A stretch of DNA of 64,000 nt from Candidatus Hydrogenedentota bacterium (GTDB lineage Bacteria > Hydrogenedentota > Hydrogenedentia > Hydrogenedentales > JAEUWI01), in assembly GCA_019637335.1 (NCBI GenBank), contig JAHBVV010000002.1, forward strand, positions 1-64,000, written 5' to 3'. The translations under genes and the position numbers were made by a program. Under the pieces are notes generated by a model. That model was not told where the DNA came from. It worked only from the letters and a program-made list of their open reading frames with translations, and did not search any database. Numbering within the stretch: position 1 is the first letter of the stretch; every line of letters starts with the position of its first letter. Of the stretch, positions 1-64,000 are shown one piece after another.

Positions 1-128
1 CTGCCGTCCCTGCCGTCCACCCCGTCCACTCTGTCCACTCTGTCCACTCTGTCCACTCTGTCCACTCTGTCCACTCTGTCCACTCTGTCCACTCTGTCCA
101 CCCCGTCCACTCCGTCCACCCCGTCCAC
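1..128. repeat. 9-bp minisatellite, locus 1
   Basis: Tandem 9-bp units, mostly ACTCTGTCC with CCCCGTCCA and CTGCCGTCC variants, fill the start of the window, so the left end of the array is not visible. The units share GTCC and the 9-bp period with the arrays near 4.5 kb, 29.9 kb and (inverted) 63.5 kb. The following bases to the next gene at 251 contain nothing recognisable. A 9-bp period keeps every reading frame open, so ORFs here are not evidence of coding. Confidence 0.9.
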
Positions 129-250
129 CCGCACCCCACTGCTACGCGCACGGACCCACCACGCACGGGTGCATTCTCTGGAATCCTCGGGGCCCTATCC
201 CGCACAATGAGCGGCGAATTGACCCGCACCAAACGGAACCCATCCAACCA

Positions 251-1261
251 ATGACCAACGCCCAACTCCCCGCCACCTACACCGGACCCGGCCTCGTCGA
301 CCTCCAGGTCAACGGCTACGCCGGCATCGATTTCAACGCCGACGACGGCGTCTTCAACCCTGAAACCTTCCACATGATCCGCGAGAAGATGGCCGCGCGC
401 GGCGTCCTCGTCTCCCTGCCCACCTTCATCACCGCCTCGCCCCAGCGCCTCGAAGCCAACTGCCGCGCCTACGCCAGACTCGTCGAAAACGGCGCCGAAC
501 TCGCCGCCGCCTTCCCGCTCCTCCACATAGAAGGCCCCTTCATCTCCGCGGAAGAAGGCCCGCGCGGCGCGCACCCCCTCGAACACGCCATCAACCCCGC
601 CGACGCCCCCGATCTCATGCGGCGCCTCCGCGAAGCCTCCGGCAACCGCCTCGGCATCGTCACGCTCGCCCCGGAACTCCCCGGCGCGCTCGATCTCATC
701 GCCTGGTGCCGCGAAAACAACATCGTCTCCGCCTGCGGCCACTGCAACGCCACCGCCGCGCAGATCCGCGACGCCGTCCAGGCCGGCCTCGTGATGTCCA
801 CCCACCTCGGCAACGGCTCGCACCAGACCCTCCCCCGCATGGACAACTACATCCAGGCACAGCTCGCAGAAGACGCCCTCTACGCCAGTTTCATCGCCGA
901 CGGCCACCACGTCCCCTTCTACACCCTGAAAAACTTTATCCGCGCCAAGCGCTTCGAGAAGACCGTCCTCGTCTCCGACGCTATCATGGCCGCCGACATG
1001 GGGCCGGGGACCTACAAACTCGGCGATTTCGAAGTCGTCGTCTCCGAGACCCTCCGCTGCACCAAGGCCGGCCACGCCGGACTCGCCGGCTCCGCCCTCA
1101 CCATGGACCTCGGCGTCATCAACACCGCACTCCACACCGACGCTACCTTCGAAGAAGCCTGGACCATGGCCTCCACCCGTCCCGCCGCACTCGTCGGCCT
1201 GGACGCGCCGGCGGAGGTGACGGTGGCAGTGAGCGCGGATGGATTTGAGCGGGTAACGTAG
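251..1261 (+). CDS. nagA: N-acetylglucosamine-6-phosphate deacetylase-like amidohydrolase
   Basis: Probable NagA, which removes the acetyl group from GlcNAc-6-phosphate in amino-sugar recycling in the cytoplasm. Visible motifs follow the family in order: LVDLQVNG near residue 15, HIEGPFIS with the metal-ligand Glu near 95, GHCNA and THLGNG supplying metal His residues, DGHHV in the substrate pocket, and VSDAI with the catalytic Asp. At 336 residues it is shorter than the usual 380 or so because it begins directly at the barrel and lacks most of the N-terminal beta-sandwich segment. No strong ribosome binding site precedes the ATG. The gene stands alone between repeat regions. Function within the amidohydrolase family is fairly secure; exact sugar specificity is inferred. 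Confidence 0.82.
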   Translation: MTNAQLPATYTGPGLVDLQVNGYAGIDFNADDGVFNPETFHMIREKMAARGVLVSLPTFITASPQRLEANCRAYARLVENGAELAAAFPLLHIEGPFISAEEGPRGAHPLEHAINPADAPDLMRRLREASGNRLGIVTLAPELPGALDLIAWCRENNIVSACGHCNATAAQIRDAVQAGLVMSTHLGNGSHQTLPRMDNYIQAQLAEDALYASFIADGHHVPFYTLKNFIRAKRFEKTVLVSDAIMAADMGPGTYKLGDFEVVVSETLRCTKAGHAGLAGSALTMDLGVINTALHTDATFEEAWTMASTRPAALVGLDAPAEVTVAVSADGFERVT

Positions 1262-1281
1262 GATAGGCGTCCCGCCTGTCC
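1261..1281 (+). repeat. GGATAG-type hairpin repeat, copy 1
   Basis: Arms GGATAGGCG and CGCCTGTCC enclose a TCC loop, giving a 9-bp stem with one G-U pair. Related copies lie at 24504-24525 (same strand) and, on the opposite strand, at 57065-57093 and 63005-63033. It begins at the last base of the nagA stop codon. Confidence 0.75.
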
Positions 1282-1310
1282 AGCTTTTAGGAATCTACTT
1301 TTTGCCGCGG

Positions 1311-1813
1311 TCCCCCGTGGTAACGGGATCTATGTCCGACCGCGTCATTCCCGCGCAGGGGGCTGTCGGTTTACTTAACGCACCCTACACTATGGAAGGA
1401 ATGAGCAGATCCGTCATCCCCGCGAACGCGGGGATCCAGCGACGCGAACGAACATACCTCCGAATTCCAGTGGATTCCCGCGTTCGCGGGAATGACGCTG
1501 TAAGACAGTAGCACAAACTTGTAGGTTTTGAGCCATCCGCACCAGTTAAACCGACAGCCCCGCAGGCGGGAATCCAGTGGGATTCGGAGGTTTGTGTGAT
1601 CGCGTTTCTGGATCTCCGCGTTCGCAGAGATGACGGTTTTCTACTCATTACCACGGTTCCCCGTGGTAATGCATACGGCGCCGCTCCCGCGGCACCGGCT
1701 ATGGATCGTGTGCGTGGCCATTTCAAGGTCATCGAATATAAGTTCGGTTTGCCTTGAAGAACTACGCACGCAAAGCGTACGGGAATTGCGTTACCACGGG
1801 GGACCGTGGTAAC
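1311..1813. repeat. Palindrome cluster: REP-like and ATTACCACGG hairpins
   Basis: The gene-free stretch between the first two genes holds two families. The first has cores such as TCCCCGCGAACGCGGGGA, near 1343, 1411, 1473, 1553 and 1606, in alternating orientation and flanked by CGTCAT or ATCCAG; this resembles known bacterial REP repeats. The second is a perfect 10-bp stem ATTACCACGG/CCGTGGTAAT with loop TTCC at 1647-1670, repeated as GTTACCACGG/CCGTGGTAAC with loop GGGA at 1790-1813, and half preserved at 1313-1322. No gene is visible here. Confidence 0.8.
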
Positions 1814-1959
1814 GAGACCTAAACAAGGATTCCACCGCATCCGGTAGGGCGGCCGTCCCGATGGCCGACCTCCCGGCGCCCCAATTAACTCCGCACGCGC
1901 GCAGAAGCCAAAACGGCCACCGCGCGCGGCCTACCTTCACCCACGGAGCCCGTGACACA

Positions 1960-4452
1960 ATGAAACCAGCAACCATCCTCCTCGCGATGCTGGCCGCAAC
2001 ACTCTACTCGACGCATGCCTCCCACGCCGCCGGCATACCCGCAGCCACGTTCAACACCGCGACTATCGCCGTCGCCGACGACGCCATCCCCAGCGAGATG
2101 TTCGCCGCCGAAGAGTTCCAGCGTCTCTGGGAAAGCTGTACCGGCCTGAAGCTCCCCATCGCCGCCAGCCCCGCGACCGGTCAGCCCGCCATCCTCATCG
2201 GCCCCGGCGCGGCCCCCGACATCGACACCGCCGCCCTCGGCGATGAAGGCCTCCACATCCGCGTGGAGCCGCAAACCATCGCCATCACCGGCGGCCGCCC
2301 CCGCGGAACGCTCTACGGCGTCTACGAGTTCTTCGAACGCTACCTCGGTGTCCGCTTCCTCACCGGCGACCACACCCACATCCCCGAAGACGCCGCGTCG
2401 CGCGCCCTCGAAACGGGCGATTTCACCTTCACGCCCCCGTTCTCCTTCCGCTGGAGCTACTACGGCGAAATCAACCAGAACCCCCCTTTCGCCGCCATCA
2501 AACGCGTCAACACCGTGCCAAAAGCCGAACGCCTCGGCGGCAAGACCCCACAGAACCTCATCAACCACACCTTCTACCGACTCTGCCCCGCCGAGAAATT
2601 CGGCCAGGACCACCCGGAGTACTTCGCCCTCGTCGATGGCGAGCGCAAACTCCAGATGCACGGCGGCGGCCCCGAACTCTGCCTCACCAACCCCGGCGTG
2701 CTCGATGTCGTGACCGAGGCCGTCCTCGCCGACCTGGAGGCCGCCCCGCACCTCCGCAACTACAGCGTCAGCCAGAACGACAACGACGCCTACTGCCGCT
2801 GCGACAACTGCGAAGCGATCAACCAGCGCGAGGGAACCCCCATGGGGACCTACCTCGCCTTCGTAAACGCCGTCGCCGAGCGCATCGAACCCCGCTTCCC
2901 CGACACCAAAATCGGCACCCTCGCCTACTGGCACACGCGCAAGCCCCCGAAGACCATCCGCCCCCGCCACAACGTCCAGATCCAGCTCTGCAGCATCGAG
3001 TGCTGCACGCTCCACCCGATCAACGACCCGAACTGCCCCAAGAACCGCGAGTTCTGCGATGACCTCGCCAACTGGAAGGCCATCTGCAACGACATCTGGA
3101 TCTGGAACTACAACACCAACTTCGCAAGCTACGACCTCCCCTTCCCGAACCTCCGCGTTATCGGCCCCAACGTCGACTACTTCCTCAACAACAACGTCCA
3201 CGGCCTCTTCATGCAGGCCGCCGGCAACTGCATGAGCGCCGAACTCAGCGACCTCCGGAACTACGTCATCACCCACACCATCTGGAATCCCGCCGAAGGC
3301 GGCTGGGCGCGCGTCGAAGAGTTCTGCAACCTCCACTACGGCCCCGCCGCGCGGCCCATCCTCGACTACCTGACCTACCTCCACGACAACGCCGAAGCGC
3401 GCGGCGTCCACCCCGAGTGCTTCCCCACCGGGCTCGAAGTCGGCCTCGACCAGGACGTCGCCCTGAAGGCCCTCGACTACTTTAAGCGGGCCATGGCCCT
3501 CGCCCCCGACGACGCCACCCGCGCCCGCGTCGAGAAGGCCAGCCTCAGCGCCTACAAGGCCCTGGTCGCCACCAGCGGATCCACCCGCTACGAGGACGGC
3601 ATGTGCTACCTCGATATCCCCGCCGAATACGGGACCCTCATCGACGACTACATCGCCCTGGGCCGAAAGCACGGCCTCACCATGGCCCGCGAAACCGTCA
3701 CTGCGGAAGACTTCTTCAACGAGATCAAGGGCATGACCCAGGGCTTCCCCGCGGTCCAGCTCGAAAACCCCGTCTGGCGCGTCACCGTCCTCCCCGGCGA
3801 AAACGGCAAGCTCGCCGCCATGTTGCATAAGCCCTCCGGGCGCGACGTCGCCTTCCCCCGCGGCCGCATGTTCAACCGCCACCGCGCCATGGAAGAGTGG
3901 GGTATCCTCGGCTTCACGGACAAAGACCTCTTCGAATTCCACGCCGAAAAAACCGGGAACGGCGTCACCATGACCGCCGGCATCGACGGGCGCATGGCCA
4001 TCGAGCGCCGCATAGAGTTCGACCCCGCCAATCCCGATCGCGTCCTCTTTCGCACCCGCATCACCCACCAGGGCGCCGAACCAGCCGATTACCAGGTATG
4101 GGTCCACCCCGAATACGACAGCGACAGCACCTCGGACGACGAAAACGTGCTCGCCGCCTACATCAACAACGGCGGCTGGCGGCTCGTCAACACCGAATAC
4201 AAGATCGACCGCGGATCAAACGACGCCCTGCTCCAGAATCCCGACGGCGGCTTCGCCTTCTACAACCACGAGAAGAACTTCGGCGTCATACAGACCTTCA
4301 ACCCCGCCCAAATCCAGCGCGCCAAGCTCTTCTGGCATCCCAGCCGCTCCCAGGTAAACCTCGAGCTCTACACCACCGTCAAAAAACTCAATCAGGGCGA
4401 ATCACTCGAATACGGCTACGAAATAGCCTGCCTCCAGGCCCCACCCCGCTAA
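1960..4452 (+). CDS. Secreted DUF4838-domain protein, glycosidase-like
   Basis: An 830-residue exported protein of the DUF4838 type, whose N-terminal part resembles the alpha-glucuronidase N-terminal domain. After a signal peptide (MKPATILLAMLAATLYS, ending near SHA) comes GTLYGVYEFFERYLGVRF, typical of the glucuronidase-like domain. DUF4838 follows, with HPEYFALVDG, a Cys-rich CRCDNCEAIN segment and GTLAYWHTRKPPK. The last 250 residues look like a beta-rich accessory domain. The ATG at 1960 was chosen because it starts the signal peptide and has GGAG 11 bases upstream; an in-frame ATG at 1861 would bury the signal. The role in polysaccharide breakdown is inferred from the family; the reaction is unknown. 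Confidence 0.8.
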   Translation: MKPATILLAMLAATLYSTHASHAAGIPAATFNTATIAVADDAIPSEMFAAEEFQRLWESCTGLKLPIAASPATGQPAILIGPGAAPDIDTAALGDEGLHIRVEPQTIAITGGRPRGTLYGVYEFFERYLGVRFLTGDHTHIPEDAASRALETGDFTFTPPFSFRWSYYGEINQNPPFAAIKRVNTVPKAERLGGKTPQNLINHTFYRLCPAEKFGQDHPEYFALVDGERKLQMHGGGPELCLTNPGVLDVVTEAVLADLEAAPHLRNYSVSQNDNDAYCRCDNCEAINQREGTPMGTYLAFVNAVAERIEPRFPDTKIGTLAYWHTRKPPKTIRPRHNVQIQLCSIECCTLHPINDPNCPKNREFCDDLANWKAICNDIWIWNYNTNFASYDLPFPNLRVIGPNVDYFLNNNVHGLFMQAAGNCMSAELSDLRNYVITHTIWNPAEGGWARVEEFCNLHYGPAARPILDYLTYLHDNAEARGVHPECFPTGLEVGLDQDVALKALDYFKRAMALAPDDATRARVEKASLSAYKALVATSGSTRYEDGMCYLDIPAEYGTLIDDYIALGRKHGLTMARETVTAEDFFNEIKGMTQGFPAVQLENPVWRVTVLPGENGKLAAMLHKPSGRDVAFPRGRMFNRHRAMEEWGILGFTDKDLFEFHAEKTGNGVTMTAGIDGRMAIERRIEFDPANPDRVLFRTRITHQGAEPADYQVWVHPEYDSDSTSDDENVLAAYINNGGWRLVNTEYKIDRGSNDALLQNPDGGFAFYNHEKNFGVIQTFNPAQIQRAKLFWHPSRSQVNLELYTTVKKLNQGESLEYGYEIACLQAPPR

Positions 4453-4504
4453 TCGCAAGGCCAAAGCCCCAACAACAAACCTGCCCTGGACTCCCGGGAC
4501 GCCG

Positions 4505-4798
4505 TCAGTCGTCCCCGGTCCGTCGCGCCCAGGCGTCCCAGGCGTCCCTGCTGTCCCTGCTGTCCCTGCTGTCCCTGCTGTCCCTGCTGTCCCTGGCGTC
4601 CCTGGCGTCCCTGGCGTCCCTGCCGTCCCTGGCGTCCCGGCGCGCTGCCGTCCCTGCCGTCCCTGGCGTCCCTGCCGTCCCTGGCGTCCCGGCGCGCTGC
4701 CGTCCCTGCCGTCCCTGCCGTCCCTGCCGTCCCTGCTGTCCCTGCCGTCCCTGCTGTCCCTGCCGTCCCTGCTGTCCCTGCCGTCCCTGCCGCACCTT
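4505..4798. repeat. 9-bp minisatellite, locus 2
   Basis: About 30 units of CCCTGNNGT, where NN is CT, GC or CC, fill the gap downstream of the DUF4838 gene and end just before the next gene on the opposite strand. A higher-order block containing CCCGGCGCGCTGCCGT occurs twice (near 4637 and 4687), showing internal duplication. It is the same unit as the array at 29.9 kb. Confidence 0.92.
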
Positions 4799-4815
4799 TG
4801 GCGAAAACCCGCGCC

Positions 4816-5481
4816 CTACCCCGGATACTGCTCCGCAACACCCTTCCCGTTCAATACACTTCGCCGCACCACATACCACCACACGCCCCGAAAGTGCCAA
4901 AACGGTATCGCCCGCACATGCGCCACCTGCCGCGCAATAGCCTCCACGATCTGCGCCGCCGTCGATTCCGCGCGATCAACAATCGTCAGATGAAACCGCT
5001 CATGCAGGTGAATAAGGCCCGACTCGTGCCGCTCAAAAATCGCGTCCAGATCGGCCCCGTGAAACGCCTGCACGTAGAAGCCCGGAGGTGAAGGCAAAAA
5101 AACCGAGTCCTTCGTGTTCGACGTCGTCAGCCCCGCGCCCTCCTGCAAGTTCGTCACGAACTCCCAGTACGTCACCTTCTCCGCCGTATACGCCACCAGA
5201 AACGTCTTCCGGTAGCGGCTCTTCCACACGCGAATCCGCACCGGATTCGGGCCGAGCGCCCCATGAAAATCCGCCGCGAGGTCCGGCTCAAAATCATTCG
5301 CCTCCGCCCAGGCCGCCGCCGTCGCCTCGTGCGCGTTGTACGGCAAGGTTTCATGCCCGCCCGGAATCATCTCCAGCAGTTCATCCGCCCGGCGCAATTT
5401 CAACACGCTGAGCACCATCGTGAGATTAATAAGCGCGCAGACCGCCAGCAGCGCCGCCAGCCCGTAAAGCACGATTGTCAT
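4816..5481 (-). CDS. Membrane-anchored protein of unknown function
   Basis: A 221-residue protein with one N-terminal hydrophobic helix (TIVLYGLAALLAVCALINL) followed by a soluble domain of mixed composition. That domain contains EMIPGGHETLPYNAHE and a Trp-rich tail (IPFWHFRGVWWYVVRR). I do not recognise the family. The start at 5481 places the hydrophobic helix at the N terminus; the frame stays open another 71 codons upstream, but that part runs through the dispersed repeat at 5.55-5.65 kb and is low-complexity. The gene is convergent with the DUF4838 gene, with the minisatellite between them. Confidence 0.6.
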   Translation of the reverse strand: MTIVLYGLAALLAVCALINLTMVLSVLKLRRADELLEMIPGGHETLPYNAHEATAAAWAEANDFEPDLAADFHGALGPNPVRIRVWKSRYRKTFLVAYTAEKVTYWEFVTNLQEGAGLTTSNTKDSVFLPSPPGFYVQAFHGADLDAIFERHESGLIHLHERFHLTIVDRAESTAAQIVEAIARQVAHVRAIPFWHFRGVWWYVVRRSVLNGKGVAEQYPG

Positions 5482-6373
5482 GAGGAATCTCCCAATCCGA
5501 TCCCGAACCCACATCCAGCCAACACAACCACCATGGTAATCCAACCCGCCCCCACACACAACACACCATGGGAACTCGCTCCCGCGACACCAACCACCCA
5601 CGCCGCGAAAGCGCCCCACCCGCCCCAGGATCGCGGGCGCCTGCTCCGAGATTTCAAAGGGAGCCACGGGTGCCACGTTCAAGCTCCGCGGCACCGCCGC
5701 GAAGGCTTGAGCGTGCGAGACTCCAGGAGTGCGCCAACAGTCAGGGGCAGTATTTCATCCTTAATGGGTGACGCGAAGCGTCATGAAAGGCTACTCTGAA
5801 ATTCCAAAAGGAGCCACGGGTGCCACGTTCAAGCTCCGCGGCTCCGCCGCGAAGGCTTGAGCGTGCGAGACTCCAGGAGTGCGCAATCAGTCAGGCGCCG
5901 TAATTCATCCTTAATGGGTGACGCGAAGCGTTATGAAAGGCTGTACCCCTATAGGGACTGCGGCGCCCCATTACCTCGGATACGAGCAGCCCGCGCGGGA
6001 CCGAAAGCGCGCGCATCAAAACCGCTACACCGGCAACCGGCGCGGCTGTCCCGTCGCCCCCCAAAAAGCCCAGGGGGACTGGCTCCCGCGACACCAACCA
6101 CCCACGCCGCGAAAGCGCCCCAGCCGCCCCAGGATCGCGGGTGCCTGTACCCCCAAAAGCCAAAAGCAAAAGATTAAGCGTTTTTCATGGACAGAAGACG
6201 GGATATACTGGATTCGTACCGCGCATGACAAATAGTGACAAAAATCCGTCGCGCCCGCCACCCGGATCCAAAACCGAAAAATTCTCCAAAACCGTTGTAA
6301 AATAAGCCGTTTCATGATAACGTATCCGTAAGCAGCGTGGATCGTGCAACCCAACCATGCAGGGAGAGTTATC
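5482..6373. repeat. Composite dispersed repeat field (left copy)
   Basis: This gene-free stretch contains two direct copies of a roughly 143-bp unit at 5650-5792 and 5801-5943. Each includes AGCCACGGGTGCCACGTTC, a GC hairpin flanked by CAAGC and GCTTG, and GACGCGAAGCGTC. On both sides are copies of a second unit carrying CTCCCGCGACACCAACCACC and GCGAAAGCGCCCC (near 5575-5640 and 6075-6150). Both units recur inverted at 62.34-63.0 kb. No gene is visible; the short ORFs are repeat products. Confidence 0.88.
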
Positions 6374-7927
6374 ATGAGATGGTATACCAGTGGTGTTCTA
6401 TGTTTGCTCGGAGCGGCGGTGTTCATCTGGGGCGGCCAGGCGCAGGCCAACACGGCCTTCACCTACCAGGGGCAATTGCAGCAGATGGGGGAACCCTTCT
6501 CGGGCGCAGCGGACCTGACCTTCCGCCTCTTCGACGCCCTTGAAGAGGGCAACCAGGTCGGCGACGACGTCGTACTCGACGGCGTCGAAGTCGCCAGCGG
6601 CCTCTTCACCGTCTCGCTCGATTTCGGCGAAGGCGCCTTTAATGGTGACCCCCGCTGGCTCGAAATCGAGGTCGGCGACACCCTCCTGACGCCCCGCCAG
6701 GCCATCCAGCCCGCGCCCTACGCGCTCTTCGCGCTCGCGGGGGCCCCGGGCGTACAGGGCCCTCCTGGAGAGCAGGGACCGCAGGGTGAACAGGGCCCGA
6801 CCGGAGAACAGGGCGCCACGGGCGAGCAAGGGCCGCCCGGAGAACAGGGCGCCACGGGTGAACAAGGGCCTCCTGGAGAACAGGGCGCCACGGGTGAACA
6901 AGGGCCTCCCGGAGAGCAAGGCGCCACGGGTGAACAAGGGCCTCCTGGAGAGCAAGGCGCCACGGGTGAACAAGGGCCTCCTGGAGAGCAGGGCGCCACG
7001 GGCGAACAGGGCCCGCCCGGGGAACCCTCCGAATTGGAAAACGTGATTCACGTCGCCACCAGCGGCGGGGATTTTACCTCCGTTGCGGCGGCCCTCGCCA
7101 GCATCACCGATTCCTCGTCGAGCAACCGCTACCTCGTCTACGTGGCGCCCGGCGTATACACCGAAACCGATCTCTGCGTCGTCGCCCCCTACGTACACCT
7201 CCTGGGCGCCGGGCAGAATGTAACCGTGATTACCTCGGCGCGCAGTGGCGCTTCCCCCAACAACGCCTCGGCAACCGTTGAATTGCAGAACAACGGGCGG
7301 ATCAGCCACTGCACCATCGAGAATACGGGTTCTTCGTCCACCTTCGGCATCGGCGTCTGGACAGCCGATGCGACCCGCGCGGCGGAAATCTTCCAGACCA
7401 CCATCCAGGTCAATGGCGCGGGCGGCGTGGGCCACTACGCCGTCTACCTGAACGACTCCGAGCCGACAATTAAGTGCTCCAGGCTCACCTCCACCGGCGC
7501 CGTCGGATTTGGGACGGCGGTCAATGCCGCGCTCGGCGGCGTAAATGTCGCCGGTGGCTTCCCGCAACCCCTCATCGTCGACAGCTATCTCCTCGGAGGG
7601 ACCTCCGTGGCCGACAACACCGGCACCGGCTTCGGCATGCAGTTCAATAGCGTCGCCGCCGAAGTGCGAAATTCCGTCATCGAGGCCGGCCACCGGGCCA
7701 TCGCTCAATACGTCAACGGCATCACCCGCGTTCGCAACAGCCAGGTGCAGGTCAGCTCCACGACCGACGCGTTCCTCCTGGAGACCAGCGGTAGCGGGCA
7801 GACCCTGTTCTACCACAGCGGTCTGTTCTATGTCGGCAACAAACTGGCCACCGGCTCGACCAATCAGCCCGCCTGCCTCTTCAGCTACAACGCGAGCAAC
7901 GCCGCCGTCAACGCCACCTGCGACTAA
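6374..7927 (+). CDS. Secreted collagen-like protein with beta-helix domain
   Basis: A 517-residue extracellular protein. Residues 1-25 form a signal peptide ending AQA. Residues 26-122 form an N-terminal domain (TAFTYQGQL, then PYALFA) that often precedes collagen-like tracts in environmental bacteria. About 31 uninterrupted Gly-X-Y triplets follow at 123-218, built from [12 protein letters not shown] repeats. The remaining 300 residues are beta-rich with spaced Asn and Gly ([18 protein letters not shown] at the start), consistent with a right-handed beta-helix of the pectate-lyase type. The ATG at 6374 has GGGAGAG about 6 bases upstream. Only 26 bp separate it from the next secreted protein, so the two are probably cotranscribed. 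A surface-fibre role is inferred. Confidence 0.82.
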
Positions 7928-7953
7928 TCGCCGGTAAGAAAGGAACGAATCGT

Positions 7954-9177
<1,224 letters not shown>

Positions 9178-9198
9178 TACAATCACATAACGCGTAAA

Positions 9199-9250
9199 CC
9201 GCGCGGCCGCGGGATGGCCCATCCCGCGGTCGCGCGTTGCTTTATATCCG
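9199..9250 (+). terminator. Probable intrinsic terminator after the EF-hand protein
   Basis: Arms GCGCGGCCGCGGGATGG (9201-9217) and CCATCCCGCGGTCGCGC (9219-9235) form a very stable stem with one G-U pair; a few apical pairs must open to make the loop. The weak T-rich tail TTGCTTTATAT follows. Confidence 0.6.
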
Positions 9251-9284
9251 CCGCCCGGAGCGCGTCGCGCAACGGAAACCCAAT

Positions 9285-9314
9285 TTGACTTTAAACCCCG
9301 TAGTTTCGTAAAGT
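9285..9314 (+). promoter_or_regulatory. Candidate sigma70-type promoter for rpmH
   Basis: TTGACT at 9285-9290 is followed, 18 bases later, by TAAAGT at 9309-9314. It lies about 115 bases upstream of rpmH in a locally AT-richer gap with no other gene. Confidence 0.45.
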
Positions 9315-9428
9315 TACGTACTTAGCTCAGCCTGATTACCCCCGGGGCGAACGCTTGCCTTTTCTCTGGGCTGCTCCGGATCTGTATCTTTTCGCCGAAT
9401 TTACCGTATTTTCTAAGGAGTTTATTCT

Positions 9429-9563
9429 GTGAAGCGCACGTTTCAGCCTTCAAACATACGCCGCAAACGCACCCACGGGTTTCGCGCGCGCATGGCGACC
9501 AAGAATGGCCGCCGTGTAATCAACAATCGCCGTAGAAAAGGCCGTAAAGTCCTTTCCGCCTAA
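9429..9563 (+). CDS. rpmH: 50S ribosomal protein L34
   Basis: A 44-residue basic protein with the standard L34 sequence: [20 protein letters not shown], then MATKNGRRV and RRRKGRK. It is a structural component of the large ribosomal subunit. The start is GTG at 9429, with AAGGAG at 9415-9420. It is the first gene of the conserved order rpmH-rnpA-yidD-yidC-jag-mnmE, which in many bacteria lies close to the replication origin. Confidence 0.97.
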
Positions 9564-9584
9564 TTTGAATGTGACGATCCTGTA

Positions 9585-10013
9585 GTGCGGGAGCAGACGG
9601 AGCAGGGGAGAAACCCCGTCCCGGATCCCGCCGCCTCCTCTGCGGGCAGCGGCCCGCGCGCCGCCCGGCTCAATTTCCCGCCGGAAGCGCGCATCCGGAA
9701 GAAATCCGAATACGCGGCCGTTTTCAACAGCAGCCGCAAGGTGGCGGACCGCCATTTCGTCTGTTATCTGGCCACGCAGGAGCAGCAAGGGAAAAAACTG
9801 GGCCTGGCCGTCTCGCGCAAGTGCGGCAACGCCGTAACGCGCAACCGCATCAAGCGCCATATCCGCGAATTCTTTCGTACCCGTCAGCACCGCATCAAAG
9901 CGCCCTGCCGGATTGTGGTGGTCGCCCGCCCTCCCGCGGCCGGCCTCGGCGGCGCGGCGTGTGGCGCGGCGCTCGAAAGCCTGTTGCGGCGCGCGGAACT
10001 GCTCGATGGCTAG
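9585..10013 (+). CDS. rnpA: Ribonuclease P protein component
   Basis: The protein subunit of RNase P, which helps the catalytic RNA trim 5' leaders from precursor tRNAs. The signature RNR region is clear: [21 protein letters not shown]. The frame begins at a GTG 21 bases after rpmH and gives 142 residues, longer than the usual 110-120. The first 35 residues (rich in Pro, Ser, Gly) are not part of the fold, so the true start could be further in. The 3' end overlaps the yidD start by 8 bases. Confidence 0.94.
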
Positions 10014-10248
10014 GCTGTGCATCGCATTGATTCGCCTGTACCAGCGCCTTATTTCGCCGCTGCTCGGGCAGAACTGCCGGTTCTATCCCTCCTGCTCCCA
10101 GTACGCCATTGAAGCGCTGCGAATACATGGCTTCCTCCGGGGAACATGCTACGCCGCGTGGCGCATCCTGCGCTGCAACCCCTACTGCCCGGGCGGGCAC
10201 GACCCCGTGCCCGATAAGCGCCGCGGCCGGGGGGGGCCGTCCAACTGA
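10006..10248 (+). CDS. yidD: Membrane protein insertion efficiency factor YidD
   Basis: An 80-residue protein with the full YidD signature: [20 protein letters not shown], then [20 protein letters not shown] and GGHDPVP. YidD is a small peripheral membrane protein thought to assist YidC. The ATG at 10006 overlaps the end of rnpA, the usual arrangement, and fits the start of the family. The tail after the PVP motif is short and basic. Confidence 0.95.
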
Positions 10249-10310
10249 ACACCGGCTGCGAACGCCGGCGCGCCCCGATGCCGCCGGATACGCCCGGGGA
10301 GAACAGTATT

Positions 10311-12290
10311 TTGCTCGGTGACCAACAACGCGACCGGGATCTCGCGCGGAATCAGATGTTCGCGATTCTGCTCACCACGATCCTGCTCATGGGCTATCTC
10401 TATTTCTTCCTCCCCGCCCCGCCGCCCCCGGGGCAGGCCCCGCCGCCCGCGGGGCGGGAAGCCGCCCGCGAAGAGGGCGATCCCGCGCCGCAACCCGAAA
10501 TAGCGACGCCCGCGCCGGAGGCCCCCGCGATGGATGCCCCCGACACCGAGGCCACCGCGCCCCCCGCGGACCCCGCCGCCGCGGAAAACGCCCTCGCCGC
10601 ACTGCGCTTCGACCCCGATGGCGAGCCCGCGCGAGAATATCTACTCGAAAACGATCAGCTCCAACTCGTCTTTACCGATATCGGAGCCCGACTCAAACAG
10701 AGCACCGTCGTCACCGTGCACGGAGCCAACCAGCCCCTCGTGCCCTCCTGGGGCGACACCCCCGAAAACGAGGCCGTCTACCCGCTCGGGCTCGCCTTCG
10801 ATCCCGAGGATATGGACGACCTCAATGTCCTGCGCTGGCGGGCCGAACCCGCGCGCGACAACCAGTCACTCACTTTTTCAATCGAACTCCCCGCCCCCTG
10901 GTCCGCGCGCGTCACCAAGACCTACCGCCTGTCGGAGGAACATCCCAATGTCCTCGACCTGGAGGTCACCTACACCAACACCGGAACCGATACCCGCCTC
11001 CTCGGCCTCGACGACCGCGAGCCCGCCTTCGTCCTCACCTGGGCCCCCAACGTGAACTCCGGCGACGCCGACAACCTCATGGTCTCCCAGGAAATCGTCT
11101 GGCGCGCCGAAAACGCCAACGCCCACCTCAGGACCTCGAAACTCCCCGGATTCGTCGCCGGAGAGCGCTTCCACAAAGCCGTCCTCGATCCGGAGTGGGT
11201 CGCCATCAAGAGCGCCTACTTCATCGTCGCCATGCGGCCCGAATTCAGCGGATCCCGCGGCTGGGCCCTCGGCGACCCGCGACACTTCCACCTCTCGCTC
11301 ACCGCGCCACGCATGGAAATCCCGCCCGGATCCACAGAAACCCGCGCGTTCAGGGTCTACCTCGGCCCGCTCCAGGGCGACAGCCTCGCCGGGGCCTGGC
11401 CAAGCCTCAAGTCCTCGCTCGAATTCTTCACCATGTTCGGCTTCATGGACGCCTTCGCAAAGGGCATGCTCTTCGTCCTGAACTGGTTCTACAACAACGC
11501 CTACGCCAACTACGGCTTCGCCATCATCTTCCTCACCATTCTCGTCCGCACCGCCATGTTCCCATTGACCCTCAAGGGCATGAAGAGCATGAAGAAGATG
11601 CAGAAGCTCGCGCCCGAAATGGAAAAAATCAAGGGGGAAGTCGGAGACGACCAGCAGGCTATGCAGCGGCGCATGATGGAGCTCTATCGCGAGCGCGGCG
11701 TCAATCCCCTCGGCGGCTGCATGCCCCTGCTCCTCCAGATGCCCGTCTTCATCGCCCTCTACCGGGTCTACGCCACCGCCTACGAATTCCGCGGCGCCCC
11801 CTTCATCGGCTGGGTCACCGACCTCTCCGAGCCCGACGCCTTCCTCACCCTGCCGATCTCCATTCCCGTGCCCTTCACCAACGGGATCGATACGTTCAAC
11901 CTGCTGCCCATCCTCATGGGCCTCTCCATGGTCGCGAGCACCAAACTCATGCCAACCTCCGGCCCCGTGCAGAACCCGCAGCAGAAGATGATCATGACAC
12001 TCATGCCCATCTTCTTCAGCGCCATCTGCTACAACATGGCCGCCGGGCTCAACCTCTATATCCTCACCAGCACCCTCCTGGGTATCCTGCAGAACTACTT
12101 CGTTCACGTCAGTGACGAGGAGGTCCGCTCGAAACCCGGAAAAGAAAAACTGCAAAAACTGAAGCGGCGCAAAAAGCATTTCTACGCCGCCGCCCAGGAA
12201 AAAAAGCGGGAAATGGCGCGCGAAGTACGCCGCGAAAAGAAGAAAAAATCGCGCGGAAACAAAGAATCAGGCGGGAACAGGGAACAATAA
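10311..12290 (+). CDS. yidC: Membrane protein insertase YidC
   Basis: Sec-linked and independent insertase for inner-membrane proteins. An N-terminal helix (FAILLTTILLMGYLYFFL) is followed by a Pro/Ala/Glu-rich linker and a periplasmic beta-domain of about 270 residues, as in Gram-negative YidC. The C-terminal insertase core starts near residue 390 (WFYNNAYANYGFAIIFLTIL) and carries the cytoplasmic helical hairpin KSMKKMQKLAPEMEKIK. A Lys/Arg-rich tail may contact ribosomes. The TTG at 10311 was chosen because GGGGAGA lies 8 bases upstream; an in-frame ATG at 10278 lacks a ribosome binding site, and ATG 10356 would start at the first helix. Confidence 0.95.
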   Translation: MLGDQQRDRDLARNQMFAILLTTILLMGYLYFFLPAPPPPGQAPPPAGREAAREEGDPAPQPEIATPAPEAPAMDAPDTEATAPPADPAAAENALAALRFDPDGEPAREYLLENDQLQLVFTDIGARLKQSTVVTVHGANQPLVPSWGDTPENEAVYPLGLAFDPEDMDDLNVLRWRAEPARDNQSLTFSIELPAPWSARVTKTYRLSEEHPNVLDLEVTYTNTGTDTRLLGLDDREPAFVLTWAPNVNSGDADNLMVSQEIVWRAENANAHLRTSKLPGFVAGERFHKAVLDPEWVAIKSAYFIVAMRPEFSGSRGWALGDPRHFHLSLTAPRMEIPPGSTETRAFRVYLGPLQGDSLAGAWPSLKSSLEFFTMFGFMDAFAKGMLFVLNWFYNNAYANYGFAIIFLTILVRTAMFPLTLKGMKSMKKMQKLAPEMEKIKGEVGDDQQAMQRRMMELYRERGVNPLGGCMPLLLQMPVFIALYRVYATAYEFRGAPFIGWVTDLSEPDAFLTLPISIPVPFTNGIDTFNLLPILMGLSMVASTKLMPTSGPVQNPQQKMIMTLMPIFFSAICYNMAAGLNLYILTSTLLGILQNYFVHVSDEEVRSKPGKEKLQKLKRRKKHFYAAAQEKKREMAREVRREKKKKSRGNKESGGNREQ

Positions 12291-12364
12291 CAACACACTG
12301 TCCGGCGGTGGCGCGGCGCCAACGGATCAACGCGGGCCAAAGGCCCCGGAGGAGATAAACGCTT

Positions 12365-13669
12365 ATGAAACAAGTGGAGGCAAGCGCGAAAACCCGCGAA
12401 GAAGCCATCCAGAGCGCCCTCAAGGAACTGGGCGTCGAAATGTACGAAGTCGATAAGATCGAAGTCCTCGACGAAGGAAGCAAGGGCCTCTTCGGCCTCG
12501 GAGCGCGCCCCGTGCGCGTACGCCTCATCGTCGAAAGCCTGCACGACGAGCCCCGGCGCGACGCCGAATCCGCCGATTCCCGGCCATCCCGGGGCGGACG
12601 GGGTAGGGGCGATCGCCCCGCCGGCGAACGCAAGGATCGCGGCGCACAGCGCGAAACACGCAACGGCAAAGGCCCCCGCGCCGAAAAGCCCGCCGAAACG
12701 CGCGATGATCGCCCACAGCGCGCTGATCGCGCTGATCGCGCCGATCGCCCGGAAAGGGCCGAACGCGGCGAACGCGGACCGAAAAGCGACCGAGGCGAAC
12801 GCGGCGGGCGCGGGCGCGGGCGTGACCGCGATCGGGACCGCGACAGCCAGCCCCGGGCCGATCGCGAAGGAGGACGCCCGCGTCAGGAAAAATCCGCCGA
12901 TCCCCAGGGACGCCGCGAGGATCGCGACGCGCAACGCGGCAACCGACCGGAAAGGCGGCGCGGCAACCGTCCGGATCGCGATGCCGCCCCGGTTGATGGT
13001 GCGGAGGTGGATATCCCCGCGTCCGCCGAGCCGGCCCCCGATGAACAGGCCCTGATCGACAACGCCGCCCCCATCACCGACGAGCAGGGGGCCGAGGCCG
13101 CCATCGCCCTGCAGGAAATCATCACCCGCATGGGCATCACCGCGACAACCGCCTTTGTACGCTCCGACGACGGCAGCGCCCGCGTCAACGTCTCCTCGGA
13201 AGACAGCGCCATCCTCATCGGGCGCAAGGGCCGCAACCTCAACGCCATGCAGTACCTCATAAACCGCATGATTTCCCGCGGCGACACCAGCGAAAACACC
13301 GAGCGTATCGTCGTCGATGTCGAGGGCTATGTCGACCGCCGCCGCGAGACCCTCCAGGAAATGGCCCTCGCCATGGCCGCCAAGGCGAAAAACACCCAGC
13401 GCAACATGCGCCTAAAGCCCCTCAGCCCCCAGGAACGCCGCATCATCCACCTCGCCCTCCAGGACGACGAGGATATCCGCACCTACAGCCTCGGAGACTC
13501 CCTTTTCCGCAGCGTGGTCATCAGCCCGAAAAACGCCGTGCGCCCCGAGCGGCCCCGCGGCGGGCGAAGCGGGCGCGGCGGACGGCGCCGCGGCGGGCGA
13601 GGCCGTTCCGGCGACTACAACAACCGCAACGGCGGCCAGGATATCGATGTAGGCGCCTTTGGTGACTAA
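12365..13669 (+). CDS. jag: RNA-binding protein KhpB/Jag
   Basis: A 434-residue cytoplasmic RNA-binding protein. Residues 1-52 form the Jag N-terminal domain (EGSKGLFGLGARPVRV). Residues 60-220 are an extremely charged Arg/Asp/Glu/Gly linker, much longer than in the Firmicutes protein. A KH domain (ILIGRKGRNLNAMQYLINRM) lies near 282 and an R3H domain (near 330-390, with LSPQERRIIHLAL) follows. An Arg/Gly-rich tail ends the protein. A strong GGAGGAGAT precedes the ATG. The position between yidC and mnmE is conserved in many bacteria. Confidence 0.93.
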   Translation: MKQVEASAKTREEAIQSALKELGVEMYEVDKIEVLDEGSKGLFGLGARPVRVRLIVESLHDEPRRDAESADSRPSRGGRGRGDRPAGERKDRGAQRETRNGKGPRAEKPAETRDDRPQRADRADRADRPERAERGERGPKSDRGERGGRGRGRDRDRDRDSQPRADREGGRPRQEKSADPQGRREDRDAQRGNRPERRRGNRPDRDAAPVDGAEVDIPASAEPAPDEQALIDNAAPITDEQGAEAAIALQEIITRMGITATTAFVRSDDGSARVNVSSEDSAILIGRKGRNLNAMQYLINRMISRGDTSENTERIVVDVEGYVDRRRETLQEMALAMAAKAKNTQRNMRLKPLSPQERRIIHLALQDDEDIRTYSLGDSLFRSVVISPKNAVRPERPRGGRSGRGGRRRGGRGRSGDYNNRNGGQDIDVGAFGD

Positions 13670-15038
13670 CCCCGAAGATACCATCGTCGCAATCTCCACT
13701 CCCCCCGGCGAGGGGGGAGTGGGGATTGTTCGTTTAAGCGGCAAGGACGCCATCCCCATCGCCGCCGCCGCATTCCGCTCCTCCCGCGGACGCCGCATAG
13801 AAGACGGGAATCGACAAGTCTACCACGGACACATCGTGGACGCCGCCGGCGCCCCGCTCGACGAAGTCCTCTGCCACGTCATGCGCGCCCCCAACAGCTA
13901 CACCCGCGAGGATGTCGTCGAGATCAACGGCCACGGCGGCCCCGCCCCGCTCAACGCCATCCTCGAAATCCTGCTCGCACGCGGCGCGCGCCTCGCCGCC
14001 CCGGGAGAATTCACGCTCCGCGCCTTCCTGAACGGGCGCATCGATCTCGTCCAGGCCGAAGCCGTCATCGACCAGATCCGCGCACGCACCCGCGCCAACC
14101 TCCAGGCCGCCAACGCCGCCGCCAGCGGCGCGCTCTCCCGAAACCTCTACGCCATGAGCGACCGCCTGCGCATCCTGCTCGCACGCGTCGAGGCCGCCGT
14201 CGACTTCCCCGAGGACGACCTCGGCGATCTCCTCGATCAGGCCCTACTCGACGACGCCGCAACCATCCTGCGCGACATGGAGGCCCTCCTCGCCACCAGC
14301 CACGCCGGACGGCTCTACCGCGAAGGAGCCGCCGCCGCCATCGCCGGTGTGCCCAACGCCGGTAAATCAAGCCTCTTCAACCTGCTCCTGCGCGACGCCC
14401 GCGCCATCGTCTCCGAGCGCGCCGGCACCACCCGGGACCGCATCGAGGAATTCATCAACCTCGCCGGACTCCCCCTGAAACTCGTCGACACCGCCGGCGT
14501 GCGCCAAACCGAGGACGAAATCGAGCGGATCGGTGTTCAAATCGCCCGCGACGTACTCAAGAGCGCACAGATCGCCCTGCTCGTTGTCGATGGAGCCGCT
14601 GGAGCCGGCCCAGACGATTATGCGCTCATGCGGGAATTGAAGCCCCTCGAAATCCCCATCGTGCTCGTTGTCAACAAGTGCGATCTCGTCGACGCCCCGC
14701 GTTTCCCCGATTGGCGCGACGAAGCCGACCACTGCGTCGCCCTGTCCGCCCTCACCGGCGAGGGCCTCGAACAGCTCGAAAACACGCTCGCCGAAATTCT
14801 CCTGCGCGGTGTCAGCGCGGGAGCCGACGAAGCCCTCATCAACCGCCTCCACCAGCAGGACAGCCTCCGCCGCGCAACCGAGTGTCTCGCGCGCTTCCTT
14901 GCCGACACCACCGTCTCTCCGGAGTTCCTCGCCCTCGAACTACAGGAGGCCCTCCACGCCCTCGGAGAAATCACCGGTGAAACAACCCCGGACGATATCC
15001 TCGCCAACATCTTCGGCGCGTTCTGCATCGGGAAGTAG
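13662..15038 (+). CDS. mnmE: tRNA modification GTPase MnmE
   Basis: With MnmG, this GTPase makes the cmnm5U34 modification of tRNA wobble uridines. The N-terminal tetrahydrofolate-binding domain begins NPEDTIVAISTPPGEGGVGI. The G domain carries GVPNAGKSS (G1), GTTRD (G2), DTAG (G3) and NKCD (G4), and the protein ends with the catalytic Cys motif FCIGK. GTG 13662 or the adjacent TTG 13659 are the possible starts; both overlap the jag stop, implying translational coupling. Length (458 residues) is normal for the family. Confidence 0.96.
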   Translation: MTNPEDTIVAISTPPGEGGVGIVRLSGKDAIPIAAAAFRSSRGRRIEDGNRQVYHGHIVDAAGAPLDEVLCHVMRAPNSYTREDVVEINGHGGPAPLNAILEILLARGARLAAPGEFTLRAFLNGRIDLVQAEAVIDQIRARTRANLQAANAAASGALSRNLYAMSDRLRILLARVEAAVDFPEDDLGDLLDQALLDDAATILRDMEALLATSHAGRLYREGAAAAIAGVPNAGKSSLFNLLLRDARAIVSERAGTTRDRIEEFINLAGLPLKLVDTAGVRQTEDEIERIGVQIARDVLKSAQIALLVVDGAAGAGPDDYALMRELKPLEIPIVLVVNKCDLVDAPRFPDWRDEADHCVALSALTGEGLEQLENTLAEILLRGVSAGADEALINRLHQQDSLRRATECLARFLADTTVSPEFLALELQEALHALGEITGETTPDDILANIFGAFCIGK

Positions 15039-15061
15039 CGAAGATCCCCCCGAAAAGACAC

Positions 15062-15099
15062 AAAAAAAGAGGCCTGACACGGGAACCGCACCAGACCTC
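15062..15099 (-). terminator. Intrinsic terminator for the yhaN-like gene
   Basis: Read on the minus strand, GAGGTCTG (15099-15092) pairs with CAGGCCTC (15076-15069) through 8 pairs including one G-U, followed by seven T residues (15068-15062). It lies about 180 bases beyond the stop of the minus-strand ATPase gene. It has no T-run in the plus direction, so it should not stop mnmE transcription. The rest of 15039-15278 shows no gene. Confidence 0.75.
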
Positions 15100-15278
15100 C
15101 GCGGAAGGAGAAACGCCACTTGTGGCGCTGACCAACACAATTTTACCATAGGCCCGGCGATTGGGCAAGTTCTGATTGCAGCACAACACGGCGCCCACGT
15201 GACGCAACTTCAATAACCGCCAACAATCGCTTTTTCATTAACAAAGAGAACACAAACAAATAAAAAGCGATCTTCGGC

Positions 15279-18200
15279 CTACAGCCGAATTATCGGGATC
15301 GACAGCGATTCTGACACCGTCACGACGTCCTCCCGGCACGTAAAAAGCAGCACCTGCCCCTGATCTTCCAGCCGGCTCAACAGCGAAAGCGTCGACGAAA
15401 GACGCGCATCGTCATAATTCGCAAACGGATCATCCAGCAGCATCGGAACCGACTCTCCGTTTTCGCTGACGCACTGCACGAACGCGAGCCGCAGCGCCAG
15501 GTAGATCTGATCCACAGTTCCCTTGCTCAAGGTTTTCTCCGGCGCCTCCTCCAACCGATCCGTGGCGGAAACCCGAATCCGAACCCCCAGGTCCCGCGTC
15601 AGGTGTAATTCCGTATAGCGGCCGTCCGTAATCGTCGCCAGGCGATCGCTCGCAATCGCCGCCAGTCGGGGCGCAATCGCCGCATGCCGGCTGCTGGAAA
15701 GTTCCTCGATCAGCGCCATCGCATAACTGGCCGCCTCAATCTCGGCCTCCAGCTCCCGGATGCTCGATTCGTTCCGCGCCGCTTCCTCCTCGATCTCCGC
15801 AATGGACCGCGCGCGCGCGCCAAGCTGCGTCAGCTGCACGTGGATCGCGTGCTCCTCCTGCACCATCCGCTCGATCGCCTCGGTGGCCTGCGCAAGCTGC
15901 TCCTCCAGGCCCTCACGCGACGCCGACGGCCGCGAGCCATCCCCCTGTGTACGCGCCACCCGCTCGCGAAGCTCCACCGTGCTCTGATTCCCGAGAAGCG
16001 CCGCCAGGCGATCTTCCAGCGCCGCGCGCTGCGCATCGATGGCGCGGCGATCTCGCGCATCCGCCGCCGCCGCGTTCCACGCCTCCAGCGACTCCACCCC
16101 CTGCGCCGCCAGCAGGGAATCCAGGTGCGCCCGGGCCCCCTCAAGCTCGGCGTGGTCGCTCTCAAGCTGGCGTTCCAGCCCCGAAAGGTGCTCCGCAAGC
16201 TGGCTGCTGCGCCCCTGGCGCTCGCGCAATTCCCCGATCCACTGCCGGTACGCGCTGATCAATTCCTTGAGCGCGCCAAACTCGTCCGCGCGCGGGAAGC
16301 CGCATCGCCGGACAAACGCACGCGCCTCCGTCTCAAGCCCTTCCAGCGCCGTCTCCGCGCCCGCCGCCTCCGTCTCCAGGCGTTTCAGCTCCGCCTCATG
16401 CCGCTCCAGCACCGCCCGGTTCGACGTCACCCGCCGCTTCATCTCGCGGTACGCCTGGTAGCGCGCGATCGCGCGGCTCGCCGCCTCCTGCACATCCGCC
16501 TCCGTCCGCAAATCCTCACCCGCCTTCGAAAACGTGTCCCGCAACCGCTCGAGAAGCTGCGGGATACGTTCCTCCGCCTCCGAAGCCTTCTCCTGCTGGG
16601 CCGCCAGCGCCTCGCGCCGGATCCGCAGCTCCAGCCGCCGCGTCCGGTACGCGTCGTGCAGCGCCTCCAGCTCGCGCACCGTGTCCAGCCCCGATTCGCG
16701 CAGCAGGCGCGCGATCACTTCCAGGCCCGCCTCCGCCCGCGCCTTCTCCAGTTTCTTCAGCTCCTGTTCCGCCTGCGCAATGCTCGCCTCCAGCCGCGCA
16801 AGCCGGCCCCGCCGCTCCGAACGCATCCCCATGAACACCAGGCCCATCACAAAAGCCACCGCCGCCGGAAAACCCATCGCCGCGTTGTCCTGCGTGAGGT
16901 ACATCGCGCCCAGCCCCGCCGCCACCAGAAGGCAAACAATACCGATCGGCAGGAAGGCCTGCGTCTCGCCCCGCGCCTCGACATAGGTCACCTGCAGCGA
17001 ATGCAGTTCACTCGCCTGGCGCTTCTGCTGCTCCTCGTGAACCCGCGCCTGCACCTCGTACTCGCGCGCCAGCTCCGGAAACTCGTCGCAATTCGCAAAA
17101 AGGCCCTCGTACGGCGCGTTCGCGTCCTCCAGCGCCTCCACCTCGCCCCGGAGTTCCTCCCGTACCGCGCATTCCTCGTCCCGCGCCCGCAGCGCAAGCG
17201 AAAAACTATTCGAAAGCTGGCTCAGCCACTCCACCGGATCCGCCGCGAGCCGGCTGAAATCGGGCAGCTCCGCCAACCGCGCCTGAACTTCCTCCATCCG
17301 GCTCCGCGCCGACGCAAGCAGCGACACCGTCTCATCCATCCGCGACGCAACCTGGCTTCGCTTCGCCAGCGCGTCGCTGATCTCCTCCTCAAGCGCCGGC
17401 GGGAAATCGCCCGGAAGCGTCCCGCCCGTTTCCACCTCCACGGGTCCGGGGATGTGCTGGGATCGCGCCGACTCCAGCTGGGCGCGGAGCTTCTCCACCT
17501 GCTTCTCGCACGTCAGCACCGCCCGGTGCGCCGCCTGCACCTCGCCGTCCCGGTCCAGCGGAAACGCGCCCCCCGCGCCAAGCGCCTCCGCCCGCCGCGC
17601 CATCGCCGCGATCTGTGTCTGCAGTTCCTCCGCCTTCTCCAGCCGGTCCCGGTACGTGAAGTGATCCAGCGTCCGCAGCGCGCCCTCGATACCCCGCTTC
17701 TCCGCCTGCAAAGACGCCTTCTTGTCCAGCACCGCCCGGCGCGCCAGCGCAAGCGCGCGGACCGACGCCTGCTGCTCCCGCGCGGCCTTCAGTTCCTCCG
17801 CAAGCGCCGCGCGGCGCTGCCGGGCCAGGGGCAGCGGGCGGTTCCGCGCGTCCGGCCGCCCGATCGCGGCAATCCGCGCCGAAAGCTGGCTCAACGCGCC
17901 CTCCGCCGTGCCCGCGCTGCCGCCCGAATCCGCCAGCGCAAGCATGATCTCCCGGATCCGGTCCAGCGCCTCGCTGTCGCCCAGATCCGTCAGGCTGTCG
18001 TGCGAAAGCGTCGCCGTATGCAAAAACACCGGCTTATCCAGCCCCAGATGCCGCACCGCAAAATCCAGTTCCCGGTTCCGGTAGCGCGTGAACGTATCGG
18101 TGATGTCCTCATCCGCCGTCCGATCGAATACACGGACGGACTCCCGCTCCCGATCGAAACAGCGTTCCACCGCGATTACCCGGCCATCGTCAAGTTCGTA

Positions 18201-18440
18201 TACCAGCGAACCGCCATAGTGCTCAACGCCCTCCCACGGAGCCCGCAGCGTGTTCGACTCCTCGTAAGTCCGCTCCGATGTGCTGCTCTTCTGCCCGTAC
18301 AGCATGTCCGTGATGAAACCGCGGATCGTCGACTTGCCCTTCTCGTTCGGGCCAACAATCACCTGAAGCCCCGGCGCGAATTCCAAAGCCGTGTCCGCAA
18401 AGCGGCCGTAGCCCGCAATGTGTATCGACCGGATCTTCAC
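15279..18440 (-). CDS. SMC-like AAA ATPase, YhaN type
   Basis: A 1053-residue ATPase of the SbcC/Rad50-like group. Walker A is GPNEKGKST at residues 30-38; the C-terminal half of the ATPase head has LSKGTVDQIYLALRLAF (signature) and VPMLLDDPFANYDD (Walker B) near residue 1000. Between the heads lie about 900 residues of Glu/Arg/Ala-rich coiled coil interrupted near 493-537 by two hydrophobic segments (IGIVCLLVAAGLGAMYL and a second). Such membrane-like segments occur in Bacillus YhaN rather than SbcC. The GTG start at 18440 overlaps the preceding stop by 4 bases and has GGGAGGAGAAGG upstream. It probably works with the upstream nuclease-like partner in DNA-end processing; the function is inferred. 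Confidence 0.82.
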   Translation of the reverse strand: MKIRSIHIAGYGRFADTALEFAPGLQVIVGPNEKGKSTIRGFITDMLYGQKSSTSERTYEESNTLRAPWEGVEHYGGSLVYELDDGRVIAVERCFDRERESVRVFDRTADEDITDTFTRYRNRELDFAVRHLGLDKPVFLHTATLSHDSLTDLGDSEALDRIREIMLALADSGGSAGTAEGALSQLSARIAAIGRPDARNRPLPLARQRRAALAEELKAAREQQASVRALALARRAVLDKKASLQAEKRGIEGALRTLDHFTYRDRLEKAEELQTQIAAMARRAEALGAGGAFPLDRDGEVQAAHRAVLTCEKQVEKLRAQLESARSQHIPGPVEVETGGTLPGDFPPALEEEISDALAKRSQVASRMDETVSLLASARSRMEEVQARLAELPDFSRLAADPVEWLSQLSNSFSLALRARDEECAVREELRGEVEALEDANAPYEGLFANCDEFPELAREYEVQARVHEEQQKRQASELHSLQVTYVEARGETQAFLPIGIVCLLVAAGLGAMYLTQDNAAMGFPAAVAFVMGLVFMGMRSERRGRLARLEASIAQAEQELKKLEKARAEAGLEVIARLLRESGLDTVRELEALHDAYRTRRLELRIRREALAAQQEKASEAEERIPQLLERLRDTFSKAGEDLRTEADVQEAASRAIARYQAYREMKRRVTSNRAVLERHEAELKRLETEAAGAETALEGLETEARAFVRRCGFPRADEFGALKELISAYRQWIGELRERQGRSSQLAEHLSGLERQLESDHAELEGARAHLDSLLAAQGVESLEAWNAAAADARDRRAIDAQRAALEDRLAALLGNQSTVELRERVARTQGDGSRPSASREGLEEQLAQATEAIERMVQEEHAIHVQLTQLGARARSIAEIEEEAARNESSIRELEAEIEAASYAMALIEELSSSRHAAIAPRLAAIASDRLATITDGRYTELHLTRDLGVRIRVSATDRLEEAPEKTLSKGTVDQIYLALRLAFVQCVSENGESVPMLLDDPFANYDDARLSSTLSLLSRLEDQGQVLLFTCREDVVTVSESLSIPIIRL

Positions 18441-19594
18441 AGCCCTTCTCCTCCCAACCCGCGAACCGGCAACGGGATCTCGCGAAAGGCGCACAACCCC
18501 AGATCCCGGCTTCGTATTCGCTGCCGCCGCAACGCCTGATCCGGCGCATCGCCGATCTCGGCCCCTATCCGCGCAACGAATGCGCCCAGGCTCGACGGTT
18601 CCCGCGCAATCGCGTCATACGCCGCCCCGGCCGCGCACCGCTCCCGCCACTGCAAATAAAGCGCCTCCTCCGAGAGCGTCTCGCGGATGCTGTCCAGTTC
18701 CTCAAAAACCGGTAGCGCCAGCGCCCCTTCCAGCGTCAGCCGCACCACCCGCTCCCGGCGGTCCGCCGGCATCGCCGCGCGGGCCGCGTCCAAAAGCGCC
18801 TGACCGGATTCAAACCCGCCGCAATCAAGCCGCACCGCCTCAAGCCGCCCCGCCGATGTCTCCACAAGCGCCGCCCTGCCCGGGCCGCCCTCCTCAAGCG
18901 AGACCTCCACGCAATAATGCGGCCCCCGCTCGTCAAAAGACCCGCCCTCCGGAGCCCCCGCATACCAGACCGGCGTGGATTCGCCTTCCGAAACGCATAC
19001 GCTCGTGTGGTGCTCGCCCAGCCCGAGATACGCCAGACCCGAAGGCAGCGTGGGGCGGGGTTCCAATCGCAACGGCGACCCGGCCGCTCCAGATACAAGC
19101 TTTCCGGCCAGCCCGTAGCCAATCGCAACATGCGCGCGCCCGTCAAGGGGAATTTCCAGACCCGCGGGAAGCGCCGCTTCCCGGTCCCGGCGGTCCCAGC
19201 CGAATCCATGCACCGTCAGCGGAACATCCTCCAGCTGCACCGCACGCCACGCCGGCGTCGTAAAAAGATGGACGTTCGGCGGCCAGTGCTCCGTCAGGTA
19301 CGGCGAGTCCGCCACCGCCGCATCCACGCGGCCCGCGCAGATAAACACCGGAAGCGGACGCGCCCCCGACAGCGAATCATGCAAAAAATCCACCGTATCC
19401 CGCGTTATCCGCTCCCCATCAAACAAATCTCCCGTGATCGCCAGCGCCGCAACCCCGTCCTCGCCCGCCCGCCGAAGGATCTGGCGAAAGACCGACCGCA
19501 AATGGTCGCGAAACGCGTTGCCCTGCTCCGGCGGGAGTCCCAATTCCGAAAAAGAGCGGTCCAGGTGAATATCGGCGGTGTGAATCAGTTTCAT
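18437..19594 (-). CDS. Metallophosphoesterase, YhaO/SbcD-like, active site altered
   Basis: A 385-residue protein related to Mre11/SbcD/YhaO nucleases. Motif I (HTADIHLD) and motif II (ITGDLFDGE) are intact. The later motifs differ from the family: the GNHD position reads CAGRVDA, the LHG position reads AIGYGLAG, and GHIH reads GEHH. Several metal or catalytic His/Asn residues therefore appear lost, so nuclease activity is doubtful. The ATG at 19594 starts exactly at MKLIHTAD, the family N terminus. It is translationally coupled to the ATPase by a GTGA overlap, as expected for an ATPase-nuclease pair. Confidence 0.75.
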   Translation of the reverse strand: MKLIHTADIHLDRSFSELGLPPEQGNAFRDHLRSVFRQILRRAGEDGVAALAITGDLFDGERITRDTVDFLHDSLSGARPLPVFICAGRVDAAVADSPYLTEHWPPNVHLFTTPAWRAVQLEDVPLTVHGFGWDRRDREAALPAGLEIPLDGRAHVAIGYGLAGKLVSGAAGSPLRLEPRPTLPSGLAYLGLGEHHTSVCVSEGESTPVWYAGAPEGGSFDERGPHYCVEVSLEEGGPGRAALVETSAGRLEAVRLDCGGFESGQALLDAARAAMPADRRERVVRLTLEGALALPVFEELDSIRETLSEEALYLQWRERCAAGAAYDAIAREPSSLGAFVARIGAEIGDAPDQALRRQRIRSRDLGLCAFREIPLPVRGLGGEGL

Positions 19595-19946
19595 GAATGG
19601 GACGGAATTTCCGGTCAGCTTTAAAAACAGCGTCATGCGTCGCAGTAGTGTGTCAGATTCCACCGCCGGATCCAAGTGGACCGCCAATTCACCCCATGCC
19701 AGCGCCGAAGGAGTCCGGGCATCTTCCCCGGCGCAACGCCAGCCCGAGACCCCGCCACGCCGTCCCCCCATTCAACCGCCCAACGGCTGTGCCGCGCGCG
19801 ATCATGCCGCCAAGGGACGTACCCGCGCACAAACGCCCAACCCGACACGCCCGCCTCCCGTCCAAACCGACACACACGCCCCAGACCCAAAGCCCAACAC
19901 GCGGGGGTATGTCCCGGCCGGAGTCCATCCCAATCCCCCCAAACCC
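19595..19946. repeat. Gene-free gap with 102-bp inverted-repeat element, copy 1
   Basis: At 19814-19915 lies a C-rich element whose ends are GGGACGTAC and GTATGTCCC, near-perfect inverted repeats. A second copy at 31573-31675 has perfect 9-bp ends. Interior matches include ACAAACGCC and TCCAAACC. No gene is visible in the gap. Confidence 0.65.
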
Positions 19947-20933
19947 CTAACGAAACACCCCCTCCGCCACAGGCCCCCCCGCCTCCACCGGTTCCGGCGA
20001 ACGCCGCGCGCGATCATGCCCCGCGTCGTCATACCCCCGGTTCCGATCATGCGCAAGAACCCGCCGATAAAGCGGCCCCGCAAACGGTAACGATTCCGCC
20101 CCCCGCCGGCGGATCGCCCGAATATACCGGGGAACAAGCACCCGCGCCGTCAACGTCTCCAGCCGCGAGTGGCGGACACGAAACCGTTGTAGAATCGCCC
20201 GCGAACCCATCAATCGCTCCAGATGATAGGAACTGTACCCGATGTGGTAATGCCGCTCGCGCTCCCGGTCCAGTTGCGCCGCCTGCCACGGGTACGATCG
20301 CGCATCCGGCACATACGTCGCGTCAATCCCTTCCCCGTGCAGCCGATACGCCAGTTCGACATGTTCGAGCATCCGATACCGCGGATCCTCCGATATCCCG
20401 CCCACCTGCTCCAGAATTCGCCGCGGGATACTCGCATTCGACGGCTGGGCCCCCAGGTACGGCCGCACCCCCTGATCCCGCGCCGGCTCCGGCCCTTCGT
20501 CCAGATCCAGCCGCGTCAGGGTCCCCGGGCGCAACTGCGGGTGCGGATGTATCGCGCCCGTAACCACCCCCCGCTCCTCGCGACGCTCCTGCGTCTCCAC
20601 ATGGATCTCGATAAGGCGCGGGCTCGCAAGTTCGTCGTCGGCAACAAACAGTACGATCCGCCCATCCGATTCCGACAGGGCCCGGTTGCATGCCGCCCCG
20701 CAATCCGGCCCCTCCAGGCGAATCAGGCGCGTGCGCACCGGCGATCCCGTCGCAAAGCGCGATATGATCGACGCTGTATCGTCCGTGCTCCCCGCGTCCG
20801 CCACAATCAGCTCGAATCGAGCCGCCGGGTACGTCTGCTGCTCCAGGTGGGTCAGACACTTCGGAAGCCACGCCGACCGGTTCCGCGTGGGTATGATAAC
20901 CGATATATCCACGAACTCCTCCGCGCGAAGCAT
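19947..20933 (-). CDS. Family 2 glycosyltransferase
   Basis: A 328-residue GT-A fold glycosyltransferase. It opens with ISVIIPTRNRS, then ELIVADAGSTDDT and the donor-binding acidic cluster LFVADDE near residue 115. A typical acceptor-side region RMLEHVELAYRLHGEG follows. It probably transfers a sugar in cell-surface polysaccharide or lipid glycosylation, but donor and acceptor cannot be read from sequence. No transmembrane segment is evident. It is divergent from the membrane protein gene starting near 21.1 kb; the 165-bp gap must hold both promoters. Confidence 0.83.
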   Translation of the reverse strand: MLRAEEFVDISVIIPTRNRSAWLPKCLTHLEQQTYPAARFELIVADAGSTDDTASIISRFATGSPVRTRLIRLEGPDCGAACNRALSESDGRIVLFVADDELASPRLIEIHVETQERREERGVVTGAIHPHPQLRPGTLTRLDLDEGPEPARDQGVRPYLGAQPSNASIPRRILEQVGGISEDPRYRMLEHVELAYRLHGEGIDATYVPDARSYPWQAAQLDRERERHYHIGYSSYHLERLMGSRAILQRFRVRHSRLETLTARVLVPRYIRAIRRRGAESLPFAGPLYRRVLAHDRNRGYDDAGHDRARRSPEPVEAGGPVAEGVFR

Positions 20934-21097
20934 AACGCGGGGAGCGCCCCCCCTGCAACGCCCGCGCCTATGGACACCCCTTCAATGGGGATGCTACCAT
21001 CGCACCGGCGCGCATGGCGTTCCGATCGCGGTACAGACGCCTGGCCTGCCGATCCGTACCCGCTCAGCAAACGTATTTCAGCACAGGACAGCACCCG

Positions 21098-23449
21098 TTG
21101 GAACTGACCCCACCCAGATTCTCGCCGCTGCCGATGCTCCTGCTGGCCGTCGCCTTTTCCCTGGCCGCGCCGCTGTTCTGGATTCACGTGGAAACCGCCG
21201 CGCCGCCCCCCGGCGCCCCCGCCATCGAAAACCCGGAGCTCTACGGGCGCGTCCTGCCATCTCTCCAGTATGGCTATCAACGCATGGCCGGGGGAGAATG
21301 GCCACTCTGGGCCCCCGGACAGTTCTGCGGAATGCCATTCTTCGCGAACCCGACCCTCGGCATGCTCGCCCCGCTCAACGCCGTCTTCTACGTCCTCCCG
21401 CCCCTTCCCGGGCTCGCCATGCACGCCTTCATCGGCCTGTTTCTCATGGCCCTGTTCGCCGCCCTCTTTCTGCGCGCACTCGGGGCCGGCTGGATTCCCG
21501 CCGCCCTCGGCGGGTGCGCCTACGCCTTCTGCGGAACCTCCGCCGCCGCCATGTCGCGCCCCGAGATGCTCGGCGTCCTCGCATTCGCGCCGCTCCTCCA
21601 CTGGATCGCGTTCGCCTGGGCCGCCCGATCCCGCGGCCCCCTCCTGCCCGCCGGCGGCGCCGTTATCGCCATGATGATCCTCGCCGGCTCGCTCCCCCTC
21701 GCGCTTCTCTTCACCGCCAGCGCCTGCGCCTGCGGGACCGTCTCCATTCTCGCCCGCCCGGACACCGCCGGCGCACGCTATTTCCAGCGCCTGCGCGGGC
21801 TCGCCATCATGGGCGGGCTCGGGCTCGCCTACGCCGCCGCCGCCTGGATTCCCGCCGCCGCCTGGCTCGCCTCGCTCGAAAGCCCCTGGGCCGCCCTATG
21901 GCCCCAATCCTGGAGCGTGCAGTTGCCCGCCGCCGCCGCGGATGTTCCCGCCCATATTCTCGGCGCAACCGCCGGCCCCCGGCCCGGCGTCCTTTACGCC
22001 GGCGCCATCGCCCTGATCCTCGCGCCCGCCGCCCTCCTCAACCGGAACCGCCGTCTCGAAGTGCTCTGTTTGCTCGCCCTCGCCGCATTCTGCCTGGCAA
22101 TCGCCGTACGCGGCGGGGGATCCGCGCAGCCCGCCTCGCCCTGGATGGCCTTCCTGTTTCCGGGCGCCCTCGCCATCGCGCTACTGGCCGGCCTCGGAGC
22201 CGACCGCATCCTCCTCACCGGACGCGATCCCCGCTCGCCACTCATCTGGGGGGCCGTGCTCATATGCCTCGCCGCCGCCGGCATCGTACTCGCCGCCGGC
22301 GCCCCCGCCGCCCGCGGAGCCGTGGCCCTGGCCCTGCTCGTGCTCCTGCCCTTCTTCATCCTGCGCGTCCGCTGGCTCGGAACCGTCTGCGGGCTGCTCC
22401 TCCTCTTCCTCCACTACGCCGACCTCCGCAACGCCGCCGCCAGCGCCTACCTGCATCCCTATGCCGGCAGCCCGAACTGGCTCCAGGACAGCCTCCCCGC
22501 CGTGAAGGAGGCGGAGGCCCAGGCCCTCGGCCAACGCGTGCTCGCGCTCCCCTCGGCACGGGAAAGCATCCTCCCGGCCAACATCGGGCTCATGCAGCCC
22601 CTCGCCAGCGCCGGTGGGGCCTGGTGGCCCCTTACCCCGGACCAGGCACGCTGGTGGGATCGTATTCGTCCCCATATGCAGCCCGCTGCGCGATTCGCGG
22701 CCCCGGGCGCCAGTGGCGCGGGCGACCCCGCCGACATGGCGCTGCTGAATTACATGGCCGTGCGCGTCGTGCTCGGCGAACGCAACCAGCCCTGGATGGA
22801 TAACGCGGACGGCGGCGTCGACATAAAGCTCCGCTTCCTGCGCACCGTCGGGCGCCTCAGCCTCTGGAAAAACGAAAGCGCCCTCCCGCGCGCGCGCTGG
22901 GTCCCCCAGTGGCGGCCCGTGTCCGGGATTGAGGAGGCCATGAACACACTCCTCTCGCCCGACTTCGACGGCGCGTCCAGCGTCACCGTGGAGGCGTCCG
23001 GAAAGGCCTGGGAGGCCCTCCGCGACGCCCTGGCCCCCGCCGGCGCCCCCGCCGGTGAGGGCGATCCCGGAGCCAGCGTCCACCTCCGCCACGAATCCCA
23101 CGAAACCGTCGAAGTCCGCGTCGAATCACCGCGCCCCGGCATCCTCGTGCTCGCCGACAGCTACGACCCCGGCTGGCAGGCCCGCGTCAACGGAAAGCGC
23201 GCGCCCATCCTGCGCGTAAACGGCCTCTTCCGCGGCCTGTACCTGCCCGAGGGCGCGCACACCGTCGTCTTCACATACACCCCCGCCAGCGTCACCATCG
23301 GGCTGCTCGTGACCGGAGCCAGCCTGCTCATCACGCTGGTATGGGGCGCATTCAGCCTCGCGCGGATCGTCATCGCGATGATCCGCGGAAATCGTGGACC
23401 CTCCAGCAAATCGGCGCCCGCAATGGGCGGCGGGGAGCGCATGGTATGA
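21098..23449 (+). CDS. Multi-spanning membrane protein, YfhO-like
   Basis: A protein of about 783 residues with a dozen hydrophobic segments. They start at LPMLLLAVAFSLAAPLFWIH and end with a last helix (IGLLVTGASLLITLVW). The luminal C-terminal domain contains LADSYDPGWQARVNGK and GLYLPEGAHTVVFTYTP, typical of YfhO-like membrane proteins implicated in glycosylation of envelope polymers. The N terminus is uncertain: the TTG at 21098 has AGGA nearby and gives a short cytosolic tail; ATG 21134 starts in the first helix; ATG 21014 adds a basic stretch without a ribosome binding site. The stop overlaps the next ATG by 4 bases. The enzymatic role is inferred only. Confidence 0.78.
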   Translation: MELTPPRFSPLPMLLLAVAFSLAAPLFWIHVETAAPPPGAPAIENPELYGRVLPSLQYGYQRMAGGEWPLWAPGQFCGMPFFANPTLGMLAPLNAVFYVLPPLPGLAMHAFIGLFLMALFAALFLRALGAGWIPAALGGCAYAFCGTSAAAMSRPEMLGVLAFAPLLHWIAFAWAARSRGPLLPAGGAVIAMMILAGSLPLALLFTASACACGTVSILARPDTAGARYFQRLRGLAIMGGLGLAYAAAAWIPAAAWLASLESPWAALWPQSWSVQLPAAAADVPAHILGATAGPRPGVLYAGAIALILAPAALLNRNRRLEVLCLLALAAFCLAIAVRGGGSAQPASPWMAFLFPGALAIALLAGLGADRILLTGRDPRSPLIWGAVLICLAAAGIVLAAGAPAARGAVALALLVLLPFFILRVRWLGTVCGLLLLFLHYADLRNAAASAYLHPYAGSPNWLQDSLPAVKEAEAQALGQRVLALPSARESILPANIGLMQPLASAGGAWWPLTPDQARWWDRIRPHMQPAARFAAPGASGAGDPADMALLNYMAVRVVLGERNQPWMDNADGGVDIKLRFLRTVGRLSLWKNESALPRARWVPQWRPVSGIEEAMNTLLSPDFDGASSVTVEASGKAWEALRDALAPAGAPAGEGDPGASVHLRHESHETVEVRVESPRPGILVLADSYDPGWQARVNGKRAPILRVNGLFRGLYLPEGAHTVVFTYTPASVTIGLLVTGASLLITLVWGAFSLARIVIAMIRGNRGPSSKSAPAMGGGERMV

Positions 23450-24429
23450 GCAAAAAAGTACGGCTCGGCTTCATCGGAGCCGGTGGCGTCGCCGCCGGCC
23501 ATTTCAACCGCCTCATGGCCACGGGAAAGGCCGAAATCGCCGCCCTCGCCGACCCCGCGCCCGAAGCCCTGGCGCGATTTCAGAAGCGCTGCCCCGACAG
23601 CCGCGGCATCCCCTTTTTCCCGGACTACGAATCCATGATCGGCAGCGTGGACCTCGACGGCGTGCTCGTACTCAGCCCGCACGCATGCCACTTCGAACAG
23701 ATCATGACCTGCCTGGGCCAGGGCCTCCACGTCCTTTCCGAGAAGCCCTTCGTATGCGGGAGCCGAAACGCCCGCAAAGCCATCGATCGCGCCAGGAAGT
23801 CCGGCAAAGTCCTCTCCCTCTCCTTCCAGCGGCACTACGAGCCCGTATTCCGCTACATGCGCGAGACCATTCGGCGCGGCGCCCTCGGCGAAATCCAGTT
23901 CGTGCAGGCCATGCAGGCCCAGGAATGGCTCCGCCTCACCGAAGGCACATGGCGCCAGTCCCTCGAAATCTCCGGCGGCGGACAGCTGAACGACTCCGGC
24001 AGCCACCTTATCGACATCGTGCTCTGGGTCACCGGCGTGCCCGTGGTCGAAGTCTTCGCCCAGTCCGAATACTTTGGCCGAGAAGTCGACATCAACTCCG
24101 CCATCACAATGAAATTCGCAAACGGCGCCCTCGCCAACCTCTCCGTCATCGGAAACGCCCCCGCCTGGCATGAAGACCATACCATCGTCGGCGCGAGCGG
24201 CGCCTTCTACCTCCGCCAGGACGGATCCCTGCTCCAGCAAGACGCAAAGGGCAGGACAAAAACCGTGCGCCTCCCCAAACACACCCAAAACCCCGACAGC
24301 AACTTCGTCCAATGCATTCTCGGCAGGGCCGTAACCGACACGCCCCCCGAATGTGGCCTCGAAACCCTCCGCGTCACCGAAGCCCTGTGGCAATCCGCCC
24401 GCCTCGGCCGCCCCGTCAAGCTGAAGTAA
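23446..24429 (+). CDS. Gfo/Idh/MocA family oxidoreductase
   Basis: A 327-residue NAD(P)-dependent sugar dehydrogenase-like protein. The Rossmann motif is GFIGAGGVAAGHF; the conserved lysine motif reads LSEKPF; QLNDSGSHLIDIVLWVTG is the usual region preceding the substrate-facing His/Asp. The ATG lies in an ATGA overlap with the upstream membrane protein gene, so the two are translationally coupled, which hints at a shared sugar substrate. No signal peptide is present, so it acts in the cytoplasm, unlike the Tat-exported relative at 28.3 kb. The exact sugar is unknown. Confidence 0.87.
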   Translation: MSKKVRLGFIGAGGVAAGHFNRLMATGKAEIAALADPAPEALARFQKRCPDSRGIPFFPDYESMIGSVDLDGVLVLSPHACHFEQIMTCLGQGLHVLSEKPFVCGSRNARKAIDRARKSGKVLSLSFQRHYEPVFRYMRETIRRGALGEIQFVQAMQAQEWLRLTEGTWRQSLEISGGGQLNDSGSHLIDIVLWVTGVPVVEVFAQSEYFGREVDINSAITMKFANGALANLSVIGNAPAWHEDHTIVGASGAFYLRQDGSLLQQDAKGRTKTVRLPKHTQNPDSNFVQCILGRAVTDTPPECGLETLRVTEALWQSARLGRPVKLK

Positions 24430-24491
24430 ACGCCAAACCTTCAAGCCCAACAAGGGCACAGACACGCTCTGAGAAAAATGTAGGCTCAAAG

Positions 24492-24527
24492 TCCGCCGCA
24501 GGCGGAATAGGCGTCCCGCCTGTCCAG
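24492..24527. repeat. GC palindrome plus GGATAG-type hairpin, copy 2
   Basis: TCCGCCGCAGGCGGA (24492-24506) is a 15-base palindrome also seen at 31989, 32747 and 32818. It runs directly into a second copy of the GGATAG-type hairpin (24504-24525, one extra A), in the same orientation as the copy at 1261. Confidence 0.7.
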
Positions 24528-24670
24528 GGCCGAAGGCCCGCTTCATAGCAGCCTGGGCCGGAGGCCCAGGAAGACAAATTCGACAGAATATGAGGGCTGA
24601 AAGCCCGCTTCATAACTCCTGTCCAGAACAAACGTAGACAACACAAAACCCACCCCGAAGGCTTTACCCC

Positions 24671-25834
24671 ATGGCCCGCCCCAACATCATCCTCGTCACC
24701 CTCGACGGCCTCCGCGCCGACGCCATCGGGTGCGCCGGAGAGTTCGGCGGGCGCACCCCAAACATCGACGCCCTCGCTGCCAGCGGCGTCCGCTTCGAAA
24801 ACGCCATCACCCCCTTTCCAGAGGAAGATGGCGGGGGATGGGCCTGTCTCTCCGGAGAATCGCCCGAATTTCCACCGACCGAAGGCGCCCGCCCGGCAAC
24901 CCCCAACGCCCCCTGGATCCTCCCCGATCACCTCCGCGAAACGGGCTACGACACCTGCGCCGCAGTCGCCACGCAACCCGATTCCCGCGCAACGGCCTTT
25001 GCCGCCGTGCGCGCGCCAACCGAGGAATCCCACGAGGCCGACCTCGCCGCCTGGATCGGCGATCAGGCGGTGCGCTTCTGCCAGGTGGCGCGCGCGCCCT
25101 TCTTCCTGTGGGCGGCGTTCCCCGCGCTGCGCCTTCCGTTCAACGCCGCCGGCTGCGGAAACCCGATCCCGCCCGCGAAAATCAAGATCCCCCCGGATCT
25201 CGCCCCGGACGCCGGCGCCCGTCCCCGCCGCGCCGCCCTCTACCGGCGGCGCGCCCTCCTCGCGGGCTACCACGCCGCCATCGCCCACGCCGACCGCCAG
25301 CTCGGACGCCTTCTGGCCACCCTCACGGCCCGCGGCCACACCAACAACGTAATTGTCATGACTTCCGGGCACGGCCTCGACCACGCATCGCTGGAACCGG
25401 AACACGATCCCCCGGCAACACGCCTTACGGACCCGCGCCTGCGCGCGCCGCTCATCATCGCCGGCCTCGCCGGGCAGCGCAGGAACGCCGTGGAGACCGC
25501 CCTCGTATCCGTGGCCGACATCGTCCCCGCGCTACTGGAAATCTCCGGGGTGGACGCAGCCGCCGCACCGCGATCGCGCCCCCTGTTGCCCCTGCTTGCC
25601 GGCAAAAAGCACGCGGGCCGTCCCTTCACGACTTTTCAAGGCGCCGGACGCGCTGCCGGTGTGCGTACGCCCCGCTACAAGTGGGTCGTCCTTCCCGGCG
25701 GGCTGGGCGAGATGCTGTATGACTTGCAGGTCGATCCCCGGGAAATGCACAATCTGTGGGATAGTCGGCGGGCAACCGCCATCCGGCGCATGCTGCTCGG
25801 CATCGTACAGAGAGAAGCTCGGATTCCGCCCTGA
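24671..25834 (+). CDS. Sulfatase-like alkaline phosphatase superfamily protein, probably inactive
   Basis: A 387-residue protein with the sulfatase fold (PNIILVTLDGLRAD at the start; TPNIDALAASGVRFENA; ADIVPALLEISG; a C-terminal YDLQVDPREMHNL). Three active-site features are missing. The metal-binding DD pair reads DG, the formylglycine motif CxPxR is replaced by a PFPEEDGGGWAC segment, and TSDHG reads TSGHG. It is also shorter than the typical 450-550 residues and lacks a signal peptide. It may be a pseudoenzyme or have another hydrolytic or binding function. A ribosome binding site is not obvious. Confidence 0.78.
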   Translation: MARPNIILVTLDGLRADAIGCAGEFGGRTPNIDALAASGVRFENAITPFPEEDGGGWACLSGESPEFPPTEGARPATPNAPWILPDHLRETGYDTCAAVATQPDSRATAFAAVRAPTEESHEADLAAWIGDQAVRFCQVARAPFFLWAAFPALRLPFNAAGCGNPIPPAKIKIPPDLAPDAGARPRRAALYRRRALLAGYHAAIAHADRQLGRLLATLTARGHTNNVIVMTSGHGLDHASLEPEHDPPATRLTDPRLRAPLIIAGLAGQRRNAVETALVSVADIVPALLEISGVDAAAAPRSRPLLPLLAGKKHAGRPFTTFQGAGRAAGVRTPRYKWVVLPGGLGEMLYDLQVDPREMHNLWDSRRATAIRRMLLGIVQREARIPP

Positions 25835-25875
25835 TATGTTGTAACCGCCCCGTGCGGGCACAGGTCTAATGCCTT

Positions 25876-27972
25876 ATGTGGATTACACCCATTCTTTGCA
25901 CCCTTTCCGCGCTGACAAGTCTGCCTGCTTCCGACACCTACCTGCAGGGATACGAGGCCTTTCGCGCCAAACGCTATGACGTGGCCATACGCGCCTTCGA
26001 AACCGCCGCCCAGGCCGATCCCGATCTGAAGCCCTGGGCCCAGGTGCGTATCGGAATGGCGCTCGCCGCGCAGGGCAAGCCCGGAGACGCCCAGGCCGCC
26101 TGGCAGCGCGTCCTCGACGGCCCCGATGGGCCGTGGCGGGCCATGGCCCGCGCCAAGCGCGCACGCCTCGCCGCCGACCAGAAGGACGACGCCTCCGTCG
26201 TCGCGCACCTGTCCGGCTTCGACACGATTGCACCCACGCCCTGGTGGATGGACCGCTACCTCTGGCAGTTCAGCGAGTCGGCCATACGCCAGTCCGGCGA
26301 CGCCTCACTCGCCGGATACGCCGTCCTCCGGAACACCGCCGAAACCACTTGGTTCATCCGCCCTCGCCTGGACGCATCGCGGGTGCTCGTGCGTTCGCCG
26401 TCGCCACTCGACCAGGCCACCGCACTCATCGGCATGCTCCGCTCCAGCGCCTACACCGACATCCAGGAGCACTTGCCCCGCGTCCCCGTCGCGCTACCAG
26501 ATGACACCAACCAGACCCGCCTCGTCGCCGCCCTGGCCGGGCAATTGCTCGACGACGACCCCGCCAACGACGCCGCGGCGCTCGCCGTCCTGCGCCTCCA
26601 CCGGGATCACCCCGCGGCCCGCTTCGTCCTGGCCTACGCCACGCGCATGCTTGCCACTAAAAGGGATTTCGCGCGCGCCGAAGCGCTGTGCAACGCCCTG
26701 ATCGACCTCGACCCAACCTCCCGCGAGGCCGGCGAGACCATCTGGTGGCTCGGCGGAGCCCTCGAACGCGCGGAGCGCATCCCCGACGCCGAACGCGTCT
26801 ACGAATTACTGCCCTCAAAATGCAGCGGCCACTTCCGCGCCGACGACGCCCTGTTCCGGCTCGGCGAGCTCTATCTCTCCCACGGAAACCACGAAAAAGG
26901 GCTCGGCTACCTCGCGCGCCTCGGCCGTGAATACCCCGACAGCCGCTTCCGCGCGCAAGCCTTCTACACCTGCGCCCTCCATCCCGCCGTGCGCCAGGAT
27001 ACCGACCTCAAGCGCGTCTACCTCGGCGCCGCCGCGGATGACGCCATCGGCTACTTCTGGGCGCACCGCGCGCTCGCACGCCTCCACGATCTGGAAAAGC
27101 CCGACGCCGCCCCGCCCGTGAATCTGCGGGTCGACGGCGTCAACCCCGTGCTCCTCCCCCACGACGGCTATCTCGAACCCCTCCCGCCCATACCGCCCAT
27201 GATCGCGGAGAGCGCCGAATACCGGCGCCTCGTCTACTTCGCGCGCCACGGCATGGAAGAGAGCGAATGGGAAGTGCTTCGCCTCCTCCAGGGCATGGAG
27301 AAGATCGAGTTCAAGGAACCCTACTACCGCGCCTTCGCCGAGGCCGGCCTCGCCCACACCGCCCTCCAGTTCGCCGTCCACGAAGGTTGGGGCGTCGGCG
27401 CGGGCGGCAAACGCTCCCTCGCGCGCCTCCGCCTCGAATACCCCCTCGCCTACTGGAACGAAGTCAAGGCCATCGCCGCCGAGGCCGGCCTCGACCCCTA
27501 CCTCATCCTCGCCGTCGCGAAGCAGGAAAGCACTTTCCGCCCGAACCTCACCTCCAGCGCGGGAGCCAGCGGCGTCATGCAGTTGATGCCTTCCACCGCC
27601 AAGTGGATGGCCGATGTCGATCCGAACATCAGCCGCGACCACGTCGCCAACCTCGAATCGCCCGTCAATTCCCTGCGGCTTGGCGCCTACTACCTCGTCC
27701 GTATGTTCGGGCGCTCGGACGGCAACCTCGTCGACACCCTCGCCTCCTACAACGGCGGGCCCGGAAACCGAGACAAGTGGCGCAAGCGCTTCCCCAACCA
27801 CGACCTCGACCAGTTCATCGAGGCCATCCCCTTCTCCGAAACCAAAGACTACGTGCAGAAAGTGCTCGGGAACTACGCGGCCTACCGCTCCCTCTACGAG
27901 CCCTTCGACGCCCGCGACGTGCACGCAAGCAGCGAAGCCCAGACGCAAACTGGAGGAGAGGAGGCCGGTTGA
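25876..27972 (+). CDS. Lytic transglycosylase with TPR-like superhelix
   Basis: A 698-residue protein built like Slt70. It starts with a signal-like segment (WITPILCTLSALTSLPAS) and continues with about 480 residues of helical TPR-like repeats (YEAFRAKRYDVAIRAFETAA is the first). The catalytic SLT domain starts near residue 538: LILAVAKQESTFRPN with the catalytic Glu, SSAGASGVMQLMPSTA, then LASYNGGPGN. It should cleave the MurNAc-GlcNAc bond of periplasmic peptidoglycan. It is spaced 41 bp after the sulfatase-like gene, so cotranscription is possible. Confidence 0.9.
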   Translation: MWITPILCTLSALTSLPASDTYLQGYEAFRAKRYDVAIRAFETAAQADPDLKPWAQVRIGMALAAQGKPGDAQAAWQRVLDGPDGPWRAMARAKRARLAADQKDDASVVAHLSGFDTIAPTPWWMDRYLWQFSESAIRQSGDASLAGYAVLRNTAETTWFIRPRLDASRVLVRSPSPLDQATALIGMLRSSAYTDIQEHLPRVPVALPDDTNQTRLVAALAGQLLDDDPANDAAALAVLRLHRDHPAARFVLAYATRMLATKRDFARAEALCNALIDLDPTSREAGETIWWLGGALERAERIPDAERVYELLPSKCSGHFRADDALFRLGELYLSHGNHEKGLGYLARLGREYPDSRFRAQAFYTCALHPAVRQDTDLKRVYLGAAADDAIGYFWAHRALARLHDLEKPDAAPPVNLRVDGVNPVLLPHDGYLEPLPPIPPMIAESAEYRRLVYFARHGMEESEWEVLRLLQGMEKIEFKEPYYRAFAEAGLAHTALQFAVHEGWGVGAGGKRSLARLRLEYPLAYWNEVKAIAAEAGLDPYLILAVAKQESTFRPNLTSSAGASGVMQLMPSTAKWMADVDPNISRDHVANLESPVNSLRLGAYYLVRMFGRSDGNLVDTLASYNGGPGNRDKWRKRFPNHDLDQFIEAIPFSETKDYVQKVLGNYAAYRSLYEPFDARDVHASSEAQTQTGGEEAG

Positions 27973-28063
27973 GTCGGCAGGGCAATCGCATTTAGACTCG
28001 ATCTCGGTATATGGGCGTAAACTTGAGTCGATTTGGAACCTTGAATCAACGATAGTGAGCGTT

Positions 28064-28129
28064 TTGGAGCGCCGGCATCTGTGCCGGCAAGGTCAGGGAT
28101 TCGCCGCAGGCGAAATGCCAGCGCTCCAA
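28064..28129. repeat. Nested inverted repeat predicted to form a three-way junction
   Basis: Outer arms TTGGAGCG and CGCTCCAA enclose two perfect hairpins: GCCGGCA/TGCCGGC (28071-28088) and TTCGCCGCAGGCGAA (28100-28114). The rest of the gap 27973-28314 shows no gene. Confidence 0.6.
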
Positions 28130-28314
28130 CACGCGCCCTTTTGAACATTGAAGGTGGTTGATGTGGCGCTCGGCTCGAGTTGGAAGTTTAAAGGCGATTG
28201 CCCTGGTTGATTTCGCCTTTCGCGCCAGGCCCCGCCGCGATCTATACTACGGTATGCTGTGTGCAATTCTGACCCCCGGGCCGTCACGCCCCGGATCCAA
28301 CAAGGAGAGAACCC

Positions 28315-29721
28315 ATGTCTGACAGCCAGCTGAGCCGGCGCGCATTCCTGGCCGCGACCACAACCACCGCCGCCACCCTCGCCGCCGCCGCACCCAACGA
28401 CGCACGGGTCGTGCCCGGAAAGATTTCACCCAATCAAAAACTCAACGTCGCAGCCATCGGAGCCGGGGGCAAGGGCTCGTCGGACATCGGCAATTGCGCC
28501 AAGGCTGGCGAGAACGTCGTCGCACTCTGCGATGTCGACTGGAAACGCGCCGAGCGCACCTTCGCGGCCTTCCCCGACGTTCCGAAGTTCAAGGACTTCC
28601 GGAACATGCTCGAGACTATGCCCGAAATCGACGCCCTCACCATCTCCACGCCGGACCACACCCACGCCCCCGCCGCCTACATGGCCATGAAAATGGGCAA
28701 ACACGTCTACGTCCAGAAACCCCTCACCCACACCGTCGCCGAAGCCCGCCTCCTCAAGAACACCGCCGCAGAGATGGGCGTCATGACGCAGATGGGCAAC
28801 CAGGGCCACTGCGGCGACGGCGCCCGCGTGCTCTGCGAAATGATCTGGACCGGAGCCATCGGCAACGTAAAAGAAGCCCACGTCTGGACCCACCGCCCCG
28901 TCTGGGCAAACCAGGGTATGGACCAGCCGCTCCCGCCCCTCGTTACCCCCGAAACCCTCGACTGGGACCGCTGGATCGGCGGCGCGCCCTGGCGCCCCTA
29001 CAACCCCGGCCTCGCCCCCCACGACTGGCGCGCCTGGCAGGACTTCGGCGGCGGCGCACTCGGCGACATGGCCTGCCACATCATGGACCCCATCTACATG
29101 TCCCTCAAGCTCGTCGAAGCCGAGAGCTTCACCGTCGAAGTGGTCGAGCAGAAGGGCGCCAACAGCGAAACCTTCCCGATCATGAGCACCATCAAGTACT
29201 CGTTCCCGGCACGCGGCGATATGCCGCCCGTGGATGTCTACTGGTACGACGGACACTGGCCGGACCCCGCCACCGGTGAGGAAATCTACAACCGCCCGAA
29301 ATGGCCCGAAGGCGTCCCGAAAGACGAGCCCCTCGGCGACACCAACGCCAACGGCATCTCCAACGGCTCGTACCTCATCGGTGAAAAAGGCCTCATCACC
29401 ACCGGCGAATACGGCGGACGCACCCGCCTGCTCCCCGCCTCGAAGATGGATCAGTACACCATGCCCGATCCCTTCATCGAACGCATTCCCGATGAGAACC
29501 CCTACACCAACTGGCTCAACGGCATCAAGAACGGCGTCCAGCCCGCGTCCAACTTCGACTACTCCGGACCCTTCACCGAAATGGTGAACTTCGGCAACCT
29601 CGTCGTCAAGTCCGGCACGAAACTCAAGTGGGACAACGTCAACGGCAAGGTGACCAACGTCCAGAACCCCGAAGAAATCGTAAGCAAGGAATACCGCAAA
29701 GGCTGGGAACTGCCCTGCTAG
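28315..29721 (+). CDS. Tat-exported Gfo/Idh/MocA family oxidoreductase
   Basis: A 468-residue protein with a twin-arginine signal ([20 protein letters not shown]), so it is exported folded, presumably with its nicotinamide cofactor. Mature-domain features are [13 protein letters not shown] (Rossmann), [27 protein letters not shown] with the family lysine, and MGNQGHCG. Secreted members of this type are very common in planctomycetes and relatives, usually with sugar or inositol-type substrates. AAGGAGAG lies just upstream of the ATG. A terminator hairpin follows at 29743. Confidence 0.92.
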
Positions 29722-29742
29722 ACGGCATTTAAGCGATTGGCC

Positions 29743-29782
29743 GGCCCCGGCGCGCACCCAGGCGCCGGGGCCACGCATTTTC
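29743..29782 (+). terminator. Intrinsic terminator after the Tat oxidoreductase
   Basis: Arms GGCCCCGGCGC (29743-29753) and GCGCCGGGGCC (29762-29772) form a perfect 11-bp stem with an 8-base loop, followed by ACGCATTTTCC. Confidence 0.7.
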
Positions 29783-29861
29783 CCCGAACGTTCCCCGGAG
29801 CCCCAGCCCCCGAGCCAGCCAATGGCAGTCCCAGGCAGTCGAGCAGTCTTTTGGTCCCTTG

Positions 29862-30317
29862 GGTCCCTGCTGTCCCTGCTGTCCCTGCTGTCCCTGCTGT
29901 CCCTGTAGTCCCTGCTGTCCCTGAAGTCCCTGAAGTCCCTGCTGTCCCTGTAGTCCCTGTAGTCCCTGCTGTCCCTGCTGTCCCTGTAGTCCCTGTAGTC
30001 CCTGTAGTCCCTGTAGTCCCTGTAGTCCCTAGTCCCTAGTCCCTGTAGTCCCTGTAGTCCCTGTAGTCCCTGTAGTCCCTGTAGTCCCTGTAGTCCCTGT
30101 AGTCCCTGTAGTCCCTGTAGTCCCTGCTGTCCCTGTAGTCCCTGTAGTCCCTGCTGTCCCTGTAGTCCCTGTAGTCCCTGCTGTCCCTGTAGTCCCTGCT
30201 GTCCCTGTAGTCCCTAGTCCCTGCTGTCCCTGTCGTCCCTGTAGTCCCTGTAGTCCCTGTAGTCCCTGTAGTCCCTGTAGTCCCTGCTGTCCCTGCTGTC
30301 CCTGTAGTCCCTAGTCC
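29862..30317. repeat. 9-bp minisatellite, locus 3
   Basis: About 50 units of CCCTGNNGT, where NN is mostly TA, with CT and some AA, occupy nearly the whole gap before the nitronate monooxygenase gene. A few units are shortened to CCCTAGT. The dominant dinucleotide differs from locus 2, so each array has homogenised separately. Confidence 0.93.
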
Positions 30318-30343
30318 CGCGGCCAACCTCCGGAGAACCGCCC

Positions 30344-31441
30344 ATGTGGAACCACACCCCCCTCACCCGCCTCCTCAACATCCGCTACCCCATCGTCCAG
30401 GGGCCCTTCGGCGGCGGCTCCTCCTCGCCCGAACTCGTCGCCGCCGTCTCCAACGCCGGCGGGCTCGGCTCCTTCGGCGCCATGAACCTCGCCCCACACG
30501 AAATCGGGCCCCTCTGCGACGATATCCGCGCCCGCACCGACAAACCCTTCGCCATCAACCTCTGGGTCAGCACCGAAGACCCGGACGCCCGCGACCCCAA
30601 CCTCCAGGCTCAATTCGATCGCGCCCTGCAGCCGCTCCTCCCGCTCTACCGCGAACTCGGCGTCGAACCGCCCCGGCCCGAACCGTTCGCGCCCCACGAC
30701 TTCACGGCCCAGGCGCAAGCCCTCCTCGACGCCGCGCCCCCCGTATTCAGTTTCATATACGGCGTGCCCGATCCCGACTTGCTCCGGCAATGCCGTGAAC
30801 GCAACATCATCACGGTCGGCGGAGCCACTACGGTCGACGAGGCCGTGGCACTCGACCGCGCCGGCGTCGACGCCATCGTCGCATCCGGTTTTGAAGCCGG
30901 CGGGCACCGCATGTCCTTCCTGCGATCCGCCGAAGATTCCCTCATGGGGCTCTTCGCGCTTGTGCCCCAGGTCGCCGACGCCGTCCGCGTCCCCGTGATC
31001 GCCGCCGGCGGCATCGCCGACGGCCGCGGGATCGTCGCCGCGCTCGCGCTCGGAGCCGCCGGCGTACAAATCGGAACCGCCTTCCTCGCCTGCGAAGAGT
31101 CCAACGCCGCCGGGCGCCACCGCCACGCCCTGCGCAGCGAACGCGCCTGGCACACCATCCTCACACGCGCCTTCTCCGGACGCCTCGCCCGCGGCATCCC
31201 CAACCGCGTCACCGCCGCCTACCGCGAAAACCCGGAACCCACCTTGCCCTATCCCATCCAGGCCCAGCTCATTCGCCCCCTCCGCGAAATCGCCCAGGCC
31301 CACGGCAACGAAGACTGCACCGCCCTCTGGTCCGGCCAATCCGCCCGCCTCATCCGAGACCGCCACGCCGAAACCCTACTCCAACGGCTCGTCGCCGAAG
31401 TAGACCGCCATTACGCGGCGCTCCAACAAGAAAGCCAATAA
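30344..31441 (+). CDS. Nitronate monooxygenase family flavoprotein
   Basis: A 365-residue FMN-dependent TIM-barrel protein of the nitronate monooxygenase/2-nitropropane dioxygenase family. It shows YPIVQGPFGGGSSSPELVAA and NAGGLGSFGA at the N terminus, FEAGGHR with the conserved His, and VIAAGGIADGRGI plus GAAGVQIGTAFLAC as phosphate-binding loops. It would detoxify nitronates, or act as a related flavin reductase. CTCCGGAGA lies a few bases upstream of the ATG, immediately after the minisatellite. The C-terminal 30 residues (DRHAETLLQRLVAEVDRHYA) form an added helix. Confidence 0.88.
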   Translation: MWNHTPLTRLLNIRYPIVQGPFGGGSSSPELVAAVSNAGGLGSFGAMNLAPHEIGPLCDDIRARTDKPFAINLWVSTEDPDARDPNLQAQFDRALQPLLPLYRELGVEPPRPEPFAPHDFTAQAQALLDAAPPVFSFIYGVPDPDLLRQCRERNIITVGGATTVDEAVALDRAGVDAIVASGFEAGGHRMSFLRSAEDSLMGLFALVPQVADAVRVPVIAAGGIADGRGIVAALALGAAGVQIGTAFLACEESNAAGRHRHALRSERAWHTILTRAFSGRLARGIPNRVTAAYRENPEPTLPYPIQAQLIRPLREIAQAHGNEDCTALWSGQSARLIRDRHAETLLQRLVAEVDRHYAALQQESQ

Positions 31442-32254
31442 AACAGCATCCTGTCCACAACACGTGACCACCATCTCCCGGCCCGCCCCATCCCCCCTCC
31501 GCCCACCATCACCCAGGTGTGCCACAGACAAGCCCCCAAGCCTCGCCCGTGCAATACCACCAGCCCAATCAAGGGACGTACCGCCGCACAAACGCCAAAC
31601 CCAACCCACAACACCCAACGTCCAAACCACACACCCAACCCCACCCACAAACCCCACCAAGCGGGGGTACGTCCCGGCCAGAGTTATCCCCCGTCCGCCC
31701 ACCATCACCCCAAGCGTGCCACGGACAAGCCCCCAAGCCTCGCCCGTGCAATACCCGACCCACACGTTCACGCCCACCACCGCAGTCCGGTATAAACTGT
31801 CAACTGTCAACTGTCAACTGTCAACTGGCAACTTTCAACTGTCAACTGTCAACTGTCAACTGTCAACTGGCAACGACCACCCCTCCCGTGCCACGCGATG
31901 GCGCCCCAGCGCCTTCGTGTGCCAGGAGCAACACCAACCCACCACCTCCATCAACACCCCACACGAGCGGCGCAAAGGAGGCTAAAAGTCCGCCGCAGGC
32001 GGGTTGGGCATCCTGCCCGACGCAACAATAGCCCCCGACACCACAACACCCCACCCTTCTCCAACCCTCTCAAACCCCCGTGCCTCGCGATTCCGCCGCA
32101 AGCGGACTCGTGTGCCAGGAGCAACACCAACCCAACACCGCCACAACCACCCCACACGGGCGGATCAACTCCCAGAAAGCCGGACATCCTGCATGACCCA
32201 CCCTTTCACCACCCCTGTGCCAACTGTCAACTGTCAACTGTCAACTGCCAACTG
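31442..32254. repeat. Repeat-packed gene-free region at the island edge
   Basis: No gene is visible. Contents: a roughly 60-bp direct repeat (31499-31557 and 31693-31754, sharing GACAAGCCCCCAAGCCTCGC); copy 2 of the 102-bp inverted-repeat element at 31573-31675 with perfect GGGACGTAC/GTACGTCCC ends; heptamer GTCAACT runs at 31795-31874 and 32222-32256; a roughly 51-bp direct repeat (31919-31969 and 32111-32162, starting GTGCCAGGAGCAACACCAAC); and a GC palindrome at 31989-32002. Confidence 0.85.
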
Positions 32255-32897
32255 TCACCCGTCTTCACCCTCCGCAGGCGGCCCACGGCCAGCGCGCGGA
32301 GGCGGCGGCCGAGTTGGGCTTCCAACCTGCTCGGGAAGCTGGCCGTGCCCAGGGGGCGGCCGGTATGCGTGTTCCGGCGGGAAGGCCTCGGCAAAATCGG
32401 GGTCGATTCCCTGCGCCAGCACGTCGCGCCAGCACGTCGCGCCAGCACGTCGCGCCAGCACATCGCGCCAGCGGGCCTCGACGCCGTGGGCGTCGCGCCG
32501 GCGGTCGAGGTCGTGCAGGCCGTCGTCCTTTCGCTCCCCCACATGCGCCGACGCGCTGTACCACGGATAGCGCCGCGCATCCGCACCATCTTCGCGCGGT
32601 CGGGGTTCTGCTCGACGTAGTGCATCGCCTAGCCGTAGTGCGGCTCGTCCAGCGCGCAGGAGTGGAACCGCCCCAGCCAGAGATGCCCGCTGCGCTTGTG
32701 GAATTGGTTGACATACTGGCTGTAGCGCTTGTGCCGTCGCCGAAGGTCCGCCGTAGGCGGATTCCTCATCAGGCAGTGGCCGTGGATACGGATCCGGTAC
32801 CGCCTCACGGCCGAAGGTCCGCCGGAGGCGGATAGCTGCCACTCTGGGTGATGCGGTGGGGCTGCCCCGCCACCACGATGCGAGCAAGTCTTGGCAT
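32255..32897 (-). pseudogene. Decayed REP-associated tyrosine transposase (RAYT), relic 1
   Basis: Read on the minus strand from ATG 32897, the start PRLARIVVAGQPHRITQSG is the RAYT N terminus (usual motif HHITQRG). A stop follows, then, in shifted frames, IRIHGHCLM, KRYSQYVNQFHKRSGHLW and GRFHSCALDEPHY. The C-terminal LEAQLGRRLRALAVG comes last. The segment that should hold the HUH metal motif (TNHVH after YCLM) is gone. Both internal gaps carry the palindrome TCCGCCNNNGGCGGA (32747-32761 and 32818-32832). At least one stop and several frameshifts make it inactive. A hairpin end lies at 32935-32955, upstream of its start. Confidence 0.8.
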
Positions 32898-32934
32898 GGG
32901 GAAGAGTATAGCGCGGATCCGGAGATTCGTTAAG

Positions 32935-32955
32935 AATAGGTGGCTGTCCCTTATT
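32935..32955 (+). mobile_element. RAYT element hairpin end H1
   Basis: AATAGG and CCTTATT (one bulged T) flank the loop TGGCTGTC, about 40 bases upstream of the relic-1 start codon. The same loop recurs at 33373-33392 and, with small changes, at 38343-38361 and 38746-38769. A weaker partial copy (GTAGCTGTCCCTAT) lies near 33044. Confidence 0.65.
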
Positions 32956-33077
32956 TCCTAGCCATACTGGAGAACACCACCACGGGGGTAAAGCAGCGTA
33001 AGCCTAAGGAATAGAACCTGATACGCTTATGTAAGCGCCATTCGTAGCTGTCCCTATTTCTTCCTACAGTTTTATAC

Positions 33078-33290
33078 CTAATTCTTTTTGCTTTCACACC
33101 TTTTCTTTTTGTCAACTCTATGGCTATTAAAATGCATAAAAAACTGATACGCCACTCCGTATAAAAAAGCACCAACGAATGCTGCTGCAACAAGGCCTAT
33201 TGCGTCCTCATTCAGTTCACCCAACAGCCCACCCGCTAAGACATATCCAGCAAGAAAACTCGCGCATAGCAGCAAAACAGTGCGATTCAT
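33078..33290 (-). CDS. Small two-helix membrane protein
   Basis: A 70-residue protein with two hydrophobic segments (VLLLCASFLAGYVLAGGLLG and IGLVAAAFVGAFLYGVAYQF) and a Lys/Arg-rich tail (HRVDKKKRCESKKN). I do not recognise the family. The ATG at 33290 was chosen because GGAGG lies 5 bases upstream of it; an in-frame ATG at 33338 lacks one. Base composition is visibly richer in AT than in core genes. The promoter in relic 2 (33566-33594) points toward it. Confidence 0.6.
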   Translation of the reverse strand: MNRTVLLLCASFLAGYVLAGGLLGELNEDAIGLVAAAFVGAFLYGVAYQFFMHFNSHRVDKKKRCESKKN

Positions 33291-33334
33291 CTCGGCCTCC
33301 GTCGTGCAGTACGACACAACCACTTTCTTGCACA

Positions 33335-33700
33335 TCAAGTCTGGTCTGATTCAGAATAGAAAAAGAGGACATAATGGGGACAGCCACCCATTTTCTCCGG
33401 ATGCCCCTTTTCCCTGCCGGACCCCCCCCTTGCCGGACGCACGGCAGAGAGGGCGCGCTGGCGATAGAGCCACCGTCCCCGTAAGCCCGAACGTCTCCTC
33501 GCGCCGTTCATAGGTGCTGCCTTTCTCGCAATTTGCGCCGCTTTGCGTAAAACTGCCGCAGGTGCAACATAGCATATGCCGGCCCGCACGTCAAAAGCCC
33601 CTGGCCGGTGGCCAGCGCGCGGAGGCGGCGGCCGAGTTGAGCTTCCAACCTGCTCACGAAGCTCTCCGTGCCCAGGACCCGAAAGCCGCCGCCCGAGGAT
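33335..33700 (-). mobile_element. RAYT element relic 2
   Basis: On the minus strand this starts with a RAYT C-terminal remnant (LGTESFVSRLEAQLGRRLRA, about 33600-33690) and continues with a conserved promoter (33566-33594) and an AGAAAGG-ATG start at 33511 opening a 58-codon frame (NGARRRSGLRGRW). It reaches the hairpin end at 33373-33392 (stem AATGGG/CCCATT, loop GACAGCCA, the complement of loop TGGCTGTC). The 5' end is lost. The remaining stretch up to 33884 carries only an unidentified fragment. Confidence 0.6.
33566..33594 (-). promoter_or_regulatory. Relic-borne promoter P2
   Basis: On the minus strand TTGACG (33594-33589), a 17-base spacer and TATGTT (33571-33566), with TG one base before the -10 hexamer. 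It is homologous to P3 at 36846 and P4 at 38533 and points at the small membrane protein gene ending at 33078. Confidence 0.55.
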
Positions 33701-33844
33701 ACGCCCACCTCCGCGCCCTCCAGGACCACCGCCAGCGGGGTCAACTTCGAGCCCGACCGGATCCAGATCGTCACCTCCTCCTTCTCCACAAAGCATTCCC
33801 GGTTCCGCCCCGCGTTCTTCCATGTATCTTCTCTTGCATTGTCC

Positions 33845-34422
33845 CTGGAGTCCACGCGTCGGACACGCATCCTTCATCTTTGTTTCAATGCACGCCAGAC
33901 TCCGTCACATCCTGCAAACGCACACTGTCCATGGCAATGCCATTGGGCTTGAGACCCGTCAATCGCACGCAAATAAAGATTGCGGGTCTCTCCTCATCCA
34001 GCTTGATGTCTTTCTGCGGAACAGAGCTCCCGCCCGAGCCGGTTTCGCTGACCACCCACGCGCCCGCGTCGCCGGCGCTATGGTCGGCGCGCCACGTCCT
34101 GACGTGCGATGCGCTCGACGCCAGTTCGCTCCAGGCGTCCGCATCCCGGACCCGCGTCGCCTCGTCCAGCTCATAGGAGCGGTCCATTGAAATCGCGCCA
34201 ACCATGATATCGAAGGACCACTCCCCCGCAAAATCCGCCGCTTCTTCCATCACCCGATAACGAATCGATGGCCGATAGATCTTTCCAGGCGTCTGGGCGA
34301 TGAACGAGCGGTACAGGCCTCCCTGGCCACCGGTCCTGTCGCTAAGAACCAGCTGCGCGCTACGCCGAACGTTCGCCCTGCCGGAATCAAGCGGCGGCGC
34401 CAACCAGTCATCCGAGAACGGC
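33845..34422. repeat. 578-bp near-identical direct repeat, copy 1
   Basis: This block equals 35311-35888 (offset 1466 bp) with only two differences noticed by eye: GCGGGTCTC versus GCGGTTCTC, and GAGCGGTCC versus GAGCGGCCC. It covers the 3' ends of the two paralogous genes and 40 bases beyond each stop. Confidence 0.93.
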
Positions 34423-35255
34423 CTTTCGTCAAACGTCACCCCCGCCGGCTCCAAAGACCAGCCGGTCCAGTTTGTCGTGATATTGTTTGTAAACGGGCCG
34501 AAGAAACTATCGAGCTGCTCGTGCTGATCGACCATGATATATGACGCATTCGTCGGCATCCCATTCTGAAAAGCGACCACGTAGTACGGTCTGCGAGGAA
34601 ACTCATCACATTCCCTTTTGGAGGTTGTGTAAAAAGGAATACCATCGTTGATACCGCGAAACTTGGTCGCCGGCCCACCGCGCTGCTTCCCGAACCGGCG
34701 GACGTAGACCTCGTCGTAGTCGCTTTTCTCGTGCCACCGAAAACTGTACTCACGGGAGGCTCCATTGTATGCTGCGCTCACGCTACCCACCGGTGGGAGT
34801 ATCCCCAAGCCCGTTTCCGTACCGCCAAGAACGATTTCGCCCTGATCCCCATAGAGTCTTATCGATCCTGCCGCCTTCCACCGCTCTCGGTAGAAATGAC
34901 GGTCTATACTTCGAGAACGAGGTGCAGAAGGCATCAGCATGACGTGAATCGGGTTGAGCAGTTCGTCGGCAAGCATATGGCTCACTGCGCTCGACGACAA
35001 TTCCGGATCAGTCTGAACTTGAACGCGAAGCCGCGCCTCCTCCTCGGTGTCGTTTGATAGATTGACGACGTGCAGTTCACCTCCCGATGCAGAGCTCAGA
35101 AAGGTCAGAACTGCGCTATTCTCCAGAATCGTATTGTTGTAGATCTCCGTAATTCGTGCGCTTCCAGTGCCACATAGCGGCATTAGGCAAAATACAAGTA
35201 TCGCTTTAAACTGTTGACGCCGACCCAGTATAAATCCCACATCCAAACGCTTCAT
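33885..35255 (-). CDS. Secreted protein with CBM-like domain, tandem paralogue A
   Basis: A 456-residue protein with a basic, hydrophobic N terminus (FKAILVFCLMPLCG) acting as signal or anchor. The middle has GGTETGLGILPPVGS and FRWHEKSDYDEVYVRR, reminiscent of a fibronectin-type strand pattern. The C-terminal 190 residues fit a jelly-roll carbohydrate-binding module (TNWTGWS; AQTPGKIYRPSIRYRVME; IAMDSVRLQDV). The 3' 538 bases plus 40 downstream bases match paralogue B almost perfectly, while the 5' part is strongly diverged. ATG 35255 has AGGAG 6 bases upstream. Ligand and role are unknown; the domain reading is inference. Confidence 0.7.
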   Translation of the reverse strand: MKRLDVGFILGRRQQFKAILVFCLMPLCGTGSARITEIYNNTILENSAVLTFLSSASGGELHVVNLSNDTEEEARLRVQVQTDPELSSSAVSHMLADELLNPIHVMLMPSAPRSRSIDRHFYRERWKAAGSIRLYGDQGEIVLGGTETGLGILPPVGSVSAAYNGASREYSFRWHEKSDYDEVYVRRFGKQRGGPATKFRGINDGIPFYTTSKRECDEFPRRPYYVVAFQNGMPTNASYIMVDQHEQLDSFFGPFTNNITTNWTGWSLEPAGVTFDERPFSDDWLAPPLDSGRANVRRSAQLVLSDRTGGQGGLYRSFIAQTPGKIYRPSIRYRVMEEAADFAGEWSFDIMVGAISMDRSYELDEATRVRDADAWSELASSASHVRTWRADHSAGDAGAWVVSETGSGGSSVPQKDIKLDEERPAIFICVRLTGLKPNGIAMDSVRLQDVTESGVH

Positions 35256-35310
35256 CACTGCTCCTCATCTGACGGTGTCGATCCGGCAGGGCAATTATCT
35301 CCCGCATGCT

Positions 35311-35888
35311 CTGGAGTCCACGCGTCGGACACGCATCCTTCATCTTTGTTTCAATGCACGCCAGACTCCGTCACATCCTGCAAACGCACACTGTCCATGG
35401 CAATGCCATTGGGCTTGAGACCCGTCAATCGCACGCAAATAAAGATTGCGGTTCTCTCCTCATCCAGCTTGATGTCTTTCTGCGGAACAGAGCTCCCGCC
35501 CGAGCCGGTTTCGCTGACCACCCACGCGCCCGCGTCGCCGGCGCTATGGTCGGCGCGCCACGTCCTGACGTGCGATGCGCTCGACGCCAGTTCGCTCCAG
35601 GCGTCCGCATCCCGGACCCGCGTCGCCTCGTCCAGCTCATAGGAGCGGCCCATTGAAATCGCGCCAACCATGATATCGAAGGACCACTCCCCCGCAAAAT
35701 CCGCCGCTTCTTCCATCACCCGATAACGAATCGATGGCCGATAGATCTTTCCAGGCGTCTGGGCGATGAACGAGCGGTACAGGCCTCCCTGGCCACCGGT
35801 CCTGTCGCTAAGAACCAGCTGCGCGCTACGCCGAACGTTCGCCCTGCCGGAATCAAGCGGCGGCGCCAACCAGTCATCCGAGAACGGC
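35311..35888. repeat. 578-bp near-identical direct repeat, copy 2
   Basis: Second copy of the block at 33845-34422. Homology of the flanking gene bodies drops abruptly at its upstream edge (35888), where codons for PFSDDW are shared and the next residues differ. Confidence 0.93.
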
Positions 35889-36715
35889 TTCTCCAAGAAA
35901 TTAACGGTATCGGCTTCCGTGGACCAGCCGGTCCAATTTGTCGTGATATTGTTGGTAAACGGACCAATGAAACCATCGACTTGCTCCCGCTGATCGACCA
36001 CGATGTACGACGCGTTCGTCGGCAACCCATTCCGAAAGCCGACCACGTAGTACGGTCGCCGTCTGAATTCACTATACTCCTTCTCGGTGCTGGTGTGGAA
36101 TGGAATAACATCGCCGAGGACGCGAGACTTGGCCGCCGGCCCGCCGCGCTGCTTCCCAAGGCGACGGACGTAAACGTGGGTATACTCACTTTTCTCATGC
36201 CAACGAAAGTTGTACTCGCGTCGCTGCTCATCATAGAAAGCACTGAGACTTCCCACGGGCGGCAATATGCCCAGGCCCGTCTCAGTACCTCCGATGACCA
36301 CCTCCCCAGGTCGCCCATAAATTGCGACTGCACCTTCCGTCCGCCATAGTCTTCGCAGAGCTTCGAAATCGTAATCGGGAGGAAAAGCAATTGTTGGCAT
36401 TAACTTTGAAGTCTCGGTGCCCAACAACTCGTCGGCGATTCTTCCGCCAATTGACTCAGGAGATTCCCCTTCCGACGTCGGAACAATAATTTCTTCAAAC
36501 ACATCGTCTGACAGGTTGACAACCGACAGCATGCCACCCTGTGCAGGTTCTTGGAGATCAAAAACCGCGCTTACATTCACGTCGATTCTGAAATAAGACC
36601 TCGTTGGAAATGCCAGAGCCGCGTCACAAGCGAAGAGACTGGTTATTGCAACCATCCAAACCGTAAACGCAAGAGGTCTCTGTAAGAGTCTGGTATTTCT
36701 TATTCGCTCGGGCAT
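35351..36715 (-). CDS. Secreted protein with CBM-like domain, tandem paralogue B
   Basis: A 454-residue paralogue of the downstream gene. The N terminus (LAFTVWMVAITSLFACDAALA) is a signal peptide. The first 150 residues share little with paralogue A. The middle (GGTETGLGILPPVGS, VYVRRLGKQRGGPAAK, GLPTNASYIVVDQ) is clearly related but diverged. The last 180 residues are practically identical because of the 578-bp repeat. ATG 36715 has AAGGAG 7 bases upstream. Promoter P3 in relic 3 lies about 130 bases upstream and could drive both paralogues. Function unknown. Confidence 0.72.
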   Translation of the reverse strand: MPERIRNTRLLQRPLAFTVWMVAITSLFACDAALAFPTRSYFRIDVNVSAVFDLQEPAQGGMLSVVNLSDDVFEEIIVPTSEGESPESIGGRIADELLGTETSKLMPTIAFPPDYDFEALRRLWRTEGAVAIYGRPGEVVIGGTETGLGILPPVGSLSAFYDEQRREYNFRWHEKSEYTHVYVRRLGKQRGGPAAKSRVLGDVIPFHTSTEKEYSEFRRRPYYVVGFRNGLPTNASYIVVDQREQVDGFIGPFTNNITTNWTGWSTEADTVNFLEKPFSDDWLAPPLDSGRANVRRSAQLVLSDRTGGQGGLYRSFIAQTPGKIYRPSIRYRVMEEAADFAGEWSFDIMVGAISMGRSYELDEATRVRDADAWSELASSASHVRTWRADHSAGDAGAWVVSETGSGGSSVPQKDIKLDEERTAIFICVRLTGLKPNGIAMDSVRLQDVTESGVH

Positions 36716-36789
36716 TTAAACTGCTCCTTACATACTAACAAACCGACGCCTGGATAACCCAATCCCTCGTCTGTTAACCTAGTAGTTAT

Positions 36790-37045
36790 CGATAGATTCA
36801 CCCTTTCTCGCTGATCCGCCGCTTGCCAAGAACTGCCATACCCGCAACGTAGCACAAGCGCGCCCGCCCGTCAATAGCCCCCCGGTGTACGCGCCCCGCC
36901 GATCGGGGCAAGGCATACTTCCCCATCAAAGAATGCCCGTGAACATGGATGCGCTGGACTCCCCCCCCCCTCCCGCTGCACGATAGGGTGCGGCGCCCCC
37001 GGCGCCACGATGCGTGCAAGCCTGGGGACGGCGAAAGTGTCGCGT
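36790..37045 (-). mobile_element. RAYT element relic 3
   Basis: In the 380-bp gap upstream of paralogue B, the minus strand reads VPRLARIVAPGAPHPIVQR (near 37032-36975) followed by RIHVHGHSLMGK, a RAYT N terminus with the same internal deletion as relic 1 and the start ATG changed to GTC. It continues into the conserved promoter P3 and AGCGAGAAAGG. A run of ten C residues (36961-36970) marks the deletion site. Confidence 0.65.
36846..36874 (-). promoter_or_regulatory. Relic-borne promoter P3
   Basis: TTGACG (36874-36869), a 17-base spacer and TACGTT (36851-36846) on the minus strand, about 130 bases upstream of the paralogue B start codon. Confidence 0.6.
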
Positions 37046-37096
37046 GAAGGCGGGCAGATATAGAGGACATTGTGTGCCGGAATCTCATACTCAAAG

Positions 37097-38479
37097 CTAC
37101 TGTGGCTTCACTTCTTCCCACTTCCTCGGCGTAAACTCCGATGCGCGGCGTTTGGCCTCTTCGATTTGGTCTGGGGCCATTTCCATTGCGAGAGAGTCTC
37201 GCTCTGACCCCGCGCGTGAAATCTTCGCGGTTGCCAGGTGGTACCACATGAACGCTTCAACAACATTTTTCTCAACGCCCTTCCCGACCCTCAACACGGA
37301 GGCAAGATTGAACTGCGCATACGCTTCACCCTGCTCCGCGGCAGCCCTAAACCATCTCGCAGCCTCCGTGGAATCCGTGGCAACACCTTCACCTACCGCG
37401 TGCATGTAACCGAGCTTTAGTTGCGCATCCGCGAGGCCGCGCACCGACGCTTCTCTAAACCATATAGCCGCCTCGGCGAGGCTCGGCTCAACACCCTCCC
37501 CATCACGCAACATGACGGCGAGAGAGTACTGCGCCTCCCGGACACCCTGCTCCGCCGCGGCTCTAAACCATCTGACCGCCTCGATGGAATCCTTGGCAAC
37601 CCCCTCCCCATTCCTGTGCATGATGCCAAAATTGAACTGTGCGTTCGCGTTTCCCTTCTCCGCGGCGAGGCCAATCCACCTCGCCGCCTCAGCCGTATCC
37701 TTGGAAACACCTTCTCCATAGAAATACATTGAACCAAGAAAAAGTTGCGCCTCCGCAAGCCCCTGATCAGCGGCGGCCCTATACCATCGGACAGCCTGCG
37801 CGCTATCCTTCTCAACCCCCTCGCCCTTCGCGTAATAGACACCCACGTTATACTGCGCAGTGACCATACCCTGTTCTGCGGCGCATTTGTACCACTTGAC
37901 AGCCTGCGCGTGATTCTTCTCGATGCCCTCTCCTGTCCCATATATAACACCCAGATTATACTGCGCACTAACCATACCCTGCTTAGCCGCATGCGTGTAC
38001 CATTTGATAGCCTCTGCGACATTTTGCTCAACACCGTCCCCAGTGCGATATATGGAGCCGAGCTCAAACTGCGCGTTTTTGTGCCCTTGCTCAGCAGCCG
38101 CCCTGTACCATCGGACAGCCTCTGCGAAGTCTTCGGGAACGTCCCACCCATTCTTATAACTGAGGCCAAGTAGAAACTGTGCTTCCACATCGCCCCGCCC
38201 AGCAGCTTCAAGCGTTCCCTCAATTCCGCCAAGCTTCGTGCTTTGGCTGTTAGTGTTGGAAACGCAGCCGGTCGCGCACAGTCCCAGCGCAATCAGGCTC
38301 ACAATCCATGACGACCACTGATACTTCGTGCCAGCACAATAATAGGGACATCCATGCCCTACAAGTTCCCACTTCGCACTTCCTGCCCCCAGGCATCGTC
38401 CGCCGCGCACCACAAAACCCGCGTCCCACCGCCACAGGCGTCGCCCTCGACCTTCCGAACGTCTCGTCGCGCCGTCCAT
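37097..38479 (-). CDS. Sel1-repeat lipoprotein with altered start
   Basis: Nine consecutive 36-residue Sel1 repeats (pattern AQYNLGVIYGTGEGIEKN then AVKWYKCAAEQG) form a solenoid, usually a protein-interaction scaffold. Before them lies a lipoprotein signal ending at lipobox LCATGC, but no normal start precedes it: the codon where ATG would be expected (38329, before KYQWSSWIVSLIALG) is ACG. The frame is open upstream through the RAYT relic to ATG 38479, which has AAAGGAGAGG 3 bases upstream; that start would put about 60 element-derived residues before the signal. GTG 38302 is a weaker alternative. The protein may be mislocalised or untranslated. Confidence 0.68.
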   Translation of the reverse strand: MDGATRRSEGRGRRLWRWDAGFVVRGGRCLGAGSAKWELVGHGCPYYCAGTKYQWSSWIVSLIALGLCATGCVSNTNSQSTKLGGIEGTLEAAGRGDVEAQFLLGLSYKNGWDVPEDFAEAVRWYRAAAEQGHKNAQFELGSIYRTGDGVEQNVAEAIKWYTHAAKQGMVSAQYNLGVIYGTGEGIEKNHAQAVKWYKCAAEQGMVTAQYNVGVYYAKGEGVEKDSAQAVRWYRAAADQGLAEAQLFLGSMYFYGEGVSKDTAEAARWIGLAAEKGNANAQFNFGIMHRNGEGVAKDSIEAVRWFRAAAEQGVREAQYSLAVMLRDGEGVEPSLAEAAIWFREASVRGLADAQLKLGYMHAVGEGVATDSTEAARWFRAAAEQGEAYAQFNLASVLRVGKGVEKNVVEAFMWYHLATAKISRAGSERDSLAMEMAPDQIEEAKRRASEFTPRKWEEVKPQ

Positions 38480-38769
38480 GAGCCTCTCCTTTCTCGCCAT
38501 TCCGCCGCATTCCCGAAAACTGCCATACCCGCAACCTAACACAAGCGCGCCGCCCGTCATTAGCCCGCCCCGGGCACGCGCCCCGCTGAACGCGACAAGG
38601 CTTTCATTGCGCCCAGGCGATACCCCTGGATACAGAGCCCCTGCGGTTCCGTCCCGGCCTCACGATAGGGCGCGGCGCTCCCGCCACGACGATACGAGCA
38701 ACTCTGGTTATCGAGTTAGCCCAACTCAGAGGCAGGTAGTAGTTCGTAATAGATGGCTGTTCCTATTAC
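38333..38769 (-). mobile_element. RAYT element relic 4, both hairpin ends present
   Basis: A 437-bp non-autonomous copy. Ends: hairpin TAGGG/CCCTA with loop ACATCCATG (38343-38361) and hairpin GTAATAG/CTATTAC with loop ATGGCTGTTC (38746-38769), inverted relative to each other. Inside, the minus strand reads RVARIVVAGAPRPIVRPGRN (degenerate RAYT N terminus), then promoter P4 and the AAAGGAGAGG-ATG at 38479. It sits directly upstream of the Sel1 lipoprotein gene. Confidence 0.7.
38533..38560 (-). promoter_or_regulatory. Relic-borne promoter P4
   Basis: ATGACG (38560-38555), a 16-base spacer and TAGGTT (38538-38533) on the minus strand. It aligns with P2 and P3 but is weaker. It is 54 bases upstream of the ATG at 38479. 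Confidence 0.45.
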
Positions 38770-38781
38770 TCCTCCTTTTGA

Positions 38782-39513
38782 TTAATTGATGTCGAAAAAA
38801 CCGCCTAACTCCAGTGCATTCAGATATATAGAAACACTAAGCTCTCGCCTGGGAAGCTCCCCTTCCTCGATCATCGCGTGATTTGCTGCCTGCAACTTCG
38901 CTAGCTCGTCCCGACTCAGGTTTCTAAGTCCTGGAATCGGAGTCGCGATCTGGCCAACCAGGGTAGGTTTAAGTGGATCGAAATGTTCGCCATTGACACT
39001 ATCTAATTTGCCCAAAATTCTCTTGCAATAGTCAAAATACAAATCTACCTCCAATCGTAAGCCGGCCAATTCCCAGCTCAAGAGCAGCCCCACTATGTCA
39101 TTAGGGTCCTTAGCGAGCCGATCGTCCGCTAACGCCGAAATTAAATCGAATTCCCCCCTATTCCACCTCTCGGTCAAATGATCAGATTGTGGCGTGGGCT
39201 CGGGGAAACCGCTCTCACTCAACTCGAATAGCCTTTGAAGAGATTCTGCTTTCTCCTCTACACTATAGTCATATTTGGCTAGTAATTTTGATAAATCTGG
39301 CGCATCAACAATCGCAATGTTTTGACCGGCCTGCGAATCACGAGGGCCAGAATCTGGTACTGACGTCTCGACTGCGTGGCCAGGCGCCGTTGAATCAGAG
39401 CTCGGTACGCGCACATCGGCTGTATCCGACCTGAAATACGGAATTGTTCCGAGCGCGATCAGCAACAAGAGGAACGCCAGCCCGATACCCAACTTCTTGT
39501 TTCTTCTATTCAT
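38782..39513 (-). CDS. Membrane-anchored protein of unknown function
   Basis: A 243-residue protein with a basic N terminus and one hydrophobic helix (KKLGIGLAFLLLLIALGTIPYF), followed by a Ser/Pro-rich linker and an acidic helical domain (DLSKLLAKYDYSVEEKAESL onward). The start at 39513 has AGAGGAA about 8 bases upstream; an ATG at 39558 is less likely. Codon and base composition are richer in AT than in flanking core genes, suggesting recent acquisition. I do not recognise the family. Confidence 0.62.
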   Translation of the reverse strand: MNRRNKKLGIGLAFLLLLIALGTIPYFRSDTADVRVPSSDSTAPGHAVETSVPDSGPRDSQAGQNIAIVDAPDLSKLLAKYDYSVEEKAESLQRLFELSESGFPEPTPQSDHLTERWNRGEFDLISALADDRLAKDPNDIVGLLLSWELAGLRLEVDLYFDYCKRILGKLDSVNGEHFDPLKPTLVGQIATPIPGLRNLSRDELAKLQAANHAMIEEGELPRRELSVSIYLNALELGGFFDIN

Positions 39514-39579
39514 TGTGGAAATTCCTCTGCCCAGTCTAGTAGTTCGCATCCGGGCCATGCTAATGCGATCAAGCGCATC

Positions 39580-39714
39580 CTACCAAACCATCTCCCGTAC
39601 GTCATATAAAGAAATTCCGCCAATAACGACACAGAGCAGGGCAAACCCAGAGTCTAACAACAATGCGCGAGCGCCGAACTCTCTGGGCAAAATAGGTCCA
39701 GACAACGATTCCAT
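39580..39714 (-). CDS. Possible 44-residue single-helix membrane peptide
   Basis: A short frame reading ESLSGPILPREFGARALLLD and then FALLCVVIGGISLYDVREMVW, with one hydrophobic segment. GGGGAGG abuts the ATG directly, too close for an efficient site, so this may be the 3' remnant of a longer membrane-protein gene. It lies between the propeller protein and the membrane-anchored protein on the same strand. Confidence 0.3.
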   Translation of the reverse strand: MESLSGPILPREFGARALLLDSGFALLCVVIGGISLYDVREMVW

Positions 39715-39747
39715 CCTCCCCTTCCGAGCGCCCCCACACACGCCGCA

Positions 39748-41988
39748 CTATTCCGCCCCAATCACCCAGGGCATCGGCGGGCCGTCGTAGGGGGGCGCGC
39801 CCTGGCCCGGCTGGATCGCGGGGGGCTCGAGGTGCGCGGGGTCGTCGGTGTCGGGCGGGAGGATCATCCCGTGGCAGCGGGCCATCCAGTAGGCGTCGAG
39901 CCAGCCGGAGGGATCGGCGACTTCGCGCCCGCCATGCCCCCCGCGCACGTCGAGCGAGGAGTCCGTCCATCGGATGGCCCCGCGGGAACGCGGCGAGTAC
40001 GGCCGCCCGCGGCGCGCATAGGGGATGTAGCCGCGCGGCGGGAGGCGATCGGCGCGGTAGGAGTTGTCCCACGCATGGCTGACCAGGTCGAGGGGCCACT
40101 CGCGGAGATGCTTGACGGCCTGGGGGATCTCGCAGTCGTTGCCGGTGACGGCGCCGTAGATGAAGTTGAACCAGGGAATCTGCTCGATCCGCTCAATCTC
40201 GAAGCTGCGCTCCAGGCTGCGGCGGTAGTAGGATCGCAGGTAGGGGTCGGTCTCATACCGCAGCAGGGGGTAATACGTGAAAAAGGCCAGGCGGTCGTCG
40301 GAATCGAAGAGGTACGCCGGCGCCGTCAGCTTCTGGCGGATGACCTCGCGGTGGTAGCCGCGCCCGACCAGCTCCTCCAGCCCCGCCTCGAACTTCGGGT
40401 CGCCCGTCAGGTGGATGGCCGTGCGGAGGTAATTGAGCACCTCGAGCCCGTTCAGGCCCCGCGCGTGGCCGCCCCGCTCGCTCGCGAAGTATTCCGGGTC
40501 CCACCGCCCCCAGACCGTCGGCTCGCCGTCCAGATCCCGCAGGGACCACCCGCTGTCCATGATGTGCGACATGATCCGGTGGATGTGCTCGCGCACGAGC
40601 GCCTTCTCCCGATCATTCGCCACGCGATCGTGGAAGATACTCGCGTAGTAGAAATGCGCGTCGATCTCGTCGCTCGACGTGTCCCCCTTCCAGGCCCACT
40701 GGCCGTCCGGCGTCGGGTTCCACTCCGCGGGGAAACCCCCGGACCCGCCCTCGGCGCGGTGACCCGTTTCTCCCGCCGCCCAGAGCGATCGCGCGGGAAA
40801 GCCGGGAATCGGCGTGATCTCTTCCGACCACTTCAGCGCGTTGAACCCGGCCACCGCCTCGCGCCGCGCTTGCTCGTCGCCCGTCGCGGCGTATTTGAAG
40901 GCCTGCGCCGCCCAGTAATGCGTGCTCCAGCCCACGTCGTTGTCGCTGACTTCCCGGCGCCATTCCCCCGCCGCCTCGTTCCACTCCAGCTTGTGCACAA
41001 AGGCCATCCGCTTTTGGCCCCACGCCTCCAGGCGCCGCTCGTAGTAGGCGGCTTTCTTCCGCAGCGTCCACGGCTCATACCGCACGATGCCCAGGCCCTT
41101 GTTCGTGGCGATGTATACGGTGTCGTCCGACGCATGGATCGCGTTCACCCGGTCATCCGGCAGCCAGCGCGCCCCGGCGAAGTAGTGGAAGTCATCCTCC
41201 AGCACGCGCACCGCCCCGCGCGTCCCCGCCATCCAGAAGTCCCGCGCGAAGCCCGGCGCCAGCGCCACGCTCTCCTCGTAGGGCAGCCCGTCGGACCCGA
41301 GGATCTGCGTCGCCGCGCTCCCCCGCAGCACGCCCAGCCCCGCATGCGACGCCACGATCAACCGGCTCCCCACCGCGAGCACGTCCCGCAGGTCCTTCGA
41401 GGGAAACGCGCCGAAATCCACCACATCCCCGTGGCTATACGCGCGCCCGTCGAAGGTGAAGAGGCGGTCGTAGGCCAGGCAGTAAATCGTCTCCGCATAA
41501 CTCGTGATCGCCTGGATCGGCCCCGGGCTTGCCTCCGCGCCCGGGATCGGCGCCAGGCCATCCCCCGCCACCCGGTACAGCGCCCCCGGCGACGCCACCA
41601 CCAGTTCCCCCGCGTGCCGCACGATACCCACATAGCGCCCTTCCGCGATCCGGGTCCAGCGCGCGCCGTCAAAGCGGTGCAGCCCGGTCTTGGTCAACGT
41701 CCACAGCGCCCCGTCGATCACGCGCATCCGCTCGACATACTCCGCCGGCGCGCCCGGCGCCGGCTCGAAGCGATCGCCCGCGCCCACAATCCGAACGCCA
41801 TCCCCGAAGCCGCCATAGACCGCGCCATCAAGTTCCGCCACCGCCCACACCGGCTTGTCCGACGGGATCTGCCGACCAACTTCCTGGAGGTACACCGAAT
41901 CGCGCACCGGCGTCCAGTTCGGCGATTCCGCCGGTGCGACCACCGCGATGCAGACGATAAGAGCGCCGAATCCAATCCGTTTCCACAT
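39748..41988 (-). CDS. Secreted beta-propeller plus alpha-toroid protein
   Basis: A 746-residue exported protein (signal WKRIGFGALIVCIAVVAPAE). Residues 30-310 contain short repeats of the type GALWTLTKTGLHRFDGARW, resembling the propeller of two-component regulator periplasmic domains. From about 320 the protein is helical with many Trp, Tyr and His residues (WSTHYWAAQAFKYAATG, DSGWSLRDLDGEPTVWGRWD), which suggests an alpha/alpha-barrel related to polysaccharide lyases or hydrolases. Substrate is unknown. The C terminus is Pro-rich. It lies divergent from mtnA, with 144 bp between the two. Confidence 0.7.
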   Translation of the reverse strand: MWKRIGFGALIVCIAVVAPAESPNWTPVRDSVYLQEVGRQIPSDKPVWAVAELDGAVYGGFGDGVRIVGAGDRFEPAPGAPAEYVERMRVIDGALWTLTKTGLHRFDGARWTRIAEGRYVGIVRHAGELVVASPGALYRVAGDGLAPIPGAEASPGPIQAITSYAETIYCLAYDRLFTFDGRAYSHGDVVDFGAFPSKDLRDVLAVGSRLIVASHAGLGVLRGSAATQILGSDGLPYEESVALAPGFARDFWMAGTRGAVRVLEDDFHYFAGARWLPDDRVNAIHASDDTVYIATNKGLGIVRYEPWTLRKKAAYYERRLEAWGQKRMAFVHKLEWNEAAGEWRREVSDNDVGWSTHYWAAQAFKYAATGDEQARREAVAGFNALKWSEEITPIPGFPARSLWAAGETGHRAEGGSGGFPAEWNPTPDGQWAWKGDTSSDEIDAHFYYASIFHDRVANDREKALVREHIHRIMSHIMDSGWSLRDLDGEPTVWGRWDPEYFASERGGHARGLNGLEVLNYLRTAIHLTGDPKFEAGLEELVGRGYHREVIRQKLTAPAYLFDSDDRLAFFTYYPLLRYETDPYLRSYYRRSLERSFEIERIEQIPWFNFIYGAVTGNDCEIPQAVKHLREWPLDLVSHAWDNSYRADRLPPRGYIPYARRGRPYSPRSRGAIRWTDSSLDVRGGHGGREVADPSGWLDAYWMARCHGMILPPDTDDPAHLEPPAIQPGQGAPPYDGPPMPWVIGAE

Positions 41989-42132
41989 AATTCCCTCTTC
42001 TCAACCAGGGTAAGCCCGGCATGCGCAAGCCGTTAAACCTGAAAAGTGATAATTCTCGCAAACCGTCGCTTGTTTGTATTGGCGACCGCGTTAGGGTAGC
42101 ATAGCCGTAATGCGAGGCAAAGGAGCAGCACC

Positions 42133-43203
42133 TTGCTTAGACCCGTTGTCTGGGAAAACAGAGCGCTTACCATCATCGAGCAGACCCGGCTGCCGGGCGA
42201 GCACCGCTTGGAGACGCTGCATTCGCTTGCCGCCGTGTGGAACGCGATCCAGACCCTCCAGGTGCGCGGTGCGCCCGCCATCGGCATATGCGCGGCGTTC
42301 GGCGTGCTCGTCGGCCTGATCGAGCGCGCCCCGGCATCCCTCGCGCCGGCCCGGGCCGCCGTGGAGGAAATCGCGGACTACCTCGCCTCTTCCCGCCCCA
42401 CCGCGGTGAACCTGTTCTGGGCGCTCGACCGCATGCGCGCGGTAAGCCGCGCCGTGGATCCCGCCGCGACGCCCGCGGCGTTCTTTGATCGCCTGGAAAC
42501 GGAGGCGGAAGCCATACTCGCCGAAGATCTGGAGACCGGCCGCCGCATCGGGGAAGCGGGCGCGAACCTGGTCCGCGAGGGCGCCGGAATCCTGACCCAC
42601 TGCAACGCGGGCGCGCTAGCAACCGGCGGCGAGGGAACCGCGCTCGCCCCCCTGTACCACGCGAAAGAAGCGGGCCGTCAATTCCACGTGTACGCGGATG
42701 AAACACGCCCCCTCCTCCAGGGCGCGCGGCTGACCGCCTGGGAGCTCCAGCAGAACGGCATCGACGTGACGCTCATCTGCGACAGCATGGCCGCGGTGCT
42801 GATGCGGGAAGGCAAGATCGATCTGGTGATCGTGGGGGCCGACCGCGTGGCCATGAACGGCGACGCCGCGAACAAGATCGGGACCTACGGGCTCGCCGTA
42901 ATCGCGCGCGCACACAACCTCCCCTTCTATGTGGCCATCCCCTCAAGCACGCTCGATCCCGCGCTGGCGGACGGTTCGGGAATCCCCATCGAGCAGCGGG
43001 CCCCGGAGGAGATCACGCACTGGCGCGGGGAGCGCCTGGCGCCCGAAGGCGTCGCGGTCTACAATCCCGCGTTTGATGTAACACCCGCCGGCATGATTTC
43101 TGGCATCATAACCGAGTACGGCCTGATCCAACCGCCCTACGAAATCAACCTGAAACGGTGTGTGCGGCTGGCGCAACCGGCGCCAGGAACCCCGGCGGCC
43201 TGA
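42133..43203 (+). CDS. mtnA: S-methyl-5-thioribose-1-phosphate isomerase
   Basis: A methionine-salvage enzyme converting methylthioribose-1-phosphate to methylthioribulose-1-phosphate. Diagnostic segments are QVRGAPAIGI, THCNAGALATGGEGTAL with the catalytic Cys, and IVGADRVAMNGDAANKIGTY with the catalytic Asp; the later IPSSTLD is also conserved. Length (356) is normal. The start is TTG at 42133 with AAAGGAG 7 bases upstream. No other salvage gene is nearby; the next gene starts 2 bases after the stop, so mtnA heads a probable operon with the FapA-family gene. Confidence 0.95.
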   Translation: MLRPVVWENRALTIIEQTRLPGEHRLETLHSLAAVWNAIQTLQVRGAPAIGICAAFGVLVGLIERAPASLAPARAAVEEIADYLASSRPTAVNLFWALDRMRAVSRAVDPAATPAAFFDRLETEAEAILAEDLETGRRIGEAGANLVREGAGILTHCNAGALATGGEGTALAPLYHAKEAGRQFHVYADETRPLLQGARLTAWELQQNGIDVTLICDSMAAVLMREGKIDLVIVGADRVAMNGDAANKIGTYGLAVIARAHNLPFYVAIPSSTLDPALADGSGIPIEQRAPEEITHWRGERLAPEGVAVYNPAFDVTPAGMISGIITEYGLIQPPYEINLKRCVRLAQPAPGTPAA

Positions 43204-43205
43204 CG

Positions 43206-45290
43206 ATGTACGAACGCCTCGCAAACTATGTGATAGGACTGCCCCCCGATCAGATTGCGGCCCTTTATCTCGAAGATGTCGCCATCTGCGCGGCGTGGTA
43301 CGAGTCGCATGAGGAAGATCAGGAGATTCAGGAGCGGTTCGCCGGCCTCCGGCAGGCCTTCGACGAATGGGTGAAGAACGTGGAGGCCCCGCGCACCGAC
43401 ACCATGGGCTACCGGCAGCAGCCCCTGGTGCGGAAGCTCATCAAGGAACTCTCCGAAGGCGATATCGCCCGCTTGCAGCGCGACGAGCTCGATCTCCTCT
43501 ATTTCGCCGCCGGCCTCGCGCGCCGCTCCGGCAAGCTGCACATCTTCCGGCGCGTACTCTCCTGTCTTGCGCCCTTCATGCGCGAGATTGAGCAGGCCCG
43601 CCGGAAGAAAGCGCTTGAGCCGGGCTGCCCCGCCCTGGGCCGCCGCCTCGCCGTCATCACCGAAGACGATCTGCGCGCCGCCGAGGCGCGGGACGTCCGC
43701 ACCTTCGGCGGACTCAGCGTGCCAATCCGCGGCCCGGTATACATGCGCGAAGGCGATATCCGCGTCATGACGGATGTGCCATCGGGATGCACCGTGGTCG
43801 TGGATCAGGGCAGTTGCCACGTGCGCGGCAGCGTCCTCGGAAATGTCGCCGCCACCGTGGGCTGTGAAATTCTGGACAACATCGGCGGCGTCGTCGTGGC
43901 CCGCCGCGGCAGCGTGTGCGCCAAAGACATCGTGAACCAGGCGATCGTCGTTTCGAAGGAAGCCAGCGTCCGCGCGAAATCCGCCCAGAGCCCGAAGATG
44001 ATCTTCGCCAGCCGCGAAATCGAGATCGCGGGCGACGTCGTCCAGGGCCGATGCCTGGCCCGCAAGCTGCTCGTCGAAGGCAAGTACGAAGGGGGCGACA
44101 TCTTCGCGACAGAGTGGGCCGAAGCCCGAAACTTCATCAACTCCGACAACCACCGGCTCCGCATCTGCCTCGTCCGCGGCCTGTCCTGTCAGGATTATGG
44201 CGAGGTGCTGTCCCTCGAAGCCGGCAAGCTGCACAACTCGGCCATGAAGCTGCGCCAGCGCCTCACGAGCCTGGAGGAATTGATCGAAATGACGGAGCGG
44301 GAGGCCGACGACTTCGCCGGCAACGTGCTCCTCTATATCCTCGGCGAGGGCGATGCGCAGGACCGGATCCAGGAAATCCAGCGCTTGCGGCGCCGCCAGT
44401 CGGTCCTCGAACGCCTGATCGCCGGCGGGCGCGCGATCATGGCCGCGGCCGAAGACCGGATCAATCTTATGAGCACCATGAAGCAGGAATTCGTGGACGC
44501 CGCCTCCTCCTCCAATGAAGAGCAGGCGACCCTCGACGATCTCCGCCGGGAACTCGCGATGCTCGCCACCGAGGGAAGCATCGACCCGGAACTCGAAAAG
44601 GACAAGGAAGAAATCCTCTATCTCGGGCGAAAACTCCAGCGCAAGGGCCTCGAACTTCAGGGGGTGGAACAGGTCCTCACCCGGCTGGTGGAGAAATGCG
44701 GCGAACTGGAGGAGAAAAACAAGGAACTTCGCGGCGTCATCAGCCGCGAGGAAGACGCCATCGAGAAGACCGTCGTCCGCGCCGCCCTGATCGAGCGCGC
44801 CAAGGCCGAGTGCTCCCGCGTGGAAATGCTCAAGCAACTGCTCGCCGCCGCGCGCAAGCGCCCGAACATGGACGTCTTCCGGCAGCGCTCCAACGATCGC
44901 TACGTCCGCCTGTTGCAGCGGGTCATGGAAAACCGCCTCTCCCGCATGGCCGGGTATCTCGTCGCGGCCAAGGAAGTCCAGTTGCGCATCGAGCAGTTGC
45001 GGGAAAAGCTCTGGAACGAATACACCGTCTCGCTCCCGGATCATGTCCTGCGCGGCTGGGCCGTGGGCGGCGCAAGAATTCGCGGCTGTTTCTCCCCCGG
45101 CGTGCTGATTTGCGCCTGGCGCCACCTCCTCGACGACGATGCCGGAACGCCCCGCGGGCGCATCCTCACCGACAGCGACGCCGAAAACATGCGCAAAACC
45201 TACGTGCGAACCGAGCAGAGCACCATCGAGCTCGCGGGACCGCCCGAACCGCACGAATCGCACGATTCCGGCGACGAAATCCGGGTATAG
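43206..45290 (+). CDS. FapA-family (DUF342) polymer-forming protein
   Basis: A 694-residue cytoplasmic protein. After an N-terminal helical region of about 150 residues comes a repetitive beta segment (about 175-340: VPSGCTVVVDQGSCHVRGSV, GGVVVARRGSVCAKDIVNQA), matching the right-handed beta-helix of FapA. From 340 to 640 there are long charged coiled coils (LDDLRRELAMLATEG, EKNKELRGVISREEDAIEK). FapA-type proteins are widespread and poorly understood, some linked to cell-envelope or flagellar functions. The ATG at 43206 was chosen over an in-frame ATG inside mtnA. Confidence 0.8.
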   Translation: MYERLANYVIGLPPDQIAALYLEDVAICAAWYESHEEDQEIQERFAGLRQAFDEWVKNVEAPRTDTMGYRQQPLVRKLIKELSEGDIARLQRDELDLLYFAAGLARRSGKLHIFRRVLSCLAPFMREIEQARRKKALEPGCPALGRRLAVITEDDLRAAEARDVRTFGGLSVPIRGPVYMREGDIRVMTDVPSGCTVVVDQGSCHVRGSVLGNVAATVGCEILDNIGGVVVARRGSVCAKDIVNQAIVVSKEASVRAKSAQSPKMIFASREIEIAGDVVQGRCLARKLLVEGKYEGGDIFATEWAEARNFINSDNHRLRICLVRGLSCQDYGEVLSLEAGKLHNSAMKLRQRLTSLEELIEMTEREADDFAGNVLLYILGEGDAQDRIQEIQRLRRRQSVLERLIAGGRAIMAAAEDRINLMSTMKQEFVDAASSSNEEQATLDDLRRELAMLATEGSIDPELEKDKEEILYLGRKLQRKGLELQGVEQVLTRLVEKCGELEEKNKELRGVISREEDAIEKTVVRAALIERAKAECSRVEMLKQLLAAARKRPNMDVFRQRSNDRYVRLLQRVMENRLSRMAGYLVAAKEVQLRIEQLREKLWNEYTVSLPDHVLRGWAVGGARIRGCFSPGVLICAWRHLLDDDAGTPRGRILTDSDAENMRKTYVRTEQSTIELAGPPEPHESHDSGDEIRV

Positions 45291-45394
45291 CCGCCGCGCG
45301 CCGTTGAGCCGCCCGGCGAACGCGTGATATCATGCGCCCGTTGCGGGGTCCTCCCGCACCGCCATTGTCCATCGGAAAGGGACCCAAGCACACG

Positions 45395-46069
45395 ATGAGT
45401 GACGCAACGCAGATCGTGGCCATCGACGGGCCGGCCGGCGCGGGAAAAAGCACCACCGCCAAGGCCGTCGCGCGCATCCTGGGATTCGCCTTTCTGGACA
45501 CCGGCGCCATGTACCGGGCCGCGACCTGGTGGGCCCTCGATCAAGGCGTCGACCTGGACGACCCCGCCGCGATCGCCGCGCACACCGCCCGCATGAACCT
45601 CGAAATGGCGGAGACCGACAACGGACAGATTGTGCGCGTAAATGGCGCGGACGTCAGCGACGCCATCCGCTCCCCCGAGATAACCCGCCTCATCTACAAG
45701 CTCGACCAGAACTCGGAAGTGCGGGCCCAGCTGGTGGCGCTGCAGCGGCGCTTCGGCGAACAGCAACCGACCGTCGCCGAGGGCCGCGATATCGGCACCG
45801 TCGTCTTTCCCCGGGCGCGCTGCAAGATCTTTCTCGACGCATCGCTCGACACCCGCACCGAACGCCGCGCGCGACAGCTGGAAGAAAAAGGCCTGGCGGC
45901 CGACCGGGAAAAACTGCGCGCGGAACTTAATGAGCGCGACGAACAAAGCCGGAATCGCGCTGACTCCCCGTTGCGCCAGGCGGACGACGCAATCCGCGTG
46001 GACACCACGTCAATGACCTTCGACGAGGCCGTGGACGCGATCGCGGCGCTCGCGAGAAAGGCCCTGTGA
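45395..46069 (+). CDS. cmk: Cytidylate kinase
   Basis: Phosphorylates CMP and dCMP in pyrimidine nucleotide metabolism. The P-loop IDGPAGAGKSTTAK lies near residues 9-22, followed by LDTGAMYRAATW. The family motif AEGRDIGTVVFPRA and the LID-region REKLRAELNERDEQSRNR with DSPLRQADDA are present. Its 224 residues match the family. The start at 45395 gives the family N terminus; GGAAAGGGA is upstream but somewhat distant. The stop overlaps the recJ GTG by 4 bases. Confidence 0.95.
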   Translation: MSDATQIVAIDGPAGAGKSTTAKAVARILGFAFLDTGAMYRAATWWALDQGVDLDDPAAIAAHTARMNLEMAETDNGQIVRVNGADVSDAIRSPEITRLIYKLDQNSEVRAQLVALQRRFGEQQPTVAEGRDIGTVVFPRARCKIFLDASLDTRTERRARQLEEKGLAADREKLRAELNERDEQSRNRADSPLRQADDAIRVDTTSMTFDEAVDAIAALARKAL

Positions 46070-47766
46070 ACCCGCTCGGCGTCAGGCGCGTCTGGAATAT
46101 CGCGCCGCAGGACAACGCGCACGCGCAGGAACTCGCGCGGGCGCTCGAAATCCCGCCCATCGTCGCGCAACTGCTCGCGCAGCGCGGGCTGAGCATGCCC
46201 GATGACGCCCGCGGCTTCCTGAGCCCCGCGCTCTCCCAGCTCACCGATCCCATGCGCCTCACCGGCATGCGCGAGGCCGTCGAGCGCATTACGCAGGCCC
46301 GGGATCGGGACGAGCAGGTCCTGGTGTTTGGCGACTACGACGTGGACGGGATCAGCGGCGCCGCAATCCTCGTGAACGGCCTGCGCCGTTTCGGCCTGAC
46401 CCGGGTGCGCTACGGCATGCCCAAGCGACTTACGGAAGGCTACGGCATCGACCTCGATCACGTGGACGAGGCGGCGGCCCAGGGCGTTTCACTGATTGTA
46501 ACCGTCGACAACGGCATCAGCGCGCACGCCGCCGCGGACCACGCCCGGGCCCGCGGCATCGACCTCATTATCACCGATCACCACGCCATCGAAAACGGGC
46601 TGCCGGACGCCCTGGCGGTCATCAACCCGCAGCGCGAGCCGGAAGACTACCCCGGGCGGCACCTGTGCGGCGCGGGCGTCGCCTTCAAGCTCTCCACGGC
46701 CCTGAACGGAACGCCGAACGACCTGGACATCGCCGCCCTCGGCACCGTGGCCGATATCGTGCCGCTGGTGGGGGAGAACCGGACCATCGTCGCGCTTGGC
46801 CTCAGGCACATGGCCCGCCACCAGCGCAACGGCATCGCGAAGCTCGCCCAGGTCGCCGGCATCGATCTCGCCGGCATCAGCTCCGTGGACATCGGCTTCC
46901 AGATCGGGCCGCGGATTAACGCGGCGGGACGCCTCGACGACGGGCTCGCGGCGCTTGAACTCCTGCTCACCGAATGCCCCAACCAGGCCGCCGAAATCGC
47001 GCGCATGCTGAACGAGGCGAACGCCGAGCGGCGCTCCATTGAAAAGGACATCTACGACGAAGCCGTCGAAGAGCTGGAAGCCTGTTTCCAGCCGGCGCAA
47101 CGCGGCATCGTGGTCGCGCGGGAAGGCTGGCACCCCGGCGTCATCGGTATCGTCGCCTCCAAACTCCAGGGCCGCTACCACCGGCCGGTCGTGGTCATTG
47201 CCGGAGGCGAAGACGGGACTGGTCGCGGGTCCGCGCGCGCGAATGGCGGCTTCGATATGGTGCGCGCGTTTCGCGGCTGCCAGGATCACCTGGTGAAATT
47301 CGGGGGCCACCAGTCGGCGGCCGGTTTCACCATTGCGCTGGAACGCGTCCAGGCCTTCGCGGAGGCCTTCGAGGCCGAAGCGCAGGCCCAGCTTGGAACC
47401 GGCGATATCCTGTCCCCCATGGACGTCGATCTCATCGCGGCCTTCAGTGAAATCGACGCGGCGCTCCTCCACGCCCTCGCGAAACTGGAGCCCCTCGGCC
47501 ACGGCAACCCCGCCCCGGTCTTCTGCACCCTCGGCGTCGAAGCCGTCGCATCATCCGCCCGCATCCTCAAGGATCAGCATCTGAAAATCACGTTCCGGCA
47601 GGACGGGCGCAGCTTCCAGGCCATCGGCTTCAACATGGCCGAACGTTTCTACACCGAGGATCTCTCCGGGCCGGTCGACATCGCCTACACGCCGCAGTTC
47701 AATTCCTGGCGCGGCGAGACGGCTATTCAGTTGCTCCTGAAGGATATCAGGCCCGCCGCCGTTTGA
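46066..47766 (+). CDS. recJ: Single-stranded-DNA-specific exonuclease RecJ
   Basis: A 5'-3' single-strand exonuclease for recombination and mismatch repair. DHH-family motifs: VFGDYDVDGISG near residue 86, TVDNGISA, ITDHHAIENG near 170, then GAGVAFKL. The DHHA1 region contains HPGVIGIVASKLQGRYHRPV, GRGSARA and GGHQSAAG, and an OB-like C-terminal domain follows. The GTG start (46066) overlaps the cmk stop, so the two are translationally coupled. The 3' end overlaps a convergent lipoprotein gene by 40 bp. Confidence 0.95.
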   Translation: MNPLGVRRVWNIAPQDNAHAQELARALEIPPIVAQLLAQRGLSMPDDARGFLSPALSQLTDPMRLTGMREAVERITQARDRDEQVLVFGDYDVDGISGAAILVNGLRRFGLTRVRYGMPKRLTEGYGIDLDHVDEAAAQGVSLIVTVDNGISAHAAADHARARGIDLIITDHHAIENGLPDALAVINPQREPEDYPGRHLCGAGVAFKLSTALNGTPNDLDIAALGTVADIVPLVGENRTIVALGLRHMARHQRNGIAKLAQVAGIDLAGISSVDIGFQIGPRINAAGRLDDGLAALELLLTECPNQAAEIARMLNEANAERRSIEKDIYDEAVEELEACFQPAQRGIVVAREGWHPGVIGIVASKLQGRYHRPVVVIAGGEDGTGRGSARANGGFDMVRAFRGCQDHLVKFGGHQSAAGFTIALERVQAFAEAFEAEAQAQLGTGDILSPMDVDLIAAFSEIDAALLHALAKLEPLGHGNPAPVFCTLGVEAVASSARILKDQHLKITFRQDGRSFQAIGFNMAERFYTEDLSGPVDIAYTPQFNSWRGETAIQLLLKDIRPAAV

Positions 47767-48197
47767 ACGGTGGAGGGGCCGGGCGGGGCAGACGCGGCGC
47801 CGGCGGATTCCCGCCCGGAATACAGCGGCCGCGCATCCACCTGCTGAAAGCGCCAGTCGTGCACGCCGCGGCCCAGCCGGACGGGGCCTTCGATCCGCTC
47901 TATGGTGTACCCCTCGGCTTCGATCTCGGCGCGCACCCAGTAATTCCCCGGGCGCGAGACAATGGCGGAGTACACCGCCCGGGGCGGCAAGGGTTGCGAC
48001 AGACGGTTTTCGGCGGTCGCGAGATCGGCTTCCGAAGTGCCGATGGCGAGAAACGTCACAGGCTCCCGAGATTCATTTTCGAGGTGCAGCCGGGTAAAAG
48101 TCTGGGGATCCTGCGATGAAGAGCACCCGATAACCAGGGGAAAGACGCCCGACACCAAAAGCAATGCGACAGGACGCCGCAAAGGCTTCAACCACAT
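47727..48197 (-). CDS. Small lipoprotein of unknown function
   Basis: A 156-residue lipoprotein: basic N terminus (WLKPLRRPVALLLVSG) and lipobox LVIGC. A beta-rich domain follows (FTRLHLENESREPVTFLAIG; YWVRAEIEAEGYTIERIEGP) that looks like a small immunoglobulin-type fold. The ATG at 48197 is preceded by GGAGGAATT at the right distance; in-frame ATGs upstream would spoil the signal. It is convergent with recJ and overlaps its 3' end. Function unknown. Confidence 0.65.
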   Translation of the reverse strand: MWLKPLRRPVALLLVSGVFPLVIGCSSSQDPQTFTRLHLENESREPVTFLAIGTSEADLATAENRLSQPLPPRAVYSAIVSRPGNYWVRAEIEAEGYTIERIEGPVRLGRGVHDWRFQQVDARPLYSGRESAGAASAPPGPSTVQTAAGLISFRSN

Positions 48198-48415
48198 TCC
48201 AAATTCCTCCATGCGCGCTGCCGTGTAAGAAGGTATTATAGCGAAGCCATCCCGAAAAGTATATAGCCAATTCGGCACAGATAGCGCCATAATGGAACCA
48301 AATGGCAACTATTGGGAGGCTTTGAACGGATGGACGCCGACACCCGCCGGCGCGAGCCCGCCGTGCTCGTATCGCGGCCTGCATCGCGTCGCGCATTCAT
48401 GATAGACTTCGGCCC

Positions 48416-49315
48416 ATGCCACCCTGTGTCGTGTTCAACAATGTCTCGAAGTTCTACGGCCCGCACTTCGCGGTCGGCGGCTTTTCGCTGGAAATTGCGC
48501 CCGGCGAGACCGTCGGTCTTCTGGGCCCGAACGGCGCGGGAAAAAGCACGATTCTCTATATGCTCACCGGCCTCGTACGGCCAACTTCGGGCACGATTTC
48601 TCTTTTCGGGAAGGATATCCGGAGGAACTTTGTCAGCGTGGCCCGCCGCATGGGCGCGCTGGTGGAGCGGCCCGCGTTCTACGAATACCTGACCGTCCGG
48701 CGCAACCTGAAGATTCACGCCAGCCTGTGCGGTCGGGAGGTGAACCTCGATCGGGCGCTGGATCTGGCCAACATGCTGGAATACGCGTCGGAAAAGGCCG
48801 GGACGCTCTCCCACGGCCTCCGGCAGCGCCTGGGGCTTGCCCTGGCGATGCTCTCCGAGCCGGAACTGCTGATTCTGGACGAGCCGACGTCGGGCCTCGA
48901 TCCGGAAGCCACCCAGGACATCTTAACGCTGTTGCGCCGGCTGGGGGAGGAATCGCGGGTAACGATTCTCTTCTCGAGCCACCTCATGCACGAGGTGGAG
49001 ACGCTTTGCAGCCGCGTCGCGATCATCAACAAGGGGCGTCTCGTATCGTGCGAAGAAACGGCGTCGCTCATCTCGTATGATCGCACGCAGGTGGAAGTCC
49101 TCGTGGAAGGGGCGGAAAACGCGGCGCGGCGCCTGCAGGATCAGCCATGGGTCGTCTCGGCGGCCTCCCGCCAGGGGCGGCTTCACGTGCACCTGCGGGA
49201 TGAAAACGTACATCAACTGAACAGCTTTCTGCTCCACGCGGGCTACCAGGTGTCCGGGGTCATCCCCCGGCGGCGAACCCTGCAGGATTACTTCCTGAAG
49301 GTGCTCAACTCCTGA
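48416..49315 (+). CDS. ABC transporter ATP-binding protein
   Basis: A 299-residue ATPase of the CcmA/DrrA type. Walker A GPNGAGKST, signature LSHGLRQRL (usually LSGGMRQR), Walker B LLILDEPTSGLDPEA, and switch His in FSSHLMHEVE are all present. A C-terminal extension of about 90 residues (VLVEGAENAARRLQDQPWVV) resembles those of drug or polysaccharide exporters. It is the first gene of a four-gene set continuing with a permease and two FG-GAP proteins. Confidence 0.92.
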   Translation: MPPCVVFNNVSKFYGPHFAVGGFSLEIAPGETVGLLGPNGAGKSTILYMLTGLVRPTSGTISLFGKDIRRNFVSVARRMGALVERPAFYEYLTVRRNLKIHASLCGREVNLDRALDLANMLEYASEKAGTLSHGLRQRLGLALAMLSEPELLILDEPTSGLDPEATQDILTLLRRLGEESRVTILFSSHLMHEVETLCSRVAIINKGRLVSCEETASLISYDRTQVEVLVEGAENAARRLQDQPWVVSAASRQGRLHVHLRDENVHQLNSFLLHAGYQVSGVIPRRRTLQDYFLKVLNS

Positions 49316-49340
49316 TGGCGATACCTGGACGGGAGACGAC

Positions 49341-50141
49341 GTGTCCATTGCAGGCCGCATAGCGCTACTGTACCGGCTGGAGATCATGAAAGCCTTCCGG
49401 CGCCGCCAGTCCTGGATTGGCCCCGGATTGCTGGTCGCGGTCATCCTGCTTGCGCCGCTGGTGCATCCCATCACGCGAGACGGGACGGGCGACTACAGCT
49501 TCATCGCCTATGTTACCCCGCTGAGCCTGAATCTACTCGGTTACCTGATGCTGCTGGCCTTCAGCGCGGCGCTGGTCGTTTCCGAGACCGAGCGGGGCGT
49601 GGCCCGGGGCGTCCTCGTGCGGCCGGTGCGCCGGAGCGAGTTCATCGTGGCGAAGCTCCTGACCGCCTTCAGTTACGCGGCCTTGCTGACGGCCCTCACC
49701 GGCGCGGCGAGTTGGGGCGTGGCGGCGCTCCGGGGCGACCTTCTCGGGGTGCACCTGGGAGGCGAGTTGGTTTATACCGGCGACGCGATGATCGCCGCCT
49801 ATGCCGGGGGCGCGCTGCTGTCGCTCTTGCCGCAGTGGGCGGGGGCAAGCCTGGCCATCCTGTTTTCCACCGCCGCCCGGGGGACGGGAACGGCGGTCAG
49901 CCTGAGCCTGGGGACCTGGATCGCGATCGACCTCGTCAAGTATCCGCTGGGTATCGCGCCTTTTGTGTTTACGACCTACCTGGACGCCCCCTGGCAGGTC
50001 TTCGCGCACCGCGGCGACGCCCTGGAATACCCGTGGTTTCCCATGGCCTGGCAGTGCGCGCTGAGCTCGGCTCCGGTCATCGCGGCCTCCGCGGCCCTCT
50101 CTTTGTATATCTTCAACCGGCGGAACCTCGGCTCATGTTGA
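49341..50141 (+). CDS. ABC-2 type permease
   Basis: A 266-residue membrane protein with six hydrophobic segments in the ABC-2 arrangement (WIGPGLLVAVILLAPLV first, ASAALSLYIF last) and a cytosolic amphipathic N terminus (RIALLYRLEIMKAFRRR). It pairs with the ATPase 25 bp upstream. The GTG start has a weak GGGAGA nearby. The last 7 bases overlap the next gene. The substrate is not apparent; copper-oxidase-type (NosY-like) and polymer exporters share this shape. Confidence 0.85.
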   Translation: MSIAGRIALLYRLEIMKAFRRRQSWIGPGLLVAVILLAPLVHPITRDGTGDYSFIAYVTPLSLNLLGYLMLLAFSAALVVSETERGVARGVLVRPVRRSEFIVAKLLTAFSYAALLTALTGAASWGVAALRGDLLGVHLGGELVYTGDAMIAAYAGGALLSLLPQWAGASLAILFSTAARGTGTAVSLSLGTWIAIDLVKYPLGIAPFVFTTYLDAPWQVFAHRGDALEYPWFPMAWQCALSSAPVIAASAALSLYIFNRRNLGSC

Positions 50142-51628
50142 TCGTGTACGCCCTCCTTGCCGCCGGGCCGATCACGTTTCACGATCAGCCGCTCCCGGGG
50201 ATTCGCATCGGCCCGCCCACCCCGTTCACGGGCCGTCCCGCCACGAACTTCCTGCACGCGGATCTCGATGGCGACGGCGAGGTGGAGATCATTCTCCCGG
50301 GCGCCATCTGGTTTCAGGAGCGCGGGCGCTATCCCGAGGAACTCCGGCGCGCGTGGCCCGGCAGCGCGAGCGAGGGCGAAGCCGATGTGGCGGGCCGGGA
50401 AGTGTTCCTTCGCACGCCCAACCACCTGTTCGTTTACACGTGGGCGGACGAGGGCTGGCGCGAGTCCATCGACCAGCCCCTGGACTGGCCCGGCGTGCAC
50501 CCGCCGGCCGCCGGTCCGCCGGGCCCATCCCGGCGGCTCTTCCGGCGCTTCGCGCACGACCTCGACGGGGATGGAATTCCGGAACTCGTGGACCTGGACA
50601 GCACGGGGGTGCATGTATTTCAGCGGCGCGGCGATCGCTACGAACCCGCCGGCCTGCTGCCCGTCTTGCCCGCCGCCACGCCCGCGCCCTCCGCCACGCA
50701 GGCCATTTGGCCCGAGACGGCGCGCCGCATTGTTTTGCCGGACGAGTCGCTCTCTTGCCGGCTGCTGATTGCCGGCTCCGTTATTGACGTGCTCTCCGCA
50801 ACACCGGAACGGAGCGGCTACCGGCAGTATCGCCGCGAACGTATCCAGATCGAGCCGGGGCCGGAAGGCGGCTACACCGCCGGCCGGCGCACTTCCTCCA
50901 CCTCGGGCACGCTGCCCCCGCACGTGCGCCCGTGCTATTTGAACCAGGACACGGTTCCGGATTATGCGGGGGGGCGCTGGGACGTTTCGGGCGGTTCCGC
51001 CGTGCCGATCCCCATATACGAGACGTGGGCAAGCACGGACGGCGGGGAAACCTTTCACATTGAGCGGGCCCCGGCGTTTCAACACGCGCGGCCGCTGTGC
51101 AGTTTTGTGGATTTCGATGGGGATGGCGCGATGGATCTTGTCACGGAGTCCACGCCCTTCTATGCGCGGGGGGCCCGCGAGACGTTCAACCGCTATCTGA
51201 CCGAGTCGCGGCTGCAACACCTGGTCCATATTCGCCGCCAGGATGCGGGTTCCTTTTCCGGCGGCCCCGTGTTAACCCACGCGGTCACCATCGAACTTGG
51301 GGCCCCCCCGATATCGGGCGGAAAGATGCTCGATCGTTACCGCGCGGGCCAGATTGTGAATATCACCGGCGACTTCAACGGGGACGGCTGTCTCGATCTC
51401 GCCGCGCGCACCTCCGCCACGTCGCTGGAGGTGTTTCTGGCGCGGGGTTGGGAGGGCTTTCACACCAACGCGGCCGCCACGATCGCCATCCCGGAGCACG
51501 GCGACTTTTCGGTGGCGGATATCAACGGTAACGGGCGAGCCGACGTGCTCGTGTCCTGGGAACCCGATCCGGGATCGGGCGAGGCGCCGGAGGTGGTCGC
51601 GTACTTCACCGGGCCGGCGCCGCCATGA
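50135..51628 (+). CDS. FG-GAP/VCBS repeat protein 1
   Basis: A 497-residue protein with repeated calcium-type loops: ADLDGDGEVEI, HDLDGDGIPEL, VDFDGDGAMDL, GDFNGDGCLDL and ADINGNGRADV, spread over the length as in an integrin-alpha-like FG-GAP propeller. A short hydrophobic start (LIVYALLAAG) may be a minimal signal. The ATG overlaps the permease stop by 7 bases and its own stop overlaps the next ATG, so the four genes form one transcription and translation unit. It may be cargo or a periplasmic partner of the exporter; this is inference. Confidence 0.8.
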   Translation: MLIVYALLAAGPITFHDQPLPGIRIGPPTPFTGRPATNFLHADLDGDGEVEIILPGAIWFQERGRYPEELRRAWPGSASEGEADVAGREVFLRTPNHLFVYTWADEGWRESIDQPLDWPGVHPPAAGPPGPSRRLFRRFAHDLDGDGIPELVDLDSTGVHVFQRRGDRYEPAGLLPVLPAATPAPSATQAIWPETARRIVLPDESLSCRLLIAGSVIDVLSATPERSGYRQYRRERIQIEPGPEGGYTAGRRTSSTSGTLPPHVRPCYLNQDTVPDYAGGRWDVSGGSAVPIPIYETWASTDGGETFHIERAPAFQHARPLCSFVDFDGDGAMDLVTESTPFYARGARETFNRYLTESRLQHLVHIRRQDAGSFSGGPVLTHAVTIELGAPPISGGKMLDRYRAGQIVNITGDFNGDGCLDLAARTSATSLEVFLARGWEGFHTNAAATIAIPEHGDFSVADINGNGRADVLVSWEPDPGSGEAPEVVAYFTGPAPP

Positions 51629-53022
51629 CGGCCGCGCTGCTGATCTGGGCGGGCCTGGCGAGTTGCGGGCTCTTCGACGTCCAGGCGATCCCCTGGACCC
51701 CGGGGGCTTCGCTGTGCTTCCCGGCGGACACCAATCTCGACGGCACCGCCGAGGTGCTTGTGCTCGATGGCCACCGGCTTCGCGCATATCGGGCGGGCCT
51801 CGCCGAACCCCTCTTCGAGATCGATCTGCCGCCGGGCGCCGGCCCGATAGACGTGGCCGACATTGACCTGGACGGCGTGGCGGACCTGCTGGCCGTCCGC
51901 GGCGACGCCGTGCTGGCCATTGCGCTTGGGGCCGGCGGCGCGGATCCGCCGCGCGAATTGTTTCGCCTGGAGAACCAATACAGCCACTCCGCCGGCGCGC
52001 CTTTTCCCAGCGTGCTCGCGGTCGATCTCGAACATGCGCCGCGCATTGCCCTGCCGCGCTCCGGCACACTGGAAATCCGGAGCCCATCCGGGGTGCTGGA
52101 AGAGTCGTACCCGATCGATCTGGACCAGCCGCAGCGTTTCGGATTGGGGCGTCCCTTCAGTTACTGGTCCAGCCAGCATGCACAGGCCGGCCCGCCGGAC
52201 GCACTGGAAATCCGGGTAAGCAGCGCGGTGGCCTTCCGGGCTCCAGAGCGCGGCGACGGGGCCATCCGGGAGTTTGATACGCCGGATATGCGGGTGGGAA
52301 CGCCACGGCAGGTATCGGAAGCCGGCGCGCGGCCCCCGGAACAGTGGCCGTGGTTTTCCGTGGGAACAGCGGATTCGGGCGACGAGCACCGCGCGCTTTA
52401 CAGCGGGTCGGGCGTCACCGGGGACACGTCCACCATTCGCATACGCACCGCAAACGCGGCGTCCGGGGAAGTGCGAGTCGGGCCGGCCCGGCGCTACCCG
52501 GGAACCCTCTTGATCCGCGAGGACAGCACGGTTGACATCGATGGCGATGGCTTCACGGATATCCTGCTCTGGAAGGCGAAGACACCGGGGATTTCGGCGG
52601 ATTCCCTGGCGCGTGCCGCCAGCGAGCGCACCTGGCCCATCCGCGTCACGGCCCACCGCTACCTTCCGGAGAAACAGCGCTACTCCCCCACGCCCTCGGG
52701 ACACATCACGATCGACGCGCCCATCGCCTGGTGGCTGGCGCCGTCGCGATTCGGGCCGCTGCGCGACGTGATCCTGCGCGATTTTGACGGCGACGGCGCC
52801 ACGGATTTCGGGTGCCTTACGGCGAGCGACACGCTTTCGGTCTGGACGTCGGAAGACGGCGCCTTCCGGGGCGGCCCGCGGTTCAAACGCCGCTTTCCCG
52901 CGCCGGTGGAACGGATCCATTTCGAAATCGATCTGGAGGGTTCGGGCCGGAGCACGCTGGCGCTGGAGTGCGGCCGGACGTTGTACCTGTTGCGTCCCCG
53001 CGCCGCGCAGGCCGACTTCTGA
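51625..53022 (+). CDS. FG-GAP/VCBS repeat protein 2
   Basis: A 465-residue protein with the same loop type (DTNLDGTAEV, ADIDLDGVADL, VDIDGDGFTDI, RDFDGDGATDF) and a hydrophobic N terminus (TAALLIWAGLASCG) that could be a signal; ASCG resembles a lipobox. Overall order resembles the preceding gene, so the two likely arose by duplication, though the sequences are strongly diverged. ATGA overlap with the upstream stop. The gene ends the operon, 32 bp before a convergent gene end. Confidence 0.8.
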   Translation: MTAALLIWAGLASCGLFDVQAIPWTPGASLCFPADTNLDGTAEVLVLDGHRLRAYRAGLAEPLFEIDLPPGAGPIDVADIDLDGVADLLAVRGDAVLAIALGAGGADPPRELFRLENQYSHSAGAPFPSVLAVDLEHAPRIALPRSGTLEIRSPSGVLEESYPIDLDQPQRFGLGRPFSYWSSQHAQAGPPDALEIRVSSAVAFRAPERGDGAIREFDTPDMRVGTPRQVSEAGARPPEQWPWFSVGTADSGDEHRALYSGSGVTGDTSTIRIRTANAASGEVRVGPARRYPGTLLIREDSTVDIDGDGFTDILLWKAKTPGISADSLARAASERTWPIRVTAHRYLPEKQRYSPTPSGHITIDAPIAWWLAPSRFGPLRDVILRDFDGDGATDFGCLTASDTLSVWTSEDGAFRGGPRFKRRFPAPVERIHFEIDLEGSGRSTLALECGRTLYLLRPRAAQADF

Positions 53023-53054
53023 AAACGATCCGCGGGGGCGCTCTCCCGGGCGCG

Positions 53055-53939
53055 TTACAGCGGCTCGACCCGGTTGAGACGCCGCTTCAAATCGTTGGTG
53101 AGGGCCTCGGCCTCGGCGCCGCGATCCTGCTTTCGGTACAGCGCGGTAAGCCGGAGCGCCGCCAGCCGCACCAGGGCCTCCGCGCTCTCGGCGTCCATAT
53201 CGCCCGCCTGCCCGCGCACCGCCCCGAGGACATCGTTGAACGTTCGCTCGGCCGCGGCCAGATCCCCGGTGCGCTCCTGAACCTGGCCCAGCAACAGTTG
53301 CAGCTTGAGGGCCGCCGCGCCCATCGGTGGCTGGCTGTCCAGCAGATCGGCCAGCCGATCCCGGGCTTCCTCGTCGCGCCCGGCCTGCACGAGCACTTGC
53401 GCCGCCGTGACTTTGATCTCGGCGGCCAGGACGGGTTCCGGTGCGAGCGAGGCCGCCCGATCGAGGCTTTCCATTGCGCGCTCGTAGTCCGGTTCGGCGA
53501 GCTGCGCGTAGAGCTGCCCCTGCGCCTCGAGGAGTATCGCCTGCTGATCGGGCGTCGCGGGCTCGGCCAGCGCCTGCTCGATCATCGCGAGGCCGGCCTC
53601 GGCGGATAGGCTGTTGAGGGCCGCCCGGGCGGTCTCTCCCGCGGGCCCGCCGCGCACGGGGTCACCGTCCGGGCCCGACAGGGATTTCACGTCAAGCGGG
53701 CCGCCCGATTCCCGGTCCTCCGCGCGTTGCGCAATGCCACCCTCGGGATCGGCCGTGGTGGGGCGCTTGCTGCTGGTCAGCAGGATGGCGTTTTCGCGGG
53801 TCGTTCCGGGTTTCGCGGTGAATCGCTGGCCCTGGTCGAAATCCGTGAATCCGCTGTCCCGCAGATAGGCTACGATCAGGATGACGAGGATCGAGCCGAC
53901 CAGAATGGAAACAACGATGAGGGTGTTCTTGGACGACAT
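53055..53939 (-). CDS. TPR-like protein with N-terminal membrane anchor
   Basis: A 294-residue protein: one N-terminal helix (LIVVSILVGSILVILIVAYL), a disordered acidic linker to about 100, then helical pairs of TPR type (GLAMIEQALAEPATPDQQAI, YERAMESLDRAASLAPEP, KLQLLLGQVQERTGDLAAAE). It probably scaffolds periplasmic partners. It lies 24 bp downstream of the BON-domain gene, same strand, so likely cotranscribed. Confidence 0.72.
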   Translation of the reverse strand: MSSKNTLIVVSILVGSILVILIVAYLRDSGFTDFDQGQRFTAKPGTTRENAILLTSSKRPTTADPEGGIAQRAEDRESGGPLDVKSLSGPDGDPVRGGPAGETARAALNSLSAEAGLAMIEQALAEPATPDQQAILLEAQGQLYAQLAEPDYERAMESLDRAASLAPEPVLAAEIKVTAAQVLVQAGRDEEARDRLADLLDSQPPMGAAALKLQLLLGQVQERTGDLAAAERTFNDVLGAVRGQAGDMDAESAEALVRLAALRLTALYRKQDRGAEAEALTNDLKRRLNRVEPL

Positions 53940-53963
53940 GGCGCTACCCGCCGGCCGGCCGAA

Positions 53964-54893
53964 TCAGGGATCCGCGAGCGGCCGCTTTTCCACGCCAGGC
54001 GTGGACCCAGTCAGAAAATCATCCTCAAGCGGCTCCGAACCCACAATCGCGGGCTCCGGCGCGCCCCGGCCGACGGGATCGTCCCAATCGGTTTCCGGCT
54101 CCACCACTTCCCCGCCTTCGCGAACAATGATGTTGTTTCGGACTTCGACCACGCCGCGGATGCTGTCCGCAATCTGGCCCGCCAATTCCTTTTTTTCCTC
54201 GGAGTTGACACTGCCGTTGAGGAAGCAGATCCCGTCGTCCACCTCCACGCGCAACTCGCGAATGCTCAGATGGCGGTTCAGGCGTATCGTGGTGGCGACC
54301 CGGGATTCGATCCACTCGTCGGCGATGTTTCTTCCCGTGCCGCGCACGATATCGTAGGCTTCCTCTTTCTTGTGAACGGTCAGGTTGTTGACTACATCGG
54401 CCACGCCGCGTGTTTCCTCGGCAACACGGACCATCGCCTCGGCGTGCGCTTCGGTTGGCACGACGCCGGAGAGGGTAATCACACTGTTGATCGCGGTAAT
54501 GCCGATCCGCAGGCCCTTGAACTCGCCCTCCAGCAGCATTCTCGATTTCACCGCGGCGGACAGGGCGCGATCGGCCGCCCGCTCGCGCCAGGTCCGCCGT
54601 TCCTTTTCGCCGATAACCGTGTTAATCACGACCAGCCGGTTGTCAACGAACACCACGCCGCGGACGCCGAGCGCCAGATCCTCGGCCAGCTGCTTCTGGA
54701 TCTCGTCGTTCACGCTTCCGCTGAGCATCACGTGGCCGTTGTTCGTCGTGGTGATGATATTGAACGGGTTGAGATGCTCGTTCAGCAGGTACAGCCCGTT
54801 AATCTGGGTCGTGATCGCGCTGTCCGTAATGCCGGTTACAATCTGCTCGCCGGGGGCGCCCAGCAAAGACGCCAGAACTACCAGTACCGCCAT
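53964..54893 (-). CDS. Exported protein with three BON domains
   Basis: A 309-residue protein with a short hydrophobic start (AVLVVLASLLGAPG). Three BON-type repeats follow at about 25-90, 103-165 and 178-238, each with a Gly-rich strand (NNGHVMLSGSVNDE, INSVITLSGVVPTE, DDGICFLNGSVNSE) and VRGVVFVDN/TRGVADVVN/IRGVVEVRN endings. BON domains bind phospholipid membranes and occur in envelope-protection proteins such as OsmY. The C terminus is acidic and disordered. Confidence 0.85.
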   Translation of the reverse strand: MAVLVVLASLLGAPGEQIVTGITDSAITTQINGLYLLNEHLNPFNIITTTNNGHVMLSGSVNDEIQKQLAEDLALGVRGVVFVDNRLVVINTVIGEKERRTWRERAADRALSAAVKSRMLLEGEFKGLRIGITAINSVITLSGVVPTEAHAEAMVRVAEETRGVADVVNNLTVHKKEEAYDIVRGTGRNIADEWIESRVATTIRLNRHLSIRELRVEVDDGICFLNGSVNSEEKKELAGQIADSIRGVVEVRNNIIVREGGEVVEPETDWDDPVGRGAPEPAIVGSEPLEDDFLTGSTPGVEKRPLADP

Positions 54894-55114
54894 GAAATTA
54901 CCATCCTCGGGTTCACGTAGCCGCCGGCGACCGCTTTCCGCCGACGACCTACATTATAGGGCTCCGCGCGATTTCTTACAAGACGGCGTCCGCGAGGCCA
55001 AATTCCGCCCGATATTAAAGGCCGAATTCGCCAAGAAGGTTCCAACACACCGGGCTTCCGGGCTGTGCTATCCTTCCGGCTGACGATCTGGACGCGCAGC
55101 GGAGGGATATATTC

Positions 55115-55870
55115 ATGAAGCATGACCGCCATCGCGGACGCTGGGCCGCCGCGGCCGCAATAACGGGTTTGGCGCTTGGCGCCCTTTTTCTCTGGCGGGT
55201 GCTCCCGTCCGGCGGGCCGGTCCCGGAGGGCGTTCCCACGGCGCCGCCGGCCGGGGAGGGCTGGCTCAATCTCCTGGACGCGGCGCACGCGGGCGGCTGG
55301 CGCAATATCACGGATGACGCGACCATTTTTGAGATCCAGGATGGAACGCTGCACATTTTCGGCAAGAGCTTCTACCCGTTGCGTTATGTCGCCTGGGAGA
55401 CGGAACGCCTCGCCGATTTCGAACTTCACCTCGAATACAGGGTGGCCCGGCGCGCGAACAGCGGGGTGTTTCTGCGCGCGCAGCCCAACGATCCGGTGCA
55501 TCGCGGTTTTGAGGTCCAGGTGCTGGATGATTTCGGGTCCGCGCCGCACAAACGCGGCGCGGGCGGGATCTACGACGTGGTTACGCCGATGTTCAACCTG
55601 GCGCGCCCGGCGGGCGAATGGAACAGCTTCGACATCCGGGTGGCGGGCCCTCATGTGACGGTGCGGCACAACGGGTGGCTTGTGGTGCAGGCCGATCTCT
55701 CGCAAATGACCGAGCCGCTGGGCAAATTCGAGATCCCGTTCGCGGAATTGCCGGGCGAGGGGCTTCTCATGCTGCAAGACCACGGCGGGGCCGTCTGGTA
55801 CCGGAACATCTTTATCAGGAAGCTGCCGGGGGTGGCGTCTGGCTCAGTTTTTCCTCCAGCAGCAGATTAA
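55115..55870 (+). CDS. Membrane-anchored DUF1080 (3-keto-disaccharide hydrolase-like) protein
   Basis: A 251-residue protein with an N-terminal helix (AAAAAITGLALGALFLWRVL) and a DUF1080 beta-sandwich. Visible motifs: FELHLEYRVARRANSGVFLR, RGFEVQVLDD, WNSFDIRVAGPHVTVRHNG and LMLQDHGGAVWYRNIFIR. Family members are concanavalin-like domains; some hydrolyse 3-keto-glycosides, fitting the many Gfo/Idh oxidoreductases here. The 3' end overlaps the convergent channel gene by 56 bp. Confidence 0.85.
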   Translation: MKHDRHRGRWAAAAAITGLALGALFLWRVLPSGGPVPEGVPTAPPAGEGWLNLLDAAHAGGWRNITDDATIFEIQDGTLHIFGKSFYPLRYVAWETERLADFELHLEYRVARRANSGVFLRAQPNDPVHRGFEVQVLDDFGSAPHKRGAGGIYDVVTPMFNLARPAGEWNSFDIRVAGPHVTVRHNGWLVVQADLSQMTEPLGKFEIPFAELPGEGLLMLQDHGGAVWYRNIFIRKLPGVASGSVFPPAAD

Positions 55871-56687
55871 GCTCCTTGCTCAACCGGGCGATCCGGGCGT
55901 CGAGGGATTCGGACTCGCCCTCGCCGCCGTGCCGCTTGAGTTCCTGGTTGTGCACTTCCTGATAGTTGTTCAGGACCGCGCCAACGACGAGGTTGATGAG
56001 CAGGAAGGTGCTGAGCATGATCCAGGAAACGTGGTATACGGTGACTATCCAGTAATTGCCGTGCGGAAGCCCGTCGTAGCGCAGGTCGGTCCAGTCTTCG
56101 CAGGTGAGCGAACGAAACAGGGAGAAAAATGCTTCGTGCAGGGTGCCGTACTCCATGGGCTGTCCCTTGCCGAAGAGCTCGACGCCGAGGACGGCGTAGA
56201 GGTAGAAGCAGATGGACATCAGCACGGCGATATAGAGCATGGAGGAGAGGGAACGGATCAACACCGATACGATGAGGCGCAGTTCCGCGAGGCCGTCCAC
56301 GAGGCGGAGCACCCGAAATACGCGGAGCACGCGGAGCAGTGTGGCGAAGGTGGAAATATTGGGCAGGAAGGCCGAACCGACGACGATTATGTCGAAAATG
56401 TTCCATCCGCTGGTGAAGAATTCTCGCAGGCCCTTACGGGCGTAGAATTTGAGGGCCAGTTCGGCGACAAATATCCAGATACAAACCCATTCGATGGCCT
56501 TGAATACCGGCAGCCGGTGGTAGGTGGAGGCCCCGATCAACATCGCGTTCAGCAGGATAACGCCGAGGATGATCCGGCCGAACAGCGGGCTGTTTATGAA
56601 CGCTTTCAGCCGCGATTGTCCGCCGCTATCCTGGCTGCCGTTGGAACAGGGGTACTCGTCGTTCTGGTTGAGATCGAGGGCGTTCAT
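55815..56687 (-). CDS. Single-domain voltage-gated cation channel
   Basis: A 290-residue, six-helix channel of the NaChBac/BacNav type, working as a tetramer. S4 is LLRVLRVFRVLRLV (Arg 119, 122, 125, 128). The pore loop reads FFSLFRSLTCEDWTDL, so the filter is TCEDW rather than the TLESW of NaChBac. S6 is MLSTFLLINLVVGAVLNNY, and a C-terminal helix (LDARIARLSKELNLLLEE) fits the bundle seen in this family. ATG 56687 was preferred to an upstream in-frame start. The two acidic filter residues recall calcium-selective channels; selectivity is inferred. Confidence 0.9.
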   Translation of the reverse strand: MNALDLNQNDEYPCSNGSQDSGGQSRLKAFINSPLFGRIILGVILLNAMLIGASTYHRLPVFKAIEWVCIWIFVAELALKFYARKGLREFFTSGWNIFDIIVVGSAFLPNISTFATLLRVLRVFRVLRLVDGLAELRLIVSVLIRSLSSMLYIAVLMSICFYLYAVLGVELFGKGQPMEYGTLHEAFFSLFRSLTCEDWTDLRYDGLPHGNYWIVTVYHVSWIMLSTFLLINLVVGAVLNNYQEVHNQELKRHGGEGESESLDARIARLSKELNLLLEEKLSQTPPPAAS

Positions 56688-57160
56688 TCGATTTCTCCGG
56701 GGTAATAGGACGGCTATCGGGACTGCTGAACAGGTGGGCGGTATGGCTGCGTCGGGTGGCCTGCAACACCCGATCACGCGGCGCGCGATGCACGACGCGG
56801 TAGTGTATCAAAAGTGCTGGAAAACAAAAAAACGCGGCAAAGCCAGAGGCGCGTGGGGGCGAGGTAAGGGGGCGTGATCGTGAGGCGCGCGGTGTTGGGA
56901 TTGCGCTTTTTTTCGGCCAATGTCCCGGTCGTGTTGGCGTATGGCGGGTGTTGGGTCAGGCAAGGATGCCCAACCTCCTTTGACGCCGCTCGTTTGAGGG
57001 GCTGTTGGAGGATTGGGCTTGTGCCGCCGCGGAGTGCCCGGGATCCTTGCGCGCCGTTGGCGCGGTGGACAGCCGGGACGGCTATCCTACATTTGCGCCT
57101 TTCGGCGCTGAATACAGCCTGGACACCCGCCGTGGCGGCGGGTGCGGGCGTTGGGGCACA
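56688..57160. other. Gene-free stretch upstream of polB
   Basis: No gene is visible. It contains one right-hand copy of the GGATAG-type hairpin (57065-57093, minus orientation), identical over 29 bases to that at 63005-63033, and an inverted pair around 56953-56982 (GTTGGG, GCCCAAC). The plus-strand promoter of the polymerase must lie here but no clear -35/-10 pair was identified. Confidence 0.6.
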
Positions 57161-59464
57161 ATGTCGCGCATGAGTTCCCCCCCATGTACGGCCTTTATTC
57201 TGACGCGCGAGGAGATTGACGCGCCGCGCGGCATCATCTTGCGGTATTGGGCGACGAGCGCGGGCGGGCCGGTGCTGCTGGAGTTTACGGGGCAGGAAGC
57301 GGTTTTCTTTGCGCCGCGCGATGTGGAGGTCCCGGGGGGGCGCCGCAGCCCGCTGGCCCTTCGCACCTTGGATGGCCGCCCGGTGGACGGGCTGTATTTT
57401 CGGTCGATCCGGGCGTTGCGGCGCGCGCGGGAGGCCTTGCGGGACACGGGCCTGGCGTGCGAAAGTGACATTCGCCCGGCGGACCGGTTTCTCATGGAGC
57501 GCTTCATTACGGGGCCGGTTCGGATCACGGGCGAACCCATCGCGCGGACCGGATACCGGCTGTATGTCAATCCCGCGATAGAGGCGGCGCCCCAGGAAAC
57601 TCCGGCATTCCGGGTGGCGTCGCTGGACATTGAAACCGAAGGTCTGGACGGGGCGCTGTATTCGATTGCGGTTCGCTGCGGGGACGAATCGGCGGTGTTC
57701 CTGGTGGGTTCGGGGCCGGATGCGGGCGCGCTCCGATTCCTGCCGGACGAGCGCGCCGCTATCCGGGCGTGGCTCGATTGGATGGCCTGGGCGGATCCGG
57801 ATTTGATTGCGGGGTGGAATGTGGTGGCGTTCGACCTGCGCTTTCTGGCGGACCGTTGCAAGCGGATTGGATTGGCGTTCGCGCTGGGGCGCGATGGCGC
57901 ACACGCGCGCGTGTATCCCGGGCAGCGGGCGCGGCAGCCGGCCCGTGCGGACATTCCGGGGCGGGTGGCGATCGACGGGATCCCGGCATTGCGGACCGCG
58001 GGCTACCATTTCGAGGACTTCAGCCTGGAGGCGGTTGGGCAGGCGCTGCTGGGCCGCGGCAAGCTCATCGGGCCGGAAACGGACCGGGCGGCGGAGATCA
58101 CGCGGCTGTATGAATGCGATCCGGCGGCGCTGGCGGCCTACAACCTCGAGGATTGCGACCTGGTGCTTGATCTGTTCGCGCACACGGGGCTGATCCCGTT
58201 CCTGGCGACGCGGGCGGCGCTCACGGGGCTGGCGCTGGACCGGATGCCGGGATCGATCGCGGCGTTTGAATACCAGTACCTGCCGCGCCTGCACCGGCGG
58301 GGTTATGTGGCGCCGGATGTGCAGCCGCACCCGGAGGCGAATCCGAATCCGGGCGGCTACGTGCTGGATTCGACGCCGGGCCTTTTTGACAACGTGCTGG
58401 TGTTCGATTTCAAGAGCCTGTACCCGAGCATCATCCGGACCTTTCACATCGATCCGCTTGCGCTGCGGCAGCCGGGCCCGGATCCGCTTCCGGGCTTCCA
58501 CGGGGGATCCTTTTCGCGCGAGGAGACGATCCTGGGCGGGCTAATCGAGACGCTCTGGTCGGCGCGGGAGGAGGCGAAGCGCCGGGGCGACCATTCGCTG
58601 AACCTGGCGACGAAGATCCTGATGAACGCGTTTTACGGTGTGCTGGGGACGCCGGCCTGCCGCTTCTACGATCCGAAGCTGGCGGCCTCGATTACGCGGC
58701 GGAGCCACGAGATTATGCTCCGGACGCGCGATCGCATTGAACAGGAGGGCCACCCGGTGATCTATGGGGATACGGACAGCCTGTTCGTGGCGCTTGGCGG
58801 CGGCTACAGCGAGGCGTCGGCACTGGCGCGGGGGCGCGAACTGGCGCCGGCGATTAACGCCTGGTGGCGGGAGATTATCGCGCGGGAGTTTCGGGTTCCG
58901 TCGTTCCTGGAGCTGGAATTCGAGACGTGCTACCTGAAATTCCTGATGCCGACGATCCGGGGATCGAGCGAGGGGACGAAGAAGCGGTACGCGGGGCTGC
59001 GGCGGGCTTCGGACGGGACGCTGGATGTGACGTTTCGCGGGCTGGAGAGCGTGCGGTCCGACTGGACGCCGCTGGCGCGGAACTTTCAGCGGGCGCTTTA
59101 CCGGAAGGTGTTTCTCGGGGAGCCGTGGGAGGACTACGTTTACCGGACGGCGCGGGATTTGCTGGCGGGACGTCTGGACGGCGAGCTGGTGTACCGCAAG
59201 CGCCTGCGGAAGGGCCTTGAGGAATACACGCGAAACGTCCCGCCGCAGGTGCAGGCGGCGCGGAAGATCCCGGGGTTTTCGGGGAGCGTGGTGCACTATG
59301 TGATCACGGTGCACGGTCCGGAGCCTTCGCAATTGCGCGATAGCCCGATCGACTACGCGCACTATCTGGATCACCAGCTTGCTCCGGTGGCCGACGCGAT
59401 CCTGGGATTTCTCGGGTCGAGCTTCACGCGGGTTGCGGATCCGCAGCTCTGGTTTCCGGAGTAG
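57161..59464 (+). CDS. Family B DNA polymerase
   Basis: A 767-residue polymerase of the PolB/Pol II type. Exonuclease motifs: SLDIETEG (ExoI, near 155), GWNVVAFDLRFL (ExoII) and AAYNLEDCDLVLDL (ExoIII). Polymerase motifs: DFKSLYPSII (A, near 415), KILMNAFYGVLG (B, near 488) and YGDTDSLFV (C, near 534). All catalytic acids are present, so proofreading and synthesis should both work. Probably a translesion or repair polymerase, as in proteobacterial Pol II. ATG 57161 or 57170 are the likely starts; further upstream the frame runs through a repeat. Confidence 0.92.
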   Translation: MSRMSSPPCTAFILTREEIDAPRGIILRYWATSAGGPVLLEFTGQEAVFFAPRDVEVPGGRRSPLALRTLDGRPVDGLYFRSIRALRRAREALRDTGLACESDIRPADRFLMERFITGPVRITGEPIARTGYRLYVNPAIEAAPQETPAFRVASLDIETEGLDGALYSIAVRCGDESAVFLVGSGPDAGALRFLPDERAAIRAWLDWMAWADPDLIAGWNVVAFDLRFLADRCKRIGLAFALGRDGAHARVYPGQRARQPARADIPGRVAIDGIPALRTAGYHFEDFSLEAVGQALLGRGKLIGPETDRAAEITRLYECDPAALAAYNLEDCDLVLDLFAHTGLIPFLATRAALTGLALDRMPGSIAAFEYQYLPRLHRRGYVAPDVQPHPEANPNPGGYVLDSTPGLFDNVLVFDFKSLYPSIIRTFHIDPLALRQPGPDPLPGFHGGSFSREETILGGLIETLWSAREEAKRRGDHSLNLATKILMNAFYGVLGTPACRFYDPKLAASITRRSHEIMLRTRDRIEQEGHPVIYGDTDSLFVALGGGYSEASALARGRELAPAINAWWREIIAREFRVPSFLELEFETCYLKFLMPTIRGSSEGTKKRYAGLRRASDGTLDVTFRGLESVRSDWTPLARNFQRALYRKVFLGEPWEDYVYRTARDLLAGRLDGELVYRKRLRKGLEEYTRNVPPQVQAARKIPGFSGSVVHYVITVHGPEPSQLRDSPIDYAHYLDHQLAPVADAILGFLGSSFTRVADPQLWFPE

Positions 59465-59696
59465 GGTTTTCGTCTTTCTTGAGGTCGCATCGCGAGTGTC
59501 TTACATGGCATACTTGGGCGGGCGATGGATGTATGGGGGGAACGCTCTATCCGCGCCATTCAGATCCGCACCGCCGTGACCACCAGTAATGACGCGCCGG
59601 TGGCCCTGTGTACCGTTCAGGGCCGAACCGCGCCCGAGGACCGTTCCGCACCATGCCGTATTTCGCCTCGCCCTCCCGCAGGTTGGGCCCGCCCCG

Positions 59697-61490
59697 ATGA
59701 AGCCCCAAGAATCCACGCGCGCGGAGACGCCCGACCTGCCGTCGATCCGGCTTCGCGTACTTGAGCACATTATCTGGGCCTGGGGCGTGATGGGCGGGCT
59801 AATTGTGTTTGTTGTGTCGCTGGACGACGCCATGAACGGCCGCTACCGGGCGGCGATTTTTTATGCGGTTTCATACGTGTTTGTGCTGGTCTGCCTGGCT
59901 CCACGGTATCTTCCGTACCGATGGCGGTGCAGCGTTGCGCTGGCAATGATGTATGCGGTTGGCACGCACGAGGTTCTGTTTTACGGAATCGAGAGTACGG
60001 GCACGGTTTTTTACTATGCGCTCGTAGTGTTCACCGCGATTCTTCTGGGCGCGCGGGCCGCCGCGGGCGTTACGCTTTTCGCCATCGGGAGCCTGTGCGG
60101 GATATCGTATTACTATGAGGTCAGCCGCGCCGCGGGGGATGCGTGGCCCAGCTTTCTTACGCATGTCCACCGCGATTGTCTTCCGGATCTGGCCTGCCTG
60201 ATATTTCTTTCGACCATCTCGATCACCTTCCTCGCGCAACTGCTCCGGAGCCTTGAGGAGAGCCTGGATTCGTCGCGCCATTACCTGGCGGAGATGGCGC
60301 GGGACCGAAATCACCTCATCCGCACGATCGAACAGCGGGATCAGGCGGAGCGGCAGCTTCGCCAGGCGCAGAAGATGGAGGCGGTGGGGCAGCTTGCGGG
60401 CGGTATCGCGCATAATTTCAACAACCTGCTTCAGGTGATCAGCGCGCATGCGGATCTGCTTCTGAAATCGCTCCCGCCCGATTCGGAGGAGCAGATGCAG
60501 GCGGGGGAAGTGCGGCGCGCTTCGGAGCGGGCGGCGATGCTGACGCGGCAGTTGCTGGCCTACAGCCGGCAGCAGGTGATGGCTCCGGAGTACCTCGATT
60601 TGAACGCGCTGGCGGGCGATTTTTTGCGGCTGCTTGTGCGGGTGATTCCCGAGAGTGTCCGGATCAAGTTTGAGCCGGGTCCGGAGGTCGGGACCGTCCA
60701 CGCGGATCCGGGCCAGATCGAGCAGGTGCTGATGAACCTGTGTCTCAACGCGCGGGATGCGATGCCTTCGGGGGGCGACCTGACGATCGCGACGGAGTGT
60801 GTGGAGTTGAAGGCGGCGGAACTCGGGGAATACCGGGATCTGGCTCCGGGCCGTTATGTCGTGCTTCGGGTATCGGATACGGGCCGGGGTATTTCGGAGG
60901 CGGATCGGGAGCGGATATTTGAGCCGTTCTTCACGACCAAGGAGTTCGGGCAGGGCACGGGGCTGGGGCTGGCGATGGCGGACGGGATTGTCCGGCAGCA
61001 CCATGGGGCGATCGGGATCGCGAGCGGTGAGGGCGCGGGCAGCACGTTCCGCGTATACCTTCCCCAGGTGGACCACGCGCCGCGCCCGCGCACGGTTGAG
61101 CCGCTCCGTTCCAGCGGGATCGGCCGTGAAACGATTCTGATTGCGGAGGACGACGACGCGGTTCGCGAGCTTATTGTGAACGTGGTGCGGGGCGCGGGCT
61201 ATACGGTTTTTGCGGCGGCGAATGGCCGGGAAGCGGTGTCGCTGTTTGAGGCGCACCGGGAGGCGATTGACCTCCTGCTTTTTGATGTTGTGATGCCGGA
61301 GATGGGCGGCCGCGAGGCGTGCGCCGCGATCCGCGCGATGGATCCGGAGATGCGTGTGCTGTACATGAGCGGCTACGCGCCGGATGGCCTGGATGAGCGG
61401 CTGGACCTTCGCGGAGGCACGGGGTTTATCCAGAAGCCGTACCGCACGCAGCAATTGCTGGAGCGGATGCGGGAAATGCTCGATGCGTGA
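59697..61490 (+). CDS. Hybrid histidine kinase with C-terminal receiver
   Basis: A 597-residue sensor kinase. Five or six N-terminal hydrophobic helices (from about residue 24 to 185) form the sensory part without a recognisable ligand domain. A coiled linker leads to the dimerisation/His-box GQLAGGIAHNFNNLLQVI near 230, then the ATPase motifs LMNLCLNARDAM (N box), SDTGRGI (G1) and GTGLGLAM (G2). A receiver follows at about 478-595 (ILIAEDDDAV, LLLFDVVMPEMGG with phospho-Asp, FIQKPY). No output domain is present. The stop overlaps the esterase start. Confidence 0.93.
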   Translation: MKPQESTRAETPDLPSIRLRVLEHIIWAWGVMGGLIVFVVSLDDAMNGRYRAAIFYAVSYVFVLVCLAPRYLPYRWRCSVALAMMYAVGTHEVLFYGIESTGTVFYYALVVFTAILLGARAAAGVTLFAIGSLCGISYYYEVSRAAGDAWPSFLTHVHRDCLPDLACLIFLSTISITFLAQLLRSLEESLDSSRHYLAEMARDRNHLIRTIEQRDQAERQLRQAQKMEAVGQLAGGIAHNFNNLLQVISAHADLLLKSLPPDSEEQMQAGEVRRASERAAMLTRQLLAYSRQQVMAPEYLDLNALAGDFLRLLVRVIPESVRIKFEPGPEVGTVHADPGQIEQVLMNLCLNARDAMPSGGDLTIATECVELKAAELGEYRDLAPGRYVVLRVSDTGRGISEADRERIFEPFFTTKEFGQGTGLGLAMADGIVRQHHGAIGIASGEGAGSTFRVYLPQVDHAPRPRTVEPLRSSGIGRETILIAEDDDAVRELIVNVVRGAGYTVFAAANGREAVSLFEAHREAIDLLLFDVVMPEMGGREACAAIRAMDPEMRVLYMSGYAPDGLDERLDLRGGTGFIQKPYRTQQLLERMREMLDA

Positions 61491-62313
61491 TGCGCGGGCG
61501 GCGGTGCTGTTGCTTGCGGCGGTGATCGGGGGCGCGGCGCGGGCCGGGGAGCCGGTGGTGGCGGTGCATATGGTTGAGGGCCCGCACCAGCCGGGTCCCG
61601 TGGCGATCGAGGTGGTCGCGCCGGATGTGCTGGCGCCCGATGTGCGCTATCCGGTGTTGTACCTGCTTCCGGTGGAGCCGGGAACCGGGGAGAAGTATGG
61701 CAGCGGCATACGGGAAGCGGCGCGGGGCGATCTGGCGAACCGGCACGGGGTAATTTGCGTGGCTCCGGCGTTTGCGGCAACGCCGTGGTACGGGGATCAC
61801 CCGAGCGATCCCGGATTGCGGCAGGAGAGCCACTTCATTGAGACGGTTTTGCCGTGGGTGGAAGCCCACTATCCGGCGGAGCCTTCGCGGGGCGGGCGCT
61901 ATCTTCTGGGGTTCAGCAAATCGGGCAATGGGGCGTTCATGCTGCTGCTCCGACACCCGGATCTTTTTGAGCGGGCGCTGGCGTGGGATGCGCCGGTCGG
62001 GAAGATGCGGCCCGATCAGTTTGGGATGCTTGCGGTGTTCGGCACGGATGCGCATTTTGACGGGTATGCGATCCCGCGCCTTCTCGCGCCGCGCGCGGCG
62101 ATGCTCCGCGAGGGCGGGCCCCGGTTTGTGTTGATGCCGGACCGGCAGGGCGATCATGGGATGGAAATGGTGCGGTATTTGATGGTGGCGCTGGGGATTC
62201 CGCACGGGTACGCGGAAACGGATGGCTGCCGGCATCATTGGGAGAGCGGTTGGGTGGCGCGGGCGGTGGAACTGTTGCTGGAAGGTGTGGGGGTGGCGCC
62301 GGGGCGGGAGTGA
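61483..62313 (+). CDS. Secreted alpha/beta-hydrolase, esterase-D-like
   Basis: A 276-residue protein with a signal peptide (AAVLLLAAVIGGAARA) and an alpha/beta-hydrolase fold. The nucleophile elbow is LLGFSKSGNGAF. YPVLYLLPVEPGTG at the start and WVEAHYP before the elbow resemble Fes/feruloyl esterase-type proteins. A His near the end (HHWESGW) could complete the triad. Substrate unknown. The ATG at 61483 overlaps the kinase stop, so the two genes are probably translationally coupled. Confidence 0.78.
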   Translation: MRDARAAVLLLAAVIGGAARAGEPVVAVHMVEGPHQPGPVAIEVVAPDVLAPDVRYPVLYLLPVEPGTGEKYGSGIREAARGDLANRHGVICVAPAFAATPWYGDHPSDPGLRQESHFIETVLPWVEAHYPAEPSRGGRYLLGFSKSGNGAFMLLLRHPDLFERALAWDAPVGKMRPDQFGMLAVFGTDAHFDGYAIPRLLAPRAAMLREGGPRFVLMPDRQGDHGMEMVRYLMVALGIPHGYAETDGCRHHWESGWVARAVELLLEGVGVAPGRE

Positions 62314-63694
62314 TTTTTGGGTTTTTCTGCGGGTACAGTCTTTCATGACGCTGCGCGTCACCCTGAGGTGATGAATTACGGCGCCTGACTGTTGGCGCTC
62401 TACTGGAGTCTCGCACGCTCAAGCCTTCGCGGCGAAGCCGCGGAGCTTGAACGTGGCGCCCGTGGCTCCCTTTGAAATCTCGGGGGCGGGTACAGTCCCC
62501 CGCGAGTTGAGGGTGGTTTGGGGCGCTTTCGCGGCGTGGGTGGTTTTTGTCGCGGGCTCCAGTCCCCTTGGGGGCGACGGGACAGCCGCGCCGGTTGGCG
62601 GTGTTGTGGGTTGGTTGGGCTCGCTTTGGGTCGCGTGTGGGCTGTTGGTACCCGGGGTGATGGGGCGCCGCAGTCCCTGGGGCGGGTGCGCGTGGGACGT
62701 TTTTCTGCGGGTACAGGCACCCGCGATTCTGGGGTGGTTTGGGGCGCTTTCGCGGCTGGGGTGGTTTTGATAAAGGGCCAGTCCCCTGGCAGCGCCCACT
62801 TGATTTGAAGGAGTGGGGCGCTTTCGCGGCTGGGGTGGTTGGCGTCGCGGGAGCCAGTCCCCCTGGCGGCGCCCGCGATTTGGGGGGGGTGGGGCGCTTT
62901 CGCGGCTGGGGTGGTTTGCGTCGCGGGAGCCAGTCCCCCTGGCGGCGCCCGCGATTTGGGGGGGTGGGGCGCTTTCGCGGCTGGGGTGGATTGCGTTGCA
63001 ATCCGTGGACAGCCGGGACGGCTATCCTACATTGCAGTTGTGGTTATAGAAGGTTGTCCGGCGCCGGACTTATGCGGGTGATTGGCGGTTTTAACCTTGG
63101 GTCAGACAATCGACGCGCGGGGGTGTCTGGCAGTATCGTGGTGCGGAATAGCCGGCATACGCCCAGTGGTAATCCGCCAGTACAGAGCCCGCGTCTGAAC
63201 GTTGTAAGGGGACGAGGTGGCAAACGCGATCGAAGTTCCCCGTCAATCACCTATTAATTGGGATGGGGCGTTGCTGTTTTTTTAGGCTTTAGGCTTTAGG
63301 CTGGAGGCTATAGGGCACGGTCAAGCTACCGCGCGGCTGGGGCCGCGCCGCTTGGCCGTGGCACACCCGGAGGGGGGCGGGGGTATTTGACAGTTGACAG
63401 TTGACAGTTGACAGTTGACAGTTGACAGTTGACAGTTGACAGTTGACAGTTGACAGTTGACAGTTGACAGCAGGGACAGCAGGGACAGCAGGGACAGCAG
63501 GGACAGCAGGGACAGCAGGGACAGCAGGGACAGCAGGGACGGCTGGGACGGCTGGGACGGCTGGGACGGCTGGGCCGGCTGGGGAGGTTGGGAGGGCTGG
63601 GTGGCTGGGTGGCTGGGAGGGTTGGGGCGGTTGGTGTGGGCTGGGTGGGCTGGGTGGCTGGGACGGCTGGGAGGGTTCTGTGGTGTGGTTTTCG
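62314..63694. repeat. Right-hand repeat field
   Basis: No gene is visible in 1.38 kb. In order: an inverted copy of the 143-bp unit (62338-62481); inverted copies of the second unit with CGCTTTCGCGGC and GTCGCGGG/CCCGCGA stems, including three near-identical units of about 75 bp at 62825-62990; a GGATAG-type hairpin (63005-63033); a TTGACAG heptamer run (63388-63467); and the minus-orientation 9-bp minisatellite, CAGGGACAG then CTGGGACGG units (63468-63665). All families also occur on the left side, in the opposite orientation. Confidence 0.88.
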
Positions 63695-64000
63695 CTATTT
63701 GAGGCCGGTTACGTCTACGCCGGGGCCTTCGATGTATTGTTGGAAGTGTTGTCCGTCCCAGATGGTGTGGCTTCGGTGATCGAGCCAGTCTCCGGTATTG
63801 ATATATAGGCCTTCGCCGGTGGGGGTGGCGATGGTTTCGAAGGCGGGGGCGTGGGCGTGCCCGCAGAAGACGACGTCGGCTTCGCCGCGCTGTAGGACGC
63901 CGGTGGCGTAGCGGCGGAGGGAGGTGGCTTCGGGTCCGGTGTAGGGGTTTTTCGTGCCGAGGTAGGTGCGGCTTCCGTGGCTTACGCCCCGGGCGATGGC
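63695..64000 (-). CDS. LpxH-like metallophosphoesterase (5' end outside window)
   Basis: The last 101 codons of a minus-strand gene that runs off the window. The visible part has VVFCGHAHAPAFETI (metal-binding GHxH of phosphoesterases) and LYINTGDWLDHRSHTIWDG, typical of the UDP-2,3-diacylglucosamine diphosphatase (LpxH-related) family. This family removes UMP in lipid A synthesis in the cytoplasm. The stop is at 63695-63697, directly beside the minisatellite. If correct, it supports a Gram-negative-type outer membrane. Confidence 0.75.
   Translation of the reverse strand, partial: AIARGVSHGSRTYLGTKNPYTGPEATSLRRYATGVLQRGEADVVFCGHAHAPAFETIATPTGEGLYINTGDWLDHRSHTIWDGQHFQQYIEGPGVDVTGLK

What the first reader, a model, noticed from the sequence alone, without database searches (positions are those of the whole stretch)
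1..63665. Four intergenic repeat families share one orientation on the left and the opposite on the right
Seen: (1) the 9-bp CCCTGNNGT-type arrays read this way on the top strand at 1-128, 4505 and 29862 but on the bottom strand at 63468; (2) heptamer GTCAACT is top-strand at 31795 and 32222, bottom-strand at 63388; (3) the 143-bp unit is direct at 5650 and 5801, inverted at 62338; (4) the GGATAG-type hairpin is top-strand at 1261 and 24504, bottom-strand at 57065 and 63005. The families are unrelated in sequence, so a shared polarity suggests that replication or a DNA-translocation process fixes their orientation, as for KOPS or Chi. The alternative is a local inversion.
Basis: partly seen in the sequence, partly recalled or inferred. 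Interest (0 to 1): 0.75.

Follow-up and report, generated by a model that had tools for sequence, protein, structure and literature searches.

The report
Intergenic repeats aligned with DNA strand
Several families of short repeated DNA in this unnamed bacterium mostly point the same way relative to the strand composition of their neighbourhood, probably because DNA copying treats the two strands differently; the switch seen in this window is best read as a local rearrangement, not a change of chromosome arm.

Summary
In 2.39 of 7.16 Mb held (stretches chosen around repeats), five probes (9-mer arrays, heptamer arrays, the 143-bp unit, two hairpin variants) read on the C-rich strand of their domain: 48 of 55 clusters in negative-skew and 60 of 65 in positive-skew domains; 138 of 174 against local skew, above each of 20,000 domain-flip shuffles. 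Gene direction does not explain it; nor does composition for the GC-balanced hairpins and unit. The hairpins are GTAG-tagged REP sequences; four copies flank one RAYT-like gene among 12 Y1 transposase matches. The flip inside the window is not a replichore switch: skew reverses near 55-56 kb and again near 81-82 kb, and synteny with one same-genus genome breaks at 56.5-57.2 kb. Mechanism (inferred): replication-fork asymmetry acting on single-stranded repeat DNA. Against generality: heptamer arrays elsewhere show no polarity (48 of 88). Origin, terminus and leading strand were not established.

The parts
15..128 (+). 9-mer array, unit GTCCACTCT
   Evidence: unit differs from the GTCCCTGNN arrays
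4534..4792 (+). 9-mer array GTCCCTGNN
29863..30312 (+). 9-mer array GTCCCTGNN, about 50 copies
63466..63567 (-). 9-mer array, abuts the heptamer array
31795..31874 (+). heptamer array GTCAACT
32221..32257 (+). heptamer array GTCAACT
63387..63470 (-). heptamer array GTCAACT
   Evidence: 47 matches in the genome, 40 of 115 candidates scored
62332..62488 (-). about 157-bp unit, inverted
1258..1281 (+). GTAG-tagged REP hairpin, variant B
24505..24525 (+). degenerate B-type hairpin without GTAG
24526..24570 (-). Acido-Lenti-1 (RF01687) match beside the degenerate hairpin
57067..57090 (-). GTAG-tagged REP hairpin, variant A, within the interval of the synteny break
63007..63030 (-). GTAG-tagged REP hairpin, variant A
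62716..62996 (.). 76-bp tandem unit; similar sequence lies upstream of some copies of the 157-bp unit
55000..57240 (.). left edge of the rearranged block: 1-kb GC skew goes from -0.098 (54 kb) through +0.058 (55 kb) to +0.182 (56 kb); matches to G001 change contig between 56498 and 57240

Best explanation
The families are intergenic repeats: GTAG-tagged REP hairpins with candidate RAYT/Y1 transposases in the same genome, a structured 157-bp unit, and 7- and 9-bp tandem arrays. They lie with one fixed strand on the C-rich (A-rich) strand of each compositional domain. SHOWN: the polarity in the held third of the genome, its independence of gene direction, that it holds for GC-balanced families, the REP anatomy, and that the flip in this window coincides with the edge of a rearranged block in which skew and repeats are both reversed. 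INFERRED: the compositional domains are replication strands; the G/T-rich strand is leading; the better-folding strand of REPs and of the 157-bp unit is kept off the lagging-strand template, either because removal by Y1 enzymes or slippage is strongest there or because insertion is polar; later rearrangements then carry repeats and skew together, giving many local flips.
For: Clusters against local skew: 138 of 174; domain-flip shuffles mean 87.1, maximum 132 of 20,000. At |skew| >= 0.1: REP-A 16/18, REP-B 11/11, heptamer 12/12, 9-mer 19/19, 157-bp unit 10/10. Segmented domains: 48/55 and 60/65. 9-mer arrays GTCC(CTG/ACT)NN: 51 of 52 at |skew| >= 0.03. Skew is regional, with a small gene-strand effect, and gene strands are near balance in each skew class. 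REP-A and REP-B (8 G, 8 C) and the unit consensus (46 G, 46 C) are GC-balanced, so composition predicts no bias for them. GTAG 5' of 59 of 61 A and 65 of 70 B copies; 6 inverted A/B pairs; 12 Y1_Tnp matches; a REP_Tyr_transpos-like gene flanked by four REPs on C40. T.G wobbles in REPs and kept U.G pairs in the 157-bp unit favour folding of the read strand. IS200/IS605 orientation follows replication (review PMC5371812, passages); sedentary integrons keep the folding attC strand on the leading-strand template, 25/30 (PMC5371416, passages).
Against: No origin or terminus was located, and skew is only a proxy. Marker genes do not settle the leading strand: the rRNA operon on C25 reads on the G-rich strand, the EF-Tu/tRNA cluster on the C-rich one; of 9 housekeeping-motif hits, some doubtful, 4 are on the G-rich and 5 on the C-rich strand; of 29 tRNA/tmRNA genes 14 are on the G-rich strand. 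If G-rich is leading, the REP strand is on the leading-strand template, opposite to the IS608 rule. Folding differences are small (REP -7.7 against -6.4, unit -33.6 against -32.4 kcal/mol) and one 9-mer type (CC) folds better on the other strand (0 against -6.4). Misoriented heptamer arrays are not shorter (median 49 against 42 bp, p 0.77); REP copy number only tends that way (p 0.09). In neutral domains (1,019 of about 2,408 kb) 21 + and 33 - cannot be assigned. REP-B is weak overall (26/37); two REP-A copies at |skew| >= 0.1 disagree, one of them beside the C40 RAYT. Heptamer arrays of other genomes show no polarity (41/75 cyanobacterial, 7/13 other).
Confidence: 0.55

Rival explanations
1. 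Local inversion or transposition alone: the repeats have no intrinsic polarity; the right-hand cluster simply arrived in an inverted block.
For: Skew reverses at about 55-56 and 81-82 kb; the 6 repeat clusters counted in that block are all reversed; matches to G001 change contig at 56.5-57.2 kb.
Against: Explains this window but not the common orientation of separate copies across the contigs sampled. At the right edge the two G001 matches keep the same strand but swap order, so a simple inversion relative to G001 is not shown.
Confidence: 0.3
2. Polar insertion by Y1/HUH transposases at the fork: REPs (and perhaps the 157-bp unit) enter one strand only, as IS200/IS605 elements do.
For: 12 Y1_Tnp matches and REPs around the C40 gene; IS608/ISDra2 precedent; tandem REP arrays forward at about 2 Mb and reverse at about 4 Mb in P. 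fluorescens (PMC3116915 section 12).
Against: With G-rich as leading, the REP strand is on the leading-strand template, the reverse of the IS608 rule; I know of no transposase for 7- and 9-bp arrays, and the 9-mers show the strongest polarity.
Confidence: 0.3
3. Composition: C-rich units are simply commoner on C-rich strands.
For: The 9-mer and heptamer units carry more C than G, and the 9-mer shows the strongest polarity; composition may add to it there.
Against: REP-A, REP-B and the 157-bp unit are GC-balanced yet polarised; GCATTCGTGTGCATTGGTGT has a G excess (+0.40) on the strand found in C-rich domains, 13/13.
Confidence: 0.05
4. Transcription: repeats are oriented with neighbouring genes, as terminators or RNA elements.
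For: Most sites lie between genes; the hairpins could terminate transcription.
Against: Where skew and co-directional flanking genes disagree, 24 of 33 sites follow skew; between convergent or divergent genes 72 of 87 follow skew (sums over the four families; neighbouring copies counted singly). The gene caller was simple and some calls may be wrong.
Confidence: 0.05

Closest known systems
REP/BIME/REPIN repeats with RAYT (TnpA-REP) transposases
   Same: 5' GTAG, short imperfect hairpin, many mostly intergenic copies, some inverted A/B pairs, tandem arrays, a RAYT-like gene flanked by REPs
   Different: Strong agreement with skew domains; the passages seen in Di Nocera 2013 (PMC3733652) and Quentin 2018 (PMC6006769) show no such test. 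The C40 gene scores below the NCBIfam cut-off.
IS200/IS605 insertion sequences (IS608, ISDra2)
   Same: Y1 transposases present; orientation tracks replication (review passages)
   Different: Repeats are short non-coding units; polarity would be opposite if G-rich is leading
Short tandem heptamer repeats (GGGAATC of Xanthomonas, GGGGAYT of Nostoc; PMC4692102 passages)
   Same: 7-bp intergenic arrays
   Different: That paper reports no leading/lagging preference for GGGAATC; here 12/12 at |skew| >= 0.1
BRE repeats of Bordetella (PMC3110155 passages)
   Same: short repeats, some in tandem
   Different: reported as not co-oriented with the replication fork
Sedentary integron attC arrays (PMC5371416, passages)
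   Same: A folding strand oriented relative to replication, kept on the leading-strand template
   Different: Analogy only; no integron was looked for here

Membership tests
GTAG-tagged REP | GTAG 0-2 nt 5' of a hairpin with a paired stem of 7 or more | tested here: met
   GTAG precedes 59 of 61 A and 65 of 70 B copies; stem GATAG(C/G)C/G(G/C)CTGTC has one T.G wobble, so it is 7 pairs only if wobble is allowed. Window copy 24505 lacks GTAG. Definition from PMC6006769 passages.
GTAG-tagged REP | many intergenic copies | tested here: met
   213 matches with 2 or fewer mismatches; 71 of 80 listed sites lie outside called genes
GTAG-tagged REP | inverted doublets (REPIN/BIME) | tested here: met
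   6 inverted A/B neighbour pairs within 150 bp among 131 copies; a minority arrangement
RAYT (TnpA-REP) | Y1 HUH transposase gene flanked by REPs | tested here: met
   C40:49655-49882, HVH motif, three REPs on one side and one inverted on the other; the other 11 Y1 loci showed no A/B-type REP within their 1.5-kb flanks
RAYT (TnpA-REP) | curated family score | tested here: inconclusive
   NF047646 64.7 bits, E 7.9e-18, cut-off 80
RAYT (TnpA-REP) | cleavage of single-stranded REP | not testable with these tools
   needs biochemistry
157-bp unit as a known RNA family | Rfam match | tested here: not met
   no match at E <= 1 in window 5500-6100
KOPS / Chi | short recognition motif polarised from origin to terminus and used by FtsK or RecBCD | not tested
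   origin and terminus not located; no motif or protein test was run

The most novel reading that the evidence does not exclude
A largely sequence-independent rule acts in this genome: many intergenic repeat families (the five probes plus further 20-mers at 9/9 to 13/13, some of which may be parts of the same composites) survive or insert in one orientation to the replication fork, so that repeat orientation records fork direction and misoriented blocks mark recent rearrangements.
Probability: 0.35. Interest if true: 0.75.

Novelty: new variant of a known kind. Interest (0 to 1): 0.55.

Why it matters
Replication-coupled orientation is documented for IS200/IS605 and for integron arrays; a genome where REPs, a structured 157-bp unit and simple 7- and 9-bp arrays all obey one strand rule would tie repeat birth or survival to fork asymmetry, and would give an alignment-free marker of rearrangements in draft genomes. 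It contrasts with Xanthomonas heptamers and Bordetella BRE repeats, for which no such preference was reported.

Tried and rejected
Gene direction as the cause: rejected. Composition: rejected for the GC-balanced families, possibly contributory for the arrays. Replication origin inside the window at 42-56 kb: rejected as the main reading because skew reverses again near 82 kb, and the three PF00308 (DnaA-type) matches lie on C16, C3 and C1, none on C2. Array-length test of the stability model: not supported. Exact B hairpin in relatives: 0 of 59, three of them same-genus, so polarity was not tested in relatives. Marker genes for the leading strand: no answer. Rfam match for the 157-bp unit: none. 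The first RAYT script read minus-strand loci on the wrong strand and crashed; replaced. Skew of +-10 kb mislabelled C2:199046 as discordant; at 1 kb it lies in a positive block.
Full report
WHAT WAS CHECKED. The window is contig C2:1-64000 of an unnamed 7.16-Mb draft genome of 55 contigs, completeness 96%. The listed arrays, units and hairpins are present on the stated strands, with the corrections given under the observation check. No call named the organism.

GENOME-WIDE MAPS. The 143-bp unit has 47 matches, from 40 of 115 candidates scored. The 9-mer pattern has 408 hits, the heptamer pattern 285, the hairpin 213 at 2 or fewer mismatches; the first two count overlapping frames, and lists are cut near 100 rows. 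From listed rows (adding) I made 191 sites and fetched 20-kb stretches around them. Against GC skew of the flanking 20 kb (700 bp masked on each side), orientation agreed in 63 of 80 hairpin, 28 of 35 heptamer, 40 of 47 unit and 27 of 29 9-mer sites: + where the top strand is C-rich, - where it is G-rich.

STATISTICS. After adding stretches I held 91 blocks, 2.39 Mb, and rescanned them with fixed patterns. Counting clusters: REP-A 31/40, REP-B 26/37, heptamer 26/33, 9-mer 32/35, unit 15/17 (strict pattern, 19 copies); at |skew| >= 0.1, 16/18, 11/11, 12/12, 19/19, 10/10; below 0.05 there is no signal. The result barely depends on window size: 137-143 of 174 for half-windows of 1.5 to 20 kb. Because clusters in one domain are not independent, I flipped whole domains: 138 of 174 observed, shuffles 87.1 +- 15.2, maximum 132 in 20,000; domain votes 33 of 44 with 8 ties, strong domains 17 of 19 with 2 ties. 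A three-state segmentation gives 48 + and 7 - in negative domains, 5 + and 60 - in positive, 21 + and 33 - in neutral ones. Stretches were chosen around repeats, so this is not a random third of the genome.

NOT GENES; NOT COMPOSITION FOR THE BALANCED FAMILIES. Third-position skew of 1,135 called genes (overlapping stretches counted twice) depends on region (slope 2.03) far more than on gene strand (-0.093), and gene strands are near balance in each skew class. Summed over families, where co-directional flanking genes conflict with skew, 24 of 33 sites follow skew; between convergent or divergent genes 72 of 87 do. The gene caller is home-made (coding fraction 0.74). REP-A and REP-B have 8 G and 8 C, the unit consensus 46 and 46; the heptamer and 9-mers have more C than G. 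A scan of repeated 20-mers gave 51 groups: several more are fully polarised at |skew| >= 0.05 (13/13, 13/13, 12/12, 11/11, 10/10, 9/9, 9/9), one of them with a strong G excess on the strand found in C-rich domains; some of these are likely parts of the same composites; others are not polarised (7/12, 7/10, 4/8). Direction was chosen by majority for each 20-mer there.

WHAT THE REPEATS ARE. The hairpins read GTAG-GATAG(C/G)C-GTCCC-G(G/C)CTGTC, with one T.G wobble that is an A.C mismatch on the other strand; GTAG is present in 59 of 61 A and 65 of 70 B copies. They occur singly, in tandem arrays, in composite units, and as 6 inverted A/B pairs. The genome has 12 Y1_Tnp matches, all over the Pfam cut-off. 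The one at C40:49655 has an HVH motif, matches REP_Tyr_transpos (64.7 bits, under the cut-off of 80), and lies between three REP-A copies on one side and an inverted one on the other; the other 11 loci showed no A/B-type REP within 1.5 kb. This is a REPtron-like layout as described in PMC6006769 (passages). GTAG repeats are known in Planctomycetes and Verrucomicrobia (PMC3733652 passages). The exact B hairpin is absent from 59 relatives searched. The 157-bp unit is a conserved element (mean column identity 85%, 24 copies) with a long two-part stem; U.G pairs are kept (for example 24 of 24, and 23 U.G plus 1 C.G of 24), so the read strand folds better; covariation is slight (2 of 28 pairs), and no Rfam family matches. 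9-mer arrays GTCC(CTG/ACT)NN follow skew in 51 of 52 cases at |skew| >= 0.03.

THE FLIP IN THIS WINDOW. Along C2 the skew is about -0.2 (1-40 kb), near 0 (42-55), positive (55-82), negative for most of 82-192 kb, positive 192-201, near 0, then negative from 362 kb. Both edges of the 56-81 kb block are sharp in 1-kb bins, and the 6 repeat clusters counted inside (REP-A, heptamer, 9-mer) are all reversed, as is the 157-bp unit at 62332. In G001 of the same genus, 45.4-56.5 kb aligns collinearly with C9 while 57.2-73.1 kb aligns with C87, and C9 runs on past that point (a match at C9:29928). At the other edge 77.4-79.9 and 82.0-83.6 kb both match G001:C44 on the same strand but in swapped order. 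So the block is rearranged relative to G001, though a simple inversion is not shown. There are 17 sign flips inside held blocks by the segmentation, more than one origin and one terminus would give.

MECHANISM. GC and AT skew are anticorrelated (-0.82), so one strand is rich in G and T, as leading strands usually are (general knowledge). If that holds, the read strand of the repeats is the leading-strand template. [quoted passage not shown] I therefore favour loss or turnover of the better-folding strand on the lagging-strand template over simple polar insertion, with modest confidence: array length does not differ by orientation for heptamers, REP copy number only tends to, and one 9-mer type folds better on the other strand. 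Leading-strand assignment is unproved: the rRNA operon of C25 reads on the G-rich strand, but EF-Tu with five tRNAs, AtpD, GyrB and one GroEL-like ORF read on the C-rich one, and 14 of 29 tRNA/tmRNA genes are on the G-rich strand.

GENERALITY. GGGAATC heptamers of Xanthomonas (PMC4692102 passages) and BRE repeats of Bordetella (PMC3110155 passages) were reported without fork preference. Polarity is thus not a property of heptamers as such; whether it holds in the genus is untested. Literature searches (listings, and passages of the papers cited) showed me no report of several intergenic repeat families sharing one replication-strand polarity; subscription journals are largely missing, and a paper directly on transposon orientation (Gomez 2014) was not held.

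Noticed in passing
window 24526-24570; L249 322-375, 501-554, 875-928, 1988-2041; L248: Rfam's Acido-Lenti-1 'sRNA' (28 matches in the genome, 9 over cut-off) lies around an IS200-type Y1 transposase on C4 (four matches); GGGCC hairpins lie near another on C3, where no Rfam match reached the cut-off. It may be a mobile hairpin rather than an sRNA.
   Followed up: partly
held stretches of G000: Further fully polarised 20-mers, such as CTTCGTGCCCTTCGTGGTGA (13/13) and ACCGGCGCGGCTGTCCCGTC (12/12).
   Followed up: no
G000:C2:192000-201000: A second small block of reversed skew with a sharp left edge, carrying a B hairpin in the matching orientation.
   Followed up: partly
window 33000-40000: A stretch of lower G+C (0.56-0.61) beside the near-neutral skew region, possibly an island.
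   Followed up: no
window 57005-59461: A family-B DNA polymerase gene lies at the left edge of the rearranged block.
   Followed up: no

Follow-up and report, generated by a model that had tools for sequence, protein, structure and literature searches.

Eight homologous copies of a ~65-bp segment (hereafter, the core), which combine the geometry of a promoter with a characteristic position and preferential conservation, were identified in the genome that includes the analyzed 64-kb stretch of DNA (hereafter, the window). We consider it reasonably likely that the core is a portable promoter of the sigma-70 type borne by a mobile element, similar in kind to Correia/MITE promoters or 'mobile promoters', with a RAYT-type carrier. 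Found nearly always immediately 5' of accessory genes that are unrelated to one another and probably encode exported proteins, it would probably represent a mobile promoter, that is, a known kind of element with a new carrier. In substance, the suggestion of the first-pass annotation of the window, namely, that RAYT relics are accompanied by a portable promoter-like segment aimed at accessory genes, appears to hold. Three points need correction: the unit is a passenger core instead of RAYT sequence, one of the window copies has degraded, and selective maintenance is indicated only.

Copies of the core in the genome

The core follows the pattern TTGACG-17-TANGTT, in which the second hexamer is invariably preceded by TG. 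Three copies, denoted win33, win36 and win38, are located in the window (Table 1). The first-pass annotation had described these as three pairs of hexamers on the minus strand, each followed by GAGAAAGG and directed at the next minus-strand gene, and all these features were found as described. The three segments are homologous rather than similar by chance, since both BLAST and profile searches recover them as one family. When the entire genome (7.16 Mb, 55 contigs) was searched with BLAST using the tail of the 36.8-kb element as the query, the 38.5-kb copy was retrieved at 1.5e-18 along with five further copies (C10; C1a and C1b, both on C1; C18; and C3); the 38.5-kb element, in turn, retrieved the 33.5-kb copy at 2.4e-10. 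A profile of all eight cores matched each of these with E <= 2.3e-17, with the next candidate in the same genome at 0.56. One additional BLAST match, at C6:184895, was rejected as spurious and short.

BLAST detected no core at E <= 0.01 in 59 related genomes, barring one marginal 22-bp match, and a profile search found none in three congeners. The exact core pattern had zero matches in the GTDB species genomes (~85,000), a collection that possibly does not include the window's own genome, and a pattern that win38 itself does not fit.

Table 1. Core copies, RAYT remnants, hairpins and downstream genes in the window
Feature	Coordinates	Strand	Details
Core win33, subfamily A	33530..33600	-	TTGACG 33594-33589, 17 nt, TATGTT 33571-33566
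Core win36, subfamily B	36812..36880	-	TTGACG-17-TACGTT 36874-36846
Core win38, subfamily B, degraded	38496..38566	-	ATGACG-16-TAGGTT 38560-38533
RAYT C-terminal remnant (..FVSRLEAQLGRRLRALATG)	33603..33676	-	joined directly to win33 core
RAYT N-terminal remnant (PRLARIVAPGAPHPIVQR)	36974..37044	-	5' of win36 core
RAYT N-terminal remnant (RVARIVVAGAPRPIV)	38654..38707	-	5' of win38 core
Right-end hairpin, win33 element	33373..33392	-	AATGGGTGGCTGTCCCCATT on minus strand
Right-end hairpin, win38 element	38341..38361	-	TAGGGCATGGATGTCCCTATT on minus strand
Left-end hairpin, win38 element	38748..38767	-	AATAGGAACAGCCATCTATT on minus strand
Near full-length RAYT relic	32256..32955	-	left hairpin, without core
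win33 downstream gene	33078..33338	-	86-aa small membrane protein, GC 45%
win36 downstream gene	35351..36715	-	454 aa, signal-like N-terminus, first of paralog pair, GC 56%
Second paralog, co-directional	33885..35258	-	92 nt after first; 3' part nearly identical
win38 downstream gene	37097..38302	-	Sel1-repeat lipoprotein, 9 Sel1 repeats

Promoter likeness and conservation

When scored with an E. coli-type promoter matrix (an approximate table), seven of the eight cores reach 10.7-13.7, a level attained by 5-33 of the 127,948 window positions. Of the three window copies, win33 has the top score. By contrast, win38 is degraded and not near consensus, with a poor -35 hexamer, a 16-nt spacer and a score of 5.2, so that it is not supported that all three are good promoters. 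The TG one base 5' of the -10 hexamer is present in all eight cores, win33 included. No promoter-like site within -200..+330 outscores the core in six of the eight copies; in win38, a better-scoring site adjoins the right hairpin, and in win36, a slightly better-scoring one overlaps the gene's own ribosome-binding region. Genome-wide, TTGACR-17-TANNNT occurs 175 times vs 23 for the reversed control (~7.6-fold), so that this spaced hexamer pair (TTGACR-N17-TANNNT) is a meaningful class in this genome.

Within the core, conservation is highest at the promoter positions. Comparison of the hexamers with the rest of the core, a check proposed in the first-pass annotation, showed 10 of 12 invariant positions vs 27 of 53 (p = 0.039) across the eight copies; with the TG included, the counts are 12 of 14 vs 25 of 51 (Fisher p = 0.013), a modest test as it involves only eight related sequences. 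Among the 37 placements of this promoter mask, the true one ranks best. Subfamilies A and B show fixed differences at none of the 14 mask positions, 5 of the 15 remaining spacer positions and 7 of the 30 positions downstream. The most variable column of the core is position 3 of the -10 hexamer, and two blocks outside the promoter, GTTGC and GCGGCG, are also invariant, for which a simple promoter does not account. Two potential coding explanations of the conserved sequence were rejected: a putative leader peptide encoded 3' of the core (MAVLGKRR..) lacks the start codon in half of the copies, and an open reading frame beginning GAGAAAGG-ATG is shifted by 2 nt between the subfamilies.

The core sequences are 0.68-0.97 identical across all 28 pairs of copies, and the flanks of most pairs are hardly more similar than shuffled sequences (mean 0.41 and maximum 0.65 for the latter), except for the subfamily B copies, which retain partial similarity downstream; the region between the core and the hairpin is more diverged than the core. 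As judged from these alignments, selection is indicated as the force that would maintain the core. However, the claim that the segment has been kept for the sake of the downstream gene is not supported for all copies: in the closest pair, win33 and C3, the flanks (0.85-0.92) are conserved no less than the core (0.91), and C3, with intact hexamers, has no recognizable gene behind the core.

Association with RAYT elements

Intact RAYT elements, with a Y1_Tnp domain above the Pfam cut-off, are present at two places in the genome, C34 and C1:181k. Both are bounded by two inverted hairpins of the AATAGGGACAGCCACCTATT type and share one layout: the hairpin AATAGGGACAGCCACCTATT, the element's own promoter TTGACA-17-TATACT, the start codon 6-7 nt on, and the coding sequence, with the stop codon inside or adjoining the right hairpin. 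Neither contains the core, which, accordingly, is not a typical part of a RAYT element. Solo hairpins of the RAYT type are dispersed in the genome as well.

The layout of the core-bearing derivatives is different: RAYT debris is followed by the core, which a less conserved stretch of 100-150 nt separates from the right hairpin. Altogether, RAYT debris and/or a REP-like hairpin accompanies six of the eight copies; the RAYT C-terminus is retained in win33 and C3 (subfamily A), N-terminal pieces in win36, win38 and C1b (subfamily B), and an internal piece in C10. The RAYT relics reported in the window are real, being fragments of the same protein that is encoded by the intact copies, and are present at all three loci, but they are small. 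Both element ends are traceable only in win38 and, in a degraded form, in C1b; the other copies are truncated, and win36 has no recognizable right hairpin. In the near full-length relic that lacks the core, the element's own promoter has decayed to TTAACG-17-TATACT. C1a and C18 consist of the core alone, with unrelated sequence on either side and without RAYT or hairpin, so that the conserved unit is the core and not the RAYT relic.

The assignment of the shared segment itself to RAYT sequence is not supported: the core has no convincing match to the intact RAYT coding sequence or to the RAYT's own promoter and is therefore treated here as a passenger segment. Specifically, placement inside the coding sequence, based on an apparent GRxHxxxxD..YV reading, was rejected because no convincing DNA or protein match was found there, and derivation from a displaced copy of the RAYT promoter because the similarity is no better than that of shuffles.

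It is nevertheless conceivable, although fairly unlikely, that the core represents the 3'-terminal part of a RAYT-type element, kept by descent or by a need of the transposase, and that its promoter likeness is incidental. Such an origin is compatible with the RAYT remnants and/or right hairpin at six loci, with the uniform conservation of win33 and C3 along the whole element, and with the lack of a gene behind the C3 core. However, the intact RAYTs end at the right hairpin without the core and, thus, do not require it; the core is retained without RAYT or hairpin in C18 and C1a; and the most conserved positions are those of the promoter.

Genes downstream of the core

For seven of the eight cores, the next gene points in the same direction as the core, and most of these genes are low in GC. 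These genes are of at least four unrelated kinds (Sel1, carboxypeptidase-regulatory-like, the 454-aa paralog and several orphans). Outside the window, the C10 gene encodes a 296-aa protein that starts with a transmembrane region, and the C1a gene a 463-aa paralog of the 454-aa family. The 316-aa product of the C1b gene gives a weak carboxypeptidase-regulatory-like match, and the 276-aa product of the C18 gene, next to which a Sel1 gene follows, begins in a signal-like manner; the signal regions were judged by eye. The GC content of the downstream genes is 45-59%, compared to 65% for the window and 62-65% for the elements. In win33, win38, C10 and C1b, the start codon is 24-55 nt past the right hairpin (in win38, a GTG about 40 nt past it), which leaves little room for another promoter, so that the upstream control DNA of these genes must be largely element-derived. 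In an empty-site comparison with congeners, the flanking genes were present but had no detected island gene next to them, and the comparison thus yielded no clean before/after pair. The occurrence of the core 5' of unrelated gene families, on several contigs and twice without RAYT, supports the portability proposed in the first-pass annotation.

The 454-aa paralog family includes four members in this genome and one in the sister genome G003 (Candidatus Hydrogenedentota). The core precedes two of these, win36 and C1a, the genes of which are 62% identical at the DNA level whereas the cores are 88% identical. The simplest reading is that these two genes acquired the core separately; the alternative would be a strongly constrained inherited core. 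This comparison also bears on the possibility, which we regard as clearly improbable, that the core is a native promoter/operator of co-regulated genes for exported proteins, alongside which RAYTs were inserted later. The products are indeed alike in kind (signal-like N-terminus, lipoprotein, Sel1, carboxypeptidase-regulatory-like), and one paralog family has the core twice, but the core identity is far above the gene identity, and the paralogs on C34 and in G003 lack the core. Furthermore, the hairpin lies 3' of the core in all full copies, whereas insertion upstream of a native operator would leave a hairpin between the RAYT remnant and the core.

Structured RNA and chance

Another possibility is that the element encodes a small RNA or a structured leader, that is, a promoter and a transcript of ~150 nt with the right hairpin as the terminator. 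Several copies end with a hairpin that has 5-8 pairs, and a bare promoter does not account for the conserved +1..+35 block. This reading seems highly improbable, however: there is no Rfam match, the consensus fold is weak, with almost no covariation, the hairpins fold no better than shuffles, and divergence is greater between the core and the hairpin than within the core. In the 8-kb region, scanning for the plain consensus yielded 3 sites vs 3.5 expected from shuffles, so that consensus matching by itself is insufficient for a promoter claim; nonetheless, chance promoter-like matches in relic DNA, with which this result and the weak win38 copy would agree, are hardly credible given the eight homologous copies, the non-random conservation at promoter positions and the genome-wide enrichment of the geometry.

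Proposed route of promoter dispersal

Under the mobile promoter reading, a RAYT (IS200-like) lineage would have carried the ~65-bp segment between the transposase remnant and the right-end REP-like hairpin, with the segment reading outward via the right end (TTGACG, 17 nt ending with TG and one base, then TANGTT). Deletion derivatives, reduced at two places to the core alone, would have come to sit directly 5' of accessory, lower-GC genes, where the core would supply or replace the promoter. RNA polymerase is predicted to start a few bases past TANGTT and to proceed through the hairpin into a gene 100-250 nt away. We infer transcription from the core, selection for expression, and a DNA transaction that moved the core, all from sequence comparison. 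A broader scenario, possible and offered only tentatively, is that of a RAYT-borne mobile promoter of host-like composition that was repeatedly placed before exported-protein genes of low GC content and probably horizontal origin, assembling a dispersed regulon from foreign genes, and that now persists carrier-free at two loci. If true, this would be a route by which low-GC foreign genes gain a host-type promoter, within a phylum about which little is known (the sister genome belongs to Candidatus Hydrogenedentota).

Comparison with known mobile promoters and RAYT systems

Sigma-70-like promoters are present in Correia repeat enclosed elements and in other MITEs (reviewed in PMC10969869). Like these, the core-bearing segments are short, multi-copy derivatives of a mobile element, often located directly 5' of genes, with an outward sigma-70-like promoter (predicted here). 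Unlike these, they are carried by a RAYT/IS200-like element that has REP-like hairpins, rather than by a typical MITE with terminal inverted repeats, and there are only eight copies, two of these without the carrier. The likeness to Correia elements and mobile promoters pertains to the way of working and not to strict membership, with complete ends found in two copies only. Putative mobile promoters, as presented in PMC8049555 with reference to Matus-Garcia et al. 2012 and van Passel et al. 2014, similarly involve one promoter sequence ahead of non-homologous genes in a single genome; in the present case, by contrast, a probable carrier, the RAYT relic and hairpin, is visible for six of the eight copies.

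RAYT genes flanked by two inverted REPs (PMC2817692) and REPINs (PMC3116915) are the closest counterparts of the elements on C34 and at C1:181k, in which Y1 transposase genes likewise lie between two inverted hairpins. However, RAYTs have been described as single-copy (PMC3116915), whereas this genome harbors several intact and relic copies, with one lineage carrying the promoter core. A promoter role of REPINs has been speculated on, not demonstrated (PMC8049555). With respect to the host benefit of RAYTs and their repeats, the dispersal of a usable promoter to incoming genes would, if true, be a concrete one.

Low-GC gene island and its genes

In congeners, the low-GC gene island was not found beside the flanking genes; its left neighbourhood is retained in one of them (G001), and its right neighbourhood in the sister genome G003. 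Two genes are separated by a tandem array of 9-bp units, about 350 bp long. Within the tandem paralogue pair, the last ~185 codons are nearly identical and the similarity ahead of them is only moderate, a pattern typical of a partial duplication or of gene conversion in the recent past. In the element containing win38, the degraded copy of the promoter-like core, the ATG that follows GAGAAAGG shares the frame of the Sel1 lipoprotein; as a candidate start, it would add about 70 residues ahead of the lipobox.

RAYT copies and REP-like hairpins

The REP-like hairpin AATAGGTGGCTGTCCCTATT also occurs by itself across the genome, at places without a RAYT or core nearby, and its centre has 12 exact sites in the genome. 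In three RAYT copies, similarity to the intact element stops at one common codon (query position 743), past which comes a minisatellite with a 7-bp unit, (TTGACAG)n; this 3' end is distinct from the hairpin type. In both intact copies, the start codon follows the -10 after only 6-7 nt, which suggests that RAYT mRNA is leaderless. RAYTs are multi-copy in this genome, in contrast to the single-copy rule for these transposases (PMC3116915).

Coordinates of the features described
Feature	Location	Remark
Left neighbourhood	window 28.3-31.4 kb	G001
9-bp repeat	window 30003-30348	
Low-GC island	window 31500-39600	
Right neighbourhood	window 39.7-45.3 kb	G003
Paralogue 3' parts	window 33845-34440, 35311-35906	
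win38 ATG and Sel1 gene	window 38560-37097	
Solo hairpin, examples	C2:234760, C16:120113, C24:109842	
Intact RAYT promoter, C34	L126 about 4724-4780	near-perfect TTGACA-17-TATACT
Intact RAYT promoter, C1:181k	L127 about 2785-2842	near-perfect TTGACA-17-TATACT
RAYT, (TTGACAG)n end	window 32256 region	
RAYT, (TTGACAG)n end	L133 about 1610-1710	
RAYT, (TTGACAG)n end	L129 about 700-660	minus strand
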